From Jannaschia pagri (GTDB lineage: Bacteria; Pseudomonadota; Alphaproteobacteria; Rhodobacterales; Rhodobacteraceae): a DNA stretch of 64,000 nucleotides. Of the stretch, positions 1 through 64,000 are shown one piece after another. Location: contig NZ_BPFH01000001.1 in NCBI RefSeq assembly GCF_019655435.1, forward strand, positions 248,001 through 312,000, in the 5' to 3' direction. The notes under the pieces were generated by a model. That model made no database searches. It was not told where the DNA came from and saw only the letters and a list, made by a program, of their open reading frames with translations. How positions within the stretch are numbered: position 1 is the first letter of the stretch; every line of letters begins with the position of its first letter. Position numbers and translations under genes: made by a program.

Positions 1-516
1 AGCGTAGCCACCATCGCGACCGACGAACTGGGCATAGGTGCCCGCGGCGCGCGCGATCTGGCCGCCCTTGCCGGGCTTCAGCTCGATGTTGTGGACAATC
101 GTCCCGATGGGCATGCCGCTGAAGGGCATAGCGTTGCCGGGCTTGATGTCAGCCTTCGCCGAGGCCACGACGCGGTCGCCAACGGCTAGACGCTGAGGGG
201 CCAGGATGTAGGCCTGCTCACCATCGGTGTAGCGGATCAGGGCGATGAAGGCCGTCCGGTTCGGGTCATATTCGATCCGTTCGACGTTGGCCTGCACGTC
301 CAGCTTGTTACGTTTGAAATCGACGATCCGATAGAGACGCTTGGCGCCCCCGCCCTTGCGGCGCATCGTGATCCGTCCGGTGTTGTTGCGGCCACCATTC
401 TTGGTGAGGCCTTCGGTCAGCGCCTTGACGGGGCGACCTTTCCACAGCTCCGAACGGTCGATCAGTACCAGCCCACGCTGGCCCGGCGTCGTCGGCTTAT
501 ACGACTTAAGTGCCAT
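1..516 (-). CDS. rplB: 50S ribosomal protein L2 (3' end outside window)
   Basis: The first 172 codons of L2 are present; the gene runs off the left edge. L2 binds 23S rRNA and is needed for subunit joining and the peptidyl-transferase centre. The N-terminus [15 protein letters not shown] and the stretches [10 protein letters not shown] and GRDGG are typical L2. The ATG at 514-516 gives the normal L2 start. In most bacteria rplB follows rplW with almost no gap; here the stop of rplW is about 1.4 kb upstream with two opposite-strand genes between them, so rplB and whatever follows it must be expressed from their own promoter or by long read-through. Identity is certain from conservation; the separate transcription is an inference. 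Confidence 0.97.
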
Positions 517-614
517 AGTTTACCTGTCTTCCGTTGTGTGTCGGACGGCGGCGCCGCCCGTATGTAAAGGGCCCCGAAGGTCCCCGGCTCTGGCGCCCGG
601 AGGCGCGACAGCAA

Positions 615-636
615 AGCCCCGGACGAATCCGGGGCT
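615..636 (-). promoter_or_regulatory. GC-rich hairpin in the presumed rplB leader
   Basis: A perfect 9-bp stem (AGCCCCGGA / TCCGGGGCT) with a 4-nt loop lies about 100 nt upstream of rplB. On the minus strand it is followed by only a weak T stretch (TTTGC), so it is more likely a leader structure or weak attenuator than a full terminator. It could be a site of r-protein feedback control, but no known leader motif was recognised. Confidence 0.4.
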
Positions 637-649
637 GTACCGATGGGGC

Positions 650-678
650 CGTTTAGGGGGCACGCCAGGTGGGGTCAA
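650..678 (-). promoter_or_regulatory. candidate promoter for rplB
   Basis: Minus-strand -35 TTGACC (678-673), a 17-bp spacer and -10 TAAACG (655-650) match a sigma-70-type housekeeping promoter. It would give a leader of about 127 nt that contains the hairpin at 615-636. Placement fits the need for a new promoter after the operon was split. Judged by eye only. The rest of 517-1119 holds no supportable gene. Confidence 0.4.
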
Positions 679-1119
679 GGGCGGTTTGCAGGACCACCGC
701 GCCTGATCCCGATGGGGGCTGGGTCACTGTCTCTGACCCGTCATTGGGCGTAGGAACCTGTCAGTCAGCAGACTGGCCTCGGGCGAGGATCATCTCAAGG
801 TCTGAGCACACTTGCTAACGCCCAAAAGCAGACCGATCCTTGTGGTTGAGACCGCACCAGGCACGGCTCGTCACAGGCGGTGCGGTCATGCCTCGCAGGG
901 ACCGCGGTCCCGCCGGTGGCGTCCATGCCAACTCTGCTCGCGATCAAAAAACTAGTACGGCGGACCTTACGGCATACAGCGGCATTCAATTGCACAGCGA
1001 CGGAGCAATCGGACACAACGCCGCATCTCGTTGCTTACAGGCATTTCAGAAATACTTGAAATCCAGAACGAGCCACCGTGCCGAACGGGTTTCGGCATGC
1101 AATTCAGGAGCACATCCCC

Positions 1120-1542
1120 ATGGCAATGGTCGACACCTTCGCCGATTACTCTCGCAAACTTCCAACAATCCGCAGTTCCGATTGGTTCCTGCGCATCCCG
1201 CTTGCAATCATCATCATGGAACAAGGGGCATTGAAGATCCCCGATATGGCCCTGCAGGCCGAAGGGTTCGGCATTCCCCTGGTCCTATTCGCCCTCGCAA
1301 CCTTCGCAGAGATTGCGGGCGGCGCCGCCATTCTCTTGGGCGGGTTTCTCCGCAACAACTGGATGACCGACCTCCTCACACGGCTGGGCGGGCTTGCCAT
1401 CTCGGTCGTCGTGGCCGGTGTGATCGCCCTCCTCTATTTCGGGCCTTTCAGCGGCTGGCAGTTCCAAGGGCTCTTGCTCGCGGGCGGGTTGTTCTTCCTG
1501 TTTCGCGGCAATGGTGACGTCAAAGATCGCAGCGTCATCTGA
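1120..1542 (+). CDS. DoxX-like small integral membrane protein
   Basis: This 140-residue protein is mostly hydrophobic, with three to four predicted membrane helices (roughly residues 24-40, 49-74, 86-105 and 114-128). The length, helix layout and the segment LFALATFAEIAGGAAILLGG resemble the DoxX/DoxD-like family of inner-membrane proteins, whose members are linked to respiratory-chain or oxidative-stress functions; the exact role is unknown. The ATG at 1120 was chosen because AGGAG lies at 1106-1110; the in-frame ATG at 1078 has no such site. It is antisense to the ribosomal genes on either side and probably co-directional with the small gene at 1653. The family call is by pattern only. Confidence 0.6.
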   Translation: MAMVDTFADYSRKLPTIRSSDWFLRIPLAIIIMEQGALKIPDMALQAEGFGIPLVLFALATFAEIAGGAAILLGGFLRNNWMTDLLTRLGGLAISVVVAGVIALLYFGPFSGWQFQGLLLAGGLFFLFRGNGDVKDRSVI

Positions 1543-1652
1543 CGCGCCGTCGGTCCAGCCGAAACCTTGGCTGGACCAATCCTGATAAGAATCCTGTGAT
1601 GCACATGCTGTCCGTGCAACACTCTGCCCACCAGACCACATAGGAGAACGAC

Positions 1653-1874
1653 ATGGCTTTGGGTGGAATGCTCGGCGGACTTGCCGACAGCTTGGGCGGC
1701 ATCGATGGCATCATCGAGAAACTGAATGACGCGGGCATTGACGCCTCGGTCATTGAAGGTCTCGACCTCGAAGCCATCGTCGGCATGATTGAGGAAAAGG
1801 GAATCGATCTCTCCATACTCGAAACCCTTGGGGTCTCTGTGGAAGACATCATTGAAAAGGTGAAGGGCGCCTAA
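1653..1874 (+). CDS. small acidic hypothetical protein (73 aa)
   Basis: I do not recognise this family. The 73-residue product is Gly/Ile/Glu/Asp-rich with no Cys, Pro, Phe, Trp or Tyr. An N-terminal glycine-rich segment (MALGGMLGGLADSLGG) is followed by repeating amphipathic stretches in which I-E-G/K-L/G-D-I patterns recur (IIEKLNDAGID, VIEGLDLEAIV, MIEEKGIDLSIL, VEDIIEKVKG). This could form a small helical bundle or a partner-binding protein. A clear AGGAG site at 1642-1646 and a strong terminator 24 bases past the stop support it being a real, expressed gene. It lies downstream of the DoxX-like gene, 110 bp away, and may share its transcript. Confidence 0.6.
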   Translation: MALGGMLGGLADSLGGIDGIIEKLNDAGIDASVIEGLDLEAIVGMIEEKGIDLSILETLGVSVEDIIEKVKGA

Positions 1875-1897
1875 TCGCCAGCCCCCGAGACCAACGA

Positions 1898-1924
1898 AAA
1901 GCCCCGCCTTCTCAGGCGGGGCTT
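1898..1924. terminator. bidirectional rho-independent terminator
   Basis: An 11-bp stem AAAGCCCCGCC / GGCGGGGCTTT with a 5-nt loop; the outer A/T pairs provide a U-tract in both directions. It lies between the convergent ends of the small acidic gene (plus) and rplW (minus), so it should end the rpsJ-rplC-rplD-rplW transcript as well as the small gene. Confidence 0.85.
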
Positions 1925-1964
1925 TGTGTTTGTTCCATCCGGCGTTTCGGCCGGACCTAGGTCA

Positions 1965-2249
1965 TTACAACCCGGTGGTCACGTCGATGGAGTTACCCTC
2001 TTCGAGCGTAACATAGGCCTTCTTTACGTCCTTACGGCGGCCAAGCTGACCGCGGAAACGCTTGGATTTGCCCTTGGTGATGGTCGTGTTCACGGCCTTC
2101 ACCTTCACGCCGAACAACTCTTCGACAGCCGCCTTGATCTGCGGCTTGGCGGCATCCATCGCCACCTCGAACACGACAGCGCCGTTCTCGGACGCCAGCG
2201 TCGCCTTCTCGGTGATGATGGGCTTACGGATCACGTCATAGGTGTTCAT
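1965..2249 (-). CDS. rplW: 50S ribosomal protein L23
   Basis: The 94-residue product is a normal-length L23, which sits at the polypeptide exit tunnel and docks trigger factor and SRP. It begins [15 protein letters not shown] and contains the conserved [17 protein letters not shown] loop. Its start overlaps the rplD stop by 4 nt (ATGA), indicating translational coupling. It is the last gene of this half of the S10 operon; a terminator follows at 1898-1924. Confidence 0.97.
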
Positions 2250-2866
2250 TTCAGCCGAGCCTCCAGAGCTTCGACACCCGCCTTCGTGAGCACGAGCGTG
2301 TCACGCTTGAGGATGTCCATCACGTTGGCGCCCATCGACGGCAGAACGTCGACCGTGGCGAGGTTCCGCGCAGCCTGCGCAAAGTCCTCGTTCACGGTCG
2401 CACCGTCGATCACCAGCGCGCGCTTCCAACCCAGATCCTTGACCTGCTTGGCCAAGGACGCGGTCTTGCCGCCGTCCAGGGTGGCCGCATCCACGACGAC
2501 CAGCTTGCCGGCCTGGGCCTTGGCGCTGAGCGCGTGGGCCAGACCCATCTTGCGGACCTTCTTCGTCAGGTCATGGGCGTGGCTGCGCGGGGTTGGGCCC
2601 TTGTAGACACCACCCTTGCGGAAGATTGGCGCCTTGCGGGAGCCGTGGCGTGCACCGCCGGAGCCCTTCTGACGGACGATCTTCTTGGTCGAATAGCTGA
2701 CCTCGGACCGTGTCTTGACCTTGTGCGTTCCGGCCTGCGCCTTGTTGCGCTGCCAGCGGACGACGCGGAACAGGATGTCGCGGCGCGGCTCCTGACCGAA
2801 GACTTCGTCCGACAGCTCAACCGAGCCAGCGGCGGAGCCGTCCATTTTGATGACGTCGAGTTTCAT
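2246..2866 (-). CDS. rplD: 50S ribosomal protein L4
   Basis: The 206-residue L4 has the extended basic loop ([15 protein letters not shown]) that reaches into 23S rRNA near the exit tunnel. In E. coli L4 represses the S10 operon, but no E. coli-type leader could be recognised here. It overlaps rplC and rplW by ATGA junctions on both sides, so it should be co-translated with them. The sequence is ordinary for the family. Confidence 0.97.
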
Positions 2867-3735
2867 TCGTCACCTTCCTTCTTGTCCGCGTCGGGATTGC
2901 CCGCCTGTGCGGAGTCCCCTGCGATCTGAGCTTCAGCTTCCTTCAACGCAGCCTCTTCGGCGGCGGCCTGCTCGGCGGCCAATGCTTCCTCGGCGGCTTT
3001 TGCTTCGGCTTCGGCGGCAGCAGCGGCTTCTTCGGCGGCCTTCATGGCTTCACGCTTGGCCGACATCAGCGCCGCTGGCAGGATCGCGTTTTCAGGGAAC
3101 GGCTTTTTGACCGCATCCTTAACCGTGACCCAACCACCCTTGGAGCCGGGAACGGCGCCTTTGACCATGATCAGGCCACGGTCGGTGTCGGTCTTGACGA
3201 CCTGCAGGTTCTGGGTCGTCACACGGGCGGCGCCCATGTGGCCAGCCATCTTCTTACCCTTGAACACCTTTCCGGGGTCCTGACACTGACCGGTGGAGCC
3301 GTGGGACCGGTGGCTGATCGACACACCGTGGGAGGCACGCAGACCACCAAAGTTGTGGCGCTTCATCGCACCGGCAAAACCCTTACCGATCGAGGTGCCG
3401 CTGACGTCAACGAACTGACCTTCGAAGTAGTGGTCCGCGATGATTTCCTCACCGACAGCGACCAGGTTTTCCGGGTCAACGCGGAACTCAACGATCTTGC
3501 GCTTGGGCTCGACACCCGCCTGCTTGAACACGCCGCGCATGGCTTGGCTGGTGCGCTTCACCTTGGCCGCACCCGCGCCGAGCTGGACAGCGGTGTAGCC
3601 GTGGGCATCTTCGGTGCGCTGACCGACGACCTGCAGGCCGTCAAGTTGCAACACGGTGACAGGGATCTGTTTCCCGTCTTCTTGGAAGAGGCGGGTCATC
3701 CCCACCTTCTTGGCGATCACTCCGGAACGCAACAT
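2863..3735 (-). CDS. rplC: 50S ribosomal protein L3 with Ala/Glu-rich C-terminal tail
   Basis: L3 is an early-assembly protein near the peptidyl-transferase centre. Residues 1-210 are a standard L3 ([36 protein letters not shown]; ends near LPAALM). A tail of about 75 residues follows, made almost entirely of Ala, Glu and Lys with a final acidic stretch, bringing the protein to 290 aa against about 210 in E. coli. The tail should be a surface-exposed charged helix. The start at 3735 was chosen over an in-frame upstream codon because AAGGAGG lies just 5' of it and alignment to L3 begins there. Confidence 0.96.
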
Positions 3736-3748
3736 GGTGATGCCCTCC

Positions 3749-4057
3749 TTAGACCGAGATCTGCACGTCAACGCCAGCGGCGAGGTCGAGCTTCATTAGC
3801 GCGTCAACCGTTTGGGGCGTGGGATCAACGATATCGAGCATCCGCTTGTGCGTGCGGATCTCCCACTGATCGCGGGATTTCTTATCGATGTGCGGCCCAC
3901 GCAATACGGTGAAGCGTTCAATCTTGTTCGGCAGCGGGATAGGACCGCGCACCTGGGCACCCGTGCGCTTGGCGGTGTTCACGATTTCCTGGGTGCTGGC
4001 ATCCAACACGCGGTAATCGAACGCCTTGAGCCGGATACGGATATTCTGGCTTTTCAT
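3749..4057 (-). CDS. rpsJ: 30S ribosomal protein S10 (NusE)
   Basis: The 102-residue product [15 protein letters not shown]... is a normal S10, a 30S head protein that also acts as NusE in antitermination with NusB. The ATG at 4057 gives the family's standard N-terminus; the open frame continues upstream only by chance. It is the first gene of rpsJ-rplC-rplD-rplW. In most bacteria it follows tuf directly; here a chemoreceptor gene and a 700-bp gap separate them. Confidence 0.97.
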
Positions 4058-4280
4058 GTCATTCGCCTGACAAGGCCGCACCCCCAAATTCCGGGAGGGA
4101 CGGCGTCCAAGTTGAGAGGAGGAAGCGGGCGCATCCCACCCCCTCATCGAACCCGAACGAAAGGTCTGACCAGCGCTGGCGAAGACCCTTCGTGAGACCG
4201 TGCCGATAGACCTTTGTGATCTGTCCCGCAACCCCAATTCGTCGCGTCTCAACGCCTGTCCAAAACGAGGTCGTCAACAC

Positions 4281-4308
4281 ACTCAAACGCCCGACCCGTT
4301 CTTCGCAA
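4281..4308 (-). promoter_or_regulatory. candidate rpsJ promoter
   Basis: Minus-strand TTGCGA (4308-4303), 16-bp spacer and TTGAGT (4286-4281) closely resemble the proposed secE promoter at 27353-27380 (TTGCGC-N16-TTAAGT). It would give a leader of about 215 nt. Weak by itself; supported mainly by the parallel. Confidence 0.3.
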
Positions 4309-4716
4309 CGCGCTCACGTTTAGTTTGACCCGTAGGCCAGACGATGAGCGCGCATAAGCAGCATCCGCTCCGCAGTTAGATCAATCCTTTCTTGTCCAGG
4401 CGGCCTGCAGTCGGGCACCTACGGTCGGCGCGCGCAATCCAAACGATACTAGTGAGCACAATGCCTTCGCGAAGACATTTCAAACACGGATAAATGGTCG
4501 CGAACGGCGGTACGTTAGAATGCTTGCACCTAATCCAAAGAGCGATGGTCACAACTATCTGCCCTGCAAATGCGCGCAGACTAGGTGAGCGCGTGTCGCT
4601 GGCGAACGAACTACAACGCAGGCCGCACCGGACAAGCGAGACGCGTCGCCCTCTCAAGATGGCATCAGGTCCGATCATTCTCCAGTATGCCCCGGCCTGA
4701 TCCACAAACGTGCTCA

Positions 4717-4740
4717 GGCCCGTTAAAAAATCGACGGGCC
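4717..4740 (-). terminator. candidate terminator after chemoreceptor gene
   Basis: Inverted repeat GGCCCGT / ACGGGCC 23 bases past the stop of the chemoreceptor gene, with a loop that on the minus strand contains TTTTTT. The U-run lies in the loop rather than after the stem, so its efficiency is uncertain. Confidence 0.45.
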
Positions 4741-4762
4741 CAGGTGCCCCGAGAGGCGGCCG

Positions 4763-6748
4763 CTACGCCACAACCGGAACGCTTGGCACTTCACGTTCAG
4801 AGACCTCAAACTCGGACATCAACGTCAGCATACGGGTCGCCGCTTCCTTAAGGGAGAGGTTCGCCTGCGTCACTTCTTCAAACATTGCCGTGTTCCGCTT
4901 CGTAGCCTCATCAATCTCTCCCAGCGAATGATTTATCTCACCAACGGCAACTGATTGCGCATCGGTTGAGCGCGCCACTTCGCCGGCCCGATCCCTGATG
5001 TCCGCAATGCGGCGGGTCAGGTTTTGGAGCGACTGCCCGGTCCGAGACACCTGCTGTTCCCCGGCTGCGATCTCCTTCGAGCTCTGCTCAATCAGTGTAC
5101 CAATTCGGTGCGCAGCATCGGACGCGCGGCCAGCGAGCGCGCGCACCTCGGAGGCGACCACCGCAAAACCGCGCCCTGCATCTCCGGCGCGGGCCGCCTC
5201 TACGCCCGCGTTTAAAGCCAGCAGATTAGTTTGAAACGCAATGTCGTCGATCACGCCGAGCGTTTCGGAAATCTCAAGGGATACCGACCGAATGGTCGAC
5301 ATGGCGAGGATGGCGTCTTGAACGGCGGTCTCCGCCATCCGCGCATCCTGGTCTGACGCCTGGGCAACCGATCGCATGTCGTCGGTCATTGCCGCTGTCG
5401 CCCGGGTGGTCGCCGCGATTTTGTCCAAAGTAGCTGTCGTAGATGTCAAAGACAGAGCCGTCTGTTCTGTCCGCAGAGCAAGCGACTCCGCCGAAGATGC
5501 AAGACCTCCGGTGTCTTCCAACATCACCACGGCGTGACGGGATAGACCCTGCAAGGCCGCTTCCAGATGACCCGCCATGGCGTTCGTGGACCCTTGAAGC
5601 TCTGCGAAGACCCCATGGTGCTCTCCACCCATGCGAGCGCCTAGCTTCCCCTGCTCCAGTTGACCGAGAACCGATATGACATCATCGATTTCCCGCTGCA
5701 CAAGCGCCAATAGATCGTTCAACATCGTTCGCAAGCGGTGTTGTTCCCGAGGCACTCCGATCACCGCAAGACGCCTTGTGAAGTCCCCCTGCGCCGCCGC
5801 CGAGGCTAAGGCTCCGAGGTCCGTGTGTAACCGGTCAAGCTCTGCGACTTTACGTTCCGCTTGCGCCACCTCTGCCGCAGCGCGCTCCGCAGCCGCAGCC
5901 TGCTCTGCGGCCTCAGCAGCGTCCCGATCAAGGGCAAGACGTGCGGCCTCGGTCTCCGCCTCGGCACTCCGTTTGGCAAGTTCCTGGCGTGCGACAATCC
6001 CGTCCTGGAACACGCCAAGAAGATCCGTGATGGCCTGTACCTCTCGATCGGAGGATCGAGGCATATCCACATCGGTACGATCATCGGCGAGAGCCTCCAT
6101 CACCTTGATAAGCTCTGCAAATGGTCGAGACACTTGAAGGCGCATCAAGCCCAGAACGGCCACGCCAAGGATAAGGGCAAGTGCGAAGGCGCTGAGCCAC
6201 CAAAGCCACCATTCCGAGGCCAGCGCAGCCCGAAGCTGCGCCTTTCCGAGCGTCACCTGTAACTCACCAAAGGCGGGCCCGTCCCGACCGATGGCGGAGG
6301 CAATCGGGACGTTTAAGACGAGCACATCCGCGACGGCTCCGGCATCACCCGCATCAGCGGGACTTGACGCCCTGCCAAGTTCCAAGATGACGTCGTCGAA
6401 TGCATCGATTGCACGGACCGCCATGATGTCGATCCCATCAAGTGTCATGAGATCAGACGTGATTGCCGCGGCTTCTCGGGAGTCATAGGCGCGAAGTGAT
6501 GGGGCCAACCGATCGCTGAGAAGACGCGCCTGCAAATCAGCGGACGCTCGAAACGTTCCCTCCAATTCCCCTGCGAGGCGATCATAACTGAAGGCCACCG
6601 AAACGATCAGACCAACCAGCAATATCAGGGTCGTCAAACCGGCAACACGAATACCAATCCCGCTCAGCATCTTGCGGGGGTCACCCGCGCCGACGGCCCG
6701 AAACGGATGGTGAAAGAAACGCTGTGCCGGGCCGGAAGAAGAAGTCAT
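4763..6748 (-). CDS. methyl-accepting chemotaxis protein (between tufA and rpsJ)
   Basis: A 661-residue membrane chemoreceptor that signals to CheW/CheA. TM1 is at about residues 33-53, a small periplasmic sensor domain at 54-178, TM2 at 180-204, a HAMP region at 205-257, an Ala/Glu coiled coil at 262-312, a second HAMP-like segment at about 315-395, then the MCP signalling domain with the invariant hairpin tip [19 protein letters not shown] (501-519). There is no C-terminal CheR-tethering pentapeptide. The gene interrupts the usual tuf-rpsJ junction. It has the same architecture as the receptor at 27431-29626, which also lies downstream of a tuf gene. No other che gene is in the window; the ligand is unknown. 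Confidence 0.93.
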
Positions 6749-6806
6749 GCCGAGAGCGGTACGGCAAAAACCCTAAGACTTCGTTTTCTGTTTTGTAAAA
6801 ACGACG

Positions 6807-6830
6807 AAGGGCCCCTGTTGGGGGGCCCTT
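6807..6830 (-). terminator. rho-independent terminator of tufA
   Basis: Stem AAGGGCCCC / GGGGCCCTT (9 bp) with a 6-nt loop, 38 bases past the tuf stop, followed on the minus strand by CGTCG and TTTTT. The identical structure follows tufB. Confidence 0.75.
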
Positions 6831-6867
6831 GGAGTGTGTGGGGTGGGCGCCGGGGCGCCCGGTCAGG

Positions 6868-8043
6868 TCACTCGACGATCTTGGACACAACGCCCGCGCC
6901 AACCGTCCGGCCGCCTTCGCGGATGGCGAAGCGCAGGCCCTGCTCCATCGCGATCGGCGCGATCAGCTCAACGCCAAACGCCACGTTGTCGCCCGGCATC
7001 ACCATCTCCGTGCCCTCGGCCAGCTGAACCGTGCCCGTCACATCCGTCGTGCGGAAGTAGAACTGCGGGCGGTAGTTCGCGAAGAACGGCGTGTGACGGC
7101 CACCCTCGTCCTTGGTCAGGATGTAGGCCTCGGCCTCGAACTTCGTGTGCGGCGTCACCGACGACGGCTTGCACAGCACCTGGCCACGCTCAACGCCGTC
7201 ACGGTCGATACCACGCAGCAGCGCGCCAATGTTGTCGCCAGCCTCACCGCGGTCCAGCAGCTTGCGGAACATCTCAACGCCCGTGCAGGTCGTCTTCTGC
7301 GTGTCGCGGATGCCGACAATCTCGATCTCGTCGCCCACGTTGATCACGCCACGCTCCACCCGGCCGGTCACAACCGTACCACGGCCAGAGATCGAGAACA
7401 CGTCCTCAACCGGCATCAGGAACGGCTGGTCAACGGCCCGCTCGGGCGTGTCGATGTACTCATCAACAGCTGCCATCAATTCCTTAATTTTCTCTTCACC
7501 GATCTCGGGGTTGTTCCCCTCCATCGCCGCCAGGGCAGAGCCCGCAACGATCGGAATGTCGTCGCCGGGGTAGTCGTAGGACGACAGAAGCTCGCGCACT
7601 TCCATCTCCACGAGCTCCAGCAGCTCCTCGTCGTCGACCTGATCGACCTTGTTCATGAAGACGACCATCTTCGGGATGCCAACCTGGCGGCCCAGCAGGA
7701 TGTGCTCGCGCGTCTGGGGCATCGGGCCGTCGGCGGCGTTCACAACCAGGATCGCGCCGTCCATCTGAGCGGCACCGGTGATCATGTTCTTCACGTAGTC
7801 GGCGTGGCCGGGGCAGTCGACGTGGGCGTAGTGGCGCGCCTCGGTCTCGTATTCCACGTGCGCCGTCGAGATCGTGATCCCGCGGGCCTTCTCTTCGGGC
7901 GCGCCGTCAATCTGGTCGTAGGCCTTGAAGTCCCCAAAGTACTTCGTGATCGCCGCCGTCAGCGTCGTCTTCCCGTGGTCAACGTGGCCAATCGTGCCAA
8001 TGTTAACGTGCGGTTTCGTCCGTTCAAACTTTGCCTTCGCCAT
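6868..8043 (-). CDS. tufA: elongation factor Tu (copy A)
   Basis: The 391-residue GTPase delivers aminoacyl-tRNA to the ribosome. The G domain shows GHVDHGKTT (P-loop), DCPGHADY (G3) and NKVD (G4), followed by the two beta-barrel domains. The start [10 protein letters not shown] is preceded by GAGGAG. It ends the str operon (rpsL-rpsG-fusA-tufA). The protein and DNA are identical to the copy at 30124-31299. Confidence 0.98.
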
Positions 8044-8071
8044 GGAAGGTCTCCTCTATCTTATCTGGGGA

Positions 8072-8121
8072 GCGGGATGACCCCGCCCTACGGTGATCGG
8101 TCAGGCGGGGTTACCCCCGCC
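8072..8121. repeat. paired GC-rich palindromes between fusA and tufA
   Basis: Two hairpins sit side by side: GCGGG/CCCGC (8072-8086) and GGCGGGG/CCCCGCC (8104-8121). The first CCCCGCC (8081-8087) can also pair with GGCGGGG (8104-8110), giving a mutually exclusive third structure. The core belongs to a family of palindromes found in most gaps of this ribosomal region. Confidence 0.65.
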
Positions 8122-8128
8122 GCACCGT

Positions 8129-10246
8129 TTATGCGTACTTCTTCTGGATCTCTTCCGAGAGGTTCTGCGGAACCGGATCGTAGTGATCGAACTGCATGGT
8201 GAACTGCGCACGGCCCGAGGACATGGACCGCAACGTGTTGATGTAGCCGAACATATTGGCCAGCGGCACGAAGGCGTCGATCGCGATGGCGTTGCCGCGC
8301 GGTTCCTGCCCCGAGACCTGACCACGACGGGACGTCAGGTCACCGATGATGCCGCCCGTGTATTCCTCGGGCGTGATCACTTCGACCTTCATGACCGGCT
8401 CGAGCAGCTTGGCGCCCGCTTTCCGCATCCCTTCACGCATCCCCATGCGGGCCGCGATTTCGAAGGCCAGGACCGAGCTATCCACGTCGTGGAACTTACC
8501 GTCCAGCAACTGCACCTTGAAGTCGATCACAGGGAAGCCAGCCAACGGACCGGAGTCCATGACCGACTGGATGCCCTTTTCGACGCCCGGAATGTATTCC
8601 TTCGGCACCGCACCACCGACGATCTTGGACTCGAACGAGTAGCCTTCGCCCGCTTCGGTCGGCTGGATGAGCAGCTTGACTTCGGCGAACTGACCAGAGC
8701 CACCCGACTGCTTCTTGTGGGTGTAGGTATGCTCCACCTCGTGACCGATGGTCTCGCGGTAGGCCACCTGGGGCGCACCGATGTTGGCCTCGACCTTGAA
8801 TTCGCGCTTGAGGCGATCAACCAGGATGTCCAGGTGAAGTTCGCCCATGCCCTTCATGATGGTCTGACCGGACTCCAGGTCGGTCTCCACGCGGAAGGAC
8901 GGGTCCTCAGCGGCCAGGCGCTGCAGGCCCTGGGACATCTTCTCTTGGTCGGCCTTGGTCTTGGGCTCGACGGCGATTTCGATAACCGGATCGGGGAAGG
9001 TCATCGTTTCCAGAACGACCTGATCGTTCACAGCCGACAGGGTGTCCCCGGTCGTCGTGTCCTTCAGGCCGGCCAGCGCGATGATGTCACCTGCAAAGGC
9101 TTCGGTGATTTCCTCACGGTTGTTGGAGTGCATCATCATCATACGACCGACGCGCTCTTTCTTACCCTTCGTAGTGTTCTGGAGCGTGTCGCCCTTGTTC
9201 AGAACGCCGGAGTAAATGCGCGTGAAGGTCAGCGAGCCAACGAAGGGGTCGTTCATGATTTTGAATGCCAGGCCCGCGAAGGGCATCTCGTCGTCCGCGC
9301 GACGGGCGATGTTCCGCTCTTCGGTCTCGTCACCAGGCTTAAAGCCCATGTAGTCAACAACGTCCAGCGGGCTGGGCAGGTAGTCGATGACGGCGTTCAG
9401 CAGGGGTTGCACGCCCTTATTTTTGAACGCAGAGCCACCCAGGACCGGCACAAAGGACAGCGACAGCGTCCCCTTGCGCAGCAACTTGCGCAGGGTCGGC
9501 ACGTCGGGCTCGTTGCCTTCCAGGTACTCCATCATGGCTTCGTCGTCCATTTCGACGGCAGCCTCGACCATCTTGCCACGCCACTCGTCAGCCATGTCCT
9601 TGAGGCTGTCGCGGATGGGGGCTTTGATCCAGGAGGCGCCCAGGTCTTCGCCCTGCCACAGCCACTCTTCCATGGTGACCAGGTCGATCAGGCCTTCCAG
9701 CTCCGACTCGGCACCAATCGGGATACCAACGGGCACGGCGCGGGCGCCGGTCCGGTCCTCGATCATGTTGACGCAGTTAAAGAAATCAGCGCCGATCTTG
9801 TCCATCTTGTTGACGAAGACCATCCGCGGAACCTTATAGCGGTCGGCCTGACGCCACACGGTTTCGGTCTGGGGCTCAACACCGGCGTTGGCGTCGAGCA
9901 CGCAGATCGCTCCGTCGAGAACGGCCAGGGAACGTTCCACCTCGATGGTGAAGTCCACGTGGCCGGGGGTGTCGATGATGTTCATCCGGTGCTTTTCGGT
10001 ATCGGCCGTCTGGCCGTCTTCCGTCCGCTCCCAGAAGGTGGTGGTCGCAGCCGAGGTGATGGTGATCCCCCGCTCCTGCTCCTGCTCCATCCAGTCCATC
10101 GTGGCGGCGCCGTCATGGACTTCGCCGATGTTGTGGGACTTGCCGGTGTAGTACAGGATCCGCTCCGAGCAGGTGGTTTTACCTGCGTCGATGTGGGCCA
10201 TGATCCCGAAGTTACGGTATCGGTCGAGGGGATAATCGCGTGCCAT
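8129..10246 (-). CDS. fusA: elongation factor G
   Basis: The 705-residue translocase GTPase catalyses tRNA-mRNA movement and, with RRF, ribosome recycling. It shows [16 protein letters not shown] (P-loop), switch [16 protein letters not shown] (G4) and the domain IV-V region ending [13 protein letters not shown]. Length and start are standard. It lies in the str operon between rpsG and tufA, with palindromic gaps of 84 and 85 bp on either side that may tune the relative output of S7, EF-G and EF-Tu. Confidence 0.98.
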
Positions 10247-10280
10247 TTGGCTGTTCCTCAGGTCAGAGGTGAAACGGGTA

Positions 10281-10303
10281 CGGGGGCCCTATAAGAGCCC
10301 CCG
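10281..10303 (-). repeat. GC hairpin between rpsG and fusA
   Basis: CGGGGGC / GCCCCCG with a 9-nt AT-containing loop in the 84-bp rpsG-fusA gap. No U-tract follows on the minus strand, so it is probably an mRNA-processing or stability element rather than a terminator. Confidence 0.5.
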
Positions 10304-10330
10304 ATGTCTGCGTCTATATAAGGGCGAGAC

Positions 10331-10849
<519 letters not shown>

Positions 10850-10872
10850 CTACGATCGGGCGTAGCCCGGGA

Positions 10873-11244
10873 TCACTTCGGACGCTTGGCGCCGTACTTG
10901 GAGCGACGCTGACGGCGATCCTTGACACCCTGGGTATCCAGAACACCGCGCAAGATGTGGTAGCGCACACCGGGAAGGTCTTTCACACGACCGCCGCGGA
11001 TCAGGACCACGGAGTGCTCCTGCAGGTTGTGGCTTTCACCGGGGATGTAGGAGATGACCTCGAACCCGTTGGTCAGGCGCACCTTGGCGACTTTCCGCAT
11101 GGCCGAGTTCGGCTTCTTCGGCGTGGTGGTGTAGACGCGCGTGCAGACGCCGCGCTTCTGCGGGCAGCTTTCGAGGTGCTGCGACTTGGAGCGTTTGACC
11201 TTGGGCTGCCGCGGTTTGCGGATCAGCTGCTGGATGGTGGGCAT
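10873..11244 (-). CDS. rpsL: 30S ribosomal protein S12
   Basis: The 123-residue S12 controls decoding accuracy. It begins [13 protein letters not shown] and has both streptomycin-site loops in wild-type form ([11 protein letters not shown] and [12 protein letters not shown]), so no ribosomal streptomycin-resistance change is present. It is the first gene of the str operon here because four unrelated genes separate it from rpoC; a promoter is proposed at 11448-11476. Confidence 0.98.
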
Positions 11245-11648
11245 GGACAGTGTCCCCGTTTGTTCATCTCAATCTCGTGGTTCGGCAGCCGACAGCCCAA
11301 AACGCGAAACCCGCAGTCACCCGGAATTCCGACCTGGGCGATGCGGTTGGCTGACAGAGGATGCGGAAAGCAGTATCCCGGATCTTGACCGACGGTTCTG
11401 GTGTGCCGAACCGGACGCAAAGCTGCCCCCGGACCGAATTGCTGCCGCGTGTAGAAGAATCGCTCCCGGGTGTCAACGCGATCCCTGCGGGCCCAGAAAA
11501 CAACGGGTTTGCGCGGGTCACCCCCGGAGCGCCCTGCGTACACCCCCCGTACAGACGCGCGGCAGACGGCGGAGCGTTGGCTTGACGGGCGGCCCGCTCT
11601 GCCCATGTGGCCTTGCCCTGAGGCGCGGGGCTAGGCACGAGTAAGGTC
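11245..11648. other. 404-bp divergent regulatory gap (rpsL / rhamnosyltransferase-like)
   Basis: No gene is seen. The gap separates rpsL (minus) from the glycosyltransferase-like gene starting at 11649 (plus) and should hold both promoters; only the rpsL-directed one can be proposed with confidence. Confidence 0.6.
11448..11476 (-). promoter_or_regulatory. candidate str-operon promoter
   Basis: A consensus minus-strand -35 TTGACA (11476-11471), 17-bp spacer and -10 TACACG (11453-11448). It lies about 200 nt upstream of rpsL. This is the best sigma-70-type match in the gap. Confidence 0.55.
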
Positions 11649-12464
11649 ATGGCCAACCTCCAGATCATCGCGTTGACCCGATTTGCATACCCCGGTCTGG
11701 GTGGGTTTCAAACGGAACATGCTTCGGTCGCGGAGCGTCAGGCCCACCTTTGGGCAGAGGACCGGCTGGAGGCGCGGTTCCGCACGTTGGAACACGTGAG
11801 CCTGCGGACGCTGGCCGCCCAGACCGACCCCGACTTCAAGACACTGATCGTGACTGGCGATGCCCTGCCAGAGCCCTGGCGAGGGCGTCTGTTGGACCTC
11901 GCCGCAGGGCTTCCAGGGGCGGAGGTCGTGTTCCATCCGCCCATGAACCAACGCCATGCCATGGAAGAAATCGTCAACGCCCGCATCGATCCGCAGGGCC
12001 CGCCGGTCATGCAGTTTCGCCATGACGACGACGATGGGGTCGGACGTGATTTTGTGGCCTTGGCCCGCGCCGTCTTTGCCGACGTGCGCCCCTTGTGGCG
12101 ACGACATGGGCGGTTGGCCATCGACTTCAACCGGGGTTGGATGCTGCGGCTGACAGCGGACGGGCCACTGGTGGAGGAGGCAGCGCGCACCCATCTGGGT
12201 GTGGCCCAGGCGCTGATCCTGCGTCCGACGATCCGACGGACAGCGGTCCACTTTCCCCACCATCGGCTGGGGCTACTGATGCCTTCGGTCACCGTGCCGG
12301 AGCCCATGTGGCTGCGCGGCGTAGACGGGACGAACGACAGTCGGATGGACGGCGCGCTTGACCGGTTGCGCCCAGCGGACGCGGAGACCCGGGATGGGCT
12401 TGCCGAGCGGTTCGGGCTGGATTGGGAGGCCATAGGCAGGAGCTTTGGCGGCACGACCGGGTAG
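11649..12464 (+). CDS. putative rhamnosyltransferase-family protein
   Basis: The 271-residue protein looks like the putative rhamnosyl transferase family common in Rhodobacteraceae. It has a Rossmann-like N-terminus (LQIIALTRFAYPG), the shared block EDRLEARFRTLEHVSLRTL (37-55), AAQTDPDF, and a run of four aspartates (D126-D129) that probably serves as the metal/nucleotide-sugar DxD motif. HHRLG and GTNDS near the C-terminus match the paralogue at 13412-14278 (HRRLG, GHNDS). No signal peptide or membrane segment is seen, so it should act in the cytosol. The acceptor and the sugar are not known. It converges on the exporter gene ending at 12549. Confidence 0.7.
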   Translation: MANLQIIALTRFAYPGLGGFQTEHASVAERQAHLWAEDRLEARFRTLEHVSLRTLAAQTDPDFKTLIVTGDALPEPWRGRLLDLAAGLPGAEVVFHPPMNQRHAMEEIVNARIDPQGPPVMQFRHDDDDGVGRDFVALARAVFADVRPLWRRHGRLAIDFNRGWMLRLTADGPLVEEAARTHLGVAQALILRPTIRRTAVHFPHHRLGLLMPSVTVPEPMWLRGVDGTNDSRMDGALDRLRPADAETRDGLAERFGLDWEAIGRSFGGTTG

Positions 12465-12518
12465 GCAGGTCGGTTTCCCGGTCGAGATGCGGCGCGGCGT
12501 CCGCAGAGGACGGTGTCG

Positions 12519-12548
12519 GCATATTTGACGGAACATCGAAGGGGGGCG
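12519..12548. repeat. dispersed GCATATTT...GGAACATCGAAGG repeat, copy 1
   Basis: The 30-bp element GCATATTT-gac-GGAACATCGAAGG followed by a G-run recurs with one indel at 55358-55387. It abuts the stop codon of the exporter gene, between two convergent genes. Confidence 0.7.
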
Positions 12549-13415
12549 CTAGGACGCTGTGGCCCGGGTTTCGCGCCAGAGGGTGTAGAGGCCCGTGGCA
12601 ACCACCAGGCCTGCCCCGAGCAGCGTGAGGCCATCGGGCCAATCGCCGAACACGAAAAGCCCGAGCAGCAACCCCCAGATCATCGCCGTGTAGCGGAACG
12701 GTGTGACCACGGCGATGGCGCCCACGCGCATGGCCATGACCGAAAAGAGATAGCCGCCGATGATGAAAAGGGCCGCCAGGGCGGTCAGCCCGCCCTGCCC
12801 CGCTGTCGGCATCTGCCATGGCTCAAAGAGCGACAGGACCAGCCCCAGGACCATGACCCCCGCTGCCGTCAGGATCGCGACCTTGAGGCTCGGCACTTCG
12901 GGCGAGAGGCGGCGCGTGATGAGGTCGCGCGCGGTGATGATCAGCACCGTCAGAACGGCGAGGAGCGACCAGTGGTCAAAGCCCGCCGCCCCCGGTCTGA
13001 CGATCAGGAGGACCCCCAGCAGGCCGACGGCGATGGCGGTCCAGCGGCGCCAGCCCACGCGCTCGCCCAAAAAGAACGCTCCGGCCGCTGTGATTGTCAG
13101 GGGCAAGGCCTGCAAAACCGCCGTGATGTCGGCCAATGGCATATGGGTGAGCGCGATGATGAAGGGCAGAAAGGCGGCGACCTCGGCTAAGGCCCGGGCA
13201 ACCACATAGGGTCGATCCGCACGGGGGATCGGTTGGCGCAAGGCGCCAGTGATATGGGCCAAAGCGATCAGCAGAGCCGTCGCCCCGAGGCCGCGTAGGA
13301 ACACCGCCTGAAAGGTCGGCAGCCCTTGGGCAAGCAGTTTGATACAAGCATCGTTGAGCGTGAAGGTCGCCATCGACGCCATCATGAAGAGAGCCCCGCG
13401 CAGGTTCTCGGTCAC
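12549..13415 (-). CDS. EamA-family (DMT) small-molecule exporter
   Basis: The 288-residue protein has ten hydrophobic helices in two EamA repeats, as in drug/metabolite transporters (MMASMATFTLNDACIKLL at the start; LGERVGWRRWTAIAVGLLGV in the middle; FGDWPDGLTLLGAGLVVATG at the end). The GTG start at 13415 overlaps the upstream stop codon as GTGA, so it is translationally coupled to the rhamnosyltransferase-like gene. The substrate is unknown; the tight coupling hints at export of a product made by the ATP-grasp or glycosyltransferase enzymes, which is an inference. Confidence 0.85.
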   Translation of the reverse strand: MTENLRGALFMMASMATFTLNDACIKLLAQGLPTFQAVFLRGLGATALLIALAHITGALRQPIPRADRPYVVARALAEVAAFLPFIIALTHMPLADITAVLQALPLTITAAGAFFLGERVGWRRWTAIAVGLLGVLLIVRPGAAGFDHWSLLAVLTVLIITARDLITRRLSPEVPSLKVAILTAAGVMVLGLVLSLFEPWQMPTAGQGGLTALAALFIIGGYLFSVMAMRVGAIAVVTPFRYTAMIWGLLLGLFVFGDWPDGLTLLGAGLVVATGLYTLWRETRATAS

Positions 13416-14278
13416 GTAAGCGGTCCCTTTGGCCCGAGGTCGCGGCCTTCGCCGCGCGGGGGCTCTGGCATCAGCGAGATCGCGGCGGCCTCGTCCAGGG
13501 CGAACCGCTCTCGCATCAATTTGCGCCCGCGCCGTGTCGCCATCTCCACCGCATGGGGCGGGATGGAGCGACCGCTGTCGTTGTGGCCATGGAGCGTGCG
13601 CAGGAACATGTAGTCGTCCCCCGGCTCCATATAGGTCGGAATGTAACACCCTAGCCGCCGGTGGTTGTAGCGATAGATGCAGGTGGGCAGGTCGGCGGTC
13701 GTGACCATCGCGCAGGCGAGGCCCAGGGGCTGGGGCTCTCGGAACTCATGGAACGGTTGCTCCGGGTCGTAGAGGTTCCAGTAGATGCCTCGGCTGAAGG
13801 CGATGGCTGTGGGCTGATCGGCGAGGCCCGCGTGCAGCATCCGGTCGGCCAGGTTTCGCGTCTTGGCAATGTAGTCGGTGGACACGGCGTCATCATCGTC
13901 GATGCGGAAGCCTGTGATATGGGTCGTGCCCTCATCGGTGCCGCGCCGAAAGCTGCGTTTCGCCGCCGCAAGCGCGCCCATGCGGTCCAGGAAAACGACC
14001 TTGATCCAGGTAAATCGTTGCTCCAACCCCCGCAACTGGGAGCGCCACCGCATCGGCAGGCTGGTTCCACCCAGGATGACCAGGCGAAAATCCATGTCGG
14101 TCTGGGCGGCCAGGGACGGCAGGGTAATCGTCTCCAGGTAGAGAAACCGCCGCAGGAGGCGGTCTTCGTCGTAGAGATGGGCCTCGAGCGCGGCCTCATC
14201 CATCTGACTAACGGAGAAGCCCTCCTTCGCGGGATAGCTGAAGCGCATGACGCCGATGATCTGATTGCGGATGGTCAT
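13412..14278 (-). CDS. putative rhamnosyltransferase-family protein
   Basis: The 288-residue paralogue of the gene at 11649. It has RFSYPAKEGF, the block YDEDRLLRRFLYLETITLPSL, four aspartates at 127-130 (FRIDDDD) as a probable nucleotide-sugar/metal motif, and HRRLG plus GHNDS near the end. The ATG at 14278 is where similarity to the paralogue begins; the open frame continues upstream without homology. The gene sits in an apparent operon: ATP-grasp gene (47 bp upstream), this gene, EamA exporter (GTGA overlap). Function in surface glycan synthesis is inferred from the family name only. Confidence 0.7.
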   Translation of the reverse strand: MTIRNQIIGVMRFSYPAKEGFSVSQMDEAALEAHLYDEDRLLRRFLYLETITLPSLAAQTDMDFRLVILGGTSLPMRWRSQLRGLEQRFTWIKVVFLDRMGALAAAKRSFRRGTDEGTTHITGFRIDDDDAVSTDYIAKTRNLADRMLHAGLADQPTAIAFSRGIYWNLYDPEQPFHEFREPQPLGLACAMVTTADLPTCIYRYNHRRLGCYIPTYMEPGDDYMFLRTLHGHNDSGRSIPPHAVEMATRRGRKLMRERFALDEAAAISLMPEPPRGEGRDLGPKGPLT

Positions 14279-14325
14279 GGGGTGGTGGTGGCACGGGGGG
14301 CGGCGGGGCGGCAAGGGAAAGGCGA

Positions 14326-15114
14326 CTAGCCCGCCCTCGGCAGGGCCTCCAACGCCATGACGAGGGCCTGAAGGTCCGCGGCATAGAACCCGGCCGCGTT
14401 GAGACAATTCGTCTCCAACAGGCGGAGGCCATCGTCGGTTCGGCAGAGGTCCAGGACATAGGCGGGGCCGTAGCCCGGGTTCAGGTCGGCCATGTGCTGT
14501 CCAAAGGCCAAGGCATCATCGTCGATCTCTGGCCGGTAGACGACGCGGCGGCCCTGGGCATAGAGTGAATAGGTCACCACGCGACCGCCCACGACCCACA
14601 GCCGCCATTCTGCCTGGATACGCGCCGGTGGGCACAGCATCAGGTCCGTGTCCGGCCTCAGACTACCACCGGGGATATGCTCCGGCGGGAGGGACAGGAC
14701 CTTCTGAGCGATATCATGGATCTCCGTCGCGGATTTAACGCCGCCCGCGATCTCTTTGTCGTCGGCCAGGGGCCGCAGGAACCACGCGCGGTCGTTCTTT
14801 GCGAGGGCAGTCGGCACGTCGCGCAGGCGCAGACGCCGCGCACCCGGTCCATTCAGAAGATAGGGTTGCCACGGATCTTCGTCAGCGAAGGGCCGGATGC
14901 GGAACACGCCCGGTCGAAGGTCATGGGCTTCCGCATAGCGCCACAACGTATAGGAGCCGAACAAGATCACATCGTTGGGATCGGCGATCTCCGGTTGCGG
15001 CAAGAGCCCTCCGACGAAGGGGACGACCTTGTGCCAGCTGTAGGGAAGATCCAAGCGGCTGAGAACGTCGCCCAGCTTTCGCGTGTCTTCGAAGTCTTGA
15101 AGGACCCATTGCAT
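14326..15114 (-). CDS. ATP-grasp domain protein (R2K-like)
   Basis: The 262-residue protein shows the late motifs of an ATP-grasp ligase: FLRPLADDKE (R114, K120) for nucleotide binding, AEWRLWVVGGRVV (E169, R171), and YVLDL plus LLETNCLNAAGFY (D221, E234, N236) for Mg-ATP. The arrangement fits the R2K group, whose members are mostly uncharacterised amide or ester ligases. No transit signal. The start at 15114 gives MQWVLQDFED; the open frame upstream crosses the rpoC terminator. It is the first gene after rpoC on this strand and leads the glycosyltransferase-exporter pair. The substrate is unknown. Confidence 0.7.
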   Translation of the reverse strand: MQWVLQDFEDTRKLGDVLSRLDLPYSWHKVVPFVGGLLPQPEIADPNDVILFGSYTLWRYAEAHDLRPGVFRIRPFADEDPWQPYLLNGPGARRLRLRDVPTALAKNDRAWFLRPLADDKEIAGGVKSATEIHDIAQKVLSLPPEHIPGGSLRPDTDLMLCPPARIQAEWRLWVVGGRVVTYSLYAQGRRVVYRPEIDDDALAFGQHMADLNPGYGPAYVLDLCRTDDGLRLLETNCLNAAGFYAADLQALVMALEALPRAG

Positions 15115-15183
15115 TCCGTGGGTGTCGGGGGAGCAGGACCGGCTGTCAATCGGGCAGTGGGCGGATTGGGCCCGATAATGCGA

Positions 15184-15210
15184 AAAGGCCCCCGCATCGC
15201 GAGGGCCTTT
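15184..15210 (-). terminator. rho-independent terminator of rpoBC
   Basis: Stem AAAGGCCC / GGGCCTTT with an 11-nt loop and a TTTT tail on the minus strand, 20 bases past the rpoC stop. It isolates the ATP-grasp/glycosyltransferase genes from the rpo transcript, or makes them low-level read-through genes. Confidence 0.75.
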
Positions 15211-15229
15211 CCAAGAATATACGGTGCAA

Positions 15230-19456
<4,227 letters not shown>

Positions 19457-19494
19457 GTCTTAACCTTTTGAAAAGGGTGCATTTGGAAGAAGGC

Positions 19495-19513
19495 GGCGGG
19501 GGCTTGCCCCGCC
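19495..19513. repeat. palindrome in the rpoB-rpoC gap
   Basis: GGCGGGG / CCCCGCC with a 5-nt loop, in the 68-bp gap between rpoB and rpoC. Member of the recurring palindrome family of this region. Confidence 0.65.
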
Positions 19514-19524
19514 CTGCCCTGCGA

Positions 19525-23664
<4,140 letters not shown>

Positions 23665-23839
23665 GTGGTGCTCGCCTTTATCATGTTTCGCGCCGCGTCT
23701 TCCGTTGGGCACCGGAAGGCCACGGCCTGCGAATTGGTCACTTGAGGGGAACCATCTGGCGCATCGTCCCACGGATGCGCCCCCGTTCCAGCCTCCTGAC
23801 CGGAAAAGCCGCCCTATGGCGCCTTTTCGAGACAGGAGC

Positions 23840-23868
23840 GGGTGGCCCCGGATTTCCCGAGGCCACCC
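23840..23868 (-). promoter_or_regulatory. stem-loop in the rplL-rpoB gap
   Basis: GGGTGGCC / GGCCACCC (8 bp) with a 13-nt loop, in the gap where many bacteria have an attenuator or RNase III site that sets the ratio of L7/L12 to RNA polymerase. There is no U-tract directly after it, so processing is as likely as termination. Confidence 0.45.
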
Positions 23869-23886
23869 CCATTCGTCAGTGTGGTG

Positions 23887-23906
23887 CGGCGGGGATCACC
23901 CCGCCG
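23887..23906. repeat. palindrome after rplL
   Basis: CGGCGGGG / CCCCGCCG (8 bp) with a 4-nt loop, immediately 3' of the rplL stop codon. Same family as the palindromes at 8104, 19495 and 26302. Confidence 0.65.
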
Positions 23907-23912
23907 ACCCAA

Positions 23913-24290
23913 TCACTTCAGTTCGACTTCGGCGCCAGCTGCTTCCAGCTTGCCCTTGATCTCTTCGGCTTCGGCCTTGTCGACGCCTTCCTTGACGGCC
24001 TTGCCGCCGGCTTCGACCAGGTCCTTGGCTTCCTTCAGGCCGAGACCCGTGATGCCGCGGACTTCCTTGATCACGTTGATCTTGGAGGCGCCGGCCGACT
24101 TCAGGATGACGTCGAATTCGGTCTGCTCTTCGGCGGCGCCACCGGCGTCGCCAGCAGGACCGGCCATCATGACCGCGCCGCCAGCGGCGGGCTCGATGCC
24201 GTACTCGTCCTTCAGGATGGTTTTCAGTTCTTGGGCTTCCAGCAGGGTCAGGTTGACGATGCTTTCGGCGAGTGCTTTCAGATCAGCCAT
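23913..24290 (-). CDS. rplL: 50S ribosomal protein L7/L12
   Basis: The 125-residue stalk protein recruits translation GTPases. It has the N-terminal dimerisation part ([19 protein letters not shown]), the Ala/Gly-rich hinge and the conserved C-terminal domain ([32 protein letters not shown]). It follows rplJ by 75 bp, as in the standard rplJL unit. Four or six copies of L7/L12 per ribosome explain why this gene usually needs higher expression than its neighbours. Confidence 0.98.
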
Positions 24291-24365
24291 TGTTCGATTT
24301 CCAGTTTCGTTAAGATGTGTTCCGGTGTCGCGGTTTCAACCCACGACGAGGGATGACACGAGGGA

Positions 24366-24884
24366 TCAGGCGGCTTCGCCCTTTTCCTCGATGGTCGACA
24401 GGATGCTTGCGATGTTCGAAGCAGGCGCGCCAATGGCACCGGCGATGTTCGAGGCAGGCGCACCGATGCAGCCAACGATGGAGGCAATAAGCTCCTCGCG
24501 GGACGGCATCTGAGCGACGGCTTTCACACCGGCGACGTCCAGAGCGTTCTCACCCATCGCACCGCCCAGGATCTCCAGCTTGGAGTTGTCCTTGGCATAT
24601 GCGTCGATGACCTTGGCCGCAGCCACGGGGTCCTCGGAATAGGCGAGCACGGTCATGCCCGTCAAGTAATCTGCGATGGAAGCCGCAGGTTTCCCCTCCA
24701 GGGCGATCTTGGCGAGCTTGTTCTTGGCCACGCGAACGGACCCGCCCGCTTCACGCATACGCGCGCGCAGGTCCTGCATCTCTGCAACTGTCATGCCCTC
24801 GTAGTGGCTAACCACCACGACGCCAGAGCTTTCGAAGATCTGGCCGAGTTCCTCGACCACTTTCTCTTTCTGGGCTCTATCCAC
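24366..24884 (-). CDS. rplJ: 50S ribosomal protein L10
   Basis: The 172-residue L10 anchors the L7/L12 stalk to 23S rRNA. It begins [14 protein letters not shown] and contains [18 protein letters not shown] and [13 protein letters not shown]. The C-terminal helix that carries the L7/L12 dimers shows a near-perfect tandem repeat of IGAPASNIA, encoded by two copies of about 33 bp at 24400-24470. In other bacteria L10-L7/L12 represses its own mRNA through the leader; the 241-bp upstream gap has hairpins that could serve this role. Confidence 0.98.
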
Positions 24885-25125
24885 AGTTTCACTCCAAGTG
24901 TGGGGGTTGCCCCCCGGCTCATTCAGGGCGGATCATTCCGCCCCCTCAGGGTCCAATGAAGGGCCCCGTCCAGATCGCCCGACGCATGTCGGAAATCTTT
25001 CATGGGTCCCATCTCAGGAAGGACTTAGCGGGGTCGCCCCCTGCCCTCCGTCTCGGACAGAACGGGGCGTTGCCGCCCCGCTGATCGGCGCGTGCCTTGC
25101 GACACGCCCCAAACCTCTTGGCTGA
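24885..25125 (-). promoter_or_regulatory. probable rplJ leader with hairpins
   Basis: The 241-bp rplA-rplJ gap holds several small GC hairpins: CGGGGCG/CGCCCCG with a TTGC loop (25063-25080), GGGG/CCCC (25030-25040) and GGGGG/CCCCC (24902-24915). Autogenous L10 leaders sit at this position in most bacteria. The specific L10-binding kink-turn was not identified by eye. Confidence 0.5.
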
Positions 25126-25833
25126 TTAGGCCGTCTCGTTTCCGGTCGCGCTATCGACCGACACCGACACGCCCGGCCCCATGGTGGAGCTCAGCGAAAT
25201 CTTCTTCATGTAGGCGCCTTTGGCACCGGCAGGCTTGGCCTTGGAGACCGCGTCCACGAAGGCTAGCAGGTTTTCTTGCAGCTTGGCCTCGTCGAAGGAG
25301 GCCTTGCCGATGCCCGCGTGCACAACGCCGTTCTTCTCGGCCTTGAACTGAACCTGACCACCTTTGGCCGCCTTGACGGCCTCGGTCACGTCCATGGTCA
25401 CAGTGCCGACCTTGGGGTTCGGCATCAGGTTCCGGGGGCCCAGCACTTTACCCAAACGACCGACGATCGGCATCATGTCAGGGGTGGCGATGCAGCGATC
25501 GAACTCGATCTTGCCCGACTGAACCGTCTCCATCAGGTCCTCGGCGCCGACGATGTCGGCCCCGGCGGCCTGAGCTTCTTCGGCCTTGGGCCCGCGGGCG
25601 AAGACGGCGACGCGAACGGTCTTGCCAGTGCCGTTGGGCAGGCTGACCACTCCGCGGACCATCTGGTCAGCGTGACGGGGGTCAACACCCAGGTTCATGG
25701 CGATCTCGACCGTCTCATCGAACTTGGTCTTGGCATTGCCCTTGACCAGCGCGATGGCCTCTTGGACCGAGATGTCTTCCTTGCCGGCGAAGGCTTCGCG
25801 GGCGGCTTTGGTGCGCTTACCGAGTTTTGCCAT
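25126..25833 (-). CDS. rplA: 50S ribosomal protein L1
   Basis: The 235-residue L1 forms the mobile L1 stalk and helps release E-site tRNA. It begins [15 protein letters not shown] and has the signature region [20 protein letters not shown]. The ATG at 25833 overlaps the rplK stop as TGATG; a GTG one codon earlier is also possible. In E. coli L1 represses rplKA, but the leader element was not recognised here. Confidence 0.97.
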
Positions 25834-26282
25834 CACTTCACCTCGATGCCCATGGAGTTCGCGGACCCCACGATGATCTTCATGGCCTGCTCGACGTCAT
25901 TGGCCGACAGGTCCTTCATCTTTGCTTCAGCGATCTCACGCACCTGCTTGACGGTAACGGTGGCGACGGTCTCGCGGCCCGGGTTCTCGGCACCGCGCGG
26001 ACGGTTGCGCTTGCCCACCGGCTTCAGGCCAGCGGCCTTCTTCAGATAGTAGGACGCAGGCGGCGTCTTGATGTCCATGGTGAAGGACTTGTCCTGGTAA
26101 TACGAGATTACCGTGGGGCACGGGGCGCCCTGCTCCATCTCCTGCGTCTTGGCGTTGAACGCCTTGCAGAATTCCATGATGTTGATGCCACGCTGACCGA
26201 GGGCGGGACCCACGGGCGGCGAGGGGTTGGCCTGACCTGCAGGGATCTGCAGCTTCATGGTGCCGACGAGTTTCTTCGCCAT
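25833..26282 (-). CDS. rplK: 50S ribosomal protein L11
   Basis: A 149-residue L11 of the GTPase-associated centre, needed for RelA-type stringent sensing. It begins [20 protein letters not shown] and contains the proline-rich loop [20 protein letters not shown] that contacts thiostrepton-site rRNA. It directly precedes rplA (overlap of one base) and follows nusG by 126 bp. Confidence 0.97.
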
Positions 26283-26301
26283 TGGCTTTCTCCTTTACGG
26301 C

Positions 26302-26317
26302 GGCGGGTGACCCCGCC
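26302..26317. repeat. palindrome in the nusG-rplK gap
   Basis: GGCGGG / CCCGCC with a 4-nt TGAC loop, followed by CTAC. It belongs to the same recurring family as those at 8072, 10831 and 19495. Confidence 0.6.
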
Positions 26318-26408
26318 CTACCTATCGTGCCCCGAAGGACGGTGAGGCCGTGGTTCGATGGGCCCTTGGGCCACCTCCCACGTCCGTTGCGCGCCAAAGC
26401 GCGCGGCG

Positions 26409-26942
26409 TCACGCGGCTTTTGACACCTGCGTGAATTTCAGTTCGACGGGCGTTGCCCGCCCAAAGATCGAAACGCTGACCTTGAGGCTTTGCGCCTCGT
26501 CATCCACATCTTCGACCTGACCGGAGAAGCCCTCGAACGGCCCATCGGTCACGTTCACGTCTTCACCAACATCGAAGGTGATCAGGCTGCGCGGCGCTTC
26601 TTCGCCCTCCTGAACCCGGTTCAAGATCTGGTTCACTTCTGCGTCGCGCATGGGCATCGGGCGCCCCTGGGGCCCGAGGAACCCCGTCACGCGATTGATC
26701 GAGTTCACGAGATGGTAGCCTTCGTCCGACATCTCCATCCGAACCAGCACGTAGCCGGGCATGAAACGGCGTTCAGACGTGACTTTCTTGCCCCGACGGA
26801 CCTCGAGCACCTCTTCGGTTGGGACCAAGACCTCTTCGATCTGATCCTCAAGCCCTTGCTCTTCAATGGCTTGGCGAATCTGCTCCGCAACACGCTTTTC
26901 GAAGTTGGACAGGACGCTGACAGAATACCAACGTTTCGCCAT
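26409..26942 (-). CDS. nusG: transcription antitermination factor NusG
   Basis: The 177-residue protein has the NGN domain (MAKRWYSVSVLSNFEKRVAEQ; FMPGYVLVRMEM) and a C-terminal KOW domain (VTDGPFEGFSGQVEDVD). NusG speeds RNA polymerase and links it to Rho or, through the KOW domain, to S10 (encoded at 3749-4057). It follows secE with a 187-bp gap, which is longer than in most bacteria. Confidence 0.98.
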   Translation of the reverse strand: MAKRWYSVSVLSNFEKRVAEQIRQAIEEQGLEDQIEEVLVPTEEVLEVRRGKKVTSERRFMPGYVLVRMEMSDEGYHLVNSINRVTGFLGPQGRPMPMRDAEVNQILNRVQEGEEAPRSLITFDVGEDVNVTDGPFEGFSGQVEDVDDEAQSLKVSVSIFGRATPVELKFTQVSKAA

Positions 26943-27129
26943 GAGTTATGCCCGCCTCTTCTCGCGTGTCTCATCCACCCTACGTGGCGGACGTGAAATA
27001 GCGCGCATTGCGAATCAATACGCGCCACAAATTGGTGTTCGAGATGCCTTACGCTTGCCAGTCGGATGTTGCAAGCACGTCAGCCGCTCTCCTCAGGGAC
27101 CTAGGGAAGCCGCCACACGGATCATCACG

Positions 27130-27324
27130 TCAGAACGACTCTAGGACCGTCGTGAGACCAGTCCGGATCAGAAAATCTACGAAAAAGAAAAAAGCCGCTG
27201 CGATGATCGCAAGCAAGAAAACCATCACCGTAGTCAGGGTCACTTCGCGCCGCGTGGGCCAAGTAATCTTTCCAACCTCGGCGCGGGTCTGCTGCACAAA
27301 CTGTATCGGGTTCGGCGTCGCCAT
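27130..27324 (-). CDS. secE: preprotein translocase subunit SecE
   Basis: The 64-residue single-span SecE stabilises SecY. It has the amphipathic N-terminal helix with the signature QQTRAEVGKITWPTRREV and one membrane helix (VMVFLLAIIAAAFFFFVDFLI). This short alphaproteobacterial form lacks the two extra helices of E. coli SecE. A promoter is proposed just upstream, which fits its separation from tufB and tRNA-Trp by a chemoreceptor gene. Confidence 0.96.
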   Translation of the reverse strand: MATPNPIQFVQQTRAEVGKITWPTRREVTLTTVMVFLLAIIAAAFFFFVDFLIRTGLTTVLESF

Positions 27325-27352
27325 CGTTCATTTCCCTCTGAAGACAGGCAGT

Positions 27353-27380
27353 ACTTAAGAGGTCTGCCAAGAACGCGCAA
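27353..27380 (-). promoter_or_regulatory. candidate secE-nusG promoter
   Basis: Minus-strand -35 TTGCGC (27380-27375), 16-bp spacer, -10 TTAAGT (27358-27353). It lies 30 nt upstream of the secE start codon. The same layout is seen before tufB (TTGCGC-N16-TTAGAC) and mcd (TTGTCC-N16-TTAAGT). Confidence 0.5.
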
Positions 27381-27430
27381 GCCAACCGGACGCAGCGCTG
27401 TGCGCATCGCGCGTGGAGACGCATCGCGTC

Positions 27431-29626
27431 CTAGTTAGCGGAGGCGCGGGAAGGAGAGGGCCCATGACAGATCGCCATGTCCCATTTCCGAACTTCTTCG
27501 GCATCCGCAGTCAAAACTCCGAACTCTTCTACGTGGTCTAGGGCCGGTGCCTCTGGATTAGATGTCGCGCTGAAACGCGCGGACGGCAAGCCAGCATGGT
27601 CTTCCGCCGATAGCCCCCCCGCCTCGAAGCGTTCGAACTTTTCGATCTCAGCCAAGATCTGATGGGCGGCAGCCTTAAGGGAAAGATTCGCAGTGGACAT
27701 TTCCTCGAACATGGCGGTGTTTTGCTGCGTGGCCGTGTCGATTTCACCCATCGCGCGGTTTATTTCCGCGACGGACCCAGACTGGTCGTTCGCGGCTAAC
27801 GCAATCTCGGCAACTTGATCACCGATCCTGTCGATGCGCTCCCCAAGGGTGCCAAGGGTGTCACCTGTACGGGCAACGCGCTGCACTCCCAGATTGACCT
27901 GGTCAGAACTGGTGGAGATCATTTCACCAATCTGTTGAGCCGCATCCGAAGCCCGCTGCGCAAGCGCACGGACTTCGGAGGCCACCACCGCAAATCCACG
28001 TCCCGCGTCACCCGCACGCGCTGCCTCGACCCCAGCATTCAGCGCCAAAAGGTTGGTCTGAAATGCAATGTCGTTGATGACAGACAGCGTCTTGGAAATT
28101 TCTGTCGATGCGAGCTGAATTTCTCTCATACTTTCGATGGCTTGCTGCACCACGAGGTCGCTTTGCCGAGCGTCGTCCCGTGCCGCCTCCGTAAATCCCT
28201 TCGCATCTTGGGCCAGACGCGCGGTCGCCGCGATGGACCCAGTGATCTGCTCCAGAGCCCCGGCCGTTTCGGCCAGCGAACCTGCCGTGCCCTCGGTCCG
28301 TTTGGAGAGCTCTTCGGCCGAAGCTGAGAGATCGCTTGTTTCATCCAGGATCTCAGTCGCATGGCGATGAAGATCGACGAACGCGGCCTGGGTTCGGGAT
28401 GCAGCGCGATTGACCGCGTCCTGCAGTGCCGCGAACACACCGCTTCGTTGTCCGCTCAACCGCACACTAAGCTGTCCCTCTCCCAGAGCTGTGGTCAACT
28501 CGATGACATCCGCAAACTCCTGGGAGATCTGCTGAAAATGTCCGTTCAACATGGTGCGTAGAACTTGCTGGCTGTCTGGCACGCCTTCGAGGGGCATCTT
28601 GGAGGAAAAGTCGCCAGCGTCCGCCGACGTCAGCAGAACCTCTAGATCCTGTTTGAGACGTGCATCTTCTTCCAGCCGTTGCTCGGCTTCCTGCTCCCTT
28701 TCGACGGCCTGCGCCGCAGCTGCCGCAGCCTCGGCGGCGGACGCACGCTCCGTTTCCGCGCGGAGCTGCGCCGCTTGGTCCTCGGCCTGTCGACTCCGTT
28801 CGGCATAGGCCTTGCGCTCAAGAAGGGCTTCGCGAATGACAGTGAGCGCATGGTTTATGGCGGCCACCTCCGCCGTTCGGGATGGCGGCAGGGCTTGATC
28901 CAAGCGGTCTTCGGCAATTTCTTGGAGCGATGCCGCAGCCTGCTGCAACGGCACAGAGATATAGAACCGAAGCATTCCGTAAACCGTTAGGAAAGCACCA
29001 AATATCAATCCCGCCTGCACAATCAAAAGCGTCGTAGAGACACGTCCGTTGGCGGCGGATAGCCCGCGCGTATCATAGAGGAACTGAACGGTCTGTTGCC
29101 CGCCGCTGCTGGGCGCTTGAAAGACACGCTGCACAACGTGGAGGCCGTTCTCCACGTCGATGGCCATATCGCCTTGGACGGGTCCGACCGAGACCGGAGT
29201 GCCTGAAATCGTCTGCGACGCCTCCGGAGCGACGTAGCTCGCCATCCGCCCACCAGCCTCGTCGAACACGCGGATGCCGACTAACGGCCCAGCCTCGTCG
29301 CGCACGACGGCCTCCAACACGGCATCGCTCAGGGGACCATTTGCCTTTTCCGCCCGCAACCATCTCACTAGGTTGGACGACTCAGATTGGGAAAACCCCT
29401 GAAACTGTTGTCCAAGTTCGAGTTGAACCTGCCGCGCCGTCACCCAATACATCAGGGCACATCCAGCGATCAGAAGAACAGCGGTGGCCGCGAAAGACCG
29501 CGCCATGAACGACATGTGCCAAGGGTGCTTAGGCGCCTCCGCCCGCGCAGGCGCCGTTCGGGGCTCCGCAGGCGCCTCATCTCGCGCGGAAACCTCTGGG
29601 GCGGGCGGTGTCGAAAGGCGGTCCAT
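27431..29626 (-). CDS. methyl-accepting chemotaxis protein (between tRNA-Trp and secE)
   Basis: A 731-residue chemoreceptor. A Pro/Ala-rich cytoplasmic N-terminus (1-42) precedes TM1 (about 44-62), a periplasmic sensor domain (63-195), TM2 (197-220), a HAMP region, a long Ala/Glu/Gln coiled coil (272-335), a second HAMP-like segment (about 340-415) and the signalling domain with the tip [19 protein letters not shown] (518-536). No CheR pentapeptide at the C-terminus. The start at 29626 follows GAGGAT; an in-frame upstream codon lacks a ribosome-binding site. It matches the receptor at 4763 in layout and in the segment RTMLN...G.L..R..G...GVFA.LQ, so the two are paralogues. The ligand is unknown. 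Confidence 0.93.
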
Positions 29627-29914
29627 TGTCGATATCCTCGTCGGCGGTCGAGGGTTTGGTAGCTGCAATCCCTGAACAAATCCTTTCTGGCCCCGAATGA
29701 TGAACTTGTTCGGACCTTATGCGGCCCAGCTTGGCAAACGCGGATCATAAGATGTCGCAAATCAGCGGCGATACGTCAGCACGCGCGAGGCGTGATGCGT
29801 CGCTTGTCGATCACTTGCCAAACAGAGAATCGACGACGGTCGCAGGGTCTTCCCACGAAGCTGGGAGCCTCAGCGAACACAATCTGTTACTGATGACGGA
29901 CTGTCTTGGAGGTC

Positions 29915-29990
29915 TGGCAGGGGCAGCAGGATTCGAACCCGCGACCTACGGATTTGGAATCCGTTGCTCTACCAACTGAGCTATACCCCT
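29915..29990 (-). tRNA. trnW: tRNA-Trp (CCA anticodon)
   Basis: A full cloverleaf reads on the minus strand: acceptor AGGGGTA/TGCCCCT, D-arm GCTC...GAGC, anticodon stem ACGGA/TCCGT with loop TTCCAAA (anticodon CCA), T-arm GCGGG TTCGAAT CCTGC. Discriminator G and an encoded CCA tail (29917-29915) are present. The tufB-trnW-secE-nusG order is widely conserved, here with a chemoreceptor gene added between trnW and secE. Confidence 0.97.
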
Positions 29991-30062
29991 ACGGTGGGAG
30001 CGGCATAATGCGCCGCCGCTGCAGGTGCAAGGGACTTCGTTTTCTGTTTTGTAAAAACGACG

Positions 30063-30086
30063 AAGGGCCCCTGTTGGGGGGCCCTT
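30063..30086 (-). terminator. rho-independent terminator of tufB
   Basis: Stem AAGGGCCCC / GGGGCCCTT, identical to the one after tufA. It lies between tufB and tRNA-Trp, so the tRNA depends on read-through or on a promoter inside the repeat. Confidence 0.75.
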
Positions 30087-30123
30087 GGAGTGTGTGGGGT
30101 GGGCGCCGGGGCGCCCGGTCAGG

Positions 30124-31299
30124 TCACTCGACGATCTTGGACACAACGCCCGCGCCAACCGTCCGGCCGCCTTCGCGGATGGCGAAGCGCAGGCCCTGCT
30201 CCATCGCGATCGGCGCGATCAGCTCAACGCCAAACGCCACGTTGTCGCCCGGCATCACCATCTCCGTGCCCTCGGCCAGCTGAACCGTGCCCGTCACATC
30301 CGTCGTGCGGAAGTAGAACTGCGGGCGGTAGTTCGCGAAGAACGGCGTGTGACGGCCACCCTCGTCCTTGGTCAGGATGTAGGCCTCGGCCTCGAACTTC
30401 GTGTGCGGCGTCACCGACGACGGCTTGCACAGCACCTGGCCACGCTCAACGCCGTCACGGTCGATACCACGCAGCAGCGCGCCAATGTTGTCGCCAGCCT
30501 CACCGCGGTCCAGCAGCTTGCGGAACATCTCAACGCCCGTGCAGGTCGTCTTCTGCGTGTCGCGGATGCCGACAATCTCGATCTCGTCGCCCACGTTGAT
30601 CACGCCACGCTCCACCCGGCCGGTCACAACCGTACCACGGCCAGAGATCGAGAACACGTCCTCAACCGGCATCAGGAACGGCTGGTCAACGGCCCGCTCG
30701 GGCGTGTCGATGTACTCATCAACAGCTGCCATCAATTCCTTAATTTTCTCTTCACCGATCTCGGGGTTGTTCCCCTCCATCGCCGCCAGGGCAGAGCCCG
30801 CAACGATCGGAATGTCGTCGCCGGGGTAGTCGTAGGACGACAGAAGCTCGCGCACTTCCATCTCCACGAGCTCCAGCAGCTCCTCGTCGTCGACCTGATC
30901 GACCTTGTTCATGAAGACGACCATCTTCGGGATGCCAACCTGGCGGCCCAGCAGGATGTGCTCGCGCGTCTGGGGCATCGGGCCGTCGGCGGCGTTCACA
31001 ACCAGGATCGCGCCGTCCATCTGAGCGGCACCGGTGATCATGTTCTTCACGTAGTCGGCGTGGCCGGGGCAGTCGACGTGGGCGTAGTGGCGCGCCTCGG
31101 TCTCGTATTCCACGTGCGCCGTCGAGATCGTGATCCCGCGGGCCTTCTCTTCGGGCGCGCCGTCAATCTGGTCGTAGGCCTTGAAGTCCCCAAAGTACTT
31201 CGTGATCGCCGCCGTCAGCGTCGTCTTCCCGTGGTCAACGTGGCCAATCGTGCCAATGTTAACGTGCGGTTTCGTCCGTTCAAACTTTGCCTTCGCCAT
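30124..31299 (-). CDS. tufB: elongation factor Tu (copy B)
   Basis: The 391-residue EF-Tu is identical in protein and DNA to the copy at 6868-8043. The ATG at 31299 is the conserved start ([10 protein letters not shown]), preceded by AGGGG; the open frame reaches 16 codons further upstream by chance. It heads the tufB-trnW-secE-nusG series. Two tuf copies, one in str and one before trnW, is the common proteobacterial state. Confidence 0.98.
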
Positions 31300-31357
31300 G
31301 ATGGGCCCCTGGTCTCTGGTGGGCACCCCTCGGGCACCCGGATTCACATCGCGCGCC

Positions 31358-31385
31358 GTCTAACGGGGACGCAGGCCAAGCGCAA
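31358..31385 (-). promoter_or_regulatory. candidate tufB promoter
   Basis: Minus-strand TTGCGC (31385-31380), 16-bp spacer, TTAGAC (31363-31358), about 60 nt upstream of the start codon and 15-20 nt past the 3' end of the lipoprotein gene. The -35 element equals that of the proposed secE promoter. Confidence 0.45.
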
Positions 31386-31400
31386 GGGTCTGGCGCAGGG

Positions 31401-31961
31401 TCATGGGCGCGGAACCAGGCCGAACCACTCCCCATTTCGCAGCATCCAGGATTGCACCTTGAACGCCATGTTGCGCGCCAGGGTTTCCATCTGTTCCTCG
31501 GCGGTCTTAACGAGGCCCGATCCGAGCAGCAATGTATCGGCGCCCTCAAAGGTCGTGATCTGCTCAGGGCCACCGATCTTTTGCTGGGGGTTTGCCTCCC
31601 AAACGTTTGCGGACACAACCAGAATCGACTTCGGTGTCAGCACCACGGGGATGCCCGGAGGTGCCAGCGCATAGCCATCGATGGCCAGGGCCACGACATA
31701 TTCCTTACCGCCCTGATAGGGGCCAAACCGGCGTTCCAACTCCGACGTCATGACGGCTTTCCAGGCCTCGGGGCTTGCATCGCGGGACGGGGGAATTTTC
31801 TTGATGTTGTCAGCCACGACGACGGTAAACCCCAGCTGGAAGTCGCCCATGTCCCGTTGTTCGCTTTCCCGCGGGTCCGGGGTCGCACAGCCAGCCAAGC
31901 CACCGGCGACGCCCGCAAGGCTGAGGCCCGCAAAGCCGCGACGGGTCAAGGTGTTGGTCAT
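31401..31961 (-). CDS. putative Tat-type lipoprotein of unknown function
   Basis: The 186-residue protein starts with a twin-arginine-like signal ([13 protein letters not shown]) and a lipobox LAGC, so Cys25 should be lipidated. No known domain was recognised in the mature part, which contains a hydrophobic-polar alternating middle section ([16 protein letters not shown]) and ends near WFGLVPRP. It is the last gene of an apparent parC-DUF898-M48-lipoprotein operon, 33 bp after the protease gene, which suggests an envelope role. Confidence 0.75.
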
Positions 31962-31994
31962 GTCATCTCCTCCGGGTCGCGACGGCGTCAGGCG

Positions 31995-33161
31995 TCACCT
32001 ACAGATTGCGCGCAGGGCCTGCCAGTCCTTCGGCGTCAGAGCGGGGGCGCCGATCACAGGGTCGCCCACCCGTCCCGCCGTCTCGATCCGATCCGCCAGT
32101 TGCGGGTGACTGCTAAAATGAGCGACCAGTCCATCCACGTCGCCGTATTCGGCGCGCAACCGCTCAAACATTCGCGCCAAGGCGGAAGGCGGCAGCCCAA
32201 CGGCGTGCAACTGTTCATGGGCGAAGGCGTCTGCCTCAAGCTCCGCCTGGCGGGAATAGCTGGATTGCAAAGCCGCACCCGCAGTCCCGCCCAACACACC
32301 CCCACCCGTGATGTCGCCAATCAAGACGGAGACCACGGCCATGCCACTGACCGCTTGGAGCGTGTGCCGAACCGGATCGGCATTGACCACATGGCCCAGT
32401 TCATGGGCCAAGACGGCCGCGATTTCGTCCGGGCTTTCGGCGGCCTGGATCATGGAGTCGAAGAACGTAATCCGTCCACCCGCCACCGCATAGGCGTTCA
32501 GAATGGGGCTCTCACTGTCATCCAGGACGGCCACCTGAAGGGGAAACGGCAGGTCCACTCCATCGGCCACGCGCTCCGTCAGTTGTTGAAGGGCCGAGTT
32601 GCCCTCCGGCCGGAAGCACTCCCGCAGGGGGGTCAACCCGGGCGCGAACATCACGCGGGTCTGTTGGTAGGTCAGCTCTCCCAAGGCGACCTCGGCCTCG
32701 GGGCTCATGAACCGCGACAACACGGTGGCGACGCCCGGCAGCAGCACCATGAGCAAAAACGCGACGGACACCACCCCTGCCCCAGCAACCAAGAGGGCCC
32801 GGCGCCACAGGGGCGGCCCCGGCAGCGGGCGGTCCGTTTCTGACGCCAGGCGCGACAGCAAGTCCTGCGCCGGACCGGGGCTGACCACCAGCCGCGCCGG
32901 ATCACCAGTGACCAAGCCATAGACACGGTCCTCGGAACCGGCCTGATCGGCCACGCGGCGTAGGCGGCGGCTTGGCCAGCGAACGACCTCCCCATCCGCA
33001 AGTTCAAGCCTCAAGACACGTCCGCGCGCGCCGTCTTCGAACGACAGGGCCACGCGGTTGCGCAGGGCGCGGCGGCCATCGAAGTAGTCCGCAAAAATCG
33101 GCTCGGGCACGGGCGGCGGCGACGTCTCTGCGGGCCTCTCCCAGGGTCCTGGTGACGTCAT
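31995..33161 (-). CDS. M48-family membrane metalloprotease
   Basis: The 388-residue protein has one membrane helix (about 121-142) and a C-terminal peptidase domain with the zinc motif HELGH (253-257; His253, Glu254, His257) followed by NADPVR; NAYAVAGGRITFFDSM upstream is typical of M48 (BepA/HtpX/Oma1-like) enzymes. An N-terminal soluble region of about 115 residues is not recognised. The start overlaps the DUF898 gene by 4 nt, so the two are probably made together. Likely function: quality control of membrane or envelope proteins; the substrate is unknown. Confidence 0.85.
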   Translation of the reverse strand: MTSPGPWERPAETSPPPVPEPIFADYFDGRRALRNRVALSFEDGARGRVLRLELADGEVVRWPSRRLRRVADQAGSEDRVYGLVTGDPARLVVSPGPAQDLLSRLASETDRPLPGPPLWRRALLVAGAGVVSVAFLLMVLLPGVATVLSRFMSPEAEVALGELTYQQTRVMFAPGLTPLRECFRPEGNSALQQLTERVADGVDLPFPLQVAVLDDSESPILNAYAVAGGRITFFDSMIQAAESPDEIAAVLAHELGHVVNADPVRHTLQAVSGMAVVSVLIGDITGGGVLGGTAGAALQSSYSRQAELEADAFAHEQLHAVGLPPSALARMFERLRAEYGDVDGLVAHFSSHPQLADRIETAGRVGDPVIGAPALTPKDWQALRAICR

Positions 33162-34351
33162 ATGCCGCTCCCCAAATCGAACAGGTTCGCAAAGCCATCC
33201 GCATCCGCCATGTGATGGGTTTTGCCTGCGCGCACAGCGTTCACCTCAGCCGCCCCGCGCAGGTGCAGGCTGCTGCCGATGTGTTTGATCAGCGGATACG
33301 TCACGAAGACCAGTCGCAAAGCGCCACGTCCAAGAAAGAACGTGAGATAGACCAAGAGGCCCACAACCAAGAAAATCCAGGGATCCGAGGAGGTTAGGGT
33401 CTCCGCATCCAGCCGTTCAAGTTGTGACCCGAGCGCCGCGCCAAAGCCAACGGTCAAGGCGATACTCAAGATGATGAGCACGATCCCCACCGTTATCCAC
33501 CCACCGATATGGATCCCGATAACGCGGCCGGTGCGCACACGGACAGCCAAGCTCACGGCCCCCGCAAAGCCCAGCGATGAGACCAGTCTTTCGTAGGACG
33601 CCACACGCCAATGGACCCAGGCGATGCCGGTCGCGGGGACCGCAAACGCCAGAATGGCCAGCAGCCCCTCGCCCCCGTCTTGCAACCCAGCGTAAGCGAG
33701 CAATCCGCAACTGATGGCCCCGACCCAGGCAGGCAGGAACGGCGCAAACAGGTTGCGGGCGCGCAGGCCTAAGCGGAAATGGTCGTCACCATAGAAGCTC
33801 CGCTCCGCGCGAAAGCGCCACAATCGCTGCGTCCGAACCGGCCAAAGCAGCCCGAGCGACAGGATGGACAGGGTCGTCCAGAGCATTGCAAGGCCGGCAT
33901 AGCGCCAAGCCCCCGGGGCCATGGAAAACGAGATGCCACGCCACCGCGTGTGGTTCAGCAGATACCGCATGCCCCGGTATTGGGCGAACCAATAGACCGG
34001 CAAGAGGAGCGCGAAGGACGCCGCCGTGCCGGGCCCGGGCGAGCCCCAGATGTTGAGCGACGCAAAGATCAGAACCATCGTCACAAGCCCCAGGTAGACC
34101 GCGACGATCACCGCTGCCACGACGAAGCCCATGAGCTTCTCCAAGGGCTGGCCGACGTATTCAAAGGGTGTCCCGCCGACCCGCAGGGCCGACCAGAGCC
34201 ATCGGCGCACGCGTGTGCGCGCCCAGAATGAATAAACCCCCAGCGTCAGTACCGTCAGACCGGTCGTCTTTACCACCAGATCGAACAATTGGCTGCGCGA
34301 CCCGGCAACGCGACCGTCCATCTGGTCCAGCGAGGTCCCTTCGCTTGTCAC
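33158..34351 (-). CDS. YjgN/DUF898-family membrane protein
   Basis: The 397-residue protein carries the family hallmarks LGVYSFWARTRVRRWLW near the N-terminus, YWFAQYRGMRYLLNHTRWRGISF in the middle (listed here only as landmarks) and SFYGDDHFRLG, with about eight membrane helices. The biochemical function of DUF898 proteins is not established. It lies 15 bp after parC and overlaps the M48 protease gene by 4 nt; DUF898 genes next to M48 peptidases suggest a shared envelope task, which is inference. Confidence 0.85.
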   Translation of the reverse strand: MTSEGTSLDQMDGRVAGSRSQLFDLVVKTTGLTVLTLGVYSFWARTRVRRWLWSALRVGGTPFEYVGQPLEKLMGFVVAAVIVAVYLGLVTMVLIFASLNIWGSPGPGTAASFALLLPVYWFAQYRGMRYLLNHTRWRGISFSMAPGAWRYAGLAMLWTTLSILSLGLLWPVRTQRLWRFRAERSFYGDDHFRLGLRARNLFAPFLPAWVGAISCGLLAYAGLQDGGEGLLAILAFAVPATGIAWVHWRVASYERLVSSLGFAGAVSLAVRVRTGRVIGIHIGGWITVGIVLIILSIALTVGFGAALGSQLERLDAETLTSSDPWIFLVVGLLVYLTFFLGRGALRLVFVTYPLIKHIGSSLHLRGAAEVNAVRAGKTHHMADADGFANLFDLGSGI

Positions 34352-34366
34352 CGCGCCGCTCCGTGT

Positions 34367-36673
34367 TCAGTCAAAACGGTTGGTCCGAGGAAAGCCCCTG
34401 GGGGCCATGCGACCGGCCTGCGCCCGGTTGCCGAGCCACTCGGTCAAATCGGGCTCATGCCGTGTGCGTCCCGCCGGATCGGCCCACTTCAAACCATCGG
34501 CAAGCGTGATCACCGTGACGTCAGACAGACCGCCGTCCTTAAACTTTTGCAGCCGGACCCCTTTGCCGCGCGGCATCTCTGGCAAATCGGACACCGGAAA
34601 CACCAGCATCTTCCGGTTCTGGCCAACGCACGCGACGTGATCCCCCTCCACGACAACAGGGGGCATTGCGGTCGCGGGGGCGCGCACGTTCAGCACCTGT
34701 TTGCCGGCCCGCTTGGTGGCGATCAGCTCCTCTTCCGGGGCGATGAACCCGTCCCCGGCCGTGGACGCCAGGAGCAGCTTGCGTCCCTCACGGTGGATCA
34801 GGATATCAACGATCTGCGTTTCATTGGGGAGGTCGACCATCAGGCGGAGCGGCTCGCCCATGCCCCGCCCCCCGGGCAAGGCCGAGGCGCCGACCGTGTA
34901 GGCCCGCCCGTCGCTGCCCCAGATAATCAGCCGATCCGTCGTCTCCGCGTGGAACATAAAGGCCGGGCCGTCGCCGTCCTTGAACTTGAGCTCTTTGTCC
35001 AGTGGCTGGTGGCCCGACAGGGCACGCACCCATCCCATGGCGGAACAGACAACCGTGATCGGCTCCCGCTCGATCATCGCCTCCAGCGGGACATCTGCGA
35101 CCTCCACCGCTTCGGCAAAATCGGTGCGGCGCCGACCCTGCTGCGTGGCCTTGCCGAACAGCTTGCGAACCTCTCGCAATTCATCGGCAATGGTCTTCCA
35201 TTGGATCGTAGGGTCATCGAGCAGGTCTTGCAGACCAGCCCGTTCCTCCATCAAGGCATCCCGCTCTTTGAGCAGCGCCATCTCTTCCAGCCGCCGCAAC
35301 GCCCGCAGGCGCATGTTCAGGATCGCTTCCGACTGCACCTCGGAGAGGGTCTGCGCCCCCTCGGCGGGCAAGGGCGACCGGTAATCTGCCTCATCCGTGG
35401 CGCGGACATAGCCTTCGCCCCAGGGCTCAAACATCAGCGCTTCTTTGGGGGCGTCATCGTACCGGATGATGTCGATCACACGGTCCAAATTGAGGTAGGC
35501 GAGGATGAACCCCTCCAACACTTCAAGCCGGTGATCGATCTTGGCCATCCGGTGCCGGGACCGGCGCAGCAGAACGTCTTGGCGGTGATCCAAGAAGGCT
35601 TGCAACACCTCGCGCAGAGAACAGACCTTTGGCGTCACACCGTCGATCAGAACGTTCATGTTCAGGGAAAAGCGTGTTTCCAAATCGGACAGCCGATAGA
35701 GCGTTGACATAAGAACATCGGCGTCGACGTTCCGCGTCTTCGGCTCCAATACGATGCGGATATCGTCGGCGCTTTCGTCACGCACATCGGCCAGGATCGG
35801 GACCTTTTTGGCCGTCACAAGCTCCGCCAGTTTTTCGATCAGCTTACCCTTCTGGACCTGGTAGGGAATCTCGGTCACGACGATCTGCCACTGCCCTTTG
35901 CCCAGGTCCTCGACCGTATGGCGGGCCCGCAAACGAAACGCGCCGCGCCCCGTGCGGTAGGTCTCTAGGATGCTGTCCCGCGGCTCAACGATGACACCGC
36001 CCGTGGGAAAGTCTGGGCCCGGGATATGGTCGAGGAGGGTTTCATCCCGCGCGCCCGGCGCCTTGATCAGGTGCAGGCAGGCAGCGATCAATTCGTCCAA
36101 GTTGTGGGGCGGGATATTGGTCGCCATCCCGACGGCGATGCCCGCCGCGCCATTGGCCAGAAGATTGGGGAAAGCGGCAGGCAAAACAACGGGTTCCTGC
36201 AACGTCCCGTCATAATTATCGCGGTAATCCACCGCGTCTTGGTCCAGCCCCTCAAGCAAGGCTTCGGCGGCGGCGGTCATGCGCGCCTCGGTGTAGCGCG
36301 CGGCGGCTGGGTTATCGCCGTCGATATTGCCGAAGTTCCCCTGCCCGTCGACCAGCGGATAGCGCACGGCGAAATCCTGGGCGAGGCGCGCCATGGCATC
36401 GTAGATCGCCGCATCGCCGTGGGGGTGGTAGTTGCCCATCACGTCGCCAGAAATTTTCGCCGACTTTCGAAAGCCGCCGTTCGACGCCAATCGAAGCTCT
36501 CGCATGGCATAAAGAATGCGCCTGTGGACCGGCTTCAAACCATCGCGGGCGTCGGGCAAAGCCCGGTGCATAATCGTCGAGAGCGCATAGGTCAGATATC
36601 GGTCACCTATGGCGCGACTCAGCGGCTCGGAGACCACCTCCTCGGGCGGCGTCGTGTCGTTGGGGTCACTCAT
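34367..36673 (-). CDS. parC: DNA topoisomerase IV subunit A
   Basis: The 768-residue ParC decatenates daughter chromosomes together with ParE. The catalytic tyrosine is Y127 (AARYTEA). In the quinolone-determining region [12 protein letters not shown], Ala88 and Asp92 stand where E. coli ParC has Ser80 and Glu84. The ATG at 36673 gives [12 protein letters not shown] and the conserved [19 protein letters not shown]; upstream in-frame codons are in the divergent promoter gap. It is the first gene of a four-gene minus-strand series. Confidence 0.96.
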
Positions 36674-36740
36674 GAATTTGGATGTACGCCTCTGCCCTCG
36701 GCCTCGCAACAACTCGGCACTAAGGAATGTGGCAAAACTG

Positions 36741-36749
36741 TGTTATACA
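36741..36749 (+). promoter_or_regulatory. candidate extended -10 promoter for the SH3-domain gene
   Basis: TGTTATACA fits the extended -10 form TGnTATAnT with one mismatch. It lies about 88 bp upstream of the start at 36837, in the 163-bp gap divergent from parC. No good -35 is visible. Confidence 0.3.
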
Positions 36750-36836
36750 GGAATCGCCGTTGGACCGGGGGAACTGGACAGCCCCCAGTCTGGTTTGTGG
36801 ACCAGATCATTTTTCGTCCGCTGGGGGACTGCCGCT

Positions 36837-37373
36837 ATGCTACGACTGACCTTTACGCTCGGGGCCGCGCTTTATGCCGGTTTTGTTATTTGGGGCGAAC
36901 CTGAAACGCATGCCGACGAAAGGGGTCTGCAAGAGGAACCAGTCATCGTAGCGGCAACCGACGGGGCCGATTTTGACCGCCCAACGATCTTGGGCCTCAC
37001 CCCGTCGGCGCCGGCGGTGACGCGCGCTGCGGCCACGGTCTCTCCGGTTCCTGACCCGGCAGCGATTGCAGCCTCCGCACCCCTGCCAAGCGCCGTGACG
37101 CCGCGCCTTATCGGGGAGCCGGTCGTCGTCAGCCTTGTTCAACCCGCCTCGCCAACGGCGTCCCGGGAAGCAGACCGCGACCTTCTGCGTGTCACAGGCA
37201 GCCGAGTGAACATGCGCTCCGGCCCGTCCACGTCCAACCGCGTTGTCTCTAGCCTTGTGCAAGGGACATTGGCGGAACCGATTGGCGAGGAAGTTAACGG
37301 ATGGTTGGAGATCCGCGAGGTAGAGACGGGGCTGACAGGCTTCATGGCTGCCCGCTTCCTCGACCCCGCCTAA
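36837..37373 (+). CDS. secreted/anchored SH3-domain protein
   Basis: The 178-residue protein has an N-terminal hydrophobic signal or anchor (MLRLTFTLGAALYAGFVIWG), a Pro/Ala-rich linker (45-110) and a C-terminal bacterial SH3 domain (about 118-176) with the RVNMRSGPSTSNRVV signature and GWLEI. Such domains usually bind peptidoglycan or assist cell-wall proteins in the periplasm. The start at 36837 was chosen because of the signal sequence and GGGGGA 9 bases upstream; an in-frame ATG at 36609 would run into parC antisense sequence. Confidence 0.8.
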   Translation: MLRLTFTLGAALYAGFVIWGEPETHADERGLQEEPVIVAATDGADFDRPTILGLTPSAPAVTRAAATVSPVPDPAAIAASAPLPSAVTPRLIGEPVVVSLVQPASPTASREADRDLLRVTGSRVNMRSGPSTSNRVVSSLVQGTLAEPIGEEVNGWLEIREVETGLTGFMAARFLDPA

Positions 37374-37442
37374 CCAGCGCCGTCGGTTTGCCTTTCCATT
37401 GAGACCCCGCTAGCCCGTTGCGAGACAAAGGGCGGGCGAGCG

Positions 37443-38267
37443 ATGGCGAAGCGCAGTATACTGATCACCGGATGTTCGTCGGGCATCGGCCTGGACGCTG
37501 CGAAAACTCTGCGTGCGCGCGGTTGGACCGTGTTCGCCTCCTGCCGCAAAGAGGAAGATTGCCAGCGACTTCGGGCGGAGGGGTTCCTGGCCCCTCTGCT
37601 CGATTATGAGGACGAGGATACGATCCAGGCCGCGTTGGCCGAGGCCTTGGAGGCCACAGGCGGCACGCTGGACGCGATTTTCAATAACGGTGCCTACGCT
37701 ATCCCGGGCCTCGTGGAAGACCTACCCACGCCCGACCTGCGACGGATCTTTGAGGCGAATTTTTTCGGTTGGCATACGCTCACACGGGCCGTCATTCCGG
37801 TGATGCGCGCCCAAGGCCACGGGCGGATCGTACAGAACAGCAGCGTCCTGGGCTTCGCGGCGGCGCCTTGGCGCGGGGCCTACAACGCAACGAAGTTCGC
37901 GGTAGAGGGTCTGACCGACACCTTGCGGATGGAGATGGCCGGAAGCGGCATCCACGTCAGCCTGATCGAGCCGGGCCCGATCACCAGCGCGTTTCGCAAA
38001 AACGCCCGGCGAGAGTTCGAAGCGACCATAGACTGGCAGGCCACGGCACGGGCGTCAGACTATGAGAAGGCGATCACCAGGCTTGGGTCGACCGACCGCG
38101 CGCGATTTGAGCTGCCCCCATCGGCCGTGACGGCCAAACTGATCCATGCCATCGAGTCGCCCCGTCCACATCCGCGTTACTATGTCACGGTTCCAACCCA
38201 CCTAGGGGGGCTGTTGAAACGGGCTCTGCCGACGCGTGCCCTCGACCGGCTGCTGCGTAACAGCTGA
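37443..38267 (+). CDS. short-chain dehydrogenase/reductase
   Basis: The 274-residue classical SDR has the cofactor motif TGCSSGIG (8-15), the NNGAY element, a catalytic YNATK (Tyr, Lys), and a downstream PGPITSAF that follows the family pattern. The Arg-containing loop after beta-2 (SCRKEEDC) suggests NADP(H). It is cytosolic; the substrate is unknown. It follows the SH3 gene by about 70 bp on the same strand. Confidence 0.9.
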   Translation: MAKRSILITGCSSGIGLDAAKTLRARGWTVFASCRKEEDCQRLRAEGFLAPLLDYEDEDTIQAALAEALEATGGTLDAIFNNGAYAIPGLVEDLPTPDLRRIFEANFFGWHTLTRAVIPVMRAQGHGRIVQNSSVLGFAAAPWRGAYNATKFAVEGLTDTLRMEMAGSGIHVSLIEPGPITSAFRKNARREFEATIDWQATARASDYEKAITRLGSTDRARFELPPSAVTAKLIHAIESPRPHPRYYVTVPTHLGGLLKRALPTRALDRLLRNS

Positions 38268-38336
38268 CGCAAATGCAGCCTCGAAATCCTGGGCCTCCCG
38301 TCTAGGTCCTCGTTAAGACTTCAGAAAGGAACACCT

Positions 38337-38543
38337 ATGGCCGACGATCCCCTCTTCTACGTGGTGGTGGCTGCCTGCCTCGCCGTCGTGGTCATCCTGT
38401 TGGTGGGCATCGGCGGGTTTGCAAAAGGCGGCGAGTTCAACGCCAAACACGGCAACCGAATGATGCGCTGGCGTCTCGTCGCCCAGTTCATCGCCGTGGT
38501 CTTGCTGCTGGGTTTCGTTTGGTTACGCGGACGGGGGGCCTGA
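38337..38543 (+). CDS. HIG1-like twin transmembrane protein
   Basis: A 68-residue protein with two membrane helices (about 6-27 and 45-62) joined by the basic loop GGEFNAKHGNRMMRWR, the hallmark of HIG1-domain proteins. In mitochondria and alphaproteobacteria these associate with cytochrome c oxidase or other respiratory complexes. A GAAAGGA ribosome-binding site precedes the start by 6 nt. It is 3 bp upstream of the cobalamin adenosyltransferase gene and so co-transcribed with it. Confidence 0.85.
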   Translation: MADDPLFYVVVAACLAVVVILLVGIGGFAKGGEFNAKHGNRMMRWRLVAQFIAVVLLLGFVWLRGRGA

Positions 38544-38546
38544 CGG

Positions 38547-39119
38547 ATGGTTGTGCTGTCGAAAATCTATACGCGCACAGGCGATGCGGGCACCACAGCC
38601 CTCGGCGACGGATCGCGCGTGCCAAAAACCAGCCCCCGCGTCGAAGCCTATGGAACGGTGGACGAAGCCAACGCGACAATCGGCTTGGCCAGGCTCCACG
38701 CCGCAGGTGACATGGACGCACGCCTTGCGGCCATCCAAAACGATCTCTTCGATCTGGGGGCCGACCTTTGCCGTCCGAACATGGACAAAGATGGAGAGGC
38801 GGAATACCCGCCCCTGCGCATGGTCAGCGGCCAAGTCGAGCGCCTGGAGGCGGAGATCGACGCCATGAACGACGCGTTGGAGCCCTTGCGATCCTTCGTC
38901 CTGCCGGGGGGGTCCGCTTTGTCGGCGCATCTCCACCTGTGCCGCACGGTGACCCGGCGGGCGGAACGGCTTTGCGTCGATCTGGCTGGCGAAGAAGACG
39001 TGAACGAGGCAGCGGTGAAATATCTCAACCGCTTGTCGGACTGGTTCTTTGTCGCCTCGCGCATCGCGAACGACGATGGGCGTAGCGACGTTCTGTGGGT
39101 GCCCGGCGCCAACCGGTAA
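38547..39119 (+). CDS. PduO-type cob(I)yrinic acid a,c-diamide adenosyltransferase
   Basis: The 190-residue enzyme attaches the adenosyl group of ATP to cob(I)alamin, giving coenzyme B12 for mutases. The N-terminal ATP-binding signature IYTRTGDAGTTALGDG is complete, and RTVTRRAER plus YLNRLSDWFFV mark the C-terminal helices of the trimeric PduO fold. It is coupled to the HIG1-like gene. Adenosyl-B12 is needed by methylmalonyl- and ethylmalonyl-CoA mutases, which links it functionally to the CoA-ester genes elsewhere in this window. Confidence 0.93.
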   Translation: MVVLSKIYTRTGDAGTTALGDGSRVPKTSPRVEAYGTVDEANATIGLARLHAAGDMDARLAAIQNDLFDLGADLCRPNMDKDGEAEYPPLRMVSGQVERLEAEIDAMNDALEPLRSFVLPGGSALSAHLHLCRTVTRRAERLCVDLAGEEDVNEAAVKYLNRLSDWFFVASRIANDDGRSDVLWVPGANR

Positions 39120-39279
39120 CCCGCCGGCATGTCAGGGGGACACGGCGCGATGGATCACATCGGAAACGCCGCGCAACAAACGGTGCGTCACAAGGCCCCG
39201 TAGGGTCGTTTTCCGTCTGTTGCCCCCCGAAACCATGGGCTAACACGCCTCTCAAAGATTTGTTTCGGAGGAACACGCA

Positions 39280-40038
39280 ATGAAGGTTCTGGTGCCCGTC
39301 AAACGGGTGATCGACTATAACGTGAAGGTCCGGGTCAAGGCCGACGGAACCGGCGTGGACCTGGCCAACGTAAAGATGTCCATGAATCCGTTCGATGAGA
39401 TCGCGGTCGAAGAGGCCATCCGCCTCAAAGAAAAGGGCGTTGCCACCGAGGTCGTCGCCGTCTCCATTGGCGTCAAGCAAAGCCAGGAAACCCTGCGCAC
39501 GGCGCTCGCCATGGGGGCTGACCGCGCCATTCTGGTGACCGCTGCCGACGACGTGCACACCGACATCGAACCGCTCGCCGTCGCGAAAATCCTGAAGGGC
39601 GTGATCGACGCCGAAGAGCCGGGCATCGTCCTGGCCGGGAAGCAAGCGATCGACAACGATATGAACGCGACCGGGCAAATGCTGGCCGCGCTGACAGGCT
39701 GGGCCCAAGCGACCTTCGCGTCTGAGTTGACCGTCGAAGGCGACAGCGCAACCGTGACGCGCGAAGTCGACGGTGGCTTGCAGACGATCAAGGTCAAGCT
39801 GCCTGCCATCGTGACCGTTGATCTGCGCCTGAACGAGCCGCGCTATGCCTCTTTGCCAAACATCATGAAGGCGAAGAAAAAGCCGCTGGACGAGAAAACG
39901 CCCGCCGATTTTGGCGTTGACGTCGCCCCGCGCCTGGAAATCGTCAAGACCGCCGAGCCCGAGGCCCGCAAGGCCGGGGAAATGGTCGGATCGGTCGAAG
40001 ACCTTGTGTCGAAACTCAAAGAAGCGGGAGCCGTCTGA
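39280..40038 (+). CDS. etfB: electron transfer flavoprotein subunit beta
   Basis: The 252-residue subunit binds AMP and, with EtfA, carries electrons from acyl-CoA dehydrogenases to ETF:ubiquinone oxidoreductase. It has [19 protein letters not shown], the AMP-binding MGADRAI and the recognition-loop region [21 protein letters not shown] strong CGGAGGAA site lies 6-13 nt upstream of the ATG. Its stop overlaps the etfA start (TGATG). Confidence 0.97.
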
Positions 40039-40964
40039 TGGCCGTTCTTCTGATTGCCGAAGTCTCCGGCGGTGCGCTGAACCTGGATGCCACCTCCAAG
40101 GCTCTGACCGCTGCCAAGCAGTTGGGCGATGTGACCATCCTCTCCGCTGGCGAGGGATGCCAGGGCGCCGCTGCCGAGGCTGCGACGTTGGACGGCGTGG
40201 CGAAGGTACTCTGCGCCTCCGACGCAGCCTATGGTCATGATTTGGCCGAGCCGGTCGCGGATCTGATCGTGTCGCTCGCTGGGGACTACACCCATATCTG
40301 CGCACCCTCCACCGCGGCGTCCAAGAACATCCTGCCCCGCGTCGCCGCGCTGTTGGATGTCATGGTGATCTCTGAGGTCACCGCCGTGGTCGATGCCGAC
40401 ACGTTTGAGCGTCCGATCTACGCTGGGAACGCGATCCAGACGGTGAAGTCGTCGGATGGCACGAAGGTGATGACGATCCGCACCTCGACATTTGACGCGA
40501 CGGGCACCGGTGGATCAGCCTCGGTCGAAGAAATCGCACCGGCGGCCAACCCCGGTCTGTCGGAGTGGGTCGAAGACAAAGTCGCCGAAAGCGATCGCCC
40601 GGAACTGACCTCGGCCGGTGTTGTCGTGTCGGGCGGGCGCGGCGTTGGGTCCGAAGATGACTTCGCCCTGATCGAGAAACTGGCTGACAAGCTTGGCGCC
40701 GCCGTGGGCGCGTCGCGTGCCGCTGTCGACTCAGGCTACGCGCCGAACGACTGGCAGGTTGGTCAGACCGGAAAAGTCGTGGCGCCGGATCTCTATGTGG
40801 CCGTCGGTATCTCGGGCGCGATCCAGCACCTGGCTGGTATGAAAGACTCCAAGGTGATCGTCGCAATCAATAAGGACGAAGAAGCCCCGATTTTCCAAGT
40901 TGCAGACTACGGCTTGGTCGCGGATCTCTTCACAGCCGTCCCGGAACTGATCGAGAAGATCTGA
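40038..40964 (+). CDS. etfA: electron transfer flavoprotein subunit alpha
   Basis: The 308-residue subunit holds FAD in its C-terminal domain; the signature [16 protein letters not shown] and the [15 protein letters not shown] region are present. It completes the ETF that should serve the methylsuccinyl-CoA dehydrogenase encoded at 52035. A strong terminator follows. Confidence 0.97.
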
Positions 40965-40987
40965 TCCCCGGACATCGACACCGTCTG

Positions 40988-41013
40988 ACGCGGCCTTCTG
41001 GGCCGCGTTTTTC
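40988..41013 (+). terminator. rho-independent terminator of etfBA
   Basis: Stem ACGCGGCC / GGCCGCGT with a 5-nt loop and a TTTTT tail, 24 bases past the etfA stop codon. Confidence 0.9.
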
Positions 41014-41205
41014 GTTCAAGGCCTACCGTTTTACGAAAGCATGCGTATTTGGGAAGCCCTGTGTGTTCCGGCCATGCCCCGGCGCAGCGACAGTCTGGAT
41101 GCGACCGCGCAACGACCACCCAAAGGGCTGTATGGCCCCTGGCTCAATATGGTCCGAGAGCCGATACCCCTCCCATCCGGCCATGTCCACTGACCGCCGA
41201 GAAAC

Positions 41206-42024
41206 CTACGCCGCAAGACCGTCGCGGCGCCCGATTGTGCGCGCGAGGGCCCTGGCAACCTGTTCGTGAGCCCTCCCCGACAGGCTCGCGAGCGCACTTG
41301 CCCGTTCCGTTTCGGGGAAGATCAACTCTGCCAGATGATGATCCTCGGTTTCTTCTTCGATCTCGCAATGCACAAGGTTGTCAATGAGCGGCTCCAACGT
41401 CTGGAGCATCTCGACCGTGACGAACAGGGGCTCTGGTCCCAAAGGACCCTGAGGGGGGCGTTCGATCCACAGCAGGACTTTGCGCCCGGGGACCCGCGTC
41501 AGCAGAAGACGCATCCGAGCGATCCAGGCTTGCGCCAACTCTTGGGTCACGATCGCAAACTTTTCCGGTGAGCTGTCCCGCAGGGCGCACAGCATATGAC
41601 GCGTGAAAGCGAACTCACTGAAATCAATATCTTGAAACAGTGTCTCCATGAGAATGGAGTGGCGCAGAAACCGGTCATTGCGCCTGGGATGCACACTGTA
41701 GAACCGGTTCGAGATGTTCGCAGCACCCATGGCTTGTACGACAACGGTATCGGCCTGGGACAAGACAGGCATGAGGGCAGCGTCCTGGGCAAAGACGTCC
41801 AGACTGCCGTTCTGGACACCAAAGTTTATGACCCTGCGGTGCGTCAGGTTGCCAAGACGGTCGCTAAAGGGATCCTCGATATACTTCCCGAACGCCTCTG
41901 ACCCGCCGAGCACGGCGGTAAAGCCGGCCTCCAACGGCTGGGCAGGTCCCCGAAACATCGTCCGAGACACGCCATAGGTGCACGGATCATAGTCCAGGAG
42001 GTCGGTGTATCGGTCAAAGCTCAT
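41206..42024 (-). CDS. DUF6473-family protein
   Basis: The 272-residue protein resembles DUF6473, a family largely confined to Rhodobacterales. It begins MSFDRYTDLLDYDPCTYG and contains RGPAQPLEAGFTAVLGGSEAFG, NFGVQNGSLDVF and RFYSVHPRRNDRF, features that suggest an SGNH/GDSL-like fold, possibly acting on sulfated or acylated polysaccharide; this is inference. No signal peptide. The open frame extends far upstream, but the conserved part starts at 42024. It converges on etfA and is divergent from the hydroxybutyryl-CoA dehydrogenase gene. Confidence 0.7.
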   Translation of the reverse strand: MSFDRYTDLLDYDPCTYGVSRTMFRGPAQPLEAGFTAVLGGSEAFGKYIEDPFSDRLGNLTHRRVINFGVQNGSLDVFAQDAALMPVLSQADTVVVQAMGAANISNRFYSVHPRRNDRFLRHSILMETLFQDIDFSEFAFTRHMLCALRDSSPEKFAIVTQELAQAWIARMRLLLTRVPGRKVLLWIERPPQGPLGPEPLFVTVEMLQTLEPLIDNLVHCEIEEETEDHHLAELIFPETERASALASLSGRAHEQVARALARTIGRRDGLAA

Positions 42025-42191
42025 GACTTGGTCCCGCAGGCGATTCGACACTGGCACCGCCTGTTGTGGCCCGAGACACGTTAGCGCTTCGTTGATGCGC
42101 ACATTTGAAGCGAAACCGTCACATCCATCGCCACCGCTTGCGGCCCACCGCCCCGCTGCTAAGGTCCGGCCAACCGGATAGGAGACGGCGC

Positions 42192-43070
42192 ATGGAGATC
42201 GGCAGCATTGGCATCGTCGGCGCGGGGCAGATGGGGAATGGCATCGCCCATGTCTGCGCCCTAGCGGGTTACGACGTGACCCTGACGGATGTCCGCCAAG
42301 ACGCCTTGGACGCCGCACGCCAGACCATCACCCGCAATCTGGACCGCCAGGTCAGCCGGGAGAAAATCACGGCCGACGCCCGCGACGCGGCTTTGGCCAA
42401 GATACGCATGACCGCGACCCTGATCGACACCGCCTCCAGCGACCTGATCATTGAAGCCGCCACGGAGCGGGAGTCGGTCAAGCAGGCCATTTTCGAGGAT
42501 CTGGTCCCCCACCTGGCGCCCCAGACAATCCTGACGTCGAATACCTCGTCAATTTCGATCACACGACTGGGAAGCCGGACAGACAGACCTCAGAAGTTCA
42601 TGGGGTTTCACTTCATGAACCCCGTACCTGTCATGCAACTGGTTGAGCTGATCCGCGGGATTGCCACAGATGCGGAGACCTTCGCCGCCTGTGAGGCGGT
42701 CGTCACGCGCCTCGGCAAACAGGCGGCCACCGCCGAGGATTTCCCCGCCTTTATCGTCAACCGCATTCTGATGCCGATGATTAACGAAGCGGTCTACACG
42801 CTCTATGAGGGGGTGGGCACGATCACCAGCATCGACACGTCCATGAAGCTAGGCGCGAACCACCCCATGGGACCGTTGGAGCTTGCGGATTTCATCGGGC
42901 TCGACACCTGTTTGGCCATCATGAACGTCCTGCATGACGGCCTGGCGGACACCAAGTATCGTCCCTGCCCGCTTCTGGTGAAATACGTGGAGGCTGGCTG
43001 GCTGGGGCGGAAGACGCAGCGCGGCTTTTACGATTACCGGGGGGACGGCGATCCGATCCCGACGCGGTAA
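42192..43070 (+). CDS. 3-hydroxybutyryl-CoA dehydrogenase
   Basis: The 292-residue NAD(P)-dependent enzyme interconverts acetoacetyl-CoA and 3-hydroxybutyryl-CoA. It has the Rossmann signature GIVGAGQMGNGIAHVCA, SNTSSISI, the catalytic FHFMNPVPVMQLVE histidine region, and the C-terminal NHPMGPLELADFIGLD. It is monodomain and of the Hbd/PaaH length. In Rhodobacterales it supports both polyhydroxybutyrate and the entry of the ethylmalonyl-CoA pathway. The ATG at 42192 begins the conserved Rossmann strand. Confidence 0.95.
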   Translation: MEIGSIGIVGAGQMGNGIAHVCALAGYDVTLTDVRQDALDAARQTITRNLDRQVSREKITADARDAALAKIRMTATLIDTASSDLIIEAATERESVKQAIFEDLVPHLAPQTILTSNTSSISITRLGSRTDRPQKFMGFHFMNPVPVMQLVELIRGIATDAETFAACEAVVTRLGKQAATAEDFPAFIVNRILMPMINEAVYTLYEGVGTITSIDTSMKLGANHPMGPLELADFIGLDTCLAIMNVLHDGLADTKYRPCPLLVKYVEAGWLGRKTQRGFYDYRGDGDPIPTR

Positions 43071-43091
43071 CGAGGGGCGAAGCCAGGTCTC

Positions 43092-43997
43092 TTAGCGTCC
43101 CGACAAGGTGCGTTCGCGCAGCCAGCCCATAAACTCTTTCGGATTGCCAGCGAACGGTTTCCACTCGGACGGAGGGATTGCGGGTCGCACCTGGGGCGCT
43201 TGCGGGCGATTGAGCGCGTGGACGACCTCATGCAGCAGCAACCCTTGGCGCAAGGTCGCCGAAATGAGGTTCGCGATCTGATAGGCCCGCGAGTTCCGAC
43301 CGGTGAAATAGATCGGCACCACCGTCGCACCCGATAGGCGGATCATCTTGGCGGTGAACGGGTTCCATTCCTTTTCCACAGCCGGCCCAAAGGCCGTCTC
43401 GCTGGAGGCCACGGAGCCGGACGGGAACAGCACAATCACCCCACCGTCGGACAGATGTGCCATGGTCTCTCGACGCATCTCCAGGTTTCGCTGCCGTGCG
43501 TCCGCCTCATGGGGAAACGGCACGGGGATCATGAACTGACCGATTTCTGGAACACCGGTCAGCAAGCTGCGGGTCAAGATCTTATAGTCGGTCCGCACCC
43601 GCCCGATCAGGTCGGCCAGAACCATGCCATCGACCAAACCATGGGGGTGGTTTGCGACAACGATCACGGGCCCTGTCGCGGGAATGCGGGCGATCTGCTC
43701 GTCTGGCGTATCGATCCGGATTCCCATCACCCGGAGGGCGTGGGTAAAGAACGCCTGCCCTTCTTCTACGCCCTCACGCTCGAACTTGCGGATCAGGTAG
43801 AGCAGCCGAGCCTTACCGGTCAGCCACTCCATCACCTTAATCACCCGTGCCCGCCACGGATCCGTGAAGGTTCCAGCATAGCTCAGCTTGGTACGATCAT
43901 AGGGGACGTAATCGGGCGGAGGCCCAGCAGGATCCGCCTGGACCTCCACTGGATCTGTCGGGGCGGGACCCTGACGGAGGAAGCTGACGTCACTCAC
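43092..43997 (-). CDS. lysophospholipid acyltransferase-family protein
   Basis: The 301-residue protein has the PlsC-type acyltransferase motifs: VVANHPHGLVDG (HxxxxD replaced by NHPHGLVDG, with His and Asp retained), FPSGSVA (motif III) and VVPIYFTG (motif IV). It resembles the hemolysin-like acyltransferase group rather than classic PlsC. Its start overlaps the HPr stop by 4 nt, so it is translationally coupled to the PTS/ChvGI operon. That placement suggests membrane lipid remodelling under ChvGI or nutrient control; the acceptor is unknown. Confidence 0.85.
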   Translation of the reverse strand: MSDVSFLRQGPAPTDPVEVQADPAGPPPDYVPYDRTKLSYAGTFTDPWRARVIKVMEWLTGKARLLYLIRKFEREGVEEGQAFFTHALRVMGIRIDTPDEQIARIPATGPVIVVANHPHGLVDGMVLADLIGRVRTDYKILTRSLLTGVPEIGQFMIPVPFPHEADARQRNLEMRRETMAHLSDGGVIVLFPSGSVASSETAFGPAVEKEWNPFTAKMIRLSGATVVPIYFTGRNSRAYQIANLISATLRQGLLLHEVVHALNRPQAPQVRPAIPPSEWKPFAGNPKEFMGWLRERTLSGR

Positions 43998-44263
43998 ATC
44001 GGTTCTCCAAACTTATCGGCCACAAGCGCGGCCAAGGCGTCCATCAAAGCATCCGCGTCGTTGCCGCGCGTCTCAACCTCGATGCTGGTTCCGCAGGCCG
44101 CAACCAGCATCAACAGGCCCATGATCGAGTCCCCCTCGGCATGTTGACCTTCGCGCCGGACGACTGCCGAAGCATCAAAGCCTTCGACACATTCGACGAA
44201 CTTTGCCGAGGCACGGGCGTGAAGCCCCTTTTCGTTGATGATCTGCAACGCACGCTGCGCCAT
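43994..44263 (-). CDS. HPr phosphocarrier protein (regulatory PTS)
   Basis: The 89-residue HPr-like protein has the active-site histidine in GLHARASAKF and the regulatory serine in EGDSIMGLLML. The serine site can be phosphorylated by the HPr kinase encoded two genes upstream. The start at 44263 was preferred to an in-frame upstream codon because it gives the family N-terminus. With EIIA it forms a regulatory PTS; enzyme I is not in the window. Confidence 0.95.
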   Translation of the reverse strand: MAQRALQIINEKGLHARASAKFVECVEGFDASAVVRREGQHAEGDSIMGLLMLVAACGTSIEVETRGNDADALMDALAALVADKFGEPM

Positions 44264-44288
44264 GCCGTCCCCCTCTCGGACCTGGTGG

Positions 44289-44681
44289 TCAGGCCGATGG
44301 CCCTTGGGCCACATCCATGTACCGCGTTCCGGCGGCTTTCGCCAAGGCTACGGCCTCGGGCATGGGTTTGGCACGGCTGCGCGCGAGTTTGATCAACGCT
44401 GGCAAGTTGGCCCCATAAAAAATGACCCGATCGCTCGGGGCGCAGGCGGTCATCGATAGGTTGGATGGGGAGCCGCCAAAGATATCGGTGACGATCACAA
44501 CACCATCACCGGTATCCACGGCATCGGCGGCGCGACAGATTTCGCTTTCCTTGGCGGAGCGGTCGCAGGAGGCGCCCACTGCGATGGACTTCACACCATC
44601 TTGAGGGCCGATGACATGTTCGACCGCCCTACGGTATTCGTCTGCCAGCCCTCCATGGGCCACGATGACTATGCCGATCAC
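44289..44681 (-). CDS. PTS EIIA (mannose-family), regulatory
   Basis: The 130-residue EIIA-Man domain has the phosphorylatable His9 in IVAHGGLADE, DIFGGSPSN and the C-terminal region of the ManX fold. No EIIB/C/D is present nearby, so it is a regulatory rather than sugar-transporting EIIA, as is usual in alphaproteobacteria. ATGA overlap with rapZ upstream, 25 bp to HPr downstream. Confidence 0.95.
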   Translation of the reverse strand: MIGIVIVAHGGLADEYRRAVEHVIGPQDGVKSIAVGASCDRSAKESEICRAADAVDTGDGVVIVTDIFGGSPSNLSMTACAPSDRVIFYGANLPALIKLARSRAKPMPEAVALAKAAGTRYMDVAQGPSA

Positions 44682-45613
44682 GCGGCGTTTCCCCCATCGG
44701 CCACCGGCCTGGTGACCTTAGACGTTACCTCGCCCCCGTGTTGCGCCAGGAGTCGATCCAATTCCCTATGACGTTTAGACACCTGCCATCCGGCCTCCGC
44801 AAGGGTGTCCCCAAGCAATTCCGTAACGGCAACCGACCGGTGTTTGCCCCCGGTACACCCTAAACCGATCGTCAGATGGGTCCTGCCCTCCTCCTGATAG
44901 GCTGGCAGGGTAAACTGGACGAGATCCGTAAGCCTTCGGAAAAAGCCATCAAACCGCGGGTCGGCAAGGACATGGTCCCGGACATCGGGGTCTTTCCCGG
45001 TGCGGGCACGCAGTTCGGGAACCCAATGGGGATTTGCCAAGAACCGAAGGTCAAACACCAGGTCCAGCCCACGGGGCAGGCCGCGTTTGTAGCTAAAGGA
45101 CTGCACCGAGATCGCGAGGGCTGCGTCGGTATCAAACCAGCGCAGGACTTCGGCCTTCAGGTCATGAACCGTCAACGTGGTGGTGTCGATAATCACATCG
45201 GCCTGATCCGCCAGGTCGGAAACCAACTCTAACTCACGCTGAACCCCGATCTCCGTATCCTCATGCGGGGCCAGAGGGTGGCGGCGGCGGGTTTCCGAAA
45301 AGCGCGCAATCAGCGTGTCCGCCGCGCAATCCAGATAGAGCATCCGCGCGTTAACGGACGGATCCGCGCGCAAGGCCTGTAACCGTGACATGAGGGCCGC
45401 CACGCTGAAATCACGGTTTCTCACGTCCAACCCAAGCGCCAAGGGGCGCGGATCATGCTGGGCCGTCGCCAGAAGACGCGTGAGCATCGAGAGCGGCAGA
45501 TTATCAATGACTTCATAGCCAGCGTCTTCCAGAACACGGATTGCCGTCGTGCGCCCGGCCCCCGAAGGGCCCGTAACAAGCAAGACATCAAGGGGATCGT
45601 GCACGTCGGTCAT
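44678..45613 (-). CDS. rapZ: RapZ-type nucleotide-binding regulator
   Basis: The 311-residue protein has the RapZ (YvcJ) fold: N-terminal P-loop-like VTGPSGAGRTTAI, YEVIDNLPLSML, FSYKRGLPRGLDLVFD and C-terminal TIGLGCTGGKHRSV. In enterics RapZ targets a small RNA to RNase E; in alphaproteobacteria its role is less clear but it always sits with the PTS genes. The P-loop has Arg in place of the usual Lys (GxxGAGR). It lies 170 bp downstream of hprK, with its own possible promoter there. Confidence 0.94.
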   Translation of the reverse strand: MTDVHDPLDVLLVTGPSGAGRTTAIRVLEDAGYEVIDNLPLSMLTRLLATAQHDPRPLALGLDVRNRDFSVAALMSRLQALRADPSVNARMLYLDCAADTLIARFSETRRRHPLAPHEDTEIGVQRELELVSDLADQADVIIDTTTLTVHDLKAEVLRWFDTDAALAISVQSFSYKRGLPRGLDLVFDLRFLANPHWVPELRARTGKDPDVRDHVLADPRFDGFFRRLTDLVQFTLPAYQEEGRTHLTIGLGCTGGKHRSVAVTELLGDTLAEAGWQVSKRHRELDRLLAQHGGEVTSKVTRPVADGGNAA

Positions 45614-45783
45614 CGTCCCAACCCTATGGAAATCGCGGTATGGGTAGATCTAGGTGGCGCGCCCGAGATTTGTAACCGGTGTCACATCGCCGCGAGGTCA
45701 CGGGTCACGAGCTGTGGCAGTGCCGCCAGAGTATCGGGGCAAGTTGCGCCGCCATGGGGACCGGCTGATAGTCCTCTTCGTCG

Positions 45784-46257
45784 TCAGGTCTGCGGCAGGC
45801 CCGCTCTAACCCATAGGAATAGCTTCGCAGCCAAGTCGGGGCTGTAAGGATGCCGCAGCAGCGGGATTGCTTGGTCGAAAACGGTCACTGTCTCCTCGGG
45901 CGGCAGCCGTCCGAGCGATGCCTCTAGGGACAGAATACAGGACAGGGGCGTTGGTCCACACAAGGACACGGGGACAAGCCCCATACCCCTCAATTCCAAC
46001 TTGGCGATGGCGGTCGGCGGTGCAGCCATGCGCACATGCCCCTCTTCGCGCTGCAACAGGAGCCGGTCATCACAGATCAAGCCCGCACCGTGGACGATCA
46101 ATTGGGCGGCCAGGCTGCTCTTACCGGCGCCCGAGGGCCCCACGATCAGAACCCCCTTTCCCGCCAAGCTCACAGCCGTCCCATGGACAGACAGGCCTCC
46201 GGTGGTCAGGGTGACAGGGCTTATCCCCTGAGGCCAGCCGTCAGACAGGGAGACCAA
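45784..46257 (-). CDS. hprK: HPr kinase/phosphorylase, short alphaproteobacterial form
   Basis: The 157-residue protein is the C-terminal catalytic half of HprK only (about 310 aa in Gram-positives). It has the P-loop GPSGAGKSSLAA and LICDDRLLL; the N-terminal domain is absent, as usual in alphaproteobacteria. It phosphorylates HPr at the serine. It overlaps the end of chvG by 17 bp, so it depends on the ChvGI transcript. Confidence 0.94.
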   Translation of the reverse strand: MVSLSDGWPQGISPVTLTTGGLSVHGTAVSLAGKGVLIVGPSGAGKSSLAAQLIVHGAGLICDDRLLLQREEGHVRMAAPPTAIAKLELRGMGLVPVSLCGPTPLSCILSLEASLGRLPPEETVTVFDQAIPLLRHPYSPDLAAKLFLWVRAGLPQT

Positions 46258-47977
46258 CCACGAAGCGGGCGCCCAAAGGCTCGGACGTCAAGTCCGCGTC
46301 TGTGGGACGGATGTTCTCGGCCCAGATAACGCCGCCATGGGCCTCTACGATCTGTTTTGAGATCGCGAGACCTAGGCCAGAGTGATTGCCAAACTGCTTC
46401 ACGGGGCGTTCCGAATAGAACCGGTTGAAGACCTTGGTGAGGGCAGCCTCGGGGATGCCGGGACCCGTATCCTCGACGACGACCAGCACCCGATTATCCC
46501 TACGCCGAAGCCAAACGCGCACGGCGTCGCCTTCTTCGCAGAAGGACAGCGCGTTGGTCACCAGGTTGACGAACACCTGGGCCAAGCGTGCCTCCAGCCC
46601 CATGATGACGATGGGTTCCTTCGGCAGGTCCGTGATGAAATCAATATCGTCAAGCTCCGCCTCTTGGCCGTGATACTGGGTCAGGTTGGAGATCATCTTG
46701 ACAAGGTCAAACGGCTCCTCTTCTTCCTTCACCAACTCACTGTCGAGCCGCGAAGCGTTCGAAATGTCGGACACCAAACGGTCCAAGCGCCGCACATCGT
46801 GTTCGATCACTTCCAGCAGGCGACCGCGCTGATCGTCTGTTTTGGCAACGCGCAACGTCCCCACCGCCGAGCGAAGCGACGCCAGCGGGTTCTTGATTTC
46901 ATGGGCGACATCGGCCGCGAACTGTTCGTTTGAGTCGATCCGGTCGTAGAGCGCAGCCACCATCCCGCGCAGCGCACCGGACAGGCGCCCAATCTCGTCT
47001 GGGCGCGCGGTCAGGTCGGGAATGCGGACCCGCTGGGGCGACATCTTACGGGCATGTTTGTCGCGACCGAGTTCCGCCGCGGCGGACAAATCGGACAGCG
47101 GGTTGGCGATTGTCGAAGCAAGAACCAAACTGAGACCTATGGAGACCAGAAGCGCGATGACGAACATCTGCAACAATTGCTCGCGCTCGGCCCGGACGAG
47201 CGCATCAATCTCTCCGGCACGGGTCGTTACCGCAATCGTGCCGACCTGACCGCCCCCGGCGGAAACAGGCGTGACGACGGTGTAGAGCTGTCCAGCCTCG
47301 CCCAAGTAACCTCGGATTTGCGTCTCACCCGGAGCAGAGGTGCGCACCAAGTCCTCCGCCACGCGCAGCGGTTTCGGAGCCGGACCTGTGTCGGGCGTGA
47401 AGAGCGCGGACGTCGTCTCCCAGATGGAGTTGAGCACGCTGGTGATGATCGTCGTCTGCTGCGTGGGATCGTTGAGCCCCCTGACGGGCACCGTCTCATT
47501 GGACCCGGTGGCCTGGGCGATCAACGTTCCGTTGGTGTCAAAGACATGCACCTCAACACCCGCGGGGAGGTCCGTCGCGGCCAGCAAGGCAGGGACGTCG
47601 ATCCCGTCCCCTGCCGCGAAACTGACGGGCGCCGCCGTAGGGAGGGACGCCTCAAGGACGTCGGAGATCAGCAGGGCTTCGGTCACCAGACCTTGTTCGC
47701 GCTGCACCACCAAGCTGTCGCGAGACGGGTTGAGGAACAGCACCCCGGCGACCAACAAAAGGATCGCGAGGAGGTTGAACAGAATGATCTTCCGCGCCAG
47801 CGGCGAGCGGTCCAGTGAAAACAGACCGCGCCGTTCCCTGGCGCTGGCAAGTTCCGCTTCGGTGCCTTCGGGACGATCCCAATCCTCGCCCAGGACGACT
47901 TCTCCGTCCTCCTGGGGTTGGCCGCGGCCGCGTTTCTGCGGCTCTGGCATCACATCCATCTCGGTTGCCGAAGCCAT
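46241..47977 (-). CDS. chvG: sensor histidine kinase ChvG
   Basis: The 578-residue inner-membrane sensor has a cytoplasmic N-terminal extension of about 60 residues, TM1 (about 63-82), a periplasmic stimulus-sensing domain (about 85-265), TM2 (about 270-290), HAMP, the H-box DVAHEIKNPLASL with His359, and a HATPase domain (NLVTNA, DTGPGIP, GLGLAIS). In Agrobacterium and Sinorhizobium (ChvG/ExoS) it responds to acid and envelope conditions through the periplasmic repressor ExoR. GAGG lies 5-8 nt before the chosen ATG. Ten bases separate it from chvI. Confidence 0.95.
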   Translation of the reverse strand: MASATEMDVMPEPQKRGRGQPQEDGEVVLGEDWDRPEGTEAELASARERRGLFSLDRSPLARKIILFNLLAILLLVAGVLFLNPSRDSLVVQREQGLVTEALLISDVLEASLPTAAPVSFAAGDGIDVPALLAATDLPAGVEVHVFDTNGTLIAQATGSNETVPVRGLNDPTQQTTIITSVLNSIWETTSALFTPDTGPAPKPLRVAEDLVRTSAPGETQIRGYLGEAGQLYTVVTPVSAGGGQVGTIAVTTRAGEIDALVRAEREQLLQMFVIALLVSIGLSLVLASTIANPLSDLSAAAELGRDKHARKMSPQRVRIPDLTARPDEIGRLSGALRGMVAALYDRIDSNEQFAADVAHEIKNPLASLRSAVGTLRVAKTDDQRGRLLEVIEHDVRRLDRLVSDISNASRLDSELVKEEEEPFDLVKMISNLTQYHGQEAELDDIDFITDLPKEPIVIMGLEARLAQVFVNLVTNALSFCEEGDAVRVWLRRRDNRVLVVVEDTGPGIPEAALTKVFNRFYSERPVKQFGNHSGLGLAISKQIVEAHGGVIWAENIRPTDADLTSEPLGARFVVGLPV

Positions 47978-47986
47978 GGCCTCAGC

Positions 47987-48688
47987 CTATTCCTCGTTAT
48001 AGCGGTAGCCAATACCGTAGAGAGTCTCAATCGCCGAAAATTCCGGGTCAGCGGAGCGCATTTTCTTGCGAAGGCGCTTGATGTGGCTGTCGATAGTCCG
48101 GTCATCCACATAGACTTGGTCGTCATAGGCCACGTCCATCAGCTGGTCGCGGGACTTCACGAAACCGGGGCGCTGCGCGAGGGCTTGGAGCAGAAGGAAC
48201 TCGGTGACGGTCAAGGTCACGTCACGTCCCTTCCACTTCACCGCGTGGCGCAGGGGGTCCATGCTCAACTCGCCCCGTTGCATGACCTGAGTCTCTTCCG
48301 GCGCCTCGGTTTCATCAGAGGCAATGGCCTCCTGCCGGCGCAAGATTGCGCGGATGCGCTCGACCAAAAGTCGCTGGCTGAAGGGTTTACGGACGTAGTC
48401 GTCCGCGCCCATGCGAAGGCCAAGTACCTCGTCGATCTCATCATCCTTAGACGTCAGGAAGATCACCGGGACCGACGACTTCTGGCGCAGACGCTGCAAC
48501 AGATCCATGCCGTCCATACGCGGCATCTTAATGTCGGACACGCAAAGGTCCGGCAGCTCTCGGCTGAACGCATCGAGAGCGGACTGTCCATCATTATAGG
48601 TTTTCACATCGAAGCCCTCCGCTTCGAGTGTCATGGAAACGGACGTCAGGATATTCCTGTCGTCGTCGACGAGCGCGATACGCGACAT
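47987..48688 (-). CDS. chvI: response regulator ChvI
   Basis: The 233-residue OmpR-type regulator has the receiver phospho-acceptor Asp52 ([11 protein letters not shown]) and a C-terminal winged helix with the [17 protein letters not shown] recognition region. The ATG at 48688 was chosen over the one two codons upstream because GAGG is then at proper spacing (7 nt). It is the first gene of the chvI-chvG-hprK-rapZ-EIIA-HPr-acyltransferase operon and is divergent from pckA, which is the arrangement in Rhizobiales and Rhodobacterales. Confidence 0.95.
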
Positions 48689-49014
48689 GTGCATGTCCTC
48701 GTGGTTGCCTGTGTACTGCCGTTTGTTTTCCTCCGACTGTCCGAAAATTCCCGACAGAATCAACTGAAAACGCGAATCAGGTGATTCGCACGCAGAACTG
48801 TGGCCCCGTTGCCATTAAGGCGGCGTAAAGGCAGTGGTCCGAAAAAGATGAGGCGCCCGGAATCCGCGCCCAGATGATAACGCAAACAAAACGAGATGGT
48901 TGCGCTAACGTACCCTAAACCAAACACGACCGTGGTGGTAGGCTCCTGCAATCACGGCGCGGTCAGCGGCGTGACGCCATTTACAGACGGACATGTCCTG
49001 ACAGGAGCCCGATT
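48689..49014. promoter_or_regulatory. 326-bp divergent chvI/pckA control region with dyad
   Basis: No gene. A perfect dyad GCGAATCA-GG-TGATTCGC at 48772-48789 lies 83 bp upstream of chvI, and an imperfect one CTGTC...GACAG at 48737-48757. AGGAG at 49003-49007 serves pckA. Either dyad could be a ChvI or metabolic-regulator site; no promoter was clear enough to call. Confidence 0.5.
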
Positions 49015-50613
49015 ATGACCAACCTGCGCGTGAATCCCGAGCAGACGCTCGAAGCCCAAGGCATCACGGGTCTGGGTCGTGTCTATTACAACCTGCTCGA
49101 ACCGGCGATCATCCAGGAAGCCTTGACCCGCGAAGAAGGCACGCTGGGCAAAGGCGGCGCGTTCCTTGTTACCACCGGCAAGTTCACGGGCCGCTCGCCC
49201 AAGGATAAGCACGTTGTCCGTTCGGCCAGCACCGAGGGTACCATCTGGTGGGACAACAACGCTCCGATGGAGCCAGGCGCCTATGACGTGCTCAAGGCCG
49301 ACATGTTGGAGCACATGAAAGGTCGCGATTACTTCGTGCAGGACCTCTTCGGGGGTGCAGATCCCGTCTACCGCCTGGACGTGCGCGTCGTGACCGAGTT
49401 GGCCTGGCACTCGCTCTTCATTCGTCACATGCTGCGCCGTCCTGACGCGTCGGAACTGGCCAGCTTCGTGCCTGAGTACACCGTCATCAACTGCCCCTCG
49501 TTCAAAGCCGACCCCGACAAACACGGCTGCCGGTCAGACGTGGTCATTGCCATGAACATGGACGCCAAGGAAATCCTGATCGCGGGCACCGAATACGCAG
49601 GCGAGAACAAGAAATCCGTGTTCACCCTGCTGAACTACATGCTGCCGGAAAAGGGCGTCATGCCGATGCACTGCTCGGCCAACCACGCCGACGGCAACCC
49701 CACCGACGCCGCCGTGTTCTTCGGCCTGTCCGGCACTGGCAAGACCACCCTTTCGGCTGATCCCAACCGCGTTCTGATCGGCGACGACGAACATGGCTGG
49801 TCCGATCGCGGCACCTTCAACTTCGAAGGGGGCTGCTACGCCAAAACGATCAACCTCAGCCGTGAGGCGGAGCCGGAGATCTACGACACCACGACCAAGT
49901 TCGGCACTGTGATCGAAAACATGGTCTTCGATCCCGACACACTGGAGTTGGACTTCGACGACGACAGCATCACCGCCAACATGCGCTGTGCCTACCCGCT
50001 GGAGTATATCTCCAACGCGTCGGAAAGCGCCCTGGGCGGCCACCCGAAGAACGTCGTGATGCTGACCTGCGATGCCTTCGGCGTGCTGCCCCCCATCGCG
50101 CGTCTGACGCCTGCCCAGGCTATGTACCACTTCCTGTCGGGCTTCACCTCCAAGGTCGCTGGCACCGAGCGTGGCGTGACCGAGCCGGAGCCCACCTTCT
50201 CCACCTGCTTTGGCGCCCCCTTCATGCCCCGCCGCCCCGAGGTTTATGGCAAGCTACTGCAAGCCAAGATTGCTCAGCATGGTTCCGACTGCTGGCTGGT
50301 GAACACTGGTTGGACCGGCGGCGCCTATGGCACCGGCTCCCGGATGCCGATCAAGGCCACGCGCGCCCTGCTGACCGCTGCCCTGAACGGCTCCCTGTCG
50401 GCGGGCGAGTTCCGCAAGGATCCCAACTTCGGCTTCGACGTGCCCGTCGCTTGCGAAGGTGTGGACGACGGCCTGCTGGATCCGCGCAGCACCTGGGCGG
50501 ATAAGGCCGCATACGACGCCCAAGCGCAAAAGCTGGTGGACATGTTCTCCGACAACTTCGCACAATACGTCGAACACATCGACGAGGACGTGCGGGCTTG
50601 CGCTATCGGCTAA
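49015..50613 (+). CDS. pckA: phosphoenolpyruvate carboxykinase (ATP)
   Basis: The 532-residue enzyme converts oxaloacetate and ATP to PEP and CO2, the first step of gluconeogenesis. It has the kinase-1a P-loop [11 protein letters not shown] (about 237-247), [17 protein letters not shown] and [14 protein letters not shown] good AGGAG site precedes the ATG by 7 nt. It is divergent from chvI. The 3' end overlaps the next gene by 16 nt. Confidence 0.98.
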
Positions 50614-51119
50614 CTTCTATCCTGACACTCGGCCTTGCCCTCTGGGGCGAGGCCTCCTCGGCTCAGGTCCGCCTGCTAGAGACGGGTATCCTTTGCCCTC
50701 GCATCTCCTCGGGCGAATTGATCGAGGCTCCCGGTACCGAAGCAGGCGTTATTCGCCGGATTGATCAAGGCCTCGGCTTTGACCTGCCGGGCCGCACAGT
50801 TCCAATAATGGACAATCTGGGGTTTGGGTTCCGCATCGCGCTGAAAGACGGCGCCTCGGCCCAAGACGTCACTATCGTTGTCACGCATCCTCCGATGGGG
50901 GCCGCGCAAGTGACCCGCCAGGAATGGGCAGACACCATCTGGCCGGGCGAGACCAACCTCAACCTTTTCACCTTCGAAGAAGACTACGAGAAGGTGCCAG
51001 GGCCTTGGACCTTCTCGGCGGAGATCGACGGCGAGACACTCGTCGAGGTGCCGTTCACGGTGACGGAGGACGGCGGACGCGGTCCTGTCGAGGCGGCCTG
51101 CTTTCGCTTTATGTCCTAA
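50598..51119 (+). CDS. secreted DUF3859-family protein
   Basis: A 173-residue protein with a cleavable-type signal peptide ([19 protein letters not shown]) and a mature beta-rich domain resembling DUF3859. The start appears to be TTG at 50598 inside the end of pckA, with GAGGA at 50584-50588 as ribosome-binding site; no ATG or GTG is available before the signal core in this frame. The coupled start suggests it is made at a low level from the pckA mRNA. Function is unknown; a periplasmic location is expected. Confidence 0.75.
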
Positions 51120-51140
51120 TGACAGCCCACCTAGCCCCCG

Positions 51141-51899
51141 TCATCCCAGCACGCCTTTACGGATCAGATTGATCCCGGCTACGACCAACACGATCAGTGT
51201 GACCTTCTTGAACAGCGCCTGATCCATCCGATCCTGGAGCCGGAATCCCACCGCCATGCCCGCCAAAGCCGCAGGCAAAAGGGCAGCGGAAAAGACCCCA
51301 GTGTCGGCGTTCAAGACACCCGAGCGGAGATGCGCCAAAACCAGAACGACGGACCCTGCACCATAGATTACGCCCTGGACCACCATCTGACGGGCCTTGG
51401 GCGTCTCAATTGCCAACAGGTAAAGCACCGTTGTCGGCCCCCATGTCCCGGCAAGCCCACCCAAAGCGCCAGAGATCAGGCCGATTCCCCACTCCGCAGC
51501 CACGCGCCGGTGCGGCGGGATGGTCAGGCGCACTCCGCTGAGTTGGATCAGCGACAGGCCGACGACCGGTATGCCGAGGATGAAGTAGAACCACTGCCGG
51601 GGGATTAACGTCACCAGCTGCGCGGTCGCGAAGATGGCCACCACAACCACCACCAAGTACCGCCAATGCAGACGCGCCGCATCTTTGGCGGCCGCAGGGC
51701 CTTGGCGCGTAACTTGCCAGCCATTCGTCACCAGAACGGACACCAGAATACCCGCAAGGGCCAACCGCGGGTCCAGGAAACTACTCAGCCCGGAAATCAT
51801 GATGAGCGGCAGCGCAAAACCCACCGAGCCTTTGACCACACCGGCAAAGAAGGCGATACTCACCGCAAGGGCCCAGTCGATGGGTGACAGAACGTCCAT
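51141..51899 (-). CDS. TauE/SafE-family membrane permease
   Basis: The 252-residue protein has seven to eight hydrophobic helices and the family's repeated pattern (FFAGVVKGSVGFALPLIMI near the N-terminus; GLISGALGGLAGTWGPTTVLYLL in the second half). Members export or import sulfite, sulfoacetate and related small anions. The substrate cannot be told from sequence. It is divergent from the methylsuccinyl-CoA dehydrogenase gene, with a 135-bp control gap. Confidence 0.88.
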   Translation of the reverse strand: MDVLSPIDWALAVSIAFFAGVVKGSVGFALPLIMISGLSSFLDPRLALAGILVSVLVTNGWQVTRQGPAAAKDAARLHWRYLVVVVVAIFATAQLVTLIPRQWFYFILGIPVVGLSLIQLSGVRLTIPPHRRVAAEWGIGLISGALGGLAGTWGPTTVLYLLAIETPKARQMVVQGVIYGAGSVVLVLAHLRSGVLNADTGVFSAALLPAALAGMAVGFRLQDRMDQALFKKVTLIVLVVAGINLIRKGVLG

Positions 51900-51944
51900 G
51901 GCCCCCTGCTACGCCTCGGAGCGATCTGGGGCCAGTCAAAGTGA

Positions 51945-51971
51945 CGCGGACATATTATTTTCTTGTCCGCG
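51945..51971. promoter_or_regulatory. candidate operator between tauE-like gene and mcd
   Basis: A perfect 8-bp inverted repeat CGCGGACA / TGTCCGCG separated by an 11-bp AT-rich spacer. Its right arm overlaps the -35 of the proposed mcd promoter, the classic position of a repressor site. Further TGCAA repeats (TGCAACTGCAAA at 51996-52007) flank the expected start point. Confidence 0.5.
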
Positions 51972-51990
51972 CCCCTTTCGGGAATTAAGT
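51963..51990 (+). promoter_or_regulatory. candidate mcd promoter
   Basis: -35 TTGTCC (51963-51968), 16-bp spacer, -10 TTAAGT (51985-51990), about 45 bp upstream of the start codon. The -10 and spacer equal those of the proposed secE promoter. Confidence 0.5.
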
Positions 51991-52034
51991 TACGCTGCAA
52001 CTGCAAAGACAGACTCGCGAGACAGGAGCCTCCG

Positions 52035-53732
52035 ATGCCCCATGATGGCCAGACAATGCCCGTTGCCGACACCACTGCCGGTGTCCTGCTGCCCGATCTA
52101 CTGACGCTGACTGCTGAGGCCGTCACGGTCGTCGAAGCCCTTACGCAGAAAGCAAAAACGGCCGTTCAAGCGCGCGTGACCAAGGACGGGCGTATCAGCA
52201 ACGGCCTGGTCGAGGCGGAACAGACCGCGACCCATGGCTTTGCCTGGCTGGCCACCTATTCCCAGTCGCTCACGCAGATGCAGAAATGGGCCGAGCGCCT
52301 GACCGCCGATGGTGCCTTCGGCGAAACCGAAGCGCTGATCCATCAGATCGCGTTCGGCGAGTACCTCTGGCAGCTCTACGGTGGCATCCCCATGAGCCAG
52401 ACCGAAATACTTCGCCCGCAAGACATCGGCCTGAGCCAAGACGATCAGCGCGACATGATGACGCCCGCCGTCATGCTGCTGTGCAACCAAGGCAACAGCC
52501 AGGCTGCGCGCCAGCGCCTCGTCGAATTGATGCGCGACCAGACCGCAAACGCCACCTTTGGCACCACCGGTCTGGACGAAGAGCTGGAGATGATCCGCGA
52601 TCAGTTCCGCCGTTGGTCCACGGATCGTGTCGCCCCCCATGCCCACGAATGGCACCTGAAGGATGAGCTTATCCCCATGGAGGTCATCGAAGAGATGTCC
52701 GAAATGGGCGTCTTCGGGCTCACCATCCCCGAGGAATTCGGCGGTTTGGGTATGCCGAAAGCGGCCATGTGCGTCGTCTCCGAGGAACTCTCCCGGAGCT
52801 ACATCGGGGTCGGGTCGCTCGGCACCCGGTCTGAGATCGCGGCGGAGTTGATCCTCTGCGGCGGCACGGATGAGCAAAAGCAGAAGTGGTTGCCGCGCCT
52901 TGCCTCGGGCGAGACCCTTCCGACGGCAGTCTTTACCGAGCCGAACACCGGCTCCGACCTCGGGTCGCTGCGCACGAAAGGCGTCAAGAACGAGGCCGGG
53001 GACTGGATCCTGAACGGCAACAAGACCTGGATCACCCACGCCGCCCGGACGCAGGTGATGACCGTGCTGGCCCGGACCATTCCGGACACGAACGACTATC
53101 GCGGCCTGTCCATGTTCCTGGCCGAGAAGACCCCCGGAACGGACGAGCAGCCCTGGCAGGATCCCGGCATCTCTGGTGGTGAGATCGAGGTGCTCGGCTA
53201 TCGAGGGATGAAGGAATACACCGTCAACTTCGACGACTTCGAAGTGAAGGGTGAAAACCTGCTGGGCGGCGAAGAAGGTCAGGGGTTCAAGCAACTCATG
53301 CAGACCTTCGAAAGCGCCCGGATCCAGACGGCCGCGCGCGCTATTGGTGTGGCCCAAGCCGCCCTGGACGAGGCTCTGGCCTATGCCGAGACGCGCAAAC
53401 AGTTCGGCAAGGCTCTGGTGGAATTCCCCCGTGTTGCCAACAAGTTGGCGATGATGGCCGTGGAGATCATGGTCGCCCGTCAGCTCACGTACTTCTCGGC
53501 GGATGAGAAGGACAACGACCGTCGCTGCGACGTGGAAGCCGGGATGGCCAAGCTGCTCGGGGCCCGTGTTGCCTGGGCCAGCGCCGACAACGGGTTGCAG
53601 ATCCACGGCGGCAACGGCTTCGCGCTGGAATACCCGATCAGCCGGATCCTTTGCGATGCGCGGATCCTCAACATCTTTGAGGGCGCCGCCGAAATTCAGG
53701 CGCAGGTTATCGCACGTCGCCTCCTCGGCTAA
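52035..53732 (+). CDS. mcd: probable (2S)-methylsuccinyl-CoA dehydrogenase
   Basis: A 565-residue acyl-CoA dehydrogenase. An N-terminal helical extension of about 175 residues precedes the normal ACAD core (LDEELEMIRDQFRRW onward; TEPNTGSDLGS; RKQFGKALVEFPRVANKL; GGNGFALEYPISRILCDARI). Such an extension and total length are typical of Mcd of the ethylmalonyl-CoA pathway, in which the enzyme forms mesaconyl-C1-CoA; ordinary short-chain ACADs are about 380 aa. Electrons should go to EtfAB, also in this window. AGGAG at 52024-52028 sets the start. A general long ACAD cannot be fully excluded without alignment. Confidence 0.78.
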   Translation: MPHDGQTMPVADTTAGVLLPDLLTLTAEAVTVVEALTQKAKTAVQARVTKDGRISNGLVEAEQTATHGFAWLATYSQSLTQMQKWAERLTADGAFGETEALIHQIAFGEYLWQLYGGIPMSQTEILRPQDIGLSQDDQRDMMTPAVMLLCNQGNSQAARQRLVELMRDQTANATFGTTGLDEELEMIRDQFRRWSTDRVAPHAHEWHLKDELIPMEVIEEMSEMGVFGLTIPEEFGGLGMPKAAMCVVSEELSRSYIGVGSLGTRSEIAAELILCGGTDEQKQKWLPRLASGETLPTAVFTEPNTGSDLGSLRTKGVKNEAGDWILNGNKTWITHAARTQVMTVLARTIPDTNDYRGLSMFLAEKTPGTDEQPWQDPGISGGEIEVLGYRGMKEYTVNFDDFEVKGENLLGGEEGQGFKQLMQTFESARIQTAARAIGVAQAALDEALAYAETRKQFGKALVEFPRVANKLAMMAVEIMVARQLTYFSADEKDNDRRCDVEAGMAKLLGARVAWASADNGLQIHGGNGFALEYPISRILCDARILNIFEGAAEIQAQVIARRLLG

Positions 53733-53781
53733 GTCTGAGGCGCAAGGTCCGTATTACGGCCTGCACGCCGATCGCTATCGC

Positions 53782-53808
53782 AAGGTCCGCCCATTGGGCG
53801 GGCCTTTT
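53782..53808 (+). terminator. rho-independent terminator after mcd
   Basis: An 11-bp stem AAGGTCCGCCC / GGGCGGGCCTT (one G-T pair) with a 3-nt loop and TTTT tail, 49 bp after the mcd stop. Confidence 0.85.
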
Positions 53809-53894
53809 GCATTTGGGGCCGGACGAGGGCGCAAACAGAGGTATGATGCATCGGTGACATGGGGGTGATCCCGGTCCGCCCACCGGAGAAACCC

Positions 53895-54263
53895 ATGTTA
53901 TGCACCTTGCTGGCCCTGTTCTGCCCCGACGAGACAATCAGCGGATACGCGGAGCCGACCGTGTCCTACGCCTTGGTCGAGATGGCCGAAGCCGACGTGG
54001 CGTTAGATGCAACGATTTCTTTTCCGGAGGAGGGTGTCGTCCAAGGGCGCGGGCCGTGCAACACGTTCACCGCGGCCCAGTCCCTCCCCTACCCTTGGAT
54101 CAGCATTGGCCCGGTCAAAACGACACGCGCAGCCTGCCCGGAGCTGGCGTCAGAGACGGCGTTCCTGGCCGCCTTAGAGCGCGCGACCCTGGCCGAGGTG
54201 CAAGGCCCGACCCTGATCCTCTCGACCGTGGATGAGGTGCTTTTGGTCTTCCGCGCGAAGTGA
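53895..54263 (+). CDS. META-domain protein
   Basis: The 122-residue protein resembles the META/HslJ domain: GRGPCNTFTA, ISIGPVKTTRAACPELASE, a Leu/Glu helix and LILSTVDEVLLVFRA. HslJ-type proteins are linked to novobiocin tolerance and heat shock, but the function is unclear. The N-terminus (MLCTLLALFCPDETISGY) is too short for a classical signal peptide, though a brief anchor is possible. It converges on recO with only 4 bp between stops. Confidence 0.75.
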   Translation: MLCTLLALFCPDETISGYAEPTVSYALVEMAEADVALDATISFPEEGVVQGRGPCNTFTAAQSLPYPWISIGPVKTTRAACPELASETAFLAALERATLAEVQGPTLILSTVDEVLLVFRAK

Positions 54264-54267
54264 TCGG

Positions 54268-54990
54268 TTACGCCCGGCGCAGCGCCTCGATCAAGCGTCC
54301 ACGGGCGGGCGGCACGGGCCGGTCACCCAGGCTGGGGGCCAAAAAGGCTTTGAGAAAGTGCCCCGTGACGTCGAGGGCAGAAAGAACCTCGGACAGCGTC
54401 GCCTCTGCCCCCAAAAGCATCGGCGGCAGTGGTAGCAGACGGTCCGCCCAGACCCCTGCCCCCGCACGGCTGACGGCGCGGCCCGTGCGCGGCGAGATAT
54501 AAGCCAGATCCTCCGTCGTACCCGTTGCAGCGCAGGCGCTGAGATCCAAGCGCAAGCCGGTCTCCGCCAACAGCGCCACTTCCCAAAAGGTGTAGTCGCG
54601 CAGCCAACCTTGACCGTCCGCGAGGGCATCACACAGTGCCTCGGTCCGTGCGTGGAAGTCTGGCAGCGCCTCCCGCTCTGGGAGCGCAAAGGAGCACAGC
54701 GCCGATGTCGACGTCAGCGCGGCCAGGCGGAGCGGGTCCGATAGAACGTCGCCCGCGCGGCTGCGGATCGGTTCGGGGCTATAGGTGCCAAGGTGGTCCA
54801 CAAGTCGGGCGCGCCAGGTGACCGACACGGCGTTGCCGGGCTGTAGCAGTGGCGCCTTTTTGCGGGAGCGTCCCCCGTGGACCACGCCCAAGTGACGACC
54901 ATGGTCGCGGGTGAAAACCTCTAGGATGGCAGCGGTCTCGCCGTGGGGCCGTGCCGCCAGGACGATACCTCGGTCGCGCCACTCGATCAT
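54268..54990 (-). CDS. recO: DNA repair protein RecO
   Basis: The 240-residue protein has an N-terminal OB fold (MIEWRDRGIVLAARPHGET; VFTRDHGRHLGVVHGGRS) and a helical C-terminal part without the four-cysteine zinc site seen in some RecO. With RecF/RecR it loads RecA onto SSB-coated DNA. It is the last gene of the rnc-era-recO series; its ATG overlaps the DUF1491 stop (ATGA). Confidence 0.94.
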   Translation of the reverse strand: MIEWRDRGIVLAARPHGETAAILEVFTRDHGRHLGVVHGGRSRKKAPLLQPGNAVSVTWRARLVDHLGTYSPEPIRSRAGDVLSDPLRLAALTSTSALCSFALPEREALPDFHARTEALCDALADGQGWLRDYTFWEVALLAETGLRLDLSACAATGTTEDLAYISPRTGRAVSRAGAGVWADRLLPLPPMLLGAEATLSEVLSALDVTGHFLKAFLAPSLGDRPVPPARGRLIEALRRA

Positions 54991-55316
54991 GTGAGACCGT
55001 CTTCATCCAAGAGATGGCGGCCCGCGCGGTCTTCGACCTCCAACACCCAAAGGTCCGGGTCGAAGCTGGCCTGTTTGGCGCAGGCCGCATCGCAGTCGCG
55101 ATCTGCACCTTCGGCAAGCACGATCCAGGCGCGATCCCCTGTGGTGAGGTCAAAACTGCGCTGATAGACGCGCGCCTGGCCATCAAGCGTGTTGAGTTTG
55201 ACCAGAACCGCTCCGGACGTGTCGTCCCCGTGGCGCACGACCATGCATGGGATGCCGTAGAGATCCAGGCGCTTGCGGTAGGCCGCGACCCAGAATGATG
55301 CGGTGAGGCGGGTCAT
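54987..55316 (-). CDS. DUF1491-family protein
   Basis: A 109-residue cytosolic protein of the alphaproteobacterial DUF1491 family: it begins MTRLTASFWVAAYRKRLDL and contains GIPCMVVRHGDDTSG, ILVKLNTLDGQA-type sequence and CDAACAKQASFDPDLWVLEVED. The function is unknown; it is regularly placed between era and recO in this group. The start at 55316 is the family's usual N-terminus; the open frame reads on upstream into non-coding sequence. Confidence 0.85.
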   Translation of the reverse strand: MTRLTASFWVAAYRKRLDLYGIPCMVVRHGDDTSGAVLVKLNTLDGQARVYQRSFDLTTGDRAWIVLAEGADRDCDAACAKQASFDPDLWVLEVEDRAGRHLLDEDGLT

Positions 55317-55665
55317 CGGGCAGAGGGGGGCGTTGCCCCCCGCCTGCGGCTCCCCCCGCATATTTTTGGAACATCGAAGGGGGGGCGGGCGGGTGTTATG
55401 GTTAATGGAGAGTGAAGAGGTTGGCGGGCTGTGGGGCCATTGTCTCGTGATCTTGGCCGGAGGGCGTCCACTGGGTGACGGCCCCAGGGAGAGCGGTGAG
55501 ATTGGGTGTGGTTTCGTATGTGGCCGGTGTTTCCAGCCTCCGTTCGTGGACACACGGCAGAGCGTGATCGACGGGGATAGGGGACTGAAGACGCTGGCGC
55601 GGCGCGTCCCTTTGGTGCTGTCACATCCGCCTTGCGGTGGGACCGCTTTGAGGGTGTGCTGCGCC
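55317..55665. other. 349-bp gap between era and DUF1491 with repeats
   Basis: No gene is supported. It holds the hairpin GGGGGG/CCCCCC (55325-55341) and the second copy of the dispersed repeat at 55358-55387. DUF1491-recO may have a promoter here, but none was clear. Confidence 0.6.
55358..55387. repeat. dispersed GCATATTT...GGAACATCGAAGG repeat, copy 2
   Basis: GCATATTT-tt-GGAACATCGAAGG followed by a G-run, the same as copy 1 at 12519 apart from one indel and one substitution. Confidence 0.7.
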
Positions 55666-56586
55666 TCATGCCTCGCCGTCTTTGAAGTCGAGGCCCATGG
55701 CGTCGAACCGCTCCGCTTCGTCCAACCAGCCGGGGCGCACCTTGACCTGAAGGAAGAGGTGCACGCGGTGGCCGAGGAACTCTTCCAACTCGGCGCGGGC
55801 CGCTTGGCCCACCGCTTTGGTCGTTTCACCCTTCCGACCCAAAACGATGCCCTTGTGCCCATCGCGGACCACATAGATCACCTGGTCGATCCGGGCCGAG
55901 CCGTCGGGGCGGTCTTCCCAAGCTTCGGTCTCGACAGTCAACTGATAGGGCAATTCTTGATGCAGGCGCAGGGTGAGCTTTTCGCGCGTGATCTCCGCTG
56001 CGATGGCCCGCAAGGGCGCATCGGCGATTTGGTCGTCCGGGTAGAGCCAGGGTCCTTCGGGGACGCGGGCGGCCAAGTCGGCGCGCAGATCATCGACACC
56101 GTGTCCCTTTTCCGCCGAGATCAAGAAGGTCGCCCCAAAAGGATAGCGGTCGTTCATCTTTTGGGTCAGCGCCAACAGGGTTTCGGGCTGCACCCGGTCG
56201 ATCTTATTGATCGCCAAAAGGACGGTCGCGCCCTGATCCTTGCGGTCGTCCAGGGCGGTCAGGATGGTCTCAACGCCGTCTGTCAGGCCCCTGTGGGCCT
56301 CAATCAGCAGAACCACCACATCGGCATCAGCGGCGCCTGTCCAGGCGGCAGCGACCATGGCGCGGTCCAAGCGCCGTTTGGGCCGGAAGAGCCCTGGCGT
56401 GTCCACGAACACCAGTTGGGACGCGTCCTGCTGGGCGATGCCGCGGATGCGCGCCCGGGTGGTCTGTACCTTATGGGTCACGATGGAGACCTTGGCCCCC
56501 ACCATGCGGTTCAACAGGGTGGATTTGCCCGCATTCGGTTCGCCGATGAGGGCGACAAAGCCCGCGCGCGTCATCTCGTCAGTCAT
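55666..56586 (-). CDS. era: GTPase Era
   Basis: The 306-residue GTPase assists 16S rRNA maturation and 30S assembly. It has G1 [13 protein letters not shown] (15-27), G3 DTPG, G4 NKID, and the C-terminal KH domain ([20 protein letters not shown], with HLFLQVKV). The start overlaps the rnc stop by 8 nt. Linked rnc-era, as here, is the normal order, consistent with joint action on rRNA. Confidence 0.97.
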
Positions 56587-57262
56587 TGCTTACCTTTTCA
56601 AGGAGCGCCTTGGCAGCGGCTTGTTCGGCGGTGCGTTTGGCCTTTGCTTCGCCTTCGGCCTGGCGACCATCATCGAGGCGGGCCGCGATGCGAAACACGG
56701 GGGCATGGTCGGGCCCGGATCGGTCCAACACGACGTATCGCGGCGGGGGCATGCCACGCCCCTGGGCCCATTCTTGCAAAGTGGTCTTGGCGTCCCTGGC
56801 ATCGGCCTCAACCCGGGATAGACGGTCCCCCCAGAGGCGCAGGATCATGTCGCGCGCGGCCGACAGACCACCGTCCAAATAGACAGCGGCGATAACCGCC
56901 TCCATCCCATCCCCCAACAGAGCGATCTTGCGGCGCCCGCCCGTCATCTGTTCGGAGCGTCCCAATTTGAGCACGGCGCCTAACTCCACTTCGCGCGCTA
57001 CATCGGCGCAGGTCTCCTTGCGGACGAGGGCGTTGAAACGGGGGGCAAGCTGACCTTCGGTGGCGGCTCGGTCATCGCCCATGAGGGCCTCGGCGATCAC
57101 CAGGCCCAGAACGCGGTCGCCCAGGAATTCGAGCCGCTGGTTGTCCGCCCGGGTCGCCGACGCGATGGAACTGTGGGTCATGGCGCGGATCAGCAGATCA
57201 GGCCGCGTGAAGACATGGCCGATGCGGTCTTGAAAGCCGCGTAGTTCCGCCGAGATCTTCAT
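56579..57262 (-). CDS. rnc: ribonuclease III
   Basis: The 227-residue endonuclease processes rRNA precursors and double-stranded RNA. The catalytic signature [13 protein letters not shown] is complete and a C-terminal dsRNA-binding domain ([20 protein letters not shown] ... [17 protein letters not shown]) follows. ATGA overlap with the upstream signal-peptidase-like gene; 8-nt overlap with era. Confidence 0.97.
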
Positions 57263-58143
57263 GGTTGCGTCCCCTTGGCAAAGAGCATGACGCGGCCCCG
57301 CACAGCCTCGGCCGGAATGAACCCGCGACCGCCATCGGCCAGACTGCGCCGGCTGTCGCTGGCCACCGCACGGTTATCGCCCAAGATATAGAGCGTGCCA
57401 TCAGGCACCTGGACAGGCGCAATGTTGTCGAGATCAGACGCTCCGCTTTGCAGGATGCCGTAGCGCGCGCCGGAGGGCAGGACCTCGGTCGTGCAGGCAT
57501 CATCGGGGCATCGTTCGTGTCGGGCGGGCACGCCGTCGATGATTGGCACGCCATCACGGAACGCCACCGTCTGCCCGCCGAAGGCAACGGCGCGGGCGAT
57601 GTTGAGAGCCAATTCATTGCCGTTGTCGGCGAACTGATAGGTCACCAGATCCCCGGATGTGACCTCCCCCCCAATGGAGTCGAACGCCAAAAACACCGCC
57701 TCTGCGGGCAGGGTCGGTTCCATATGGGCGGATGTCATGCGGAGCGGCGACCAGAGGGCCCGCGTCGCAACCAAGAGCACCATGACGATCAACAGCCCCG
57801 TGCCGACCACGTAGCGGCCAGCGGGGCGAAAGCGGTCGGGGTCCACCGGGCGAGGGGCGGCCAGGAGCGCCCAGATCAGCATCCCAAGCCCAATCACCGG
57901 CACGGCGAACAGAGCGGCGAACCAACCGCTGCGTCCCATGTCATGGAGCCGTCGAACCACCGCCGTAAACCAGCAGGCCGCCGACAGTCCGAAGATCAGA
58001 TAGAGCGCCAGACGGACCCACAGGGGTGCCGTCTCGAGGGAGCCGCTCGTCGCCAAAAGCAAGGCGATCACCTGAAAGCAGAGCGTCCAGACCAGCAAGC
58101 TGACGCGGCTGCCCGTGCCAGAAAGACCGATGTGCGGCGTCAC
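57259..58143 (-). CDS. DUF805-signal-peptidase-like fusion without catalytic residues
   Basis: The 294-residue membrane protein has an N-terminal DUF805-like region (about 10-97, with [12 protein letters not shown] at 64-75), a further membrane helix (112-130), and a C-terminal domain of the S26 signal-peptidase fold (132-294). The S26 boxes are recognisable: [10 protein letters not shown] (box B), DLVTYQF (C), [13 protein letters not shown] (D), [14 protein letters not shown] (E). However, the position of the catalytic Ser is His140 and that of the catalytic Lys is Ala183, whereas lepB next door has SGSM and FIKR intact. It should therefore be an inactive paralogue. ATGA overlaps link it to lepB upstream and rnc downstream. 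Confidence 0.85.
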
Positions 58144-58925
58144 ACGATCTCCTCAAAGAAGCGGTCGAGGCGCCAGGTCCAGAAGAACAGCATCCGGCTG
58201 CCCGCAGAGGAGAAAATCACTCGGTCGGCCCGACCGATCAAATTTTCGTAGGGCACGAAGCCAACCCCGCCACGGGACCGCGGCGTCCGGCTGTCGGATG
58301 AGTTATCGCGGTTGTCGCCCATGAAGAAATACTGCCCTTCGGGGACCGTGAACACGGGCGTCGTATCGCTGGAGGTCACGCCCACATCCAAAATCGAATG
58401 GGTCACGCCGTTGGGCAGTGTCTCCAGGCTGCGGGGCTTTTCGCAAGCGCCGCCTTGACCGACCGGGGCATTGGCGCAGCGGGGCAGAATGCGTTGCGGC
58501 CCTTGGGGTTCGAAGGTTTCGATGAACGGCTCAACGGGCTCAACCGGCAGGGCTTCGCCGTTGAGGTACAAACGACCTTCCCGCATCTGAACCGTATCAC
58601 CGGGCAACCCTATGAGGCGCTTGATGAAATCGTCGTTCGTGACTGGGTGGCGAAAGACGACCACATCGCCGCGTTCCGGCTCGGACCCCAGCAAGCGGCC
58701 TGAGAAGGGGCAAATCGAAAACGGGCAGGAGTGACGGGAATAGCCATAGGCCATCTTGTTCACAAAGAGGAAATCGCCGATCAGCAGCGTGTCCTTCATG
58801 GACCCCGACGGAATCCAGAAGGGCTGGAAAAAGAGGGTTCGAAAGACGCCCGCGATCACCAACGCCCAAAAGACCGTCTTAACGGTTTCCCAGGGTCCTT
58901 CTTTCTTATCCGCGCGCGCTGCCAT
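58140..58925 (-). CDS. lepB: signal peptidase I
   Basis: The 261-residue leader peptidase cleaves signal peptides at the periplasmic face. One membrane helix (about 18-36), catalytic Ser42 in PSGSMKDTL, general base Lys102 in DDFIKRLIGLPGD, and box E GDNRDNSSDSR. The start at 58925 gives MAARADKKEGPWE; the upstream in-frame extension has no homology. It is the first of a tightly overlapping set lepB, signal-peptidase-like, rnc, era. Confidence 0.97.
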   Translation of the reverse strand: MAARADKKEGPWETVKTVFWALVIAGVFRTLFFQPFWIPSGSMKDTLLIGDFLFVNKMAYGYSRHSCPFSICPFSGRLLGSEPERGDVVVFRHPVTNDDFIKRLIGLPGDTVQMREGRLYLNGEALPVEPVEPFIETFEPQGPQRILPRCANAPVGQGGACEKPRSLETLPNGVTHSILDVGVTSSDTTPVFTVPEGQYFFMGDNRDNSSDSRTPRSRGGVGFVPYENLIGRADRVIFSSAGSRMLFFWTWRLDRFFEEIV

Positions 58926-59131
58926 GCCTGCTGTCCCTTGCGTTTTTCTCCCCCTGCCCCCTGCCCTCGCCCCTGTCAACCGGGGCCATGGGGCAACCCG
59001 CGCGCAGACCACCGAATGCCAAGCTAGACCAAAGGCTGCCGACGGCTGACTTGGGTCGGTTTGGCTAGGAAGTCGTGGCTTGGTCAGGGCTGTCCATGAT
59101 GAATACTGGCAGCCTTCGCGACACGGTATGG

Positions 59132-59557
59132 TTAAGCCTGATCCCGGCGGGGAAGCGGCGCGCGCGGGTGGGCCTCGATCACGACAAAGGCCTGGGCCCA
59201 GGGTCGGTCGTCGGTCAGGGATACGTGGATTACCGCCTCATGGCCCTCTGGCGTCATCGCGGCCAGACGCTCTGCAGCCCATCCGGTCACCGTCATCACT
59301 GGCTGGCCCGTATGCAGGTTGGTGACGGCCATGTCCTTCCAGGCAATGCCCATGCGCAGGCCGGTGCCCAGCGCCTTCGAACACGCTTCTTTCGCGGCCC
59401 ATCGCTTTGCGTAGGTGCCAGCCACGTCTTGGCGCCGCTCGGCCTTTGCTTGCTCGATTTCGGTGAAGACACGATTGCGGAACCGATCCCCGAACCGGTC
59501 CAGAACGCCCTGGATGCGGTCGATGTTCGCCAAATCGGTCCCGACGCCGAGGATCAT
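59132..59557 (-). CDS. acpS: holo-[acyl-carrier-protein] synthase
   Basis: The 141-residue enzyme transfers 4'-phosphopantetheine from CoA to ACP. It has the Mg-binding [11 protein letters not shown] (Asp8) and [14 protein letters not shown] (Glu), as in AcpS. The start overlaps the LysE-family stop by 4 nt. The pdxJ-acpS-lepB order is common in proteobacteria; here a LysE-type gene intervenes between pdxJ and acpS. Confidence 0.96.
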
Positions 59558-60180
59558 GGGGCCGGATTGCGCCGCCACAGGGTCAGCAGGCCATCGCGGA
59601 TCAAACCCAGACCGGCCAGACCGAACAGAGCCGAGGCGCCGGCATCTAGCCAGCGGCGCAACCGCCGGTAGGCCAACCGCATGGGGCCGCGTGAAAAGGC
59701 GAAGCCGTAGACGAGGTAGATGGCAACAGTGACCCCCATGGCCAAGGGAACCAGCAGCCAGGCAAGCTCGGGCGCATCCACAGGCGTGCCGACGGCGATG
59801 GTGGCTGTCCAGGCAAAGACCGACTTCGGGTTGGAGAGATTGAGCAGCAAGCCCGCACGGAACGAGGCGACCACGGGCGGTGGTGCCCCTTCCGTTGTAT
59901 CCAACGCGGAGCGACCGGCGCCCCAGGCGAGGTAGATGAGGTAGAGACCGCCGAGGATTTTCAGAGCGATCAGGGCAGACGGCGCAGCCGCCAAGACGGC
60001 GCCGAAGCCTGCAGCAGCCAAGATGCCCCAACCACCGAGGGCAAGGGCCATCCCAAGGGTCAGGGCGACCGTGGCGCCAAAGCCGCGCGCCATTGCCGTG
60101 GTCACCACGGCGACAACTGCAGGACCTGGCGAGGCGCAGACCACAGCGAAAGTGGCCAAGCCGATCAAGAGGGTTTCCAT
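59554..60180 (-). CDS. LysE/RhtB-family amino-acid exporter
   Basis: The 208-residue protein has six predicted helices and the LysE signature region [38 protein letters not shown] marks the middle of the family. Its substrate is unknown. It is coupled to acpS by an ATGA overlap and is separated from pdxJ by 196 bp containing two perfect palindromes. Confidence 0.9.
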
Positions 60181-60249
60181 GTGTCGTCTCCAATCTGCTC
60201 AACCCGCAGTTTAATACCCGAAATCTTTGCAAGTCAGGTGCGGCGGGGA

Positions 60250-60301
60250 AAAGAGTTTTCTCAGAAAACTCTTTCAAAGACTTTTGGACCAAAAGTCTTT
60301 G
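60250..60301. repeat. tandem near-perfect AT-rich palindromes between pdxJ and LysE gene
   Basis: Two back-to-back palindromes, each with a single-base centre: AAAGAGTTTTCT-c-AGAAAACTCTTT (60250-60274) and CAAAGACTTTTGG-a-CCAAAAGTCTTTG (60275-60301). They differ in base composition from the surrounding GC-rich DNA and are flanked by a G-run (60244-60248) and a C-run (60302-60307). They could be transcript ends, a protein-binding site or a mobile palindromic element. Confidence 0.85.
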
Positions 60302-60376
60302 CCCCCCAAACACCCGTCCTGTCGCAAGATACGCCGCTGCACCGATCCGCAGTCGTGCTGGCCCTTGCGGCCCCTC

Positions 60377-61123
60377 TCAGGCCGCTGACCGAGCCAGGTC
60401 CATGAGGCGCCGCATCTCTGCGATTGCACCGTCCAGACCCCGAAAGACGGCTTCACCGATCAGGAAGTGCCCAATGTTCAGTTCGACCACTTCGGGCAGC
60501 GCAGCGATGGGCCCGACGGAATCGTAGCTGAGGCCATGCCCTGCGTGGACTTCGAGGCCGAGCTCATGGGCGAAGGTCGCCCCTGCGGTGAGACGTTCCA
60601 ACTCTGCGGCAGCGGCCCCATGGTCGCCCGCGTCCACGGCATGGCAATAGGCCCCCGTATGCAGTTCGACCACGGCGGCGCCCACGCGCAGGGACGCCTC
60701 GATCTGGCGGGGATCGGGCGCAATGAAGAGCGACACACGGGCGCCTACCTCGACGAAGGGCGCGATGTAGCCAGTCAACCGATTGGCATCGCCCGCGACC
60801 TCCAATCCGCCCTCGGTCGTCCGCTCCTCCCGCCGTTCAGGCACGAGGCACACCGCATGGGGTTTGGTGGCCAAGGCAATGCGCGCCATCTCCTCCGTAG
60901 CGGCCATCTCGAAATTCAGCGGAACGTCTATGGCTTCGTTGATGGCGGCCATGTCCTCATCGCGGATATGGCGCCGATCTTCGCGCAGGTGCGCCGTAAT
61001 CCCATCGGCACCGGCCGCCTGGGCCGCAAGGGCCGCGCGGACGGGATCGGGGGTCGCGCCCCCACGTGCGTTGCGCAGGGTCGCCACGTGGTCGATGTTG
61101 ATGCCGAGCCGCAGAGTGTCCAT
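60377..61123 (-). CDS. pdxJ: pyridoxine 5'-phosphate synthase
   Basis: The 248-residue TIM-barrel enzyme closes the pyridine ring of vitamin B6 from 3-amino-1-hydroxyacetone phosphate and deoxyxylulose phosphate. The N-terminus [19 protein letters not shown] and the HLREDRRHI and [10 protein letters not shown] segments are typical. The ATG at 61123 was chosen as the family start. It is followed by the LysE and acpS genes. Confidence 0.97.
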
Positions 61124-61197
61124 GGGATGCCTCATGAGATGGAACCGCCCCGAAGCTGTAGCCCAGCGGTTGCGGCGGCTCCATCCCCCGTTCCCCG

Positions 61198-62037
61198 CTA
61201 GACGGAGGTCACGGGGACGCAGACCTCGGTCACCAGGTCCTCGACCGGCGTTGTCCGCACATTATTGAGGTAGCGTTCAAAGGGGATTCCCGCGCGCGGC
61301 ACCAGGTTCCGTTCTGACAGCGCCACATTGAACATGTAGTGCCAAGCCGCCGGCAGGCCGAGGTAGGGCCCCACGTGGGTCAGCACGGCAAAGTCGCCAC
61401 CTTCCACATCGACCCGCTCCATCGCGGGCGGCACCTCACCGGAGAGCACGACCCGGCCCGCATGGGACCGGAGATCCTCGACCGCCGTATCCTGTGGACT
61501 GTCGTAGTAGATCCCGATGGAGTCGCCTGTCGGCTGGCCGGAGGCTGTCAGCATATGGTCCATCTTTTGGAAGACGGCACCGATCTGCGTATAGGCGCCG
61601 CGATGGGACAGGGCGGCAATCGTGAAGGATGTCTCTGAACGGGTTTCAACGGGGTACATGGTCCAATCTCCTGTTTTGGAAGGGATGAGTGGCGAGAGCA
61701 TTCGACGCCCCGCCCGCGCGGCCAGCGGCGTGACGCCAAAGGCCCGACGGAAGGCGCGCTCGAAGCTCTGCACGTTGACGTAACCGCACCCCTGCCCCAC
61801 GCGGACCACGGGCAGGTCGGTGGTGACCATCAAAGCGGCGGCGCGGTTCAAGCGTATGCGCCGGACGACCGATGAAACACCCTCGCCGGTGATCTCATGG
61901 AACACGCGACTGAAGTGAAATCGCGACAATGCAGCCACATCCGCAAGCTCATCCAGGGAGAGCCCCCTGACGAGGTTGCGGTGGATGTGGGTCATCACAC
62001 GGTCGATGCGTGGGGCTTGGGGATGGCGGGTCGTCAT
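61198..62037 (-). CDS. AraC-family regulator with GyrI-like effector domain
   Basis: The 279-residue protein has an N-terminal AraC DNA-binding domain with two helix-turn-helix motifs ([21 protein letters not shown] and [20 protein letters not shown] regions, residues about 10-110) and a C-terminal GyrI-like/effector-binding domain (about 125-279). Such proteins sense small hydrophobic or cationic molecules, including drugs (Rob/SoxS-type systems). It lies between DUF2062 and pdxJ, which in related genomes are often closer together. No adjacent target gene is obvious. Confidence 0.88.
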
Positions 62038-62122
62038 GGGGCCCACGTACCATGGTCCCATCCGACAGATCTTGCGGGATTGCTGCCTTGGTCGGCCCTG
62101 TCCTTGGGCGGTGCGAGGTGCC

Positions 62123-62818
62123 TCAGGCGGCGCCGTCGCCGGGGGGCGCCTGCAACTTCCGAGCCGCTTTGGCGGGACCTGAGGCCGCGGCCTTCTCAGC
62201 CGCGCGCGCCCGGATCGCATCCAGCTTTTTCTTGATCTGTCCGCGTCTGCGGCGCTGGTAGGCCTCAATCAACGGCAGGCTGATGGTATAGGCGGCGAGG
62301 CCGGTAAAGATGCCCGGAACGATCCCGCCCACAAGCCACGGATAAAACACGTCGTCCCAGAACAAATGGGTGGCGGTCCAATCAACGGATCGCCCGGTAA
62401 GCGCATACCAGGAGTTCCAGAACACATCCGCGCCAGCATCAAAGAACTTGCCGAAGATGGATTTATCGACCTCCCGGTCCATGTCGGACCCCAGCATCCA
62501 GTGGCCCAGGTTCAACGACACCACACCAATGGGGACGTAGGTCAGGGGGTTGCCAAAGAAGGTCCCCAGCAGCGCGGCCATGACATTGCCGCGCACGAGC
62601 CACGCCAGGAGCGCAGCCACCACGAAATGCACGCCGTAGAAGGGGGTAAACGTGGTGAAGACGCCCACCATAATGCCACGGCTGATTTTACGAGGCGTAT
62701 CGGGCAGCCGCCGCAACCGGTGTTTCACATAGATCGCAGCACGGCCCCAGCCCCCACGGGGCCAAAGCGCCCGGAGGAATGATTGCCAGATCGGCAGCTT
62801 ATCTCGGCGTTTGAACAC
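62123..62818 (-). CDS. DUF2062-family membrane protein
   Basis: The 231-residue protein has the DUF2062 core: YVKHRLRRLPDTPRKISRGI, then three to four membrane helices with FTTFTPFYGVHFVVAALLAW and GTFFGNPLTYVPIG. The C-terminus is a Lys/Ala-rich tail. The function is unknown; a role in envelope or small-molecule transport is often supposed. It lies 35 bp after rsh. Confidence 0.88.
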   Translation of the reverse strand: MFKRRDKLPIWQSFLRALWPRGGWGRAAIYVKHRLRRLPDTPRKISRGIMVGVFTTFTPFYGVHFVVAALLAWLVRGNVMAALLGTFFGNPLTYVPIGVVSLNLGHWMLGSDMDREVDKSIFGKFFDAGADVFWNSWYALTGRSVDWTATHLFWDDVFYPWLVGGIVPGIFTGLAAYTISLPLIEAYQRRRRGQIKKKLDAIRARAAEKAAASGPAKAARKLQAPPGDGAA

Positions 62819-62853
62819 CGGCGCGAGCTCCTCCTACGGCGCGGGCGCACCCC

Positions 62854-64000
62854 TCAAGACAAGGCGGCCCCGACCTCCATCGGTTTCGCATCTCGCAGGC
62901 GATGGCGCACCACCTTGGCGACATCGTCATCGGTCTCCGTTGCCATCATCACGGCGTGCAGATGCTCCCGATCACGCACGTCCACGTCGATGTGAAGTCG
63001 AAAGAAGTCAGGCTTACGGTCTTCGAATGTCATGTTCGAGATATTGGCGTTCTGCTCGGCGATCAACGTGCAAATCCGCCCCAAAACGCCAGGATCGTTC
63101 GAAATCGTGATGTCGAGCGTCACGGCGTTTTGGGCGGCGTGGTGACCCGGGTGCCAGCTGAGATCGACCCAACGGTCGGTTTGATCCTCGAACTCGGCCA
63201 TGCGGGGACAATCGATGGCATGGACGTCCACGCCTTGGCCGCGATGGGTCAGGCCAACGATCCGCTCGCCAGGCACGGGCTGGCAGCAGGGCGCACGGGT
63301 GAAAGAGGCGCCGGGTTCAAGCCCGACGATGGCTTGCTCGGCCTGGACGTCCGGGGCGGGGCGGGCCGCCGCCAGTTCGGGATAGAGGCCCGAGACCACG
63401 GCGCGGGCGCTGATCTCCGAGGCGCCGATGGCGGCCAGCAGCGCCTCCGCATCTTCGTGACCCGCAGCGCGGGCGGCCGTGGCCAGGGCCTTGTCCGACG
63501 ACGCCTTGCCCACCTGGGCAAAGGCCACGCGCGCCAATTCACGGCCCAAGCGCACATGGCCGGAGCGGCGTTCCGCCCGCAGCGCCTTACGGATAGCCGA
63601 CTTGGCGCGTCCCGTAGTCGCGATGTCGATCCACGTCGCCTGTGGGGTCTGCGCTTCGGCAGTGACAACCTCGACCGACTGCCCGTTGCGCAGCCGTGTC
63701 CAGAGCGGGACCCGCATGCCGTCCACCTTTGCGGCCACTGTCTGGTGCCCCAAGCGGGTGTGGATCGCATAGGCGAAGTCGATGGGTGTTGCCCCTTTGG
63801 GCAGTTTGATCACTTCGCCCTTGGGCGTGAAGCAGAACACCTGATCGGTGTACATCTCCAGTTTGACCGCCTCCATGAACTCCGCATGGTCGGCGGATTC
63901 CACAAAGCGCTCGGTCATCTGCCGCAGCCATTCGGCGGGATCCACGGCAAAGCGGTTCTCGGCCCGCACCCCATCGCGATAGGACCAATGGGCGGCGACC
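62854..64000 (-). CDS. rsh: (p)ppGpp synthetase/hydrolase Rsh (5' end outside window)
   Basis: The 3' part (about 381 codons) of a RelA/SpoT homologue. It begins within the end of the synthetase domain (AAHWSYRDG), followed by a TGS domain (VFCFTPKGEVIKLPKGATPIDFAYAI at about 50-75 of the visible part), the helical and zinc-finger-like conserved-cysteine region (APCCQPVPG) and a C-terminal ACT domain (LDITISNDPGVLGRICTLIAEQNANIS). Alphaproteobacteria usually have a single bifunctional Rsh, which makes and degrades ppGpp on starvation; the upstream HD and synthetase domains are beyond the edge. Confidence 0.95.
   Translation of the reverse strand, partial: VAAHWSYRDGVRAENRFAVDPAEWLRQMTERFVESADHAEFMEAVKLEMYTDQVFCFTPKGEVIKLPKGATPIDFAYAIHTRLGHQTVAAKVDGMRVPLWTRLRNGQSVEVVTAEAQTPQATWIDIATTGRAKSAIRKALRAERRSGHVRLGRELARVAFAQVGKASSDKALATAARAAGHEDAEALLAAIGASEISARAVVSGLYPELAAARPAPDVQAEQAIVGLEPGASFTRAPCCQPVPGERIVGLTHRGQGVDVHAIDCPRMAEFEDQTDRWVDLSWHPGHHAAQNAVTLDITISNDPGVLGRICTLIAEQNANISNMTFEDRKPDFFRLHIDVDVRDREHLHAVMMATETDDDVAKVVRHRLRDAKPMEVGAALS

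Follow-up and report, generated by a model that had tools for sequence, protein, structure and literature searches.

Two chemoreceptor genes behind the two tuf genes

The window, i.e., the whole stretch of DNA analyzed here, comprises 64,000 nucleotides of Jannaschia pagri (contig NZ_BPFH01000001.1, positions 248,001 to 312,000). Two chemoreceptor genes, named A and B here, are found in it together with the following neighbors:

3749..4057, minus strand: rpsJ (S10), the next recognized gene past receptor A
4763-6748, minus strand: chemoreceptor A, 661 aa; TM 27-56, Cache/PAS-like sensor, TM 180-208, HAMP-like region, MCP signaling domain 461-615
6868..8043, minus strand: tufA (EF-Tu, 391 aa; ORF and translation), identical to tufB over 1176 bp
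27130..27324, minus strand: secE (64 aa), the next gene past receptor B
27431-29626, minus strand: chemoreceptor B, 731 aa from ATG; TM, Cache/PAS-like sensor, TM, HAMP-like region, MCP signaling domain
29915..29990, minus strand: trnW (tRNA-Trp, CCA), between tufB and receptor B
30124..31299, minus strand: tufB (EF-Tu), identical to tufA over 1176 bp

An earlier, sequence-only reading had placed a chemoreceptor downstream of each tuf gene, and both are indeed there; the tuf-receptor order stands, with the correction that all of these genes lie on the minus strand. That reading also described the receptors as breaking two otherwise conserved junctions, tuf-rpsJ and trnW-secE. The receptors do occupy them, but tuf-rpsJ is not conserved in the genus, since its 14 receptor-free complete junctions span 386-2955 bp. 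The distance from the tuf stop codon to the receptor start is 119 bp for A and 497 bp for B, both within 0.5 kb. Because the only two clearly two-TM receptors of the genome both sit beside tuf and the arrangement is repeated in relatives, the placement is more than chance would give, as had been supposed. For receptor B, translation probably begins at the ATG at 29626, because the TTG assigned mechanically (29668) lies within the gene's own promoter-like motif (29658-29686).

Receptor architecture

Computation shows A and B to be membrane chemoreceptors (MCPs) with a two-TM architecture and sensors of a modeled Cache/PAS-like fold class. There are seven MCP-domain matches in the genome, and by hydropathy only A and B clearly have two TM segments. 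PF00015 (MCPsignal) matches both proteins above its cut-off (137 and 148 bits); the signaling domain carries the conserved hairpin tip, and the hairpin stretch is largely invariant in 16 receptor sequences. The two TM segments, as placed by hydropathy, surround a periplasmic sensor and are followed by HAMP, and a third, weak hydrophobic stretch in receptor A (136-154) is a sensor strand in the structure model. The common layout proposed earlier, TM-sensor-TM-HAMP-coiled coil-HAMP-signaling, is right in its order, but in both proteins the HAMP matches fall short of the Pfam cut-offs, and in the Pfam search of the two proteins receptor B gave no second-HAMP match of its own. In the relatives' set, 15/16 match HAMP and 15/16 match HAMP_2 at E ≤ 1 (best 3.5e-8 and 1.7e-7).

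The sensor models of A and B both have the long N-terminal helix and the one PAS-like antiparallel sheet of the single-Cache fold, in a comparison that covers the chains ranked highest by Foldseek. A and B are like single-Cache MCPs (PF00015) in the two TM segments, the Cache/PAS-like sensor model, the HAMP-like stretches, and the MCP hairpin. They differ in that their sensors diverge very fast and have no Pfam sensor-domain match in either protein, in the chromosomal site behind tuf/trnW, and in that their clade is seen in one genus only. The family search scored at most four candidates per genome, and in the scan of named genomes none of the 80 loci among the matches listed (generic MCPs) exceeded 47% identity.

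CheW-domain genes are present in the J. pagri genome. A CheA at least 50% identical to that of J. pagri is found in 12 of 13 receptor genomes versus one of seven receptor-less genomes (p = 0.0012, with the 50% line drawn after the values were seen); the CheA of one receptor genome, G015, has diverged strongly (33%). A and B combine a conserved signaling hairpin with Cache/PAS-like periplasmic sensors that diverge fast; they would sense ligands and couple to CheA, presumably signaling into the CheA/CheW system common to most of the genus.

Divergence and phylogeny of the receptors

Receptors A and B are 46% identical in the cytoplasmic part and just 14% in the sensor; between receptors of the 16-member set, the aligned sensor parts are 5-33% identical. 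At identical degenerate residues, 55 of 160 third bases are alike, and synonymous sites are near saturation. The two paralogues fall within one clade in two trees (support 100/100). AU tests, whose groups were chosen after a first tree had been inspected, rejected A and B of J. pagri as sisters (p = 5.3e-54) and did not reject either a single old copy event in the ancestor of the three A carriers (p = 0.20) or all A receptors as one clade (p = 0.23). Judging from these comparisons, A and B are anciently related genes that parted long ago, not recent copies. A duplicated tuf-receptor block had been offered earlier as one explanation, with the sister status in a tree as its check. The identical tuf copies and the parallel arrangement speak for a recent event of this kind in the J. 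pagri lineage; against it are the outcome of this check, the low sensor identity, the few shared third bases, and the DNA identity itself, which ends about 91 bp past the tuf stop. We give such a recent block duplication next to no weight.

In the best tree, the A receptors of J. pagri and one relative (G003) are nested among B receptors of other species, while that of a second relative (G009) stands apart (92/75 and weaker; 83/50 in the second tree), and A receptors are not beside the B receptors of their own three species. The sensor of A is 26% identical to the B receptors of G019 and G016 versus 14% to its own B. Both observations would fit an acquisition of receptor A from another species of the genus, with a tuf-receptor fragment transferred and recombined at the tufA site. 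However, the support for the nesting is modest, and neither the within-clade duplication nor the single A clade is rejected. The three A carriers form one clade in the species tree (81/94), so the transfer would have to be old too. We regard this acquisition as rather improbable and prefer a single origin of receptor A in the ancestor of J. pagri and its two relatives, in which a receptor gene would have been set behind the other tuf.

Distribution in the genus

Of the 20 genus genomes, 13 carry receptor B between trnW and secE, and these 13 fall on either side of the deepest fork; three of the 20 assemblies (G008, G011, G017) are broken at this junction. The B tree has four of 10 splits in common with a species tree of rpoB, rpoC, rplA, and nusG products (stop signs within the aligned proteins were written as X), which none of 5000 label shuffles reached. 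This distribution makes receptor B an old occupant of trnW-secE in the genus; it would date to near the genus base and have been inherited vertically, with repeated losses. Receptor A at tuf-rpsJ is seen only in J. pagri, G003, and G009. The gene-order check proposed earlier, with position B widespread and position A in three species, again argues against a recent block duplication. In another genome (G010) the receptor is at trnW-secE and the 2.4 kb ahead of trnW yielded no tuf, which ties the receptor site to trnW-secE rather than to tuf itself.

Terminators, promoter-like motifs, and read-through

The following candidate signals lie between the tuf genes and the receptors:

6758..6786, minus strand: promoter-like motif of receptor A, score 9.7; its upstream 10 bp are within the tuf identity tract
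6807..6830, minus strand: terminator-like site of tufA, 9-bp stem and T-rich tail, inside the identity tract
29658..29686, minus strand: promoter-like motif of receptor B, AAAG-N6-TTCAG-N10-TACC, between trnW and the ATG; leave-one-out score 25.8
30063..30086, minus strand: terminator-like site of tufB, same sequence as at tufA

The motif, first noticed by eye among upstream patterns, was next scored with a weight matrix, by which it stands ahead of 16/16 receptors (those of G012 and G001 were found once their assumed starts, set too early, were revised). Two receptors outside the training set score 23.3 and 26.2. The background has one match of at least 20 in 3.04 million positions, a slight undercount that omits positions without T at motif position 12; the shuffle rate of the motif refers to mononucleotide shuffles. 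On both strands of the window, the receptor B motif is the best match and that of receptor A the second. Please note that the receptor A motif is weak, as an unrelated match at 1030 scores 9.3. A sigma-70 scan found nothing near receptor A and, around receptor B, two hits only, both on the opposite strand and inside the gene.

The sequence-only reading had also suggested that read-through from tuf couples receptor levels to growth rate. The genes are on the same strand with the receptor close downstream, and terminators are rarely perfect. The terminator scan was not above chance at either tuf, with one site in a 501-bp region for tufA (shuffles mean 1.0) and three in a 3-kb region for tufB (shuffles mean 2.8). 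Against this coupling stand the identical terminator-like hairpin between tuf and receptor past both copies, the conserved promoter-like motif of every receptor, and the G010 receptor, which stays at trnW-secE without a tuf found close upstream. We consider the coupling very unlikely; each receptor would be transcribed from its own promoter, not mainly by tuf read-through, which suggests that adjoining a highly expressed gene need not imply co-expression.

Candidate CtrA control

The receptor motif has the layout of a CtrA-type flagellar promoter, i.e., two half-elements 6 bp apart near -35 and a -10 with an A. The same layout is found ahead of the flagellar rod gene flgB (PF00460) in all four genomes whose flagellar locus was read. 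In Rhodobacter sphaeroides, the flgB2p promoter is activated by CtrA, according to the excerpted text of PMC6180460; it has the element-N6-element-G-N10-(-10) layout of the receptor promoters, and its core, TTTCTAAAGGAATC, is common to flgB of the genus studied here. The receptors have this layout but not its exact letters, and the receptor matrix gives flgB2p a score of just 5.3. In Phaeobacter inhibens, nine of 12 MCP genes are down in CtrA-phosphorelay mutants (excerpted text of PMC12363192, in which tuf linkage of MCPs is not mentioned). There, che genes are controlled too, whereas here eight of nine che loci scanned have no motif match of at least 9.5. The J. pagri che locus (L270) gave matches of 15.3 and 11.5, and the best match in its flagellar locus scored 20.3 (L271 15066); all three were set aside, as no ORF follows closely on the same strand. 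The motif is therefore not a general chemotaxis promoter. Four of five other MCP loci of J. pagri are also without a match of at least 9.5, and marginal matches of 9.5-9.8 occur in L272 and L278.

Simple patterns for sigma-28, sigma-54, the full CtrA site, and RpoH gave none common to the regions upstream of the receptors. A genome-wide pattern search gave no excess (17 matches vs 22 in the reversed control), and its three single-mismatch matches are receptor B, flgB, and one other place. We infer from the motif that its copies are candidate CtrA sites and that the receptors may be under CtrA control; their promoter would most likely be of the CtrA-activated flagellar type, with a predicted transcription start, and the receptors probably switch on with the swimming genes.

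The tuf identity tract and its flanking genes

The identity of the two tuf genes extends beyond their coding regions:

6777..8044, minus strand: tuf identity tract, copy A, 100% by blastn over 1268 bp, reaching from 1 bp ahead of the ATG to about 91 bp beyond the stop codon
30033..31300, minus strand: tuf identity tract, copy B, 1268 bp identical to copy A

The tract ends just beyond the terminator and short of both receptors. Past the tuf stop, the identical prefix is 91 bp in J. pagri and about 90-280 bp in most pairs compared. A search for a trnW or secE remnant beside receptor A gave chance-level matches only. In the genus, three families are found at both tuf sites: the receptor, a small-protein gene, and a CorA-type (ZntB-like) gene, the last of which occupies position A in five genomes and position B in G007. 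The small-protein gene seems to have been copied between the tuf sites within a genome twice: in G014 its copies are 97% identical and sister (100/100), and in G013 they are sister within the genome (94/97), in a tree of 63 columns.

One could argue that the tuf 3' flanks are merely permissive and that two paralogous receptors were inserted independently, as the CorA-type transporter, the small-protein gene, and other ORFs of the genus are also located there. Three separate families at both sites, one of them seemingly copied across twice, make this unlikely in our opinion. The same two observations make a placement of receptor A through tuf recombination plausible, and recombination via the near-identical tuf genes would be its most likely route; the earlier suggestion that a receptor was carried between loci through the tuf repeats thus holds as a plausible one, with flanks in relatives that seem copied between tuf sites. 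Our overall account, to which we assign a probability of about 0.6, is that an old receptor B was inherited vertically, that receptor A was placed once behind the other tuf, and that both have their own promoters.

More tentatively, the near-identical tuf pair might act as an exchange system: recombination begun in tuf may copy or swap the DNA behind it, unrelated cargo families would reach both sites in this way, and a tract that normally ends near the terminator would leave the cargo free to diverge. If so, tuf would serve as a means of duplicating accessory genes, sensors for example, and of diversifying them. Accessory genes do ride beside tuf, some seemingly copied between sites, and the two-TM chemoreceptors of this genome are among them; our literature search found no paper on chemoreceptors adjoining tuf. 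As a natural system, the 20 species would let one trace where a conversion tract ends, how cargo spreads, and how a sensor diverges. Concerted evolution has a classic example in tuf conversion, which has been studied with the genes themselves in view; the flanks add a second story. In Salmonella, the duplicate tuf genes evolve in concert by gene conversion, and large sequence differences block the tract (excerpted text of PMC5485169). Two tuf copies are likewise kept alike here, whereas the identity overshoots the stop codon and the adjoining gene looks co-copied in some genomes.

Gene order around the two tuf genes

According to the gene calls, the str-S10 and rpoBC regions lie on the minus strand of the window (contig 1, 248001-312000), and the order along that strand is tufB, trnW, receptor B, secE, nusG, then rpoB and rpoC, and farther on fusA, tufA, receptor A and rpsJ. 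Listed with the receptors are two RNA elements of known Rfam families, both above cut-off.

4763-6748, minus strand: receptor A, a chemoreceptor behind tufA, in the tuf-rpsJ junction (position A)
27431-29626, minus strand: receptor B, a chemoreceptor behind tufB-trnW, in the trnW-secE junction (position B)
521-585, minus strand: L2-Alphaproteobacteria ribosomal protein leader (RF03142)
23694-23789, minus strand: Rhodo-rpoB RNA (RF03074)

Pairwise nucleotide comparison of tufA and tufB gave 1176 bp without a difference, and the whole identity tract is 1268 bp long, starting 1 bp before the ATG and ending about 91 bp past the stop. Inside this shared tail, both copies carry a terminator-like hairpin with a T-rich tail; since the terminator scanner finds about as many sites in shuffled sequence, our argument rests on the placement of this site, not on its existence. 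Receptor A starts 119 bp from the tufA stop and receptor B 497 bp from the tufB stop, with trnW between.

Distribution in the genus and beyond

Position B is occupied in 13 of the 20 genomes of the genus (J. pagri and G001-G019); four carry trnW and secE on one stretch without a receptor (G002, G007, G013, G014), and no receptor was seen on the broken contigs of three (G008, G011, G017). Position A is occupied in three (J. pagri, G003, G009), receptor-free in 14 genomes with a complete junction (386-2955 bp), and without a visible receptor in two incomplete junctions (G011, G016); G005, where rpsJ was not found, stands outside these counts. Beyond the genus, the family search took one genome per genus (295 genera, J. 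pagri's included) and scored at most four candidates per genome. Among 20 of the stronger extra-generic matches, not a strict top 20, none was near tuf, trnW, secE, nusG or rpsJ within flanks of up to about 3 kb either side; several of these neighbourhoods were shortened by contig ends. A receptor match was found in 0/29 stretches upstream of nusG in other genera (29 loci read, of 275 found; roughly 1.5 kb, less at contig ends). With no linkage in either set, the tuf-linked arrangement is seen only in this genus on this partial survey. The placement of the receptors behind tuf is real and beyond chance, as the sequence-only reading had held.

In G007 and G009, the tuf copies are about 350-365 kb apart rather than about 23 kb, i.e., a large rearrangement lies between them. 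G010 (locus L083) retains trnW-receptor-secE, yet the 2.4 kb preceding trnW yielded no tuf; loss or relocation of its second tuf copy may explain this.

CheW-domain genes were matched in 18 genomes, 17 over cut-off, and none was matched in the other two of the 20 searched (G002, G007); flagellin was matched in all 20. A CheA sharing 50% or more of its residues with that of J. pagri is found in 12 of the 13 receptor carriers (J. pagri included) versus one of the seven non-carriers (G008), p = 0.0012, a value computed on non-independent species with the 50% line set after the values were seen. The sole exception among carriers is G015, whose CheA is very divergent. From this co-occurrence, the tuf-linked receptors seem to be part of one shared chemotaxis system, tending to be absent where the system is absent.

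Receptor architecture and history

Domain search places an MCP signalling domain in both receptors, and each has two TM segments, a feature confined to these two among the seven MCP-domain hits of the genome (the other five comprise one with a lone hydrophobic stretch and four lacking any). No Pfam sensor family matched their sensor domains, which in AlphaFold2 models (pLDDT 75 and 80) resemble Cache/PAS-like domains, e.g., WalK, LuxQ, TlpQ, CitA and PctD. Identity between the two receptors is 46% over the cytoplasmic portion and 14% over the sensor; third bases agree at 55 of 160 identical degenerate residues, indicating that the A/B split is old.

The 16 receptors linked to tuf group together in one clade, both in a tree with 18 other MCPs (support 100/100) and in one with six outgroup receptors (100/100). 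The B receptors track the species tree, with 4 of 10 splits in common, a number that none of 5000 label shuffles attained. The proposal of a recent duplication of a tuf-receptor block fails: a sister relation of the two J. pagri receptors is rejected (p = 5.3e-54) and the paralogues are old. Neither a single clade of all A receptors (p = 0.23) nor a clade of A with the same clade's B (p = 0.20) is rejected, and the three species carrying A form a clade in the species tree (81/94). In the best tree, the A receptors of J. pagri and G003 are nested among B receptors of other species and that of G009 stands separate, which leaves transfer within the genus as a possible, though less probable, origin of receptor A.

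The position-B receptor of G009 (L076, ORF 2416-4128) has TM segments at 54-84 and 88-110 with the periplasmic loop nearly absent, and its sensor domain seems to have been lost. The receptor B C-terminus ends in a tail common to J. pagri, G003 and G009 (identical or close) and absent from the other aligned receptors; at a guess, it is perhaps a docking peptide.

Possible exchange of flanking genes between tuf sites

We infer that tuf recombination may have acted as the carrier of the receptors. Identity between the tuf sites of one genome runs past the stop for 91 bp in J. pagri, 97 in G003, 175 in G009, 110 in G018 and 96 in G006, and for 149-279 bp at 98-99% in G019, G002 and G014; it is less clean in G007 and G008 and does not extend past the stop in G013 and G001. 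Other cargo is also found. A small gene faces tuf in 18 of 41 junction stretches examined and is present at both sites in G012, G013, G014 and G019. The G014 pair is sister (100/100) at 97% identity, and its block (346 bp, 89%) lies close behind the tuf tract at B and about 0.9 kb farther at A; the G013 copies are also sister (94/97), and those of G012 and G019 resemble old paralogues. A CorA-type gene (blastp cluster) occupies position A in G001, G006, G014, G016 and G017 and position B in G007; the G001 copy matches PF01544 at 171 bits, and the G016 copy matches the ZntB model at 208 bits, under its cut-off of 292. This cargo supports copying between tuf sites. For tuf-driven exchange of flanking genes between the sites, we give a tentative probability of roughly one in three.

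The small-gene product, about 60-100 aa long, begins with what looks by eye like a signal peptide, and its end is conserved (DDLTLGQIAAIK...IEAIIANN); one copy searched gave no NCBIfam match. In G013 (L216), a 1020-aa ORF occupies the trnW-secE junction where relatives have the receptor, and by eye it looks like a combined restriction-modification enzyme.

A promoter-like motif upstream of the receptors

A 29-base motif, AAAG-N6-TTAAG-N10-TATC, stands upstream of 16/16 receptors, 3' of trnW for B receptors and 3' of the tuf terminator-like site for A receptors. Judging from this layout, receptor mRNA is unlikely to come mainly from tuf read-through, and with a conserved motif at every receptor the suggested coupling of receptor levels to growth rate lacks support. 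Scores of the 13 B receptors run from 15 to 33, those of the 11 used to train the weight matrix being leave-one-out values; the two outside the training set, G012 and G001, score 23.3 and 26.2, and there the motif lies downstream of the long ORF's first ATG, so the true receptor starts must be later. The three A receptors score 9.2-11.4, against a background of 49 matches of at least 9.5 among 3.04 million positions. Ranked over both strands of the window, receptor B comes first (28.3) and receptor A second (9.7), ahead of an unrelated match at 9.3. The first 10 motif bases of J. pagri receptor A are inside the tuf identity tract, i.e., the tract boundary falls within the motif.

A genome-wide search with the motif pattern gave no excess (17 matches versus 22 in the control), and the motif is missing from eight of nine che loci scanned. 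The same layout is found upstream of the flagellar rod gene flgB (PF00460) in J. pagri, G003, G010 and G014 (10.8-16.3), with a weaker match upstream of the J. pagri flagellin gene (11.8). CtrA dependence of the R. sphaeroides promoter flgB2p has been established by mutagenesis and ChIP (PMC6180460), and its element-N6-element-G-N10 layout is in common with the receptor motif; however, flgB2p scores just 5.3 with the receptor matrix. In Phaeobacter inhibens, mutants of the CtrA phosphorelay show downregulation of nine of the 12 MCP genes (PMC12363192). We infer that CtrA may regulate the receptor promoters; the missing genome-wide excess, the che loci lacking the motif and the strongest flagellar-locus match count against this. 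In the J. pagri flagellar locus, the best motif match scores 20.3 (L271, 15066-15094) and has no close downstream ORF on its strand.
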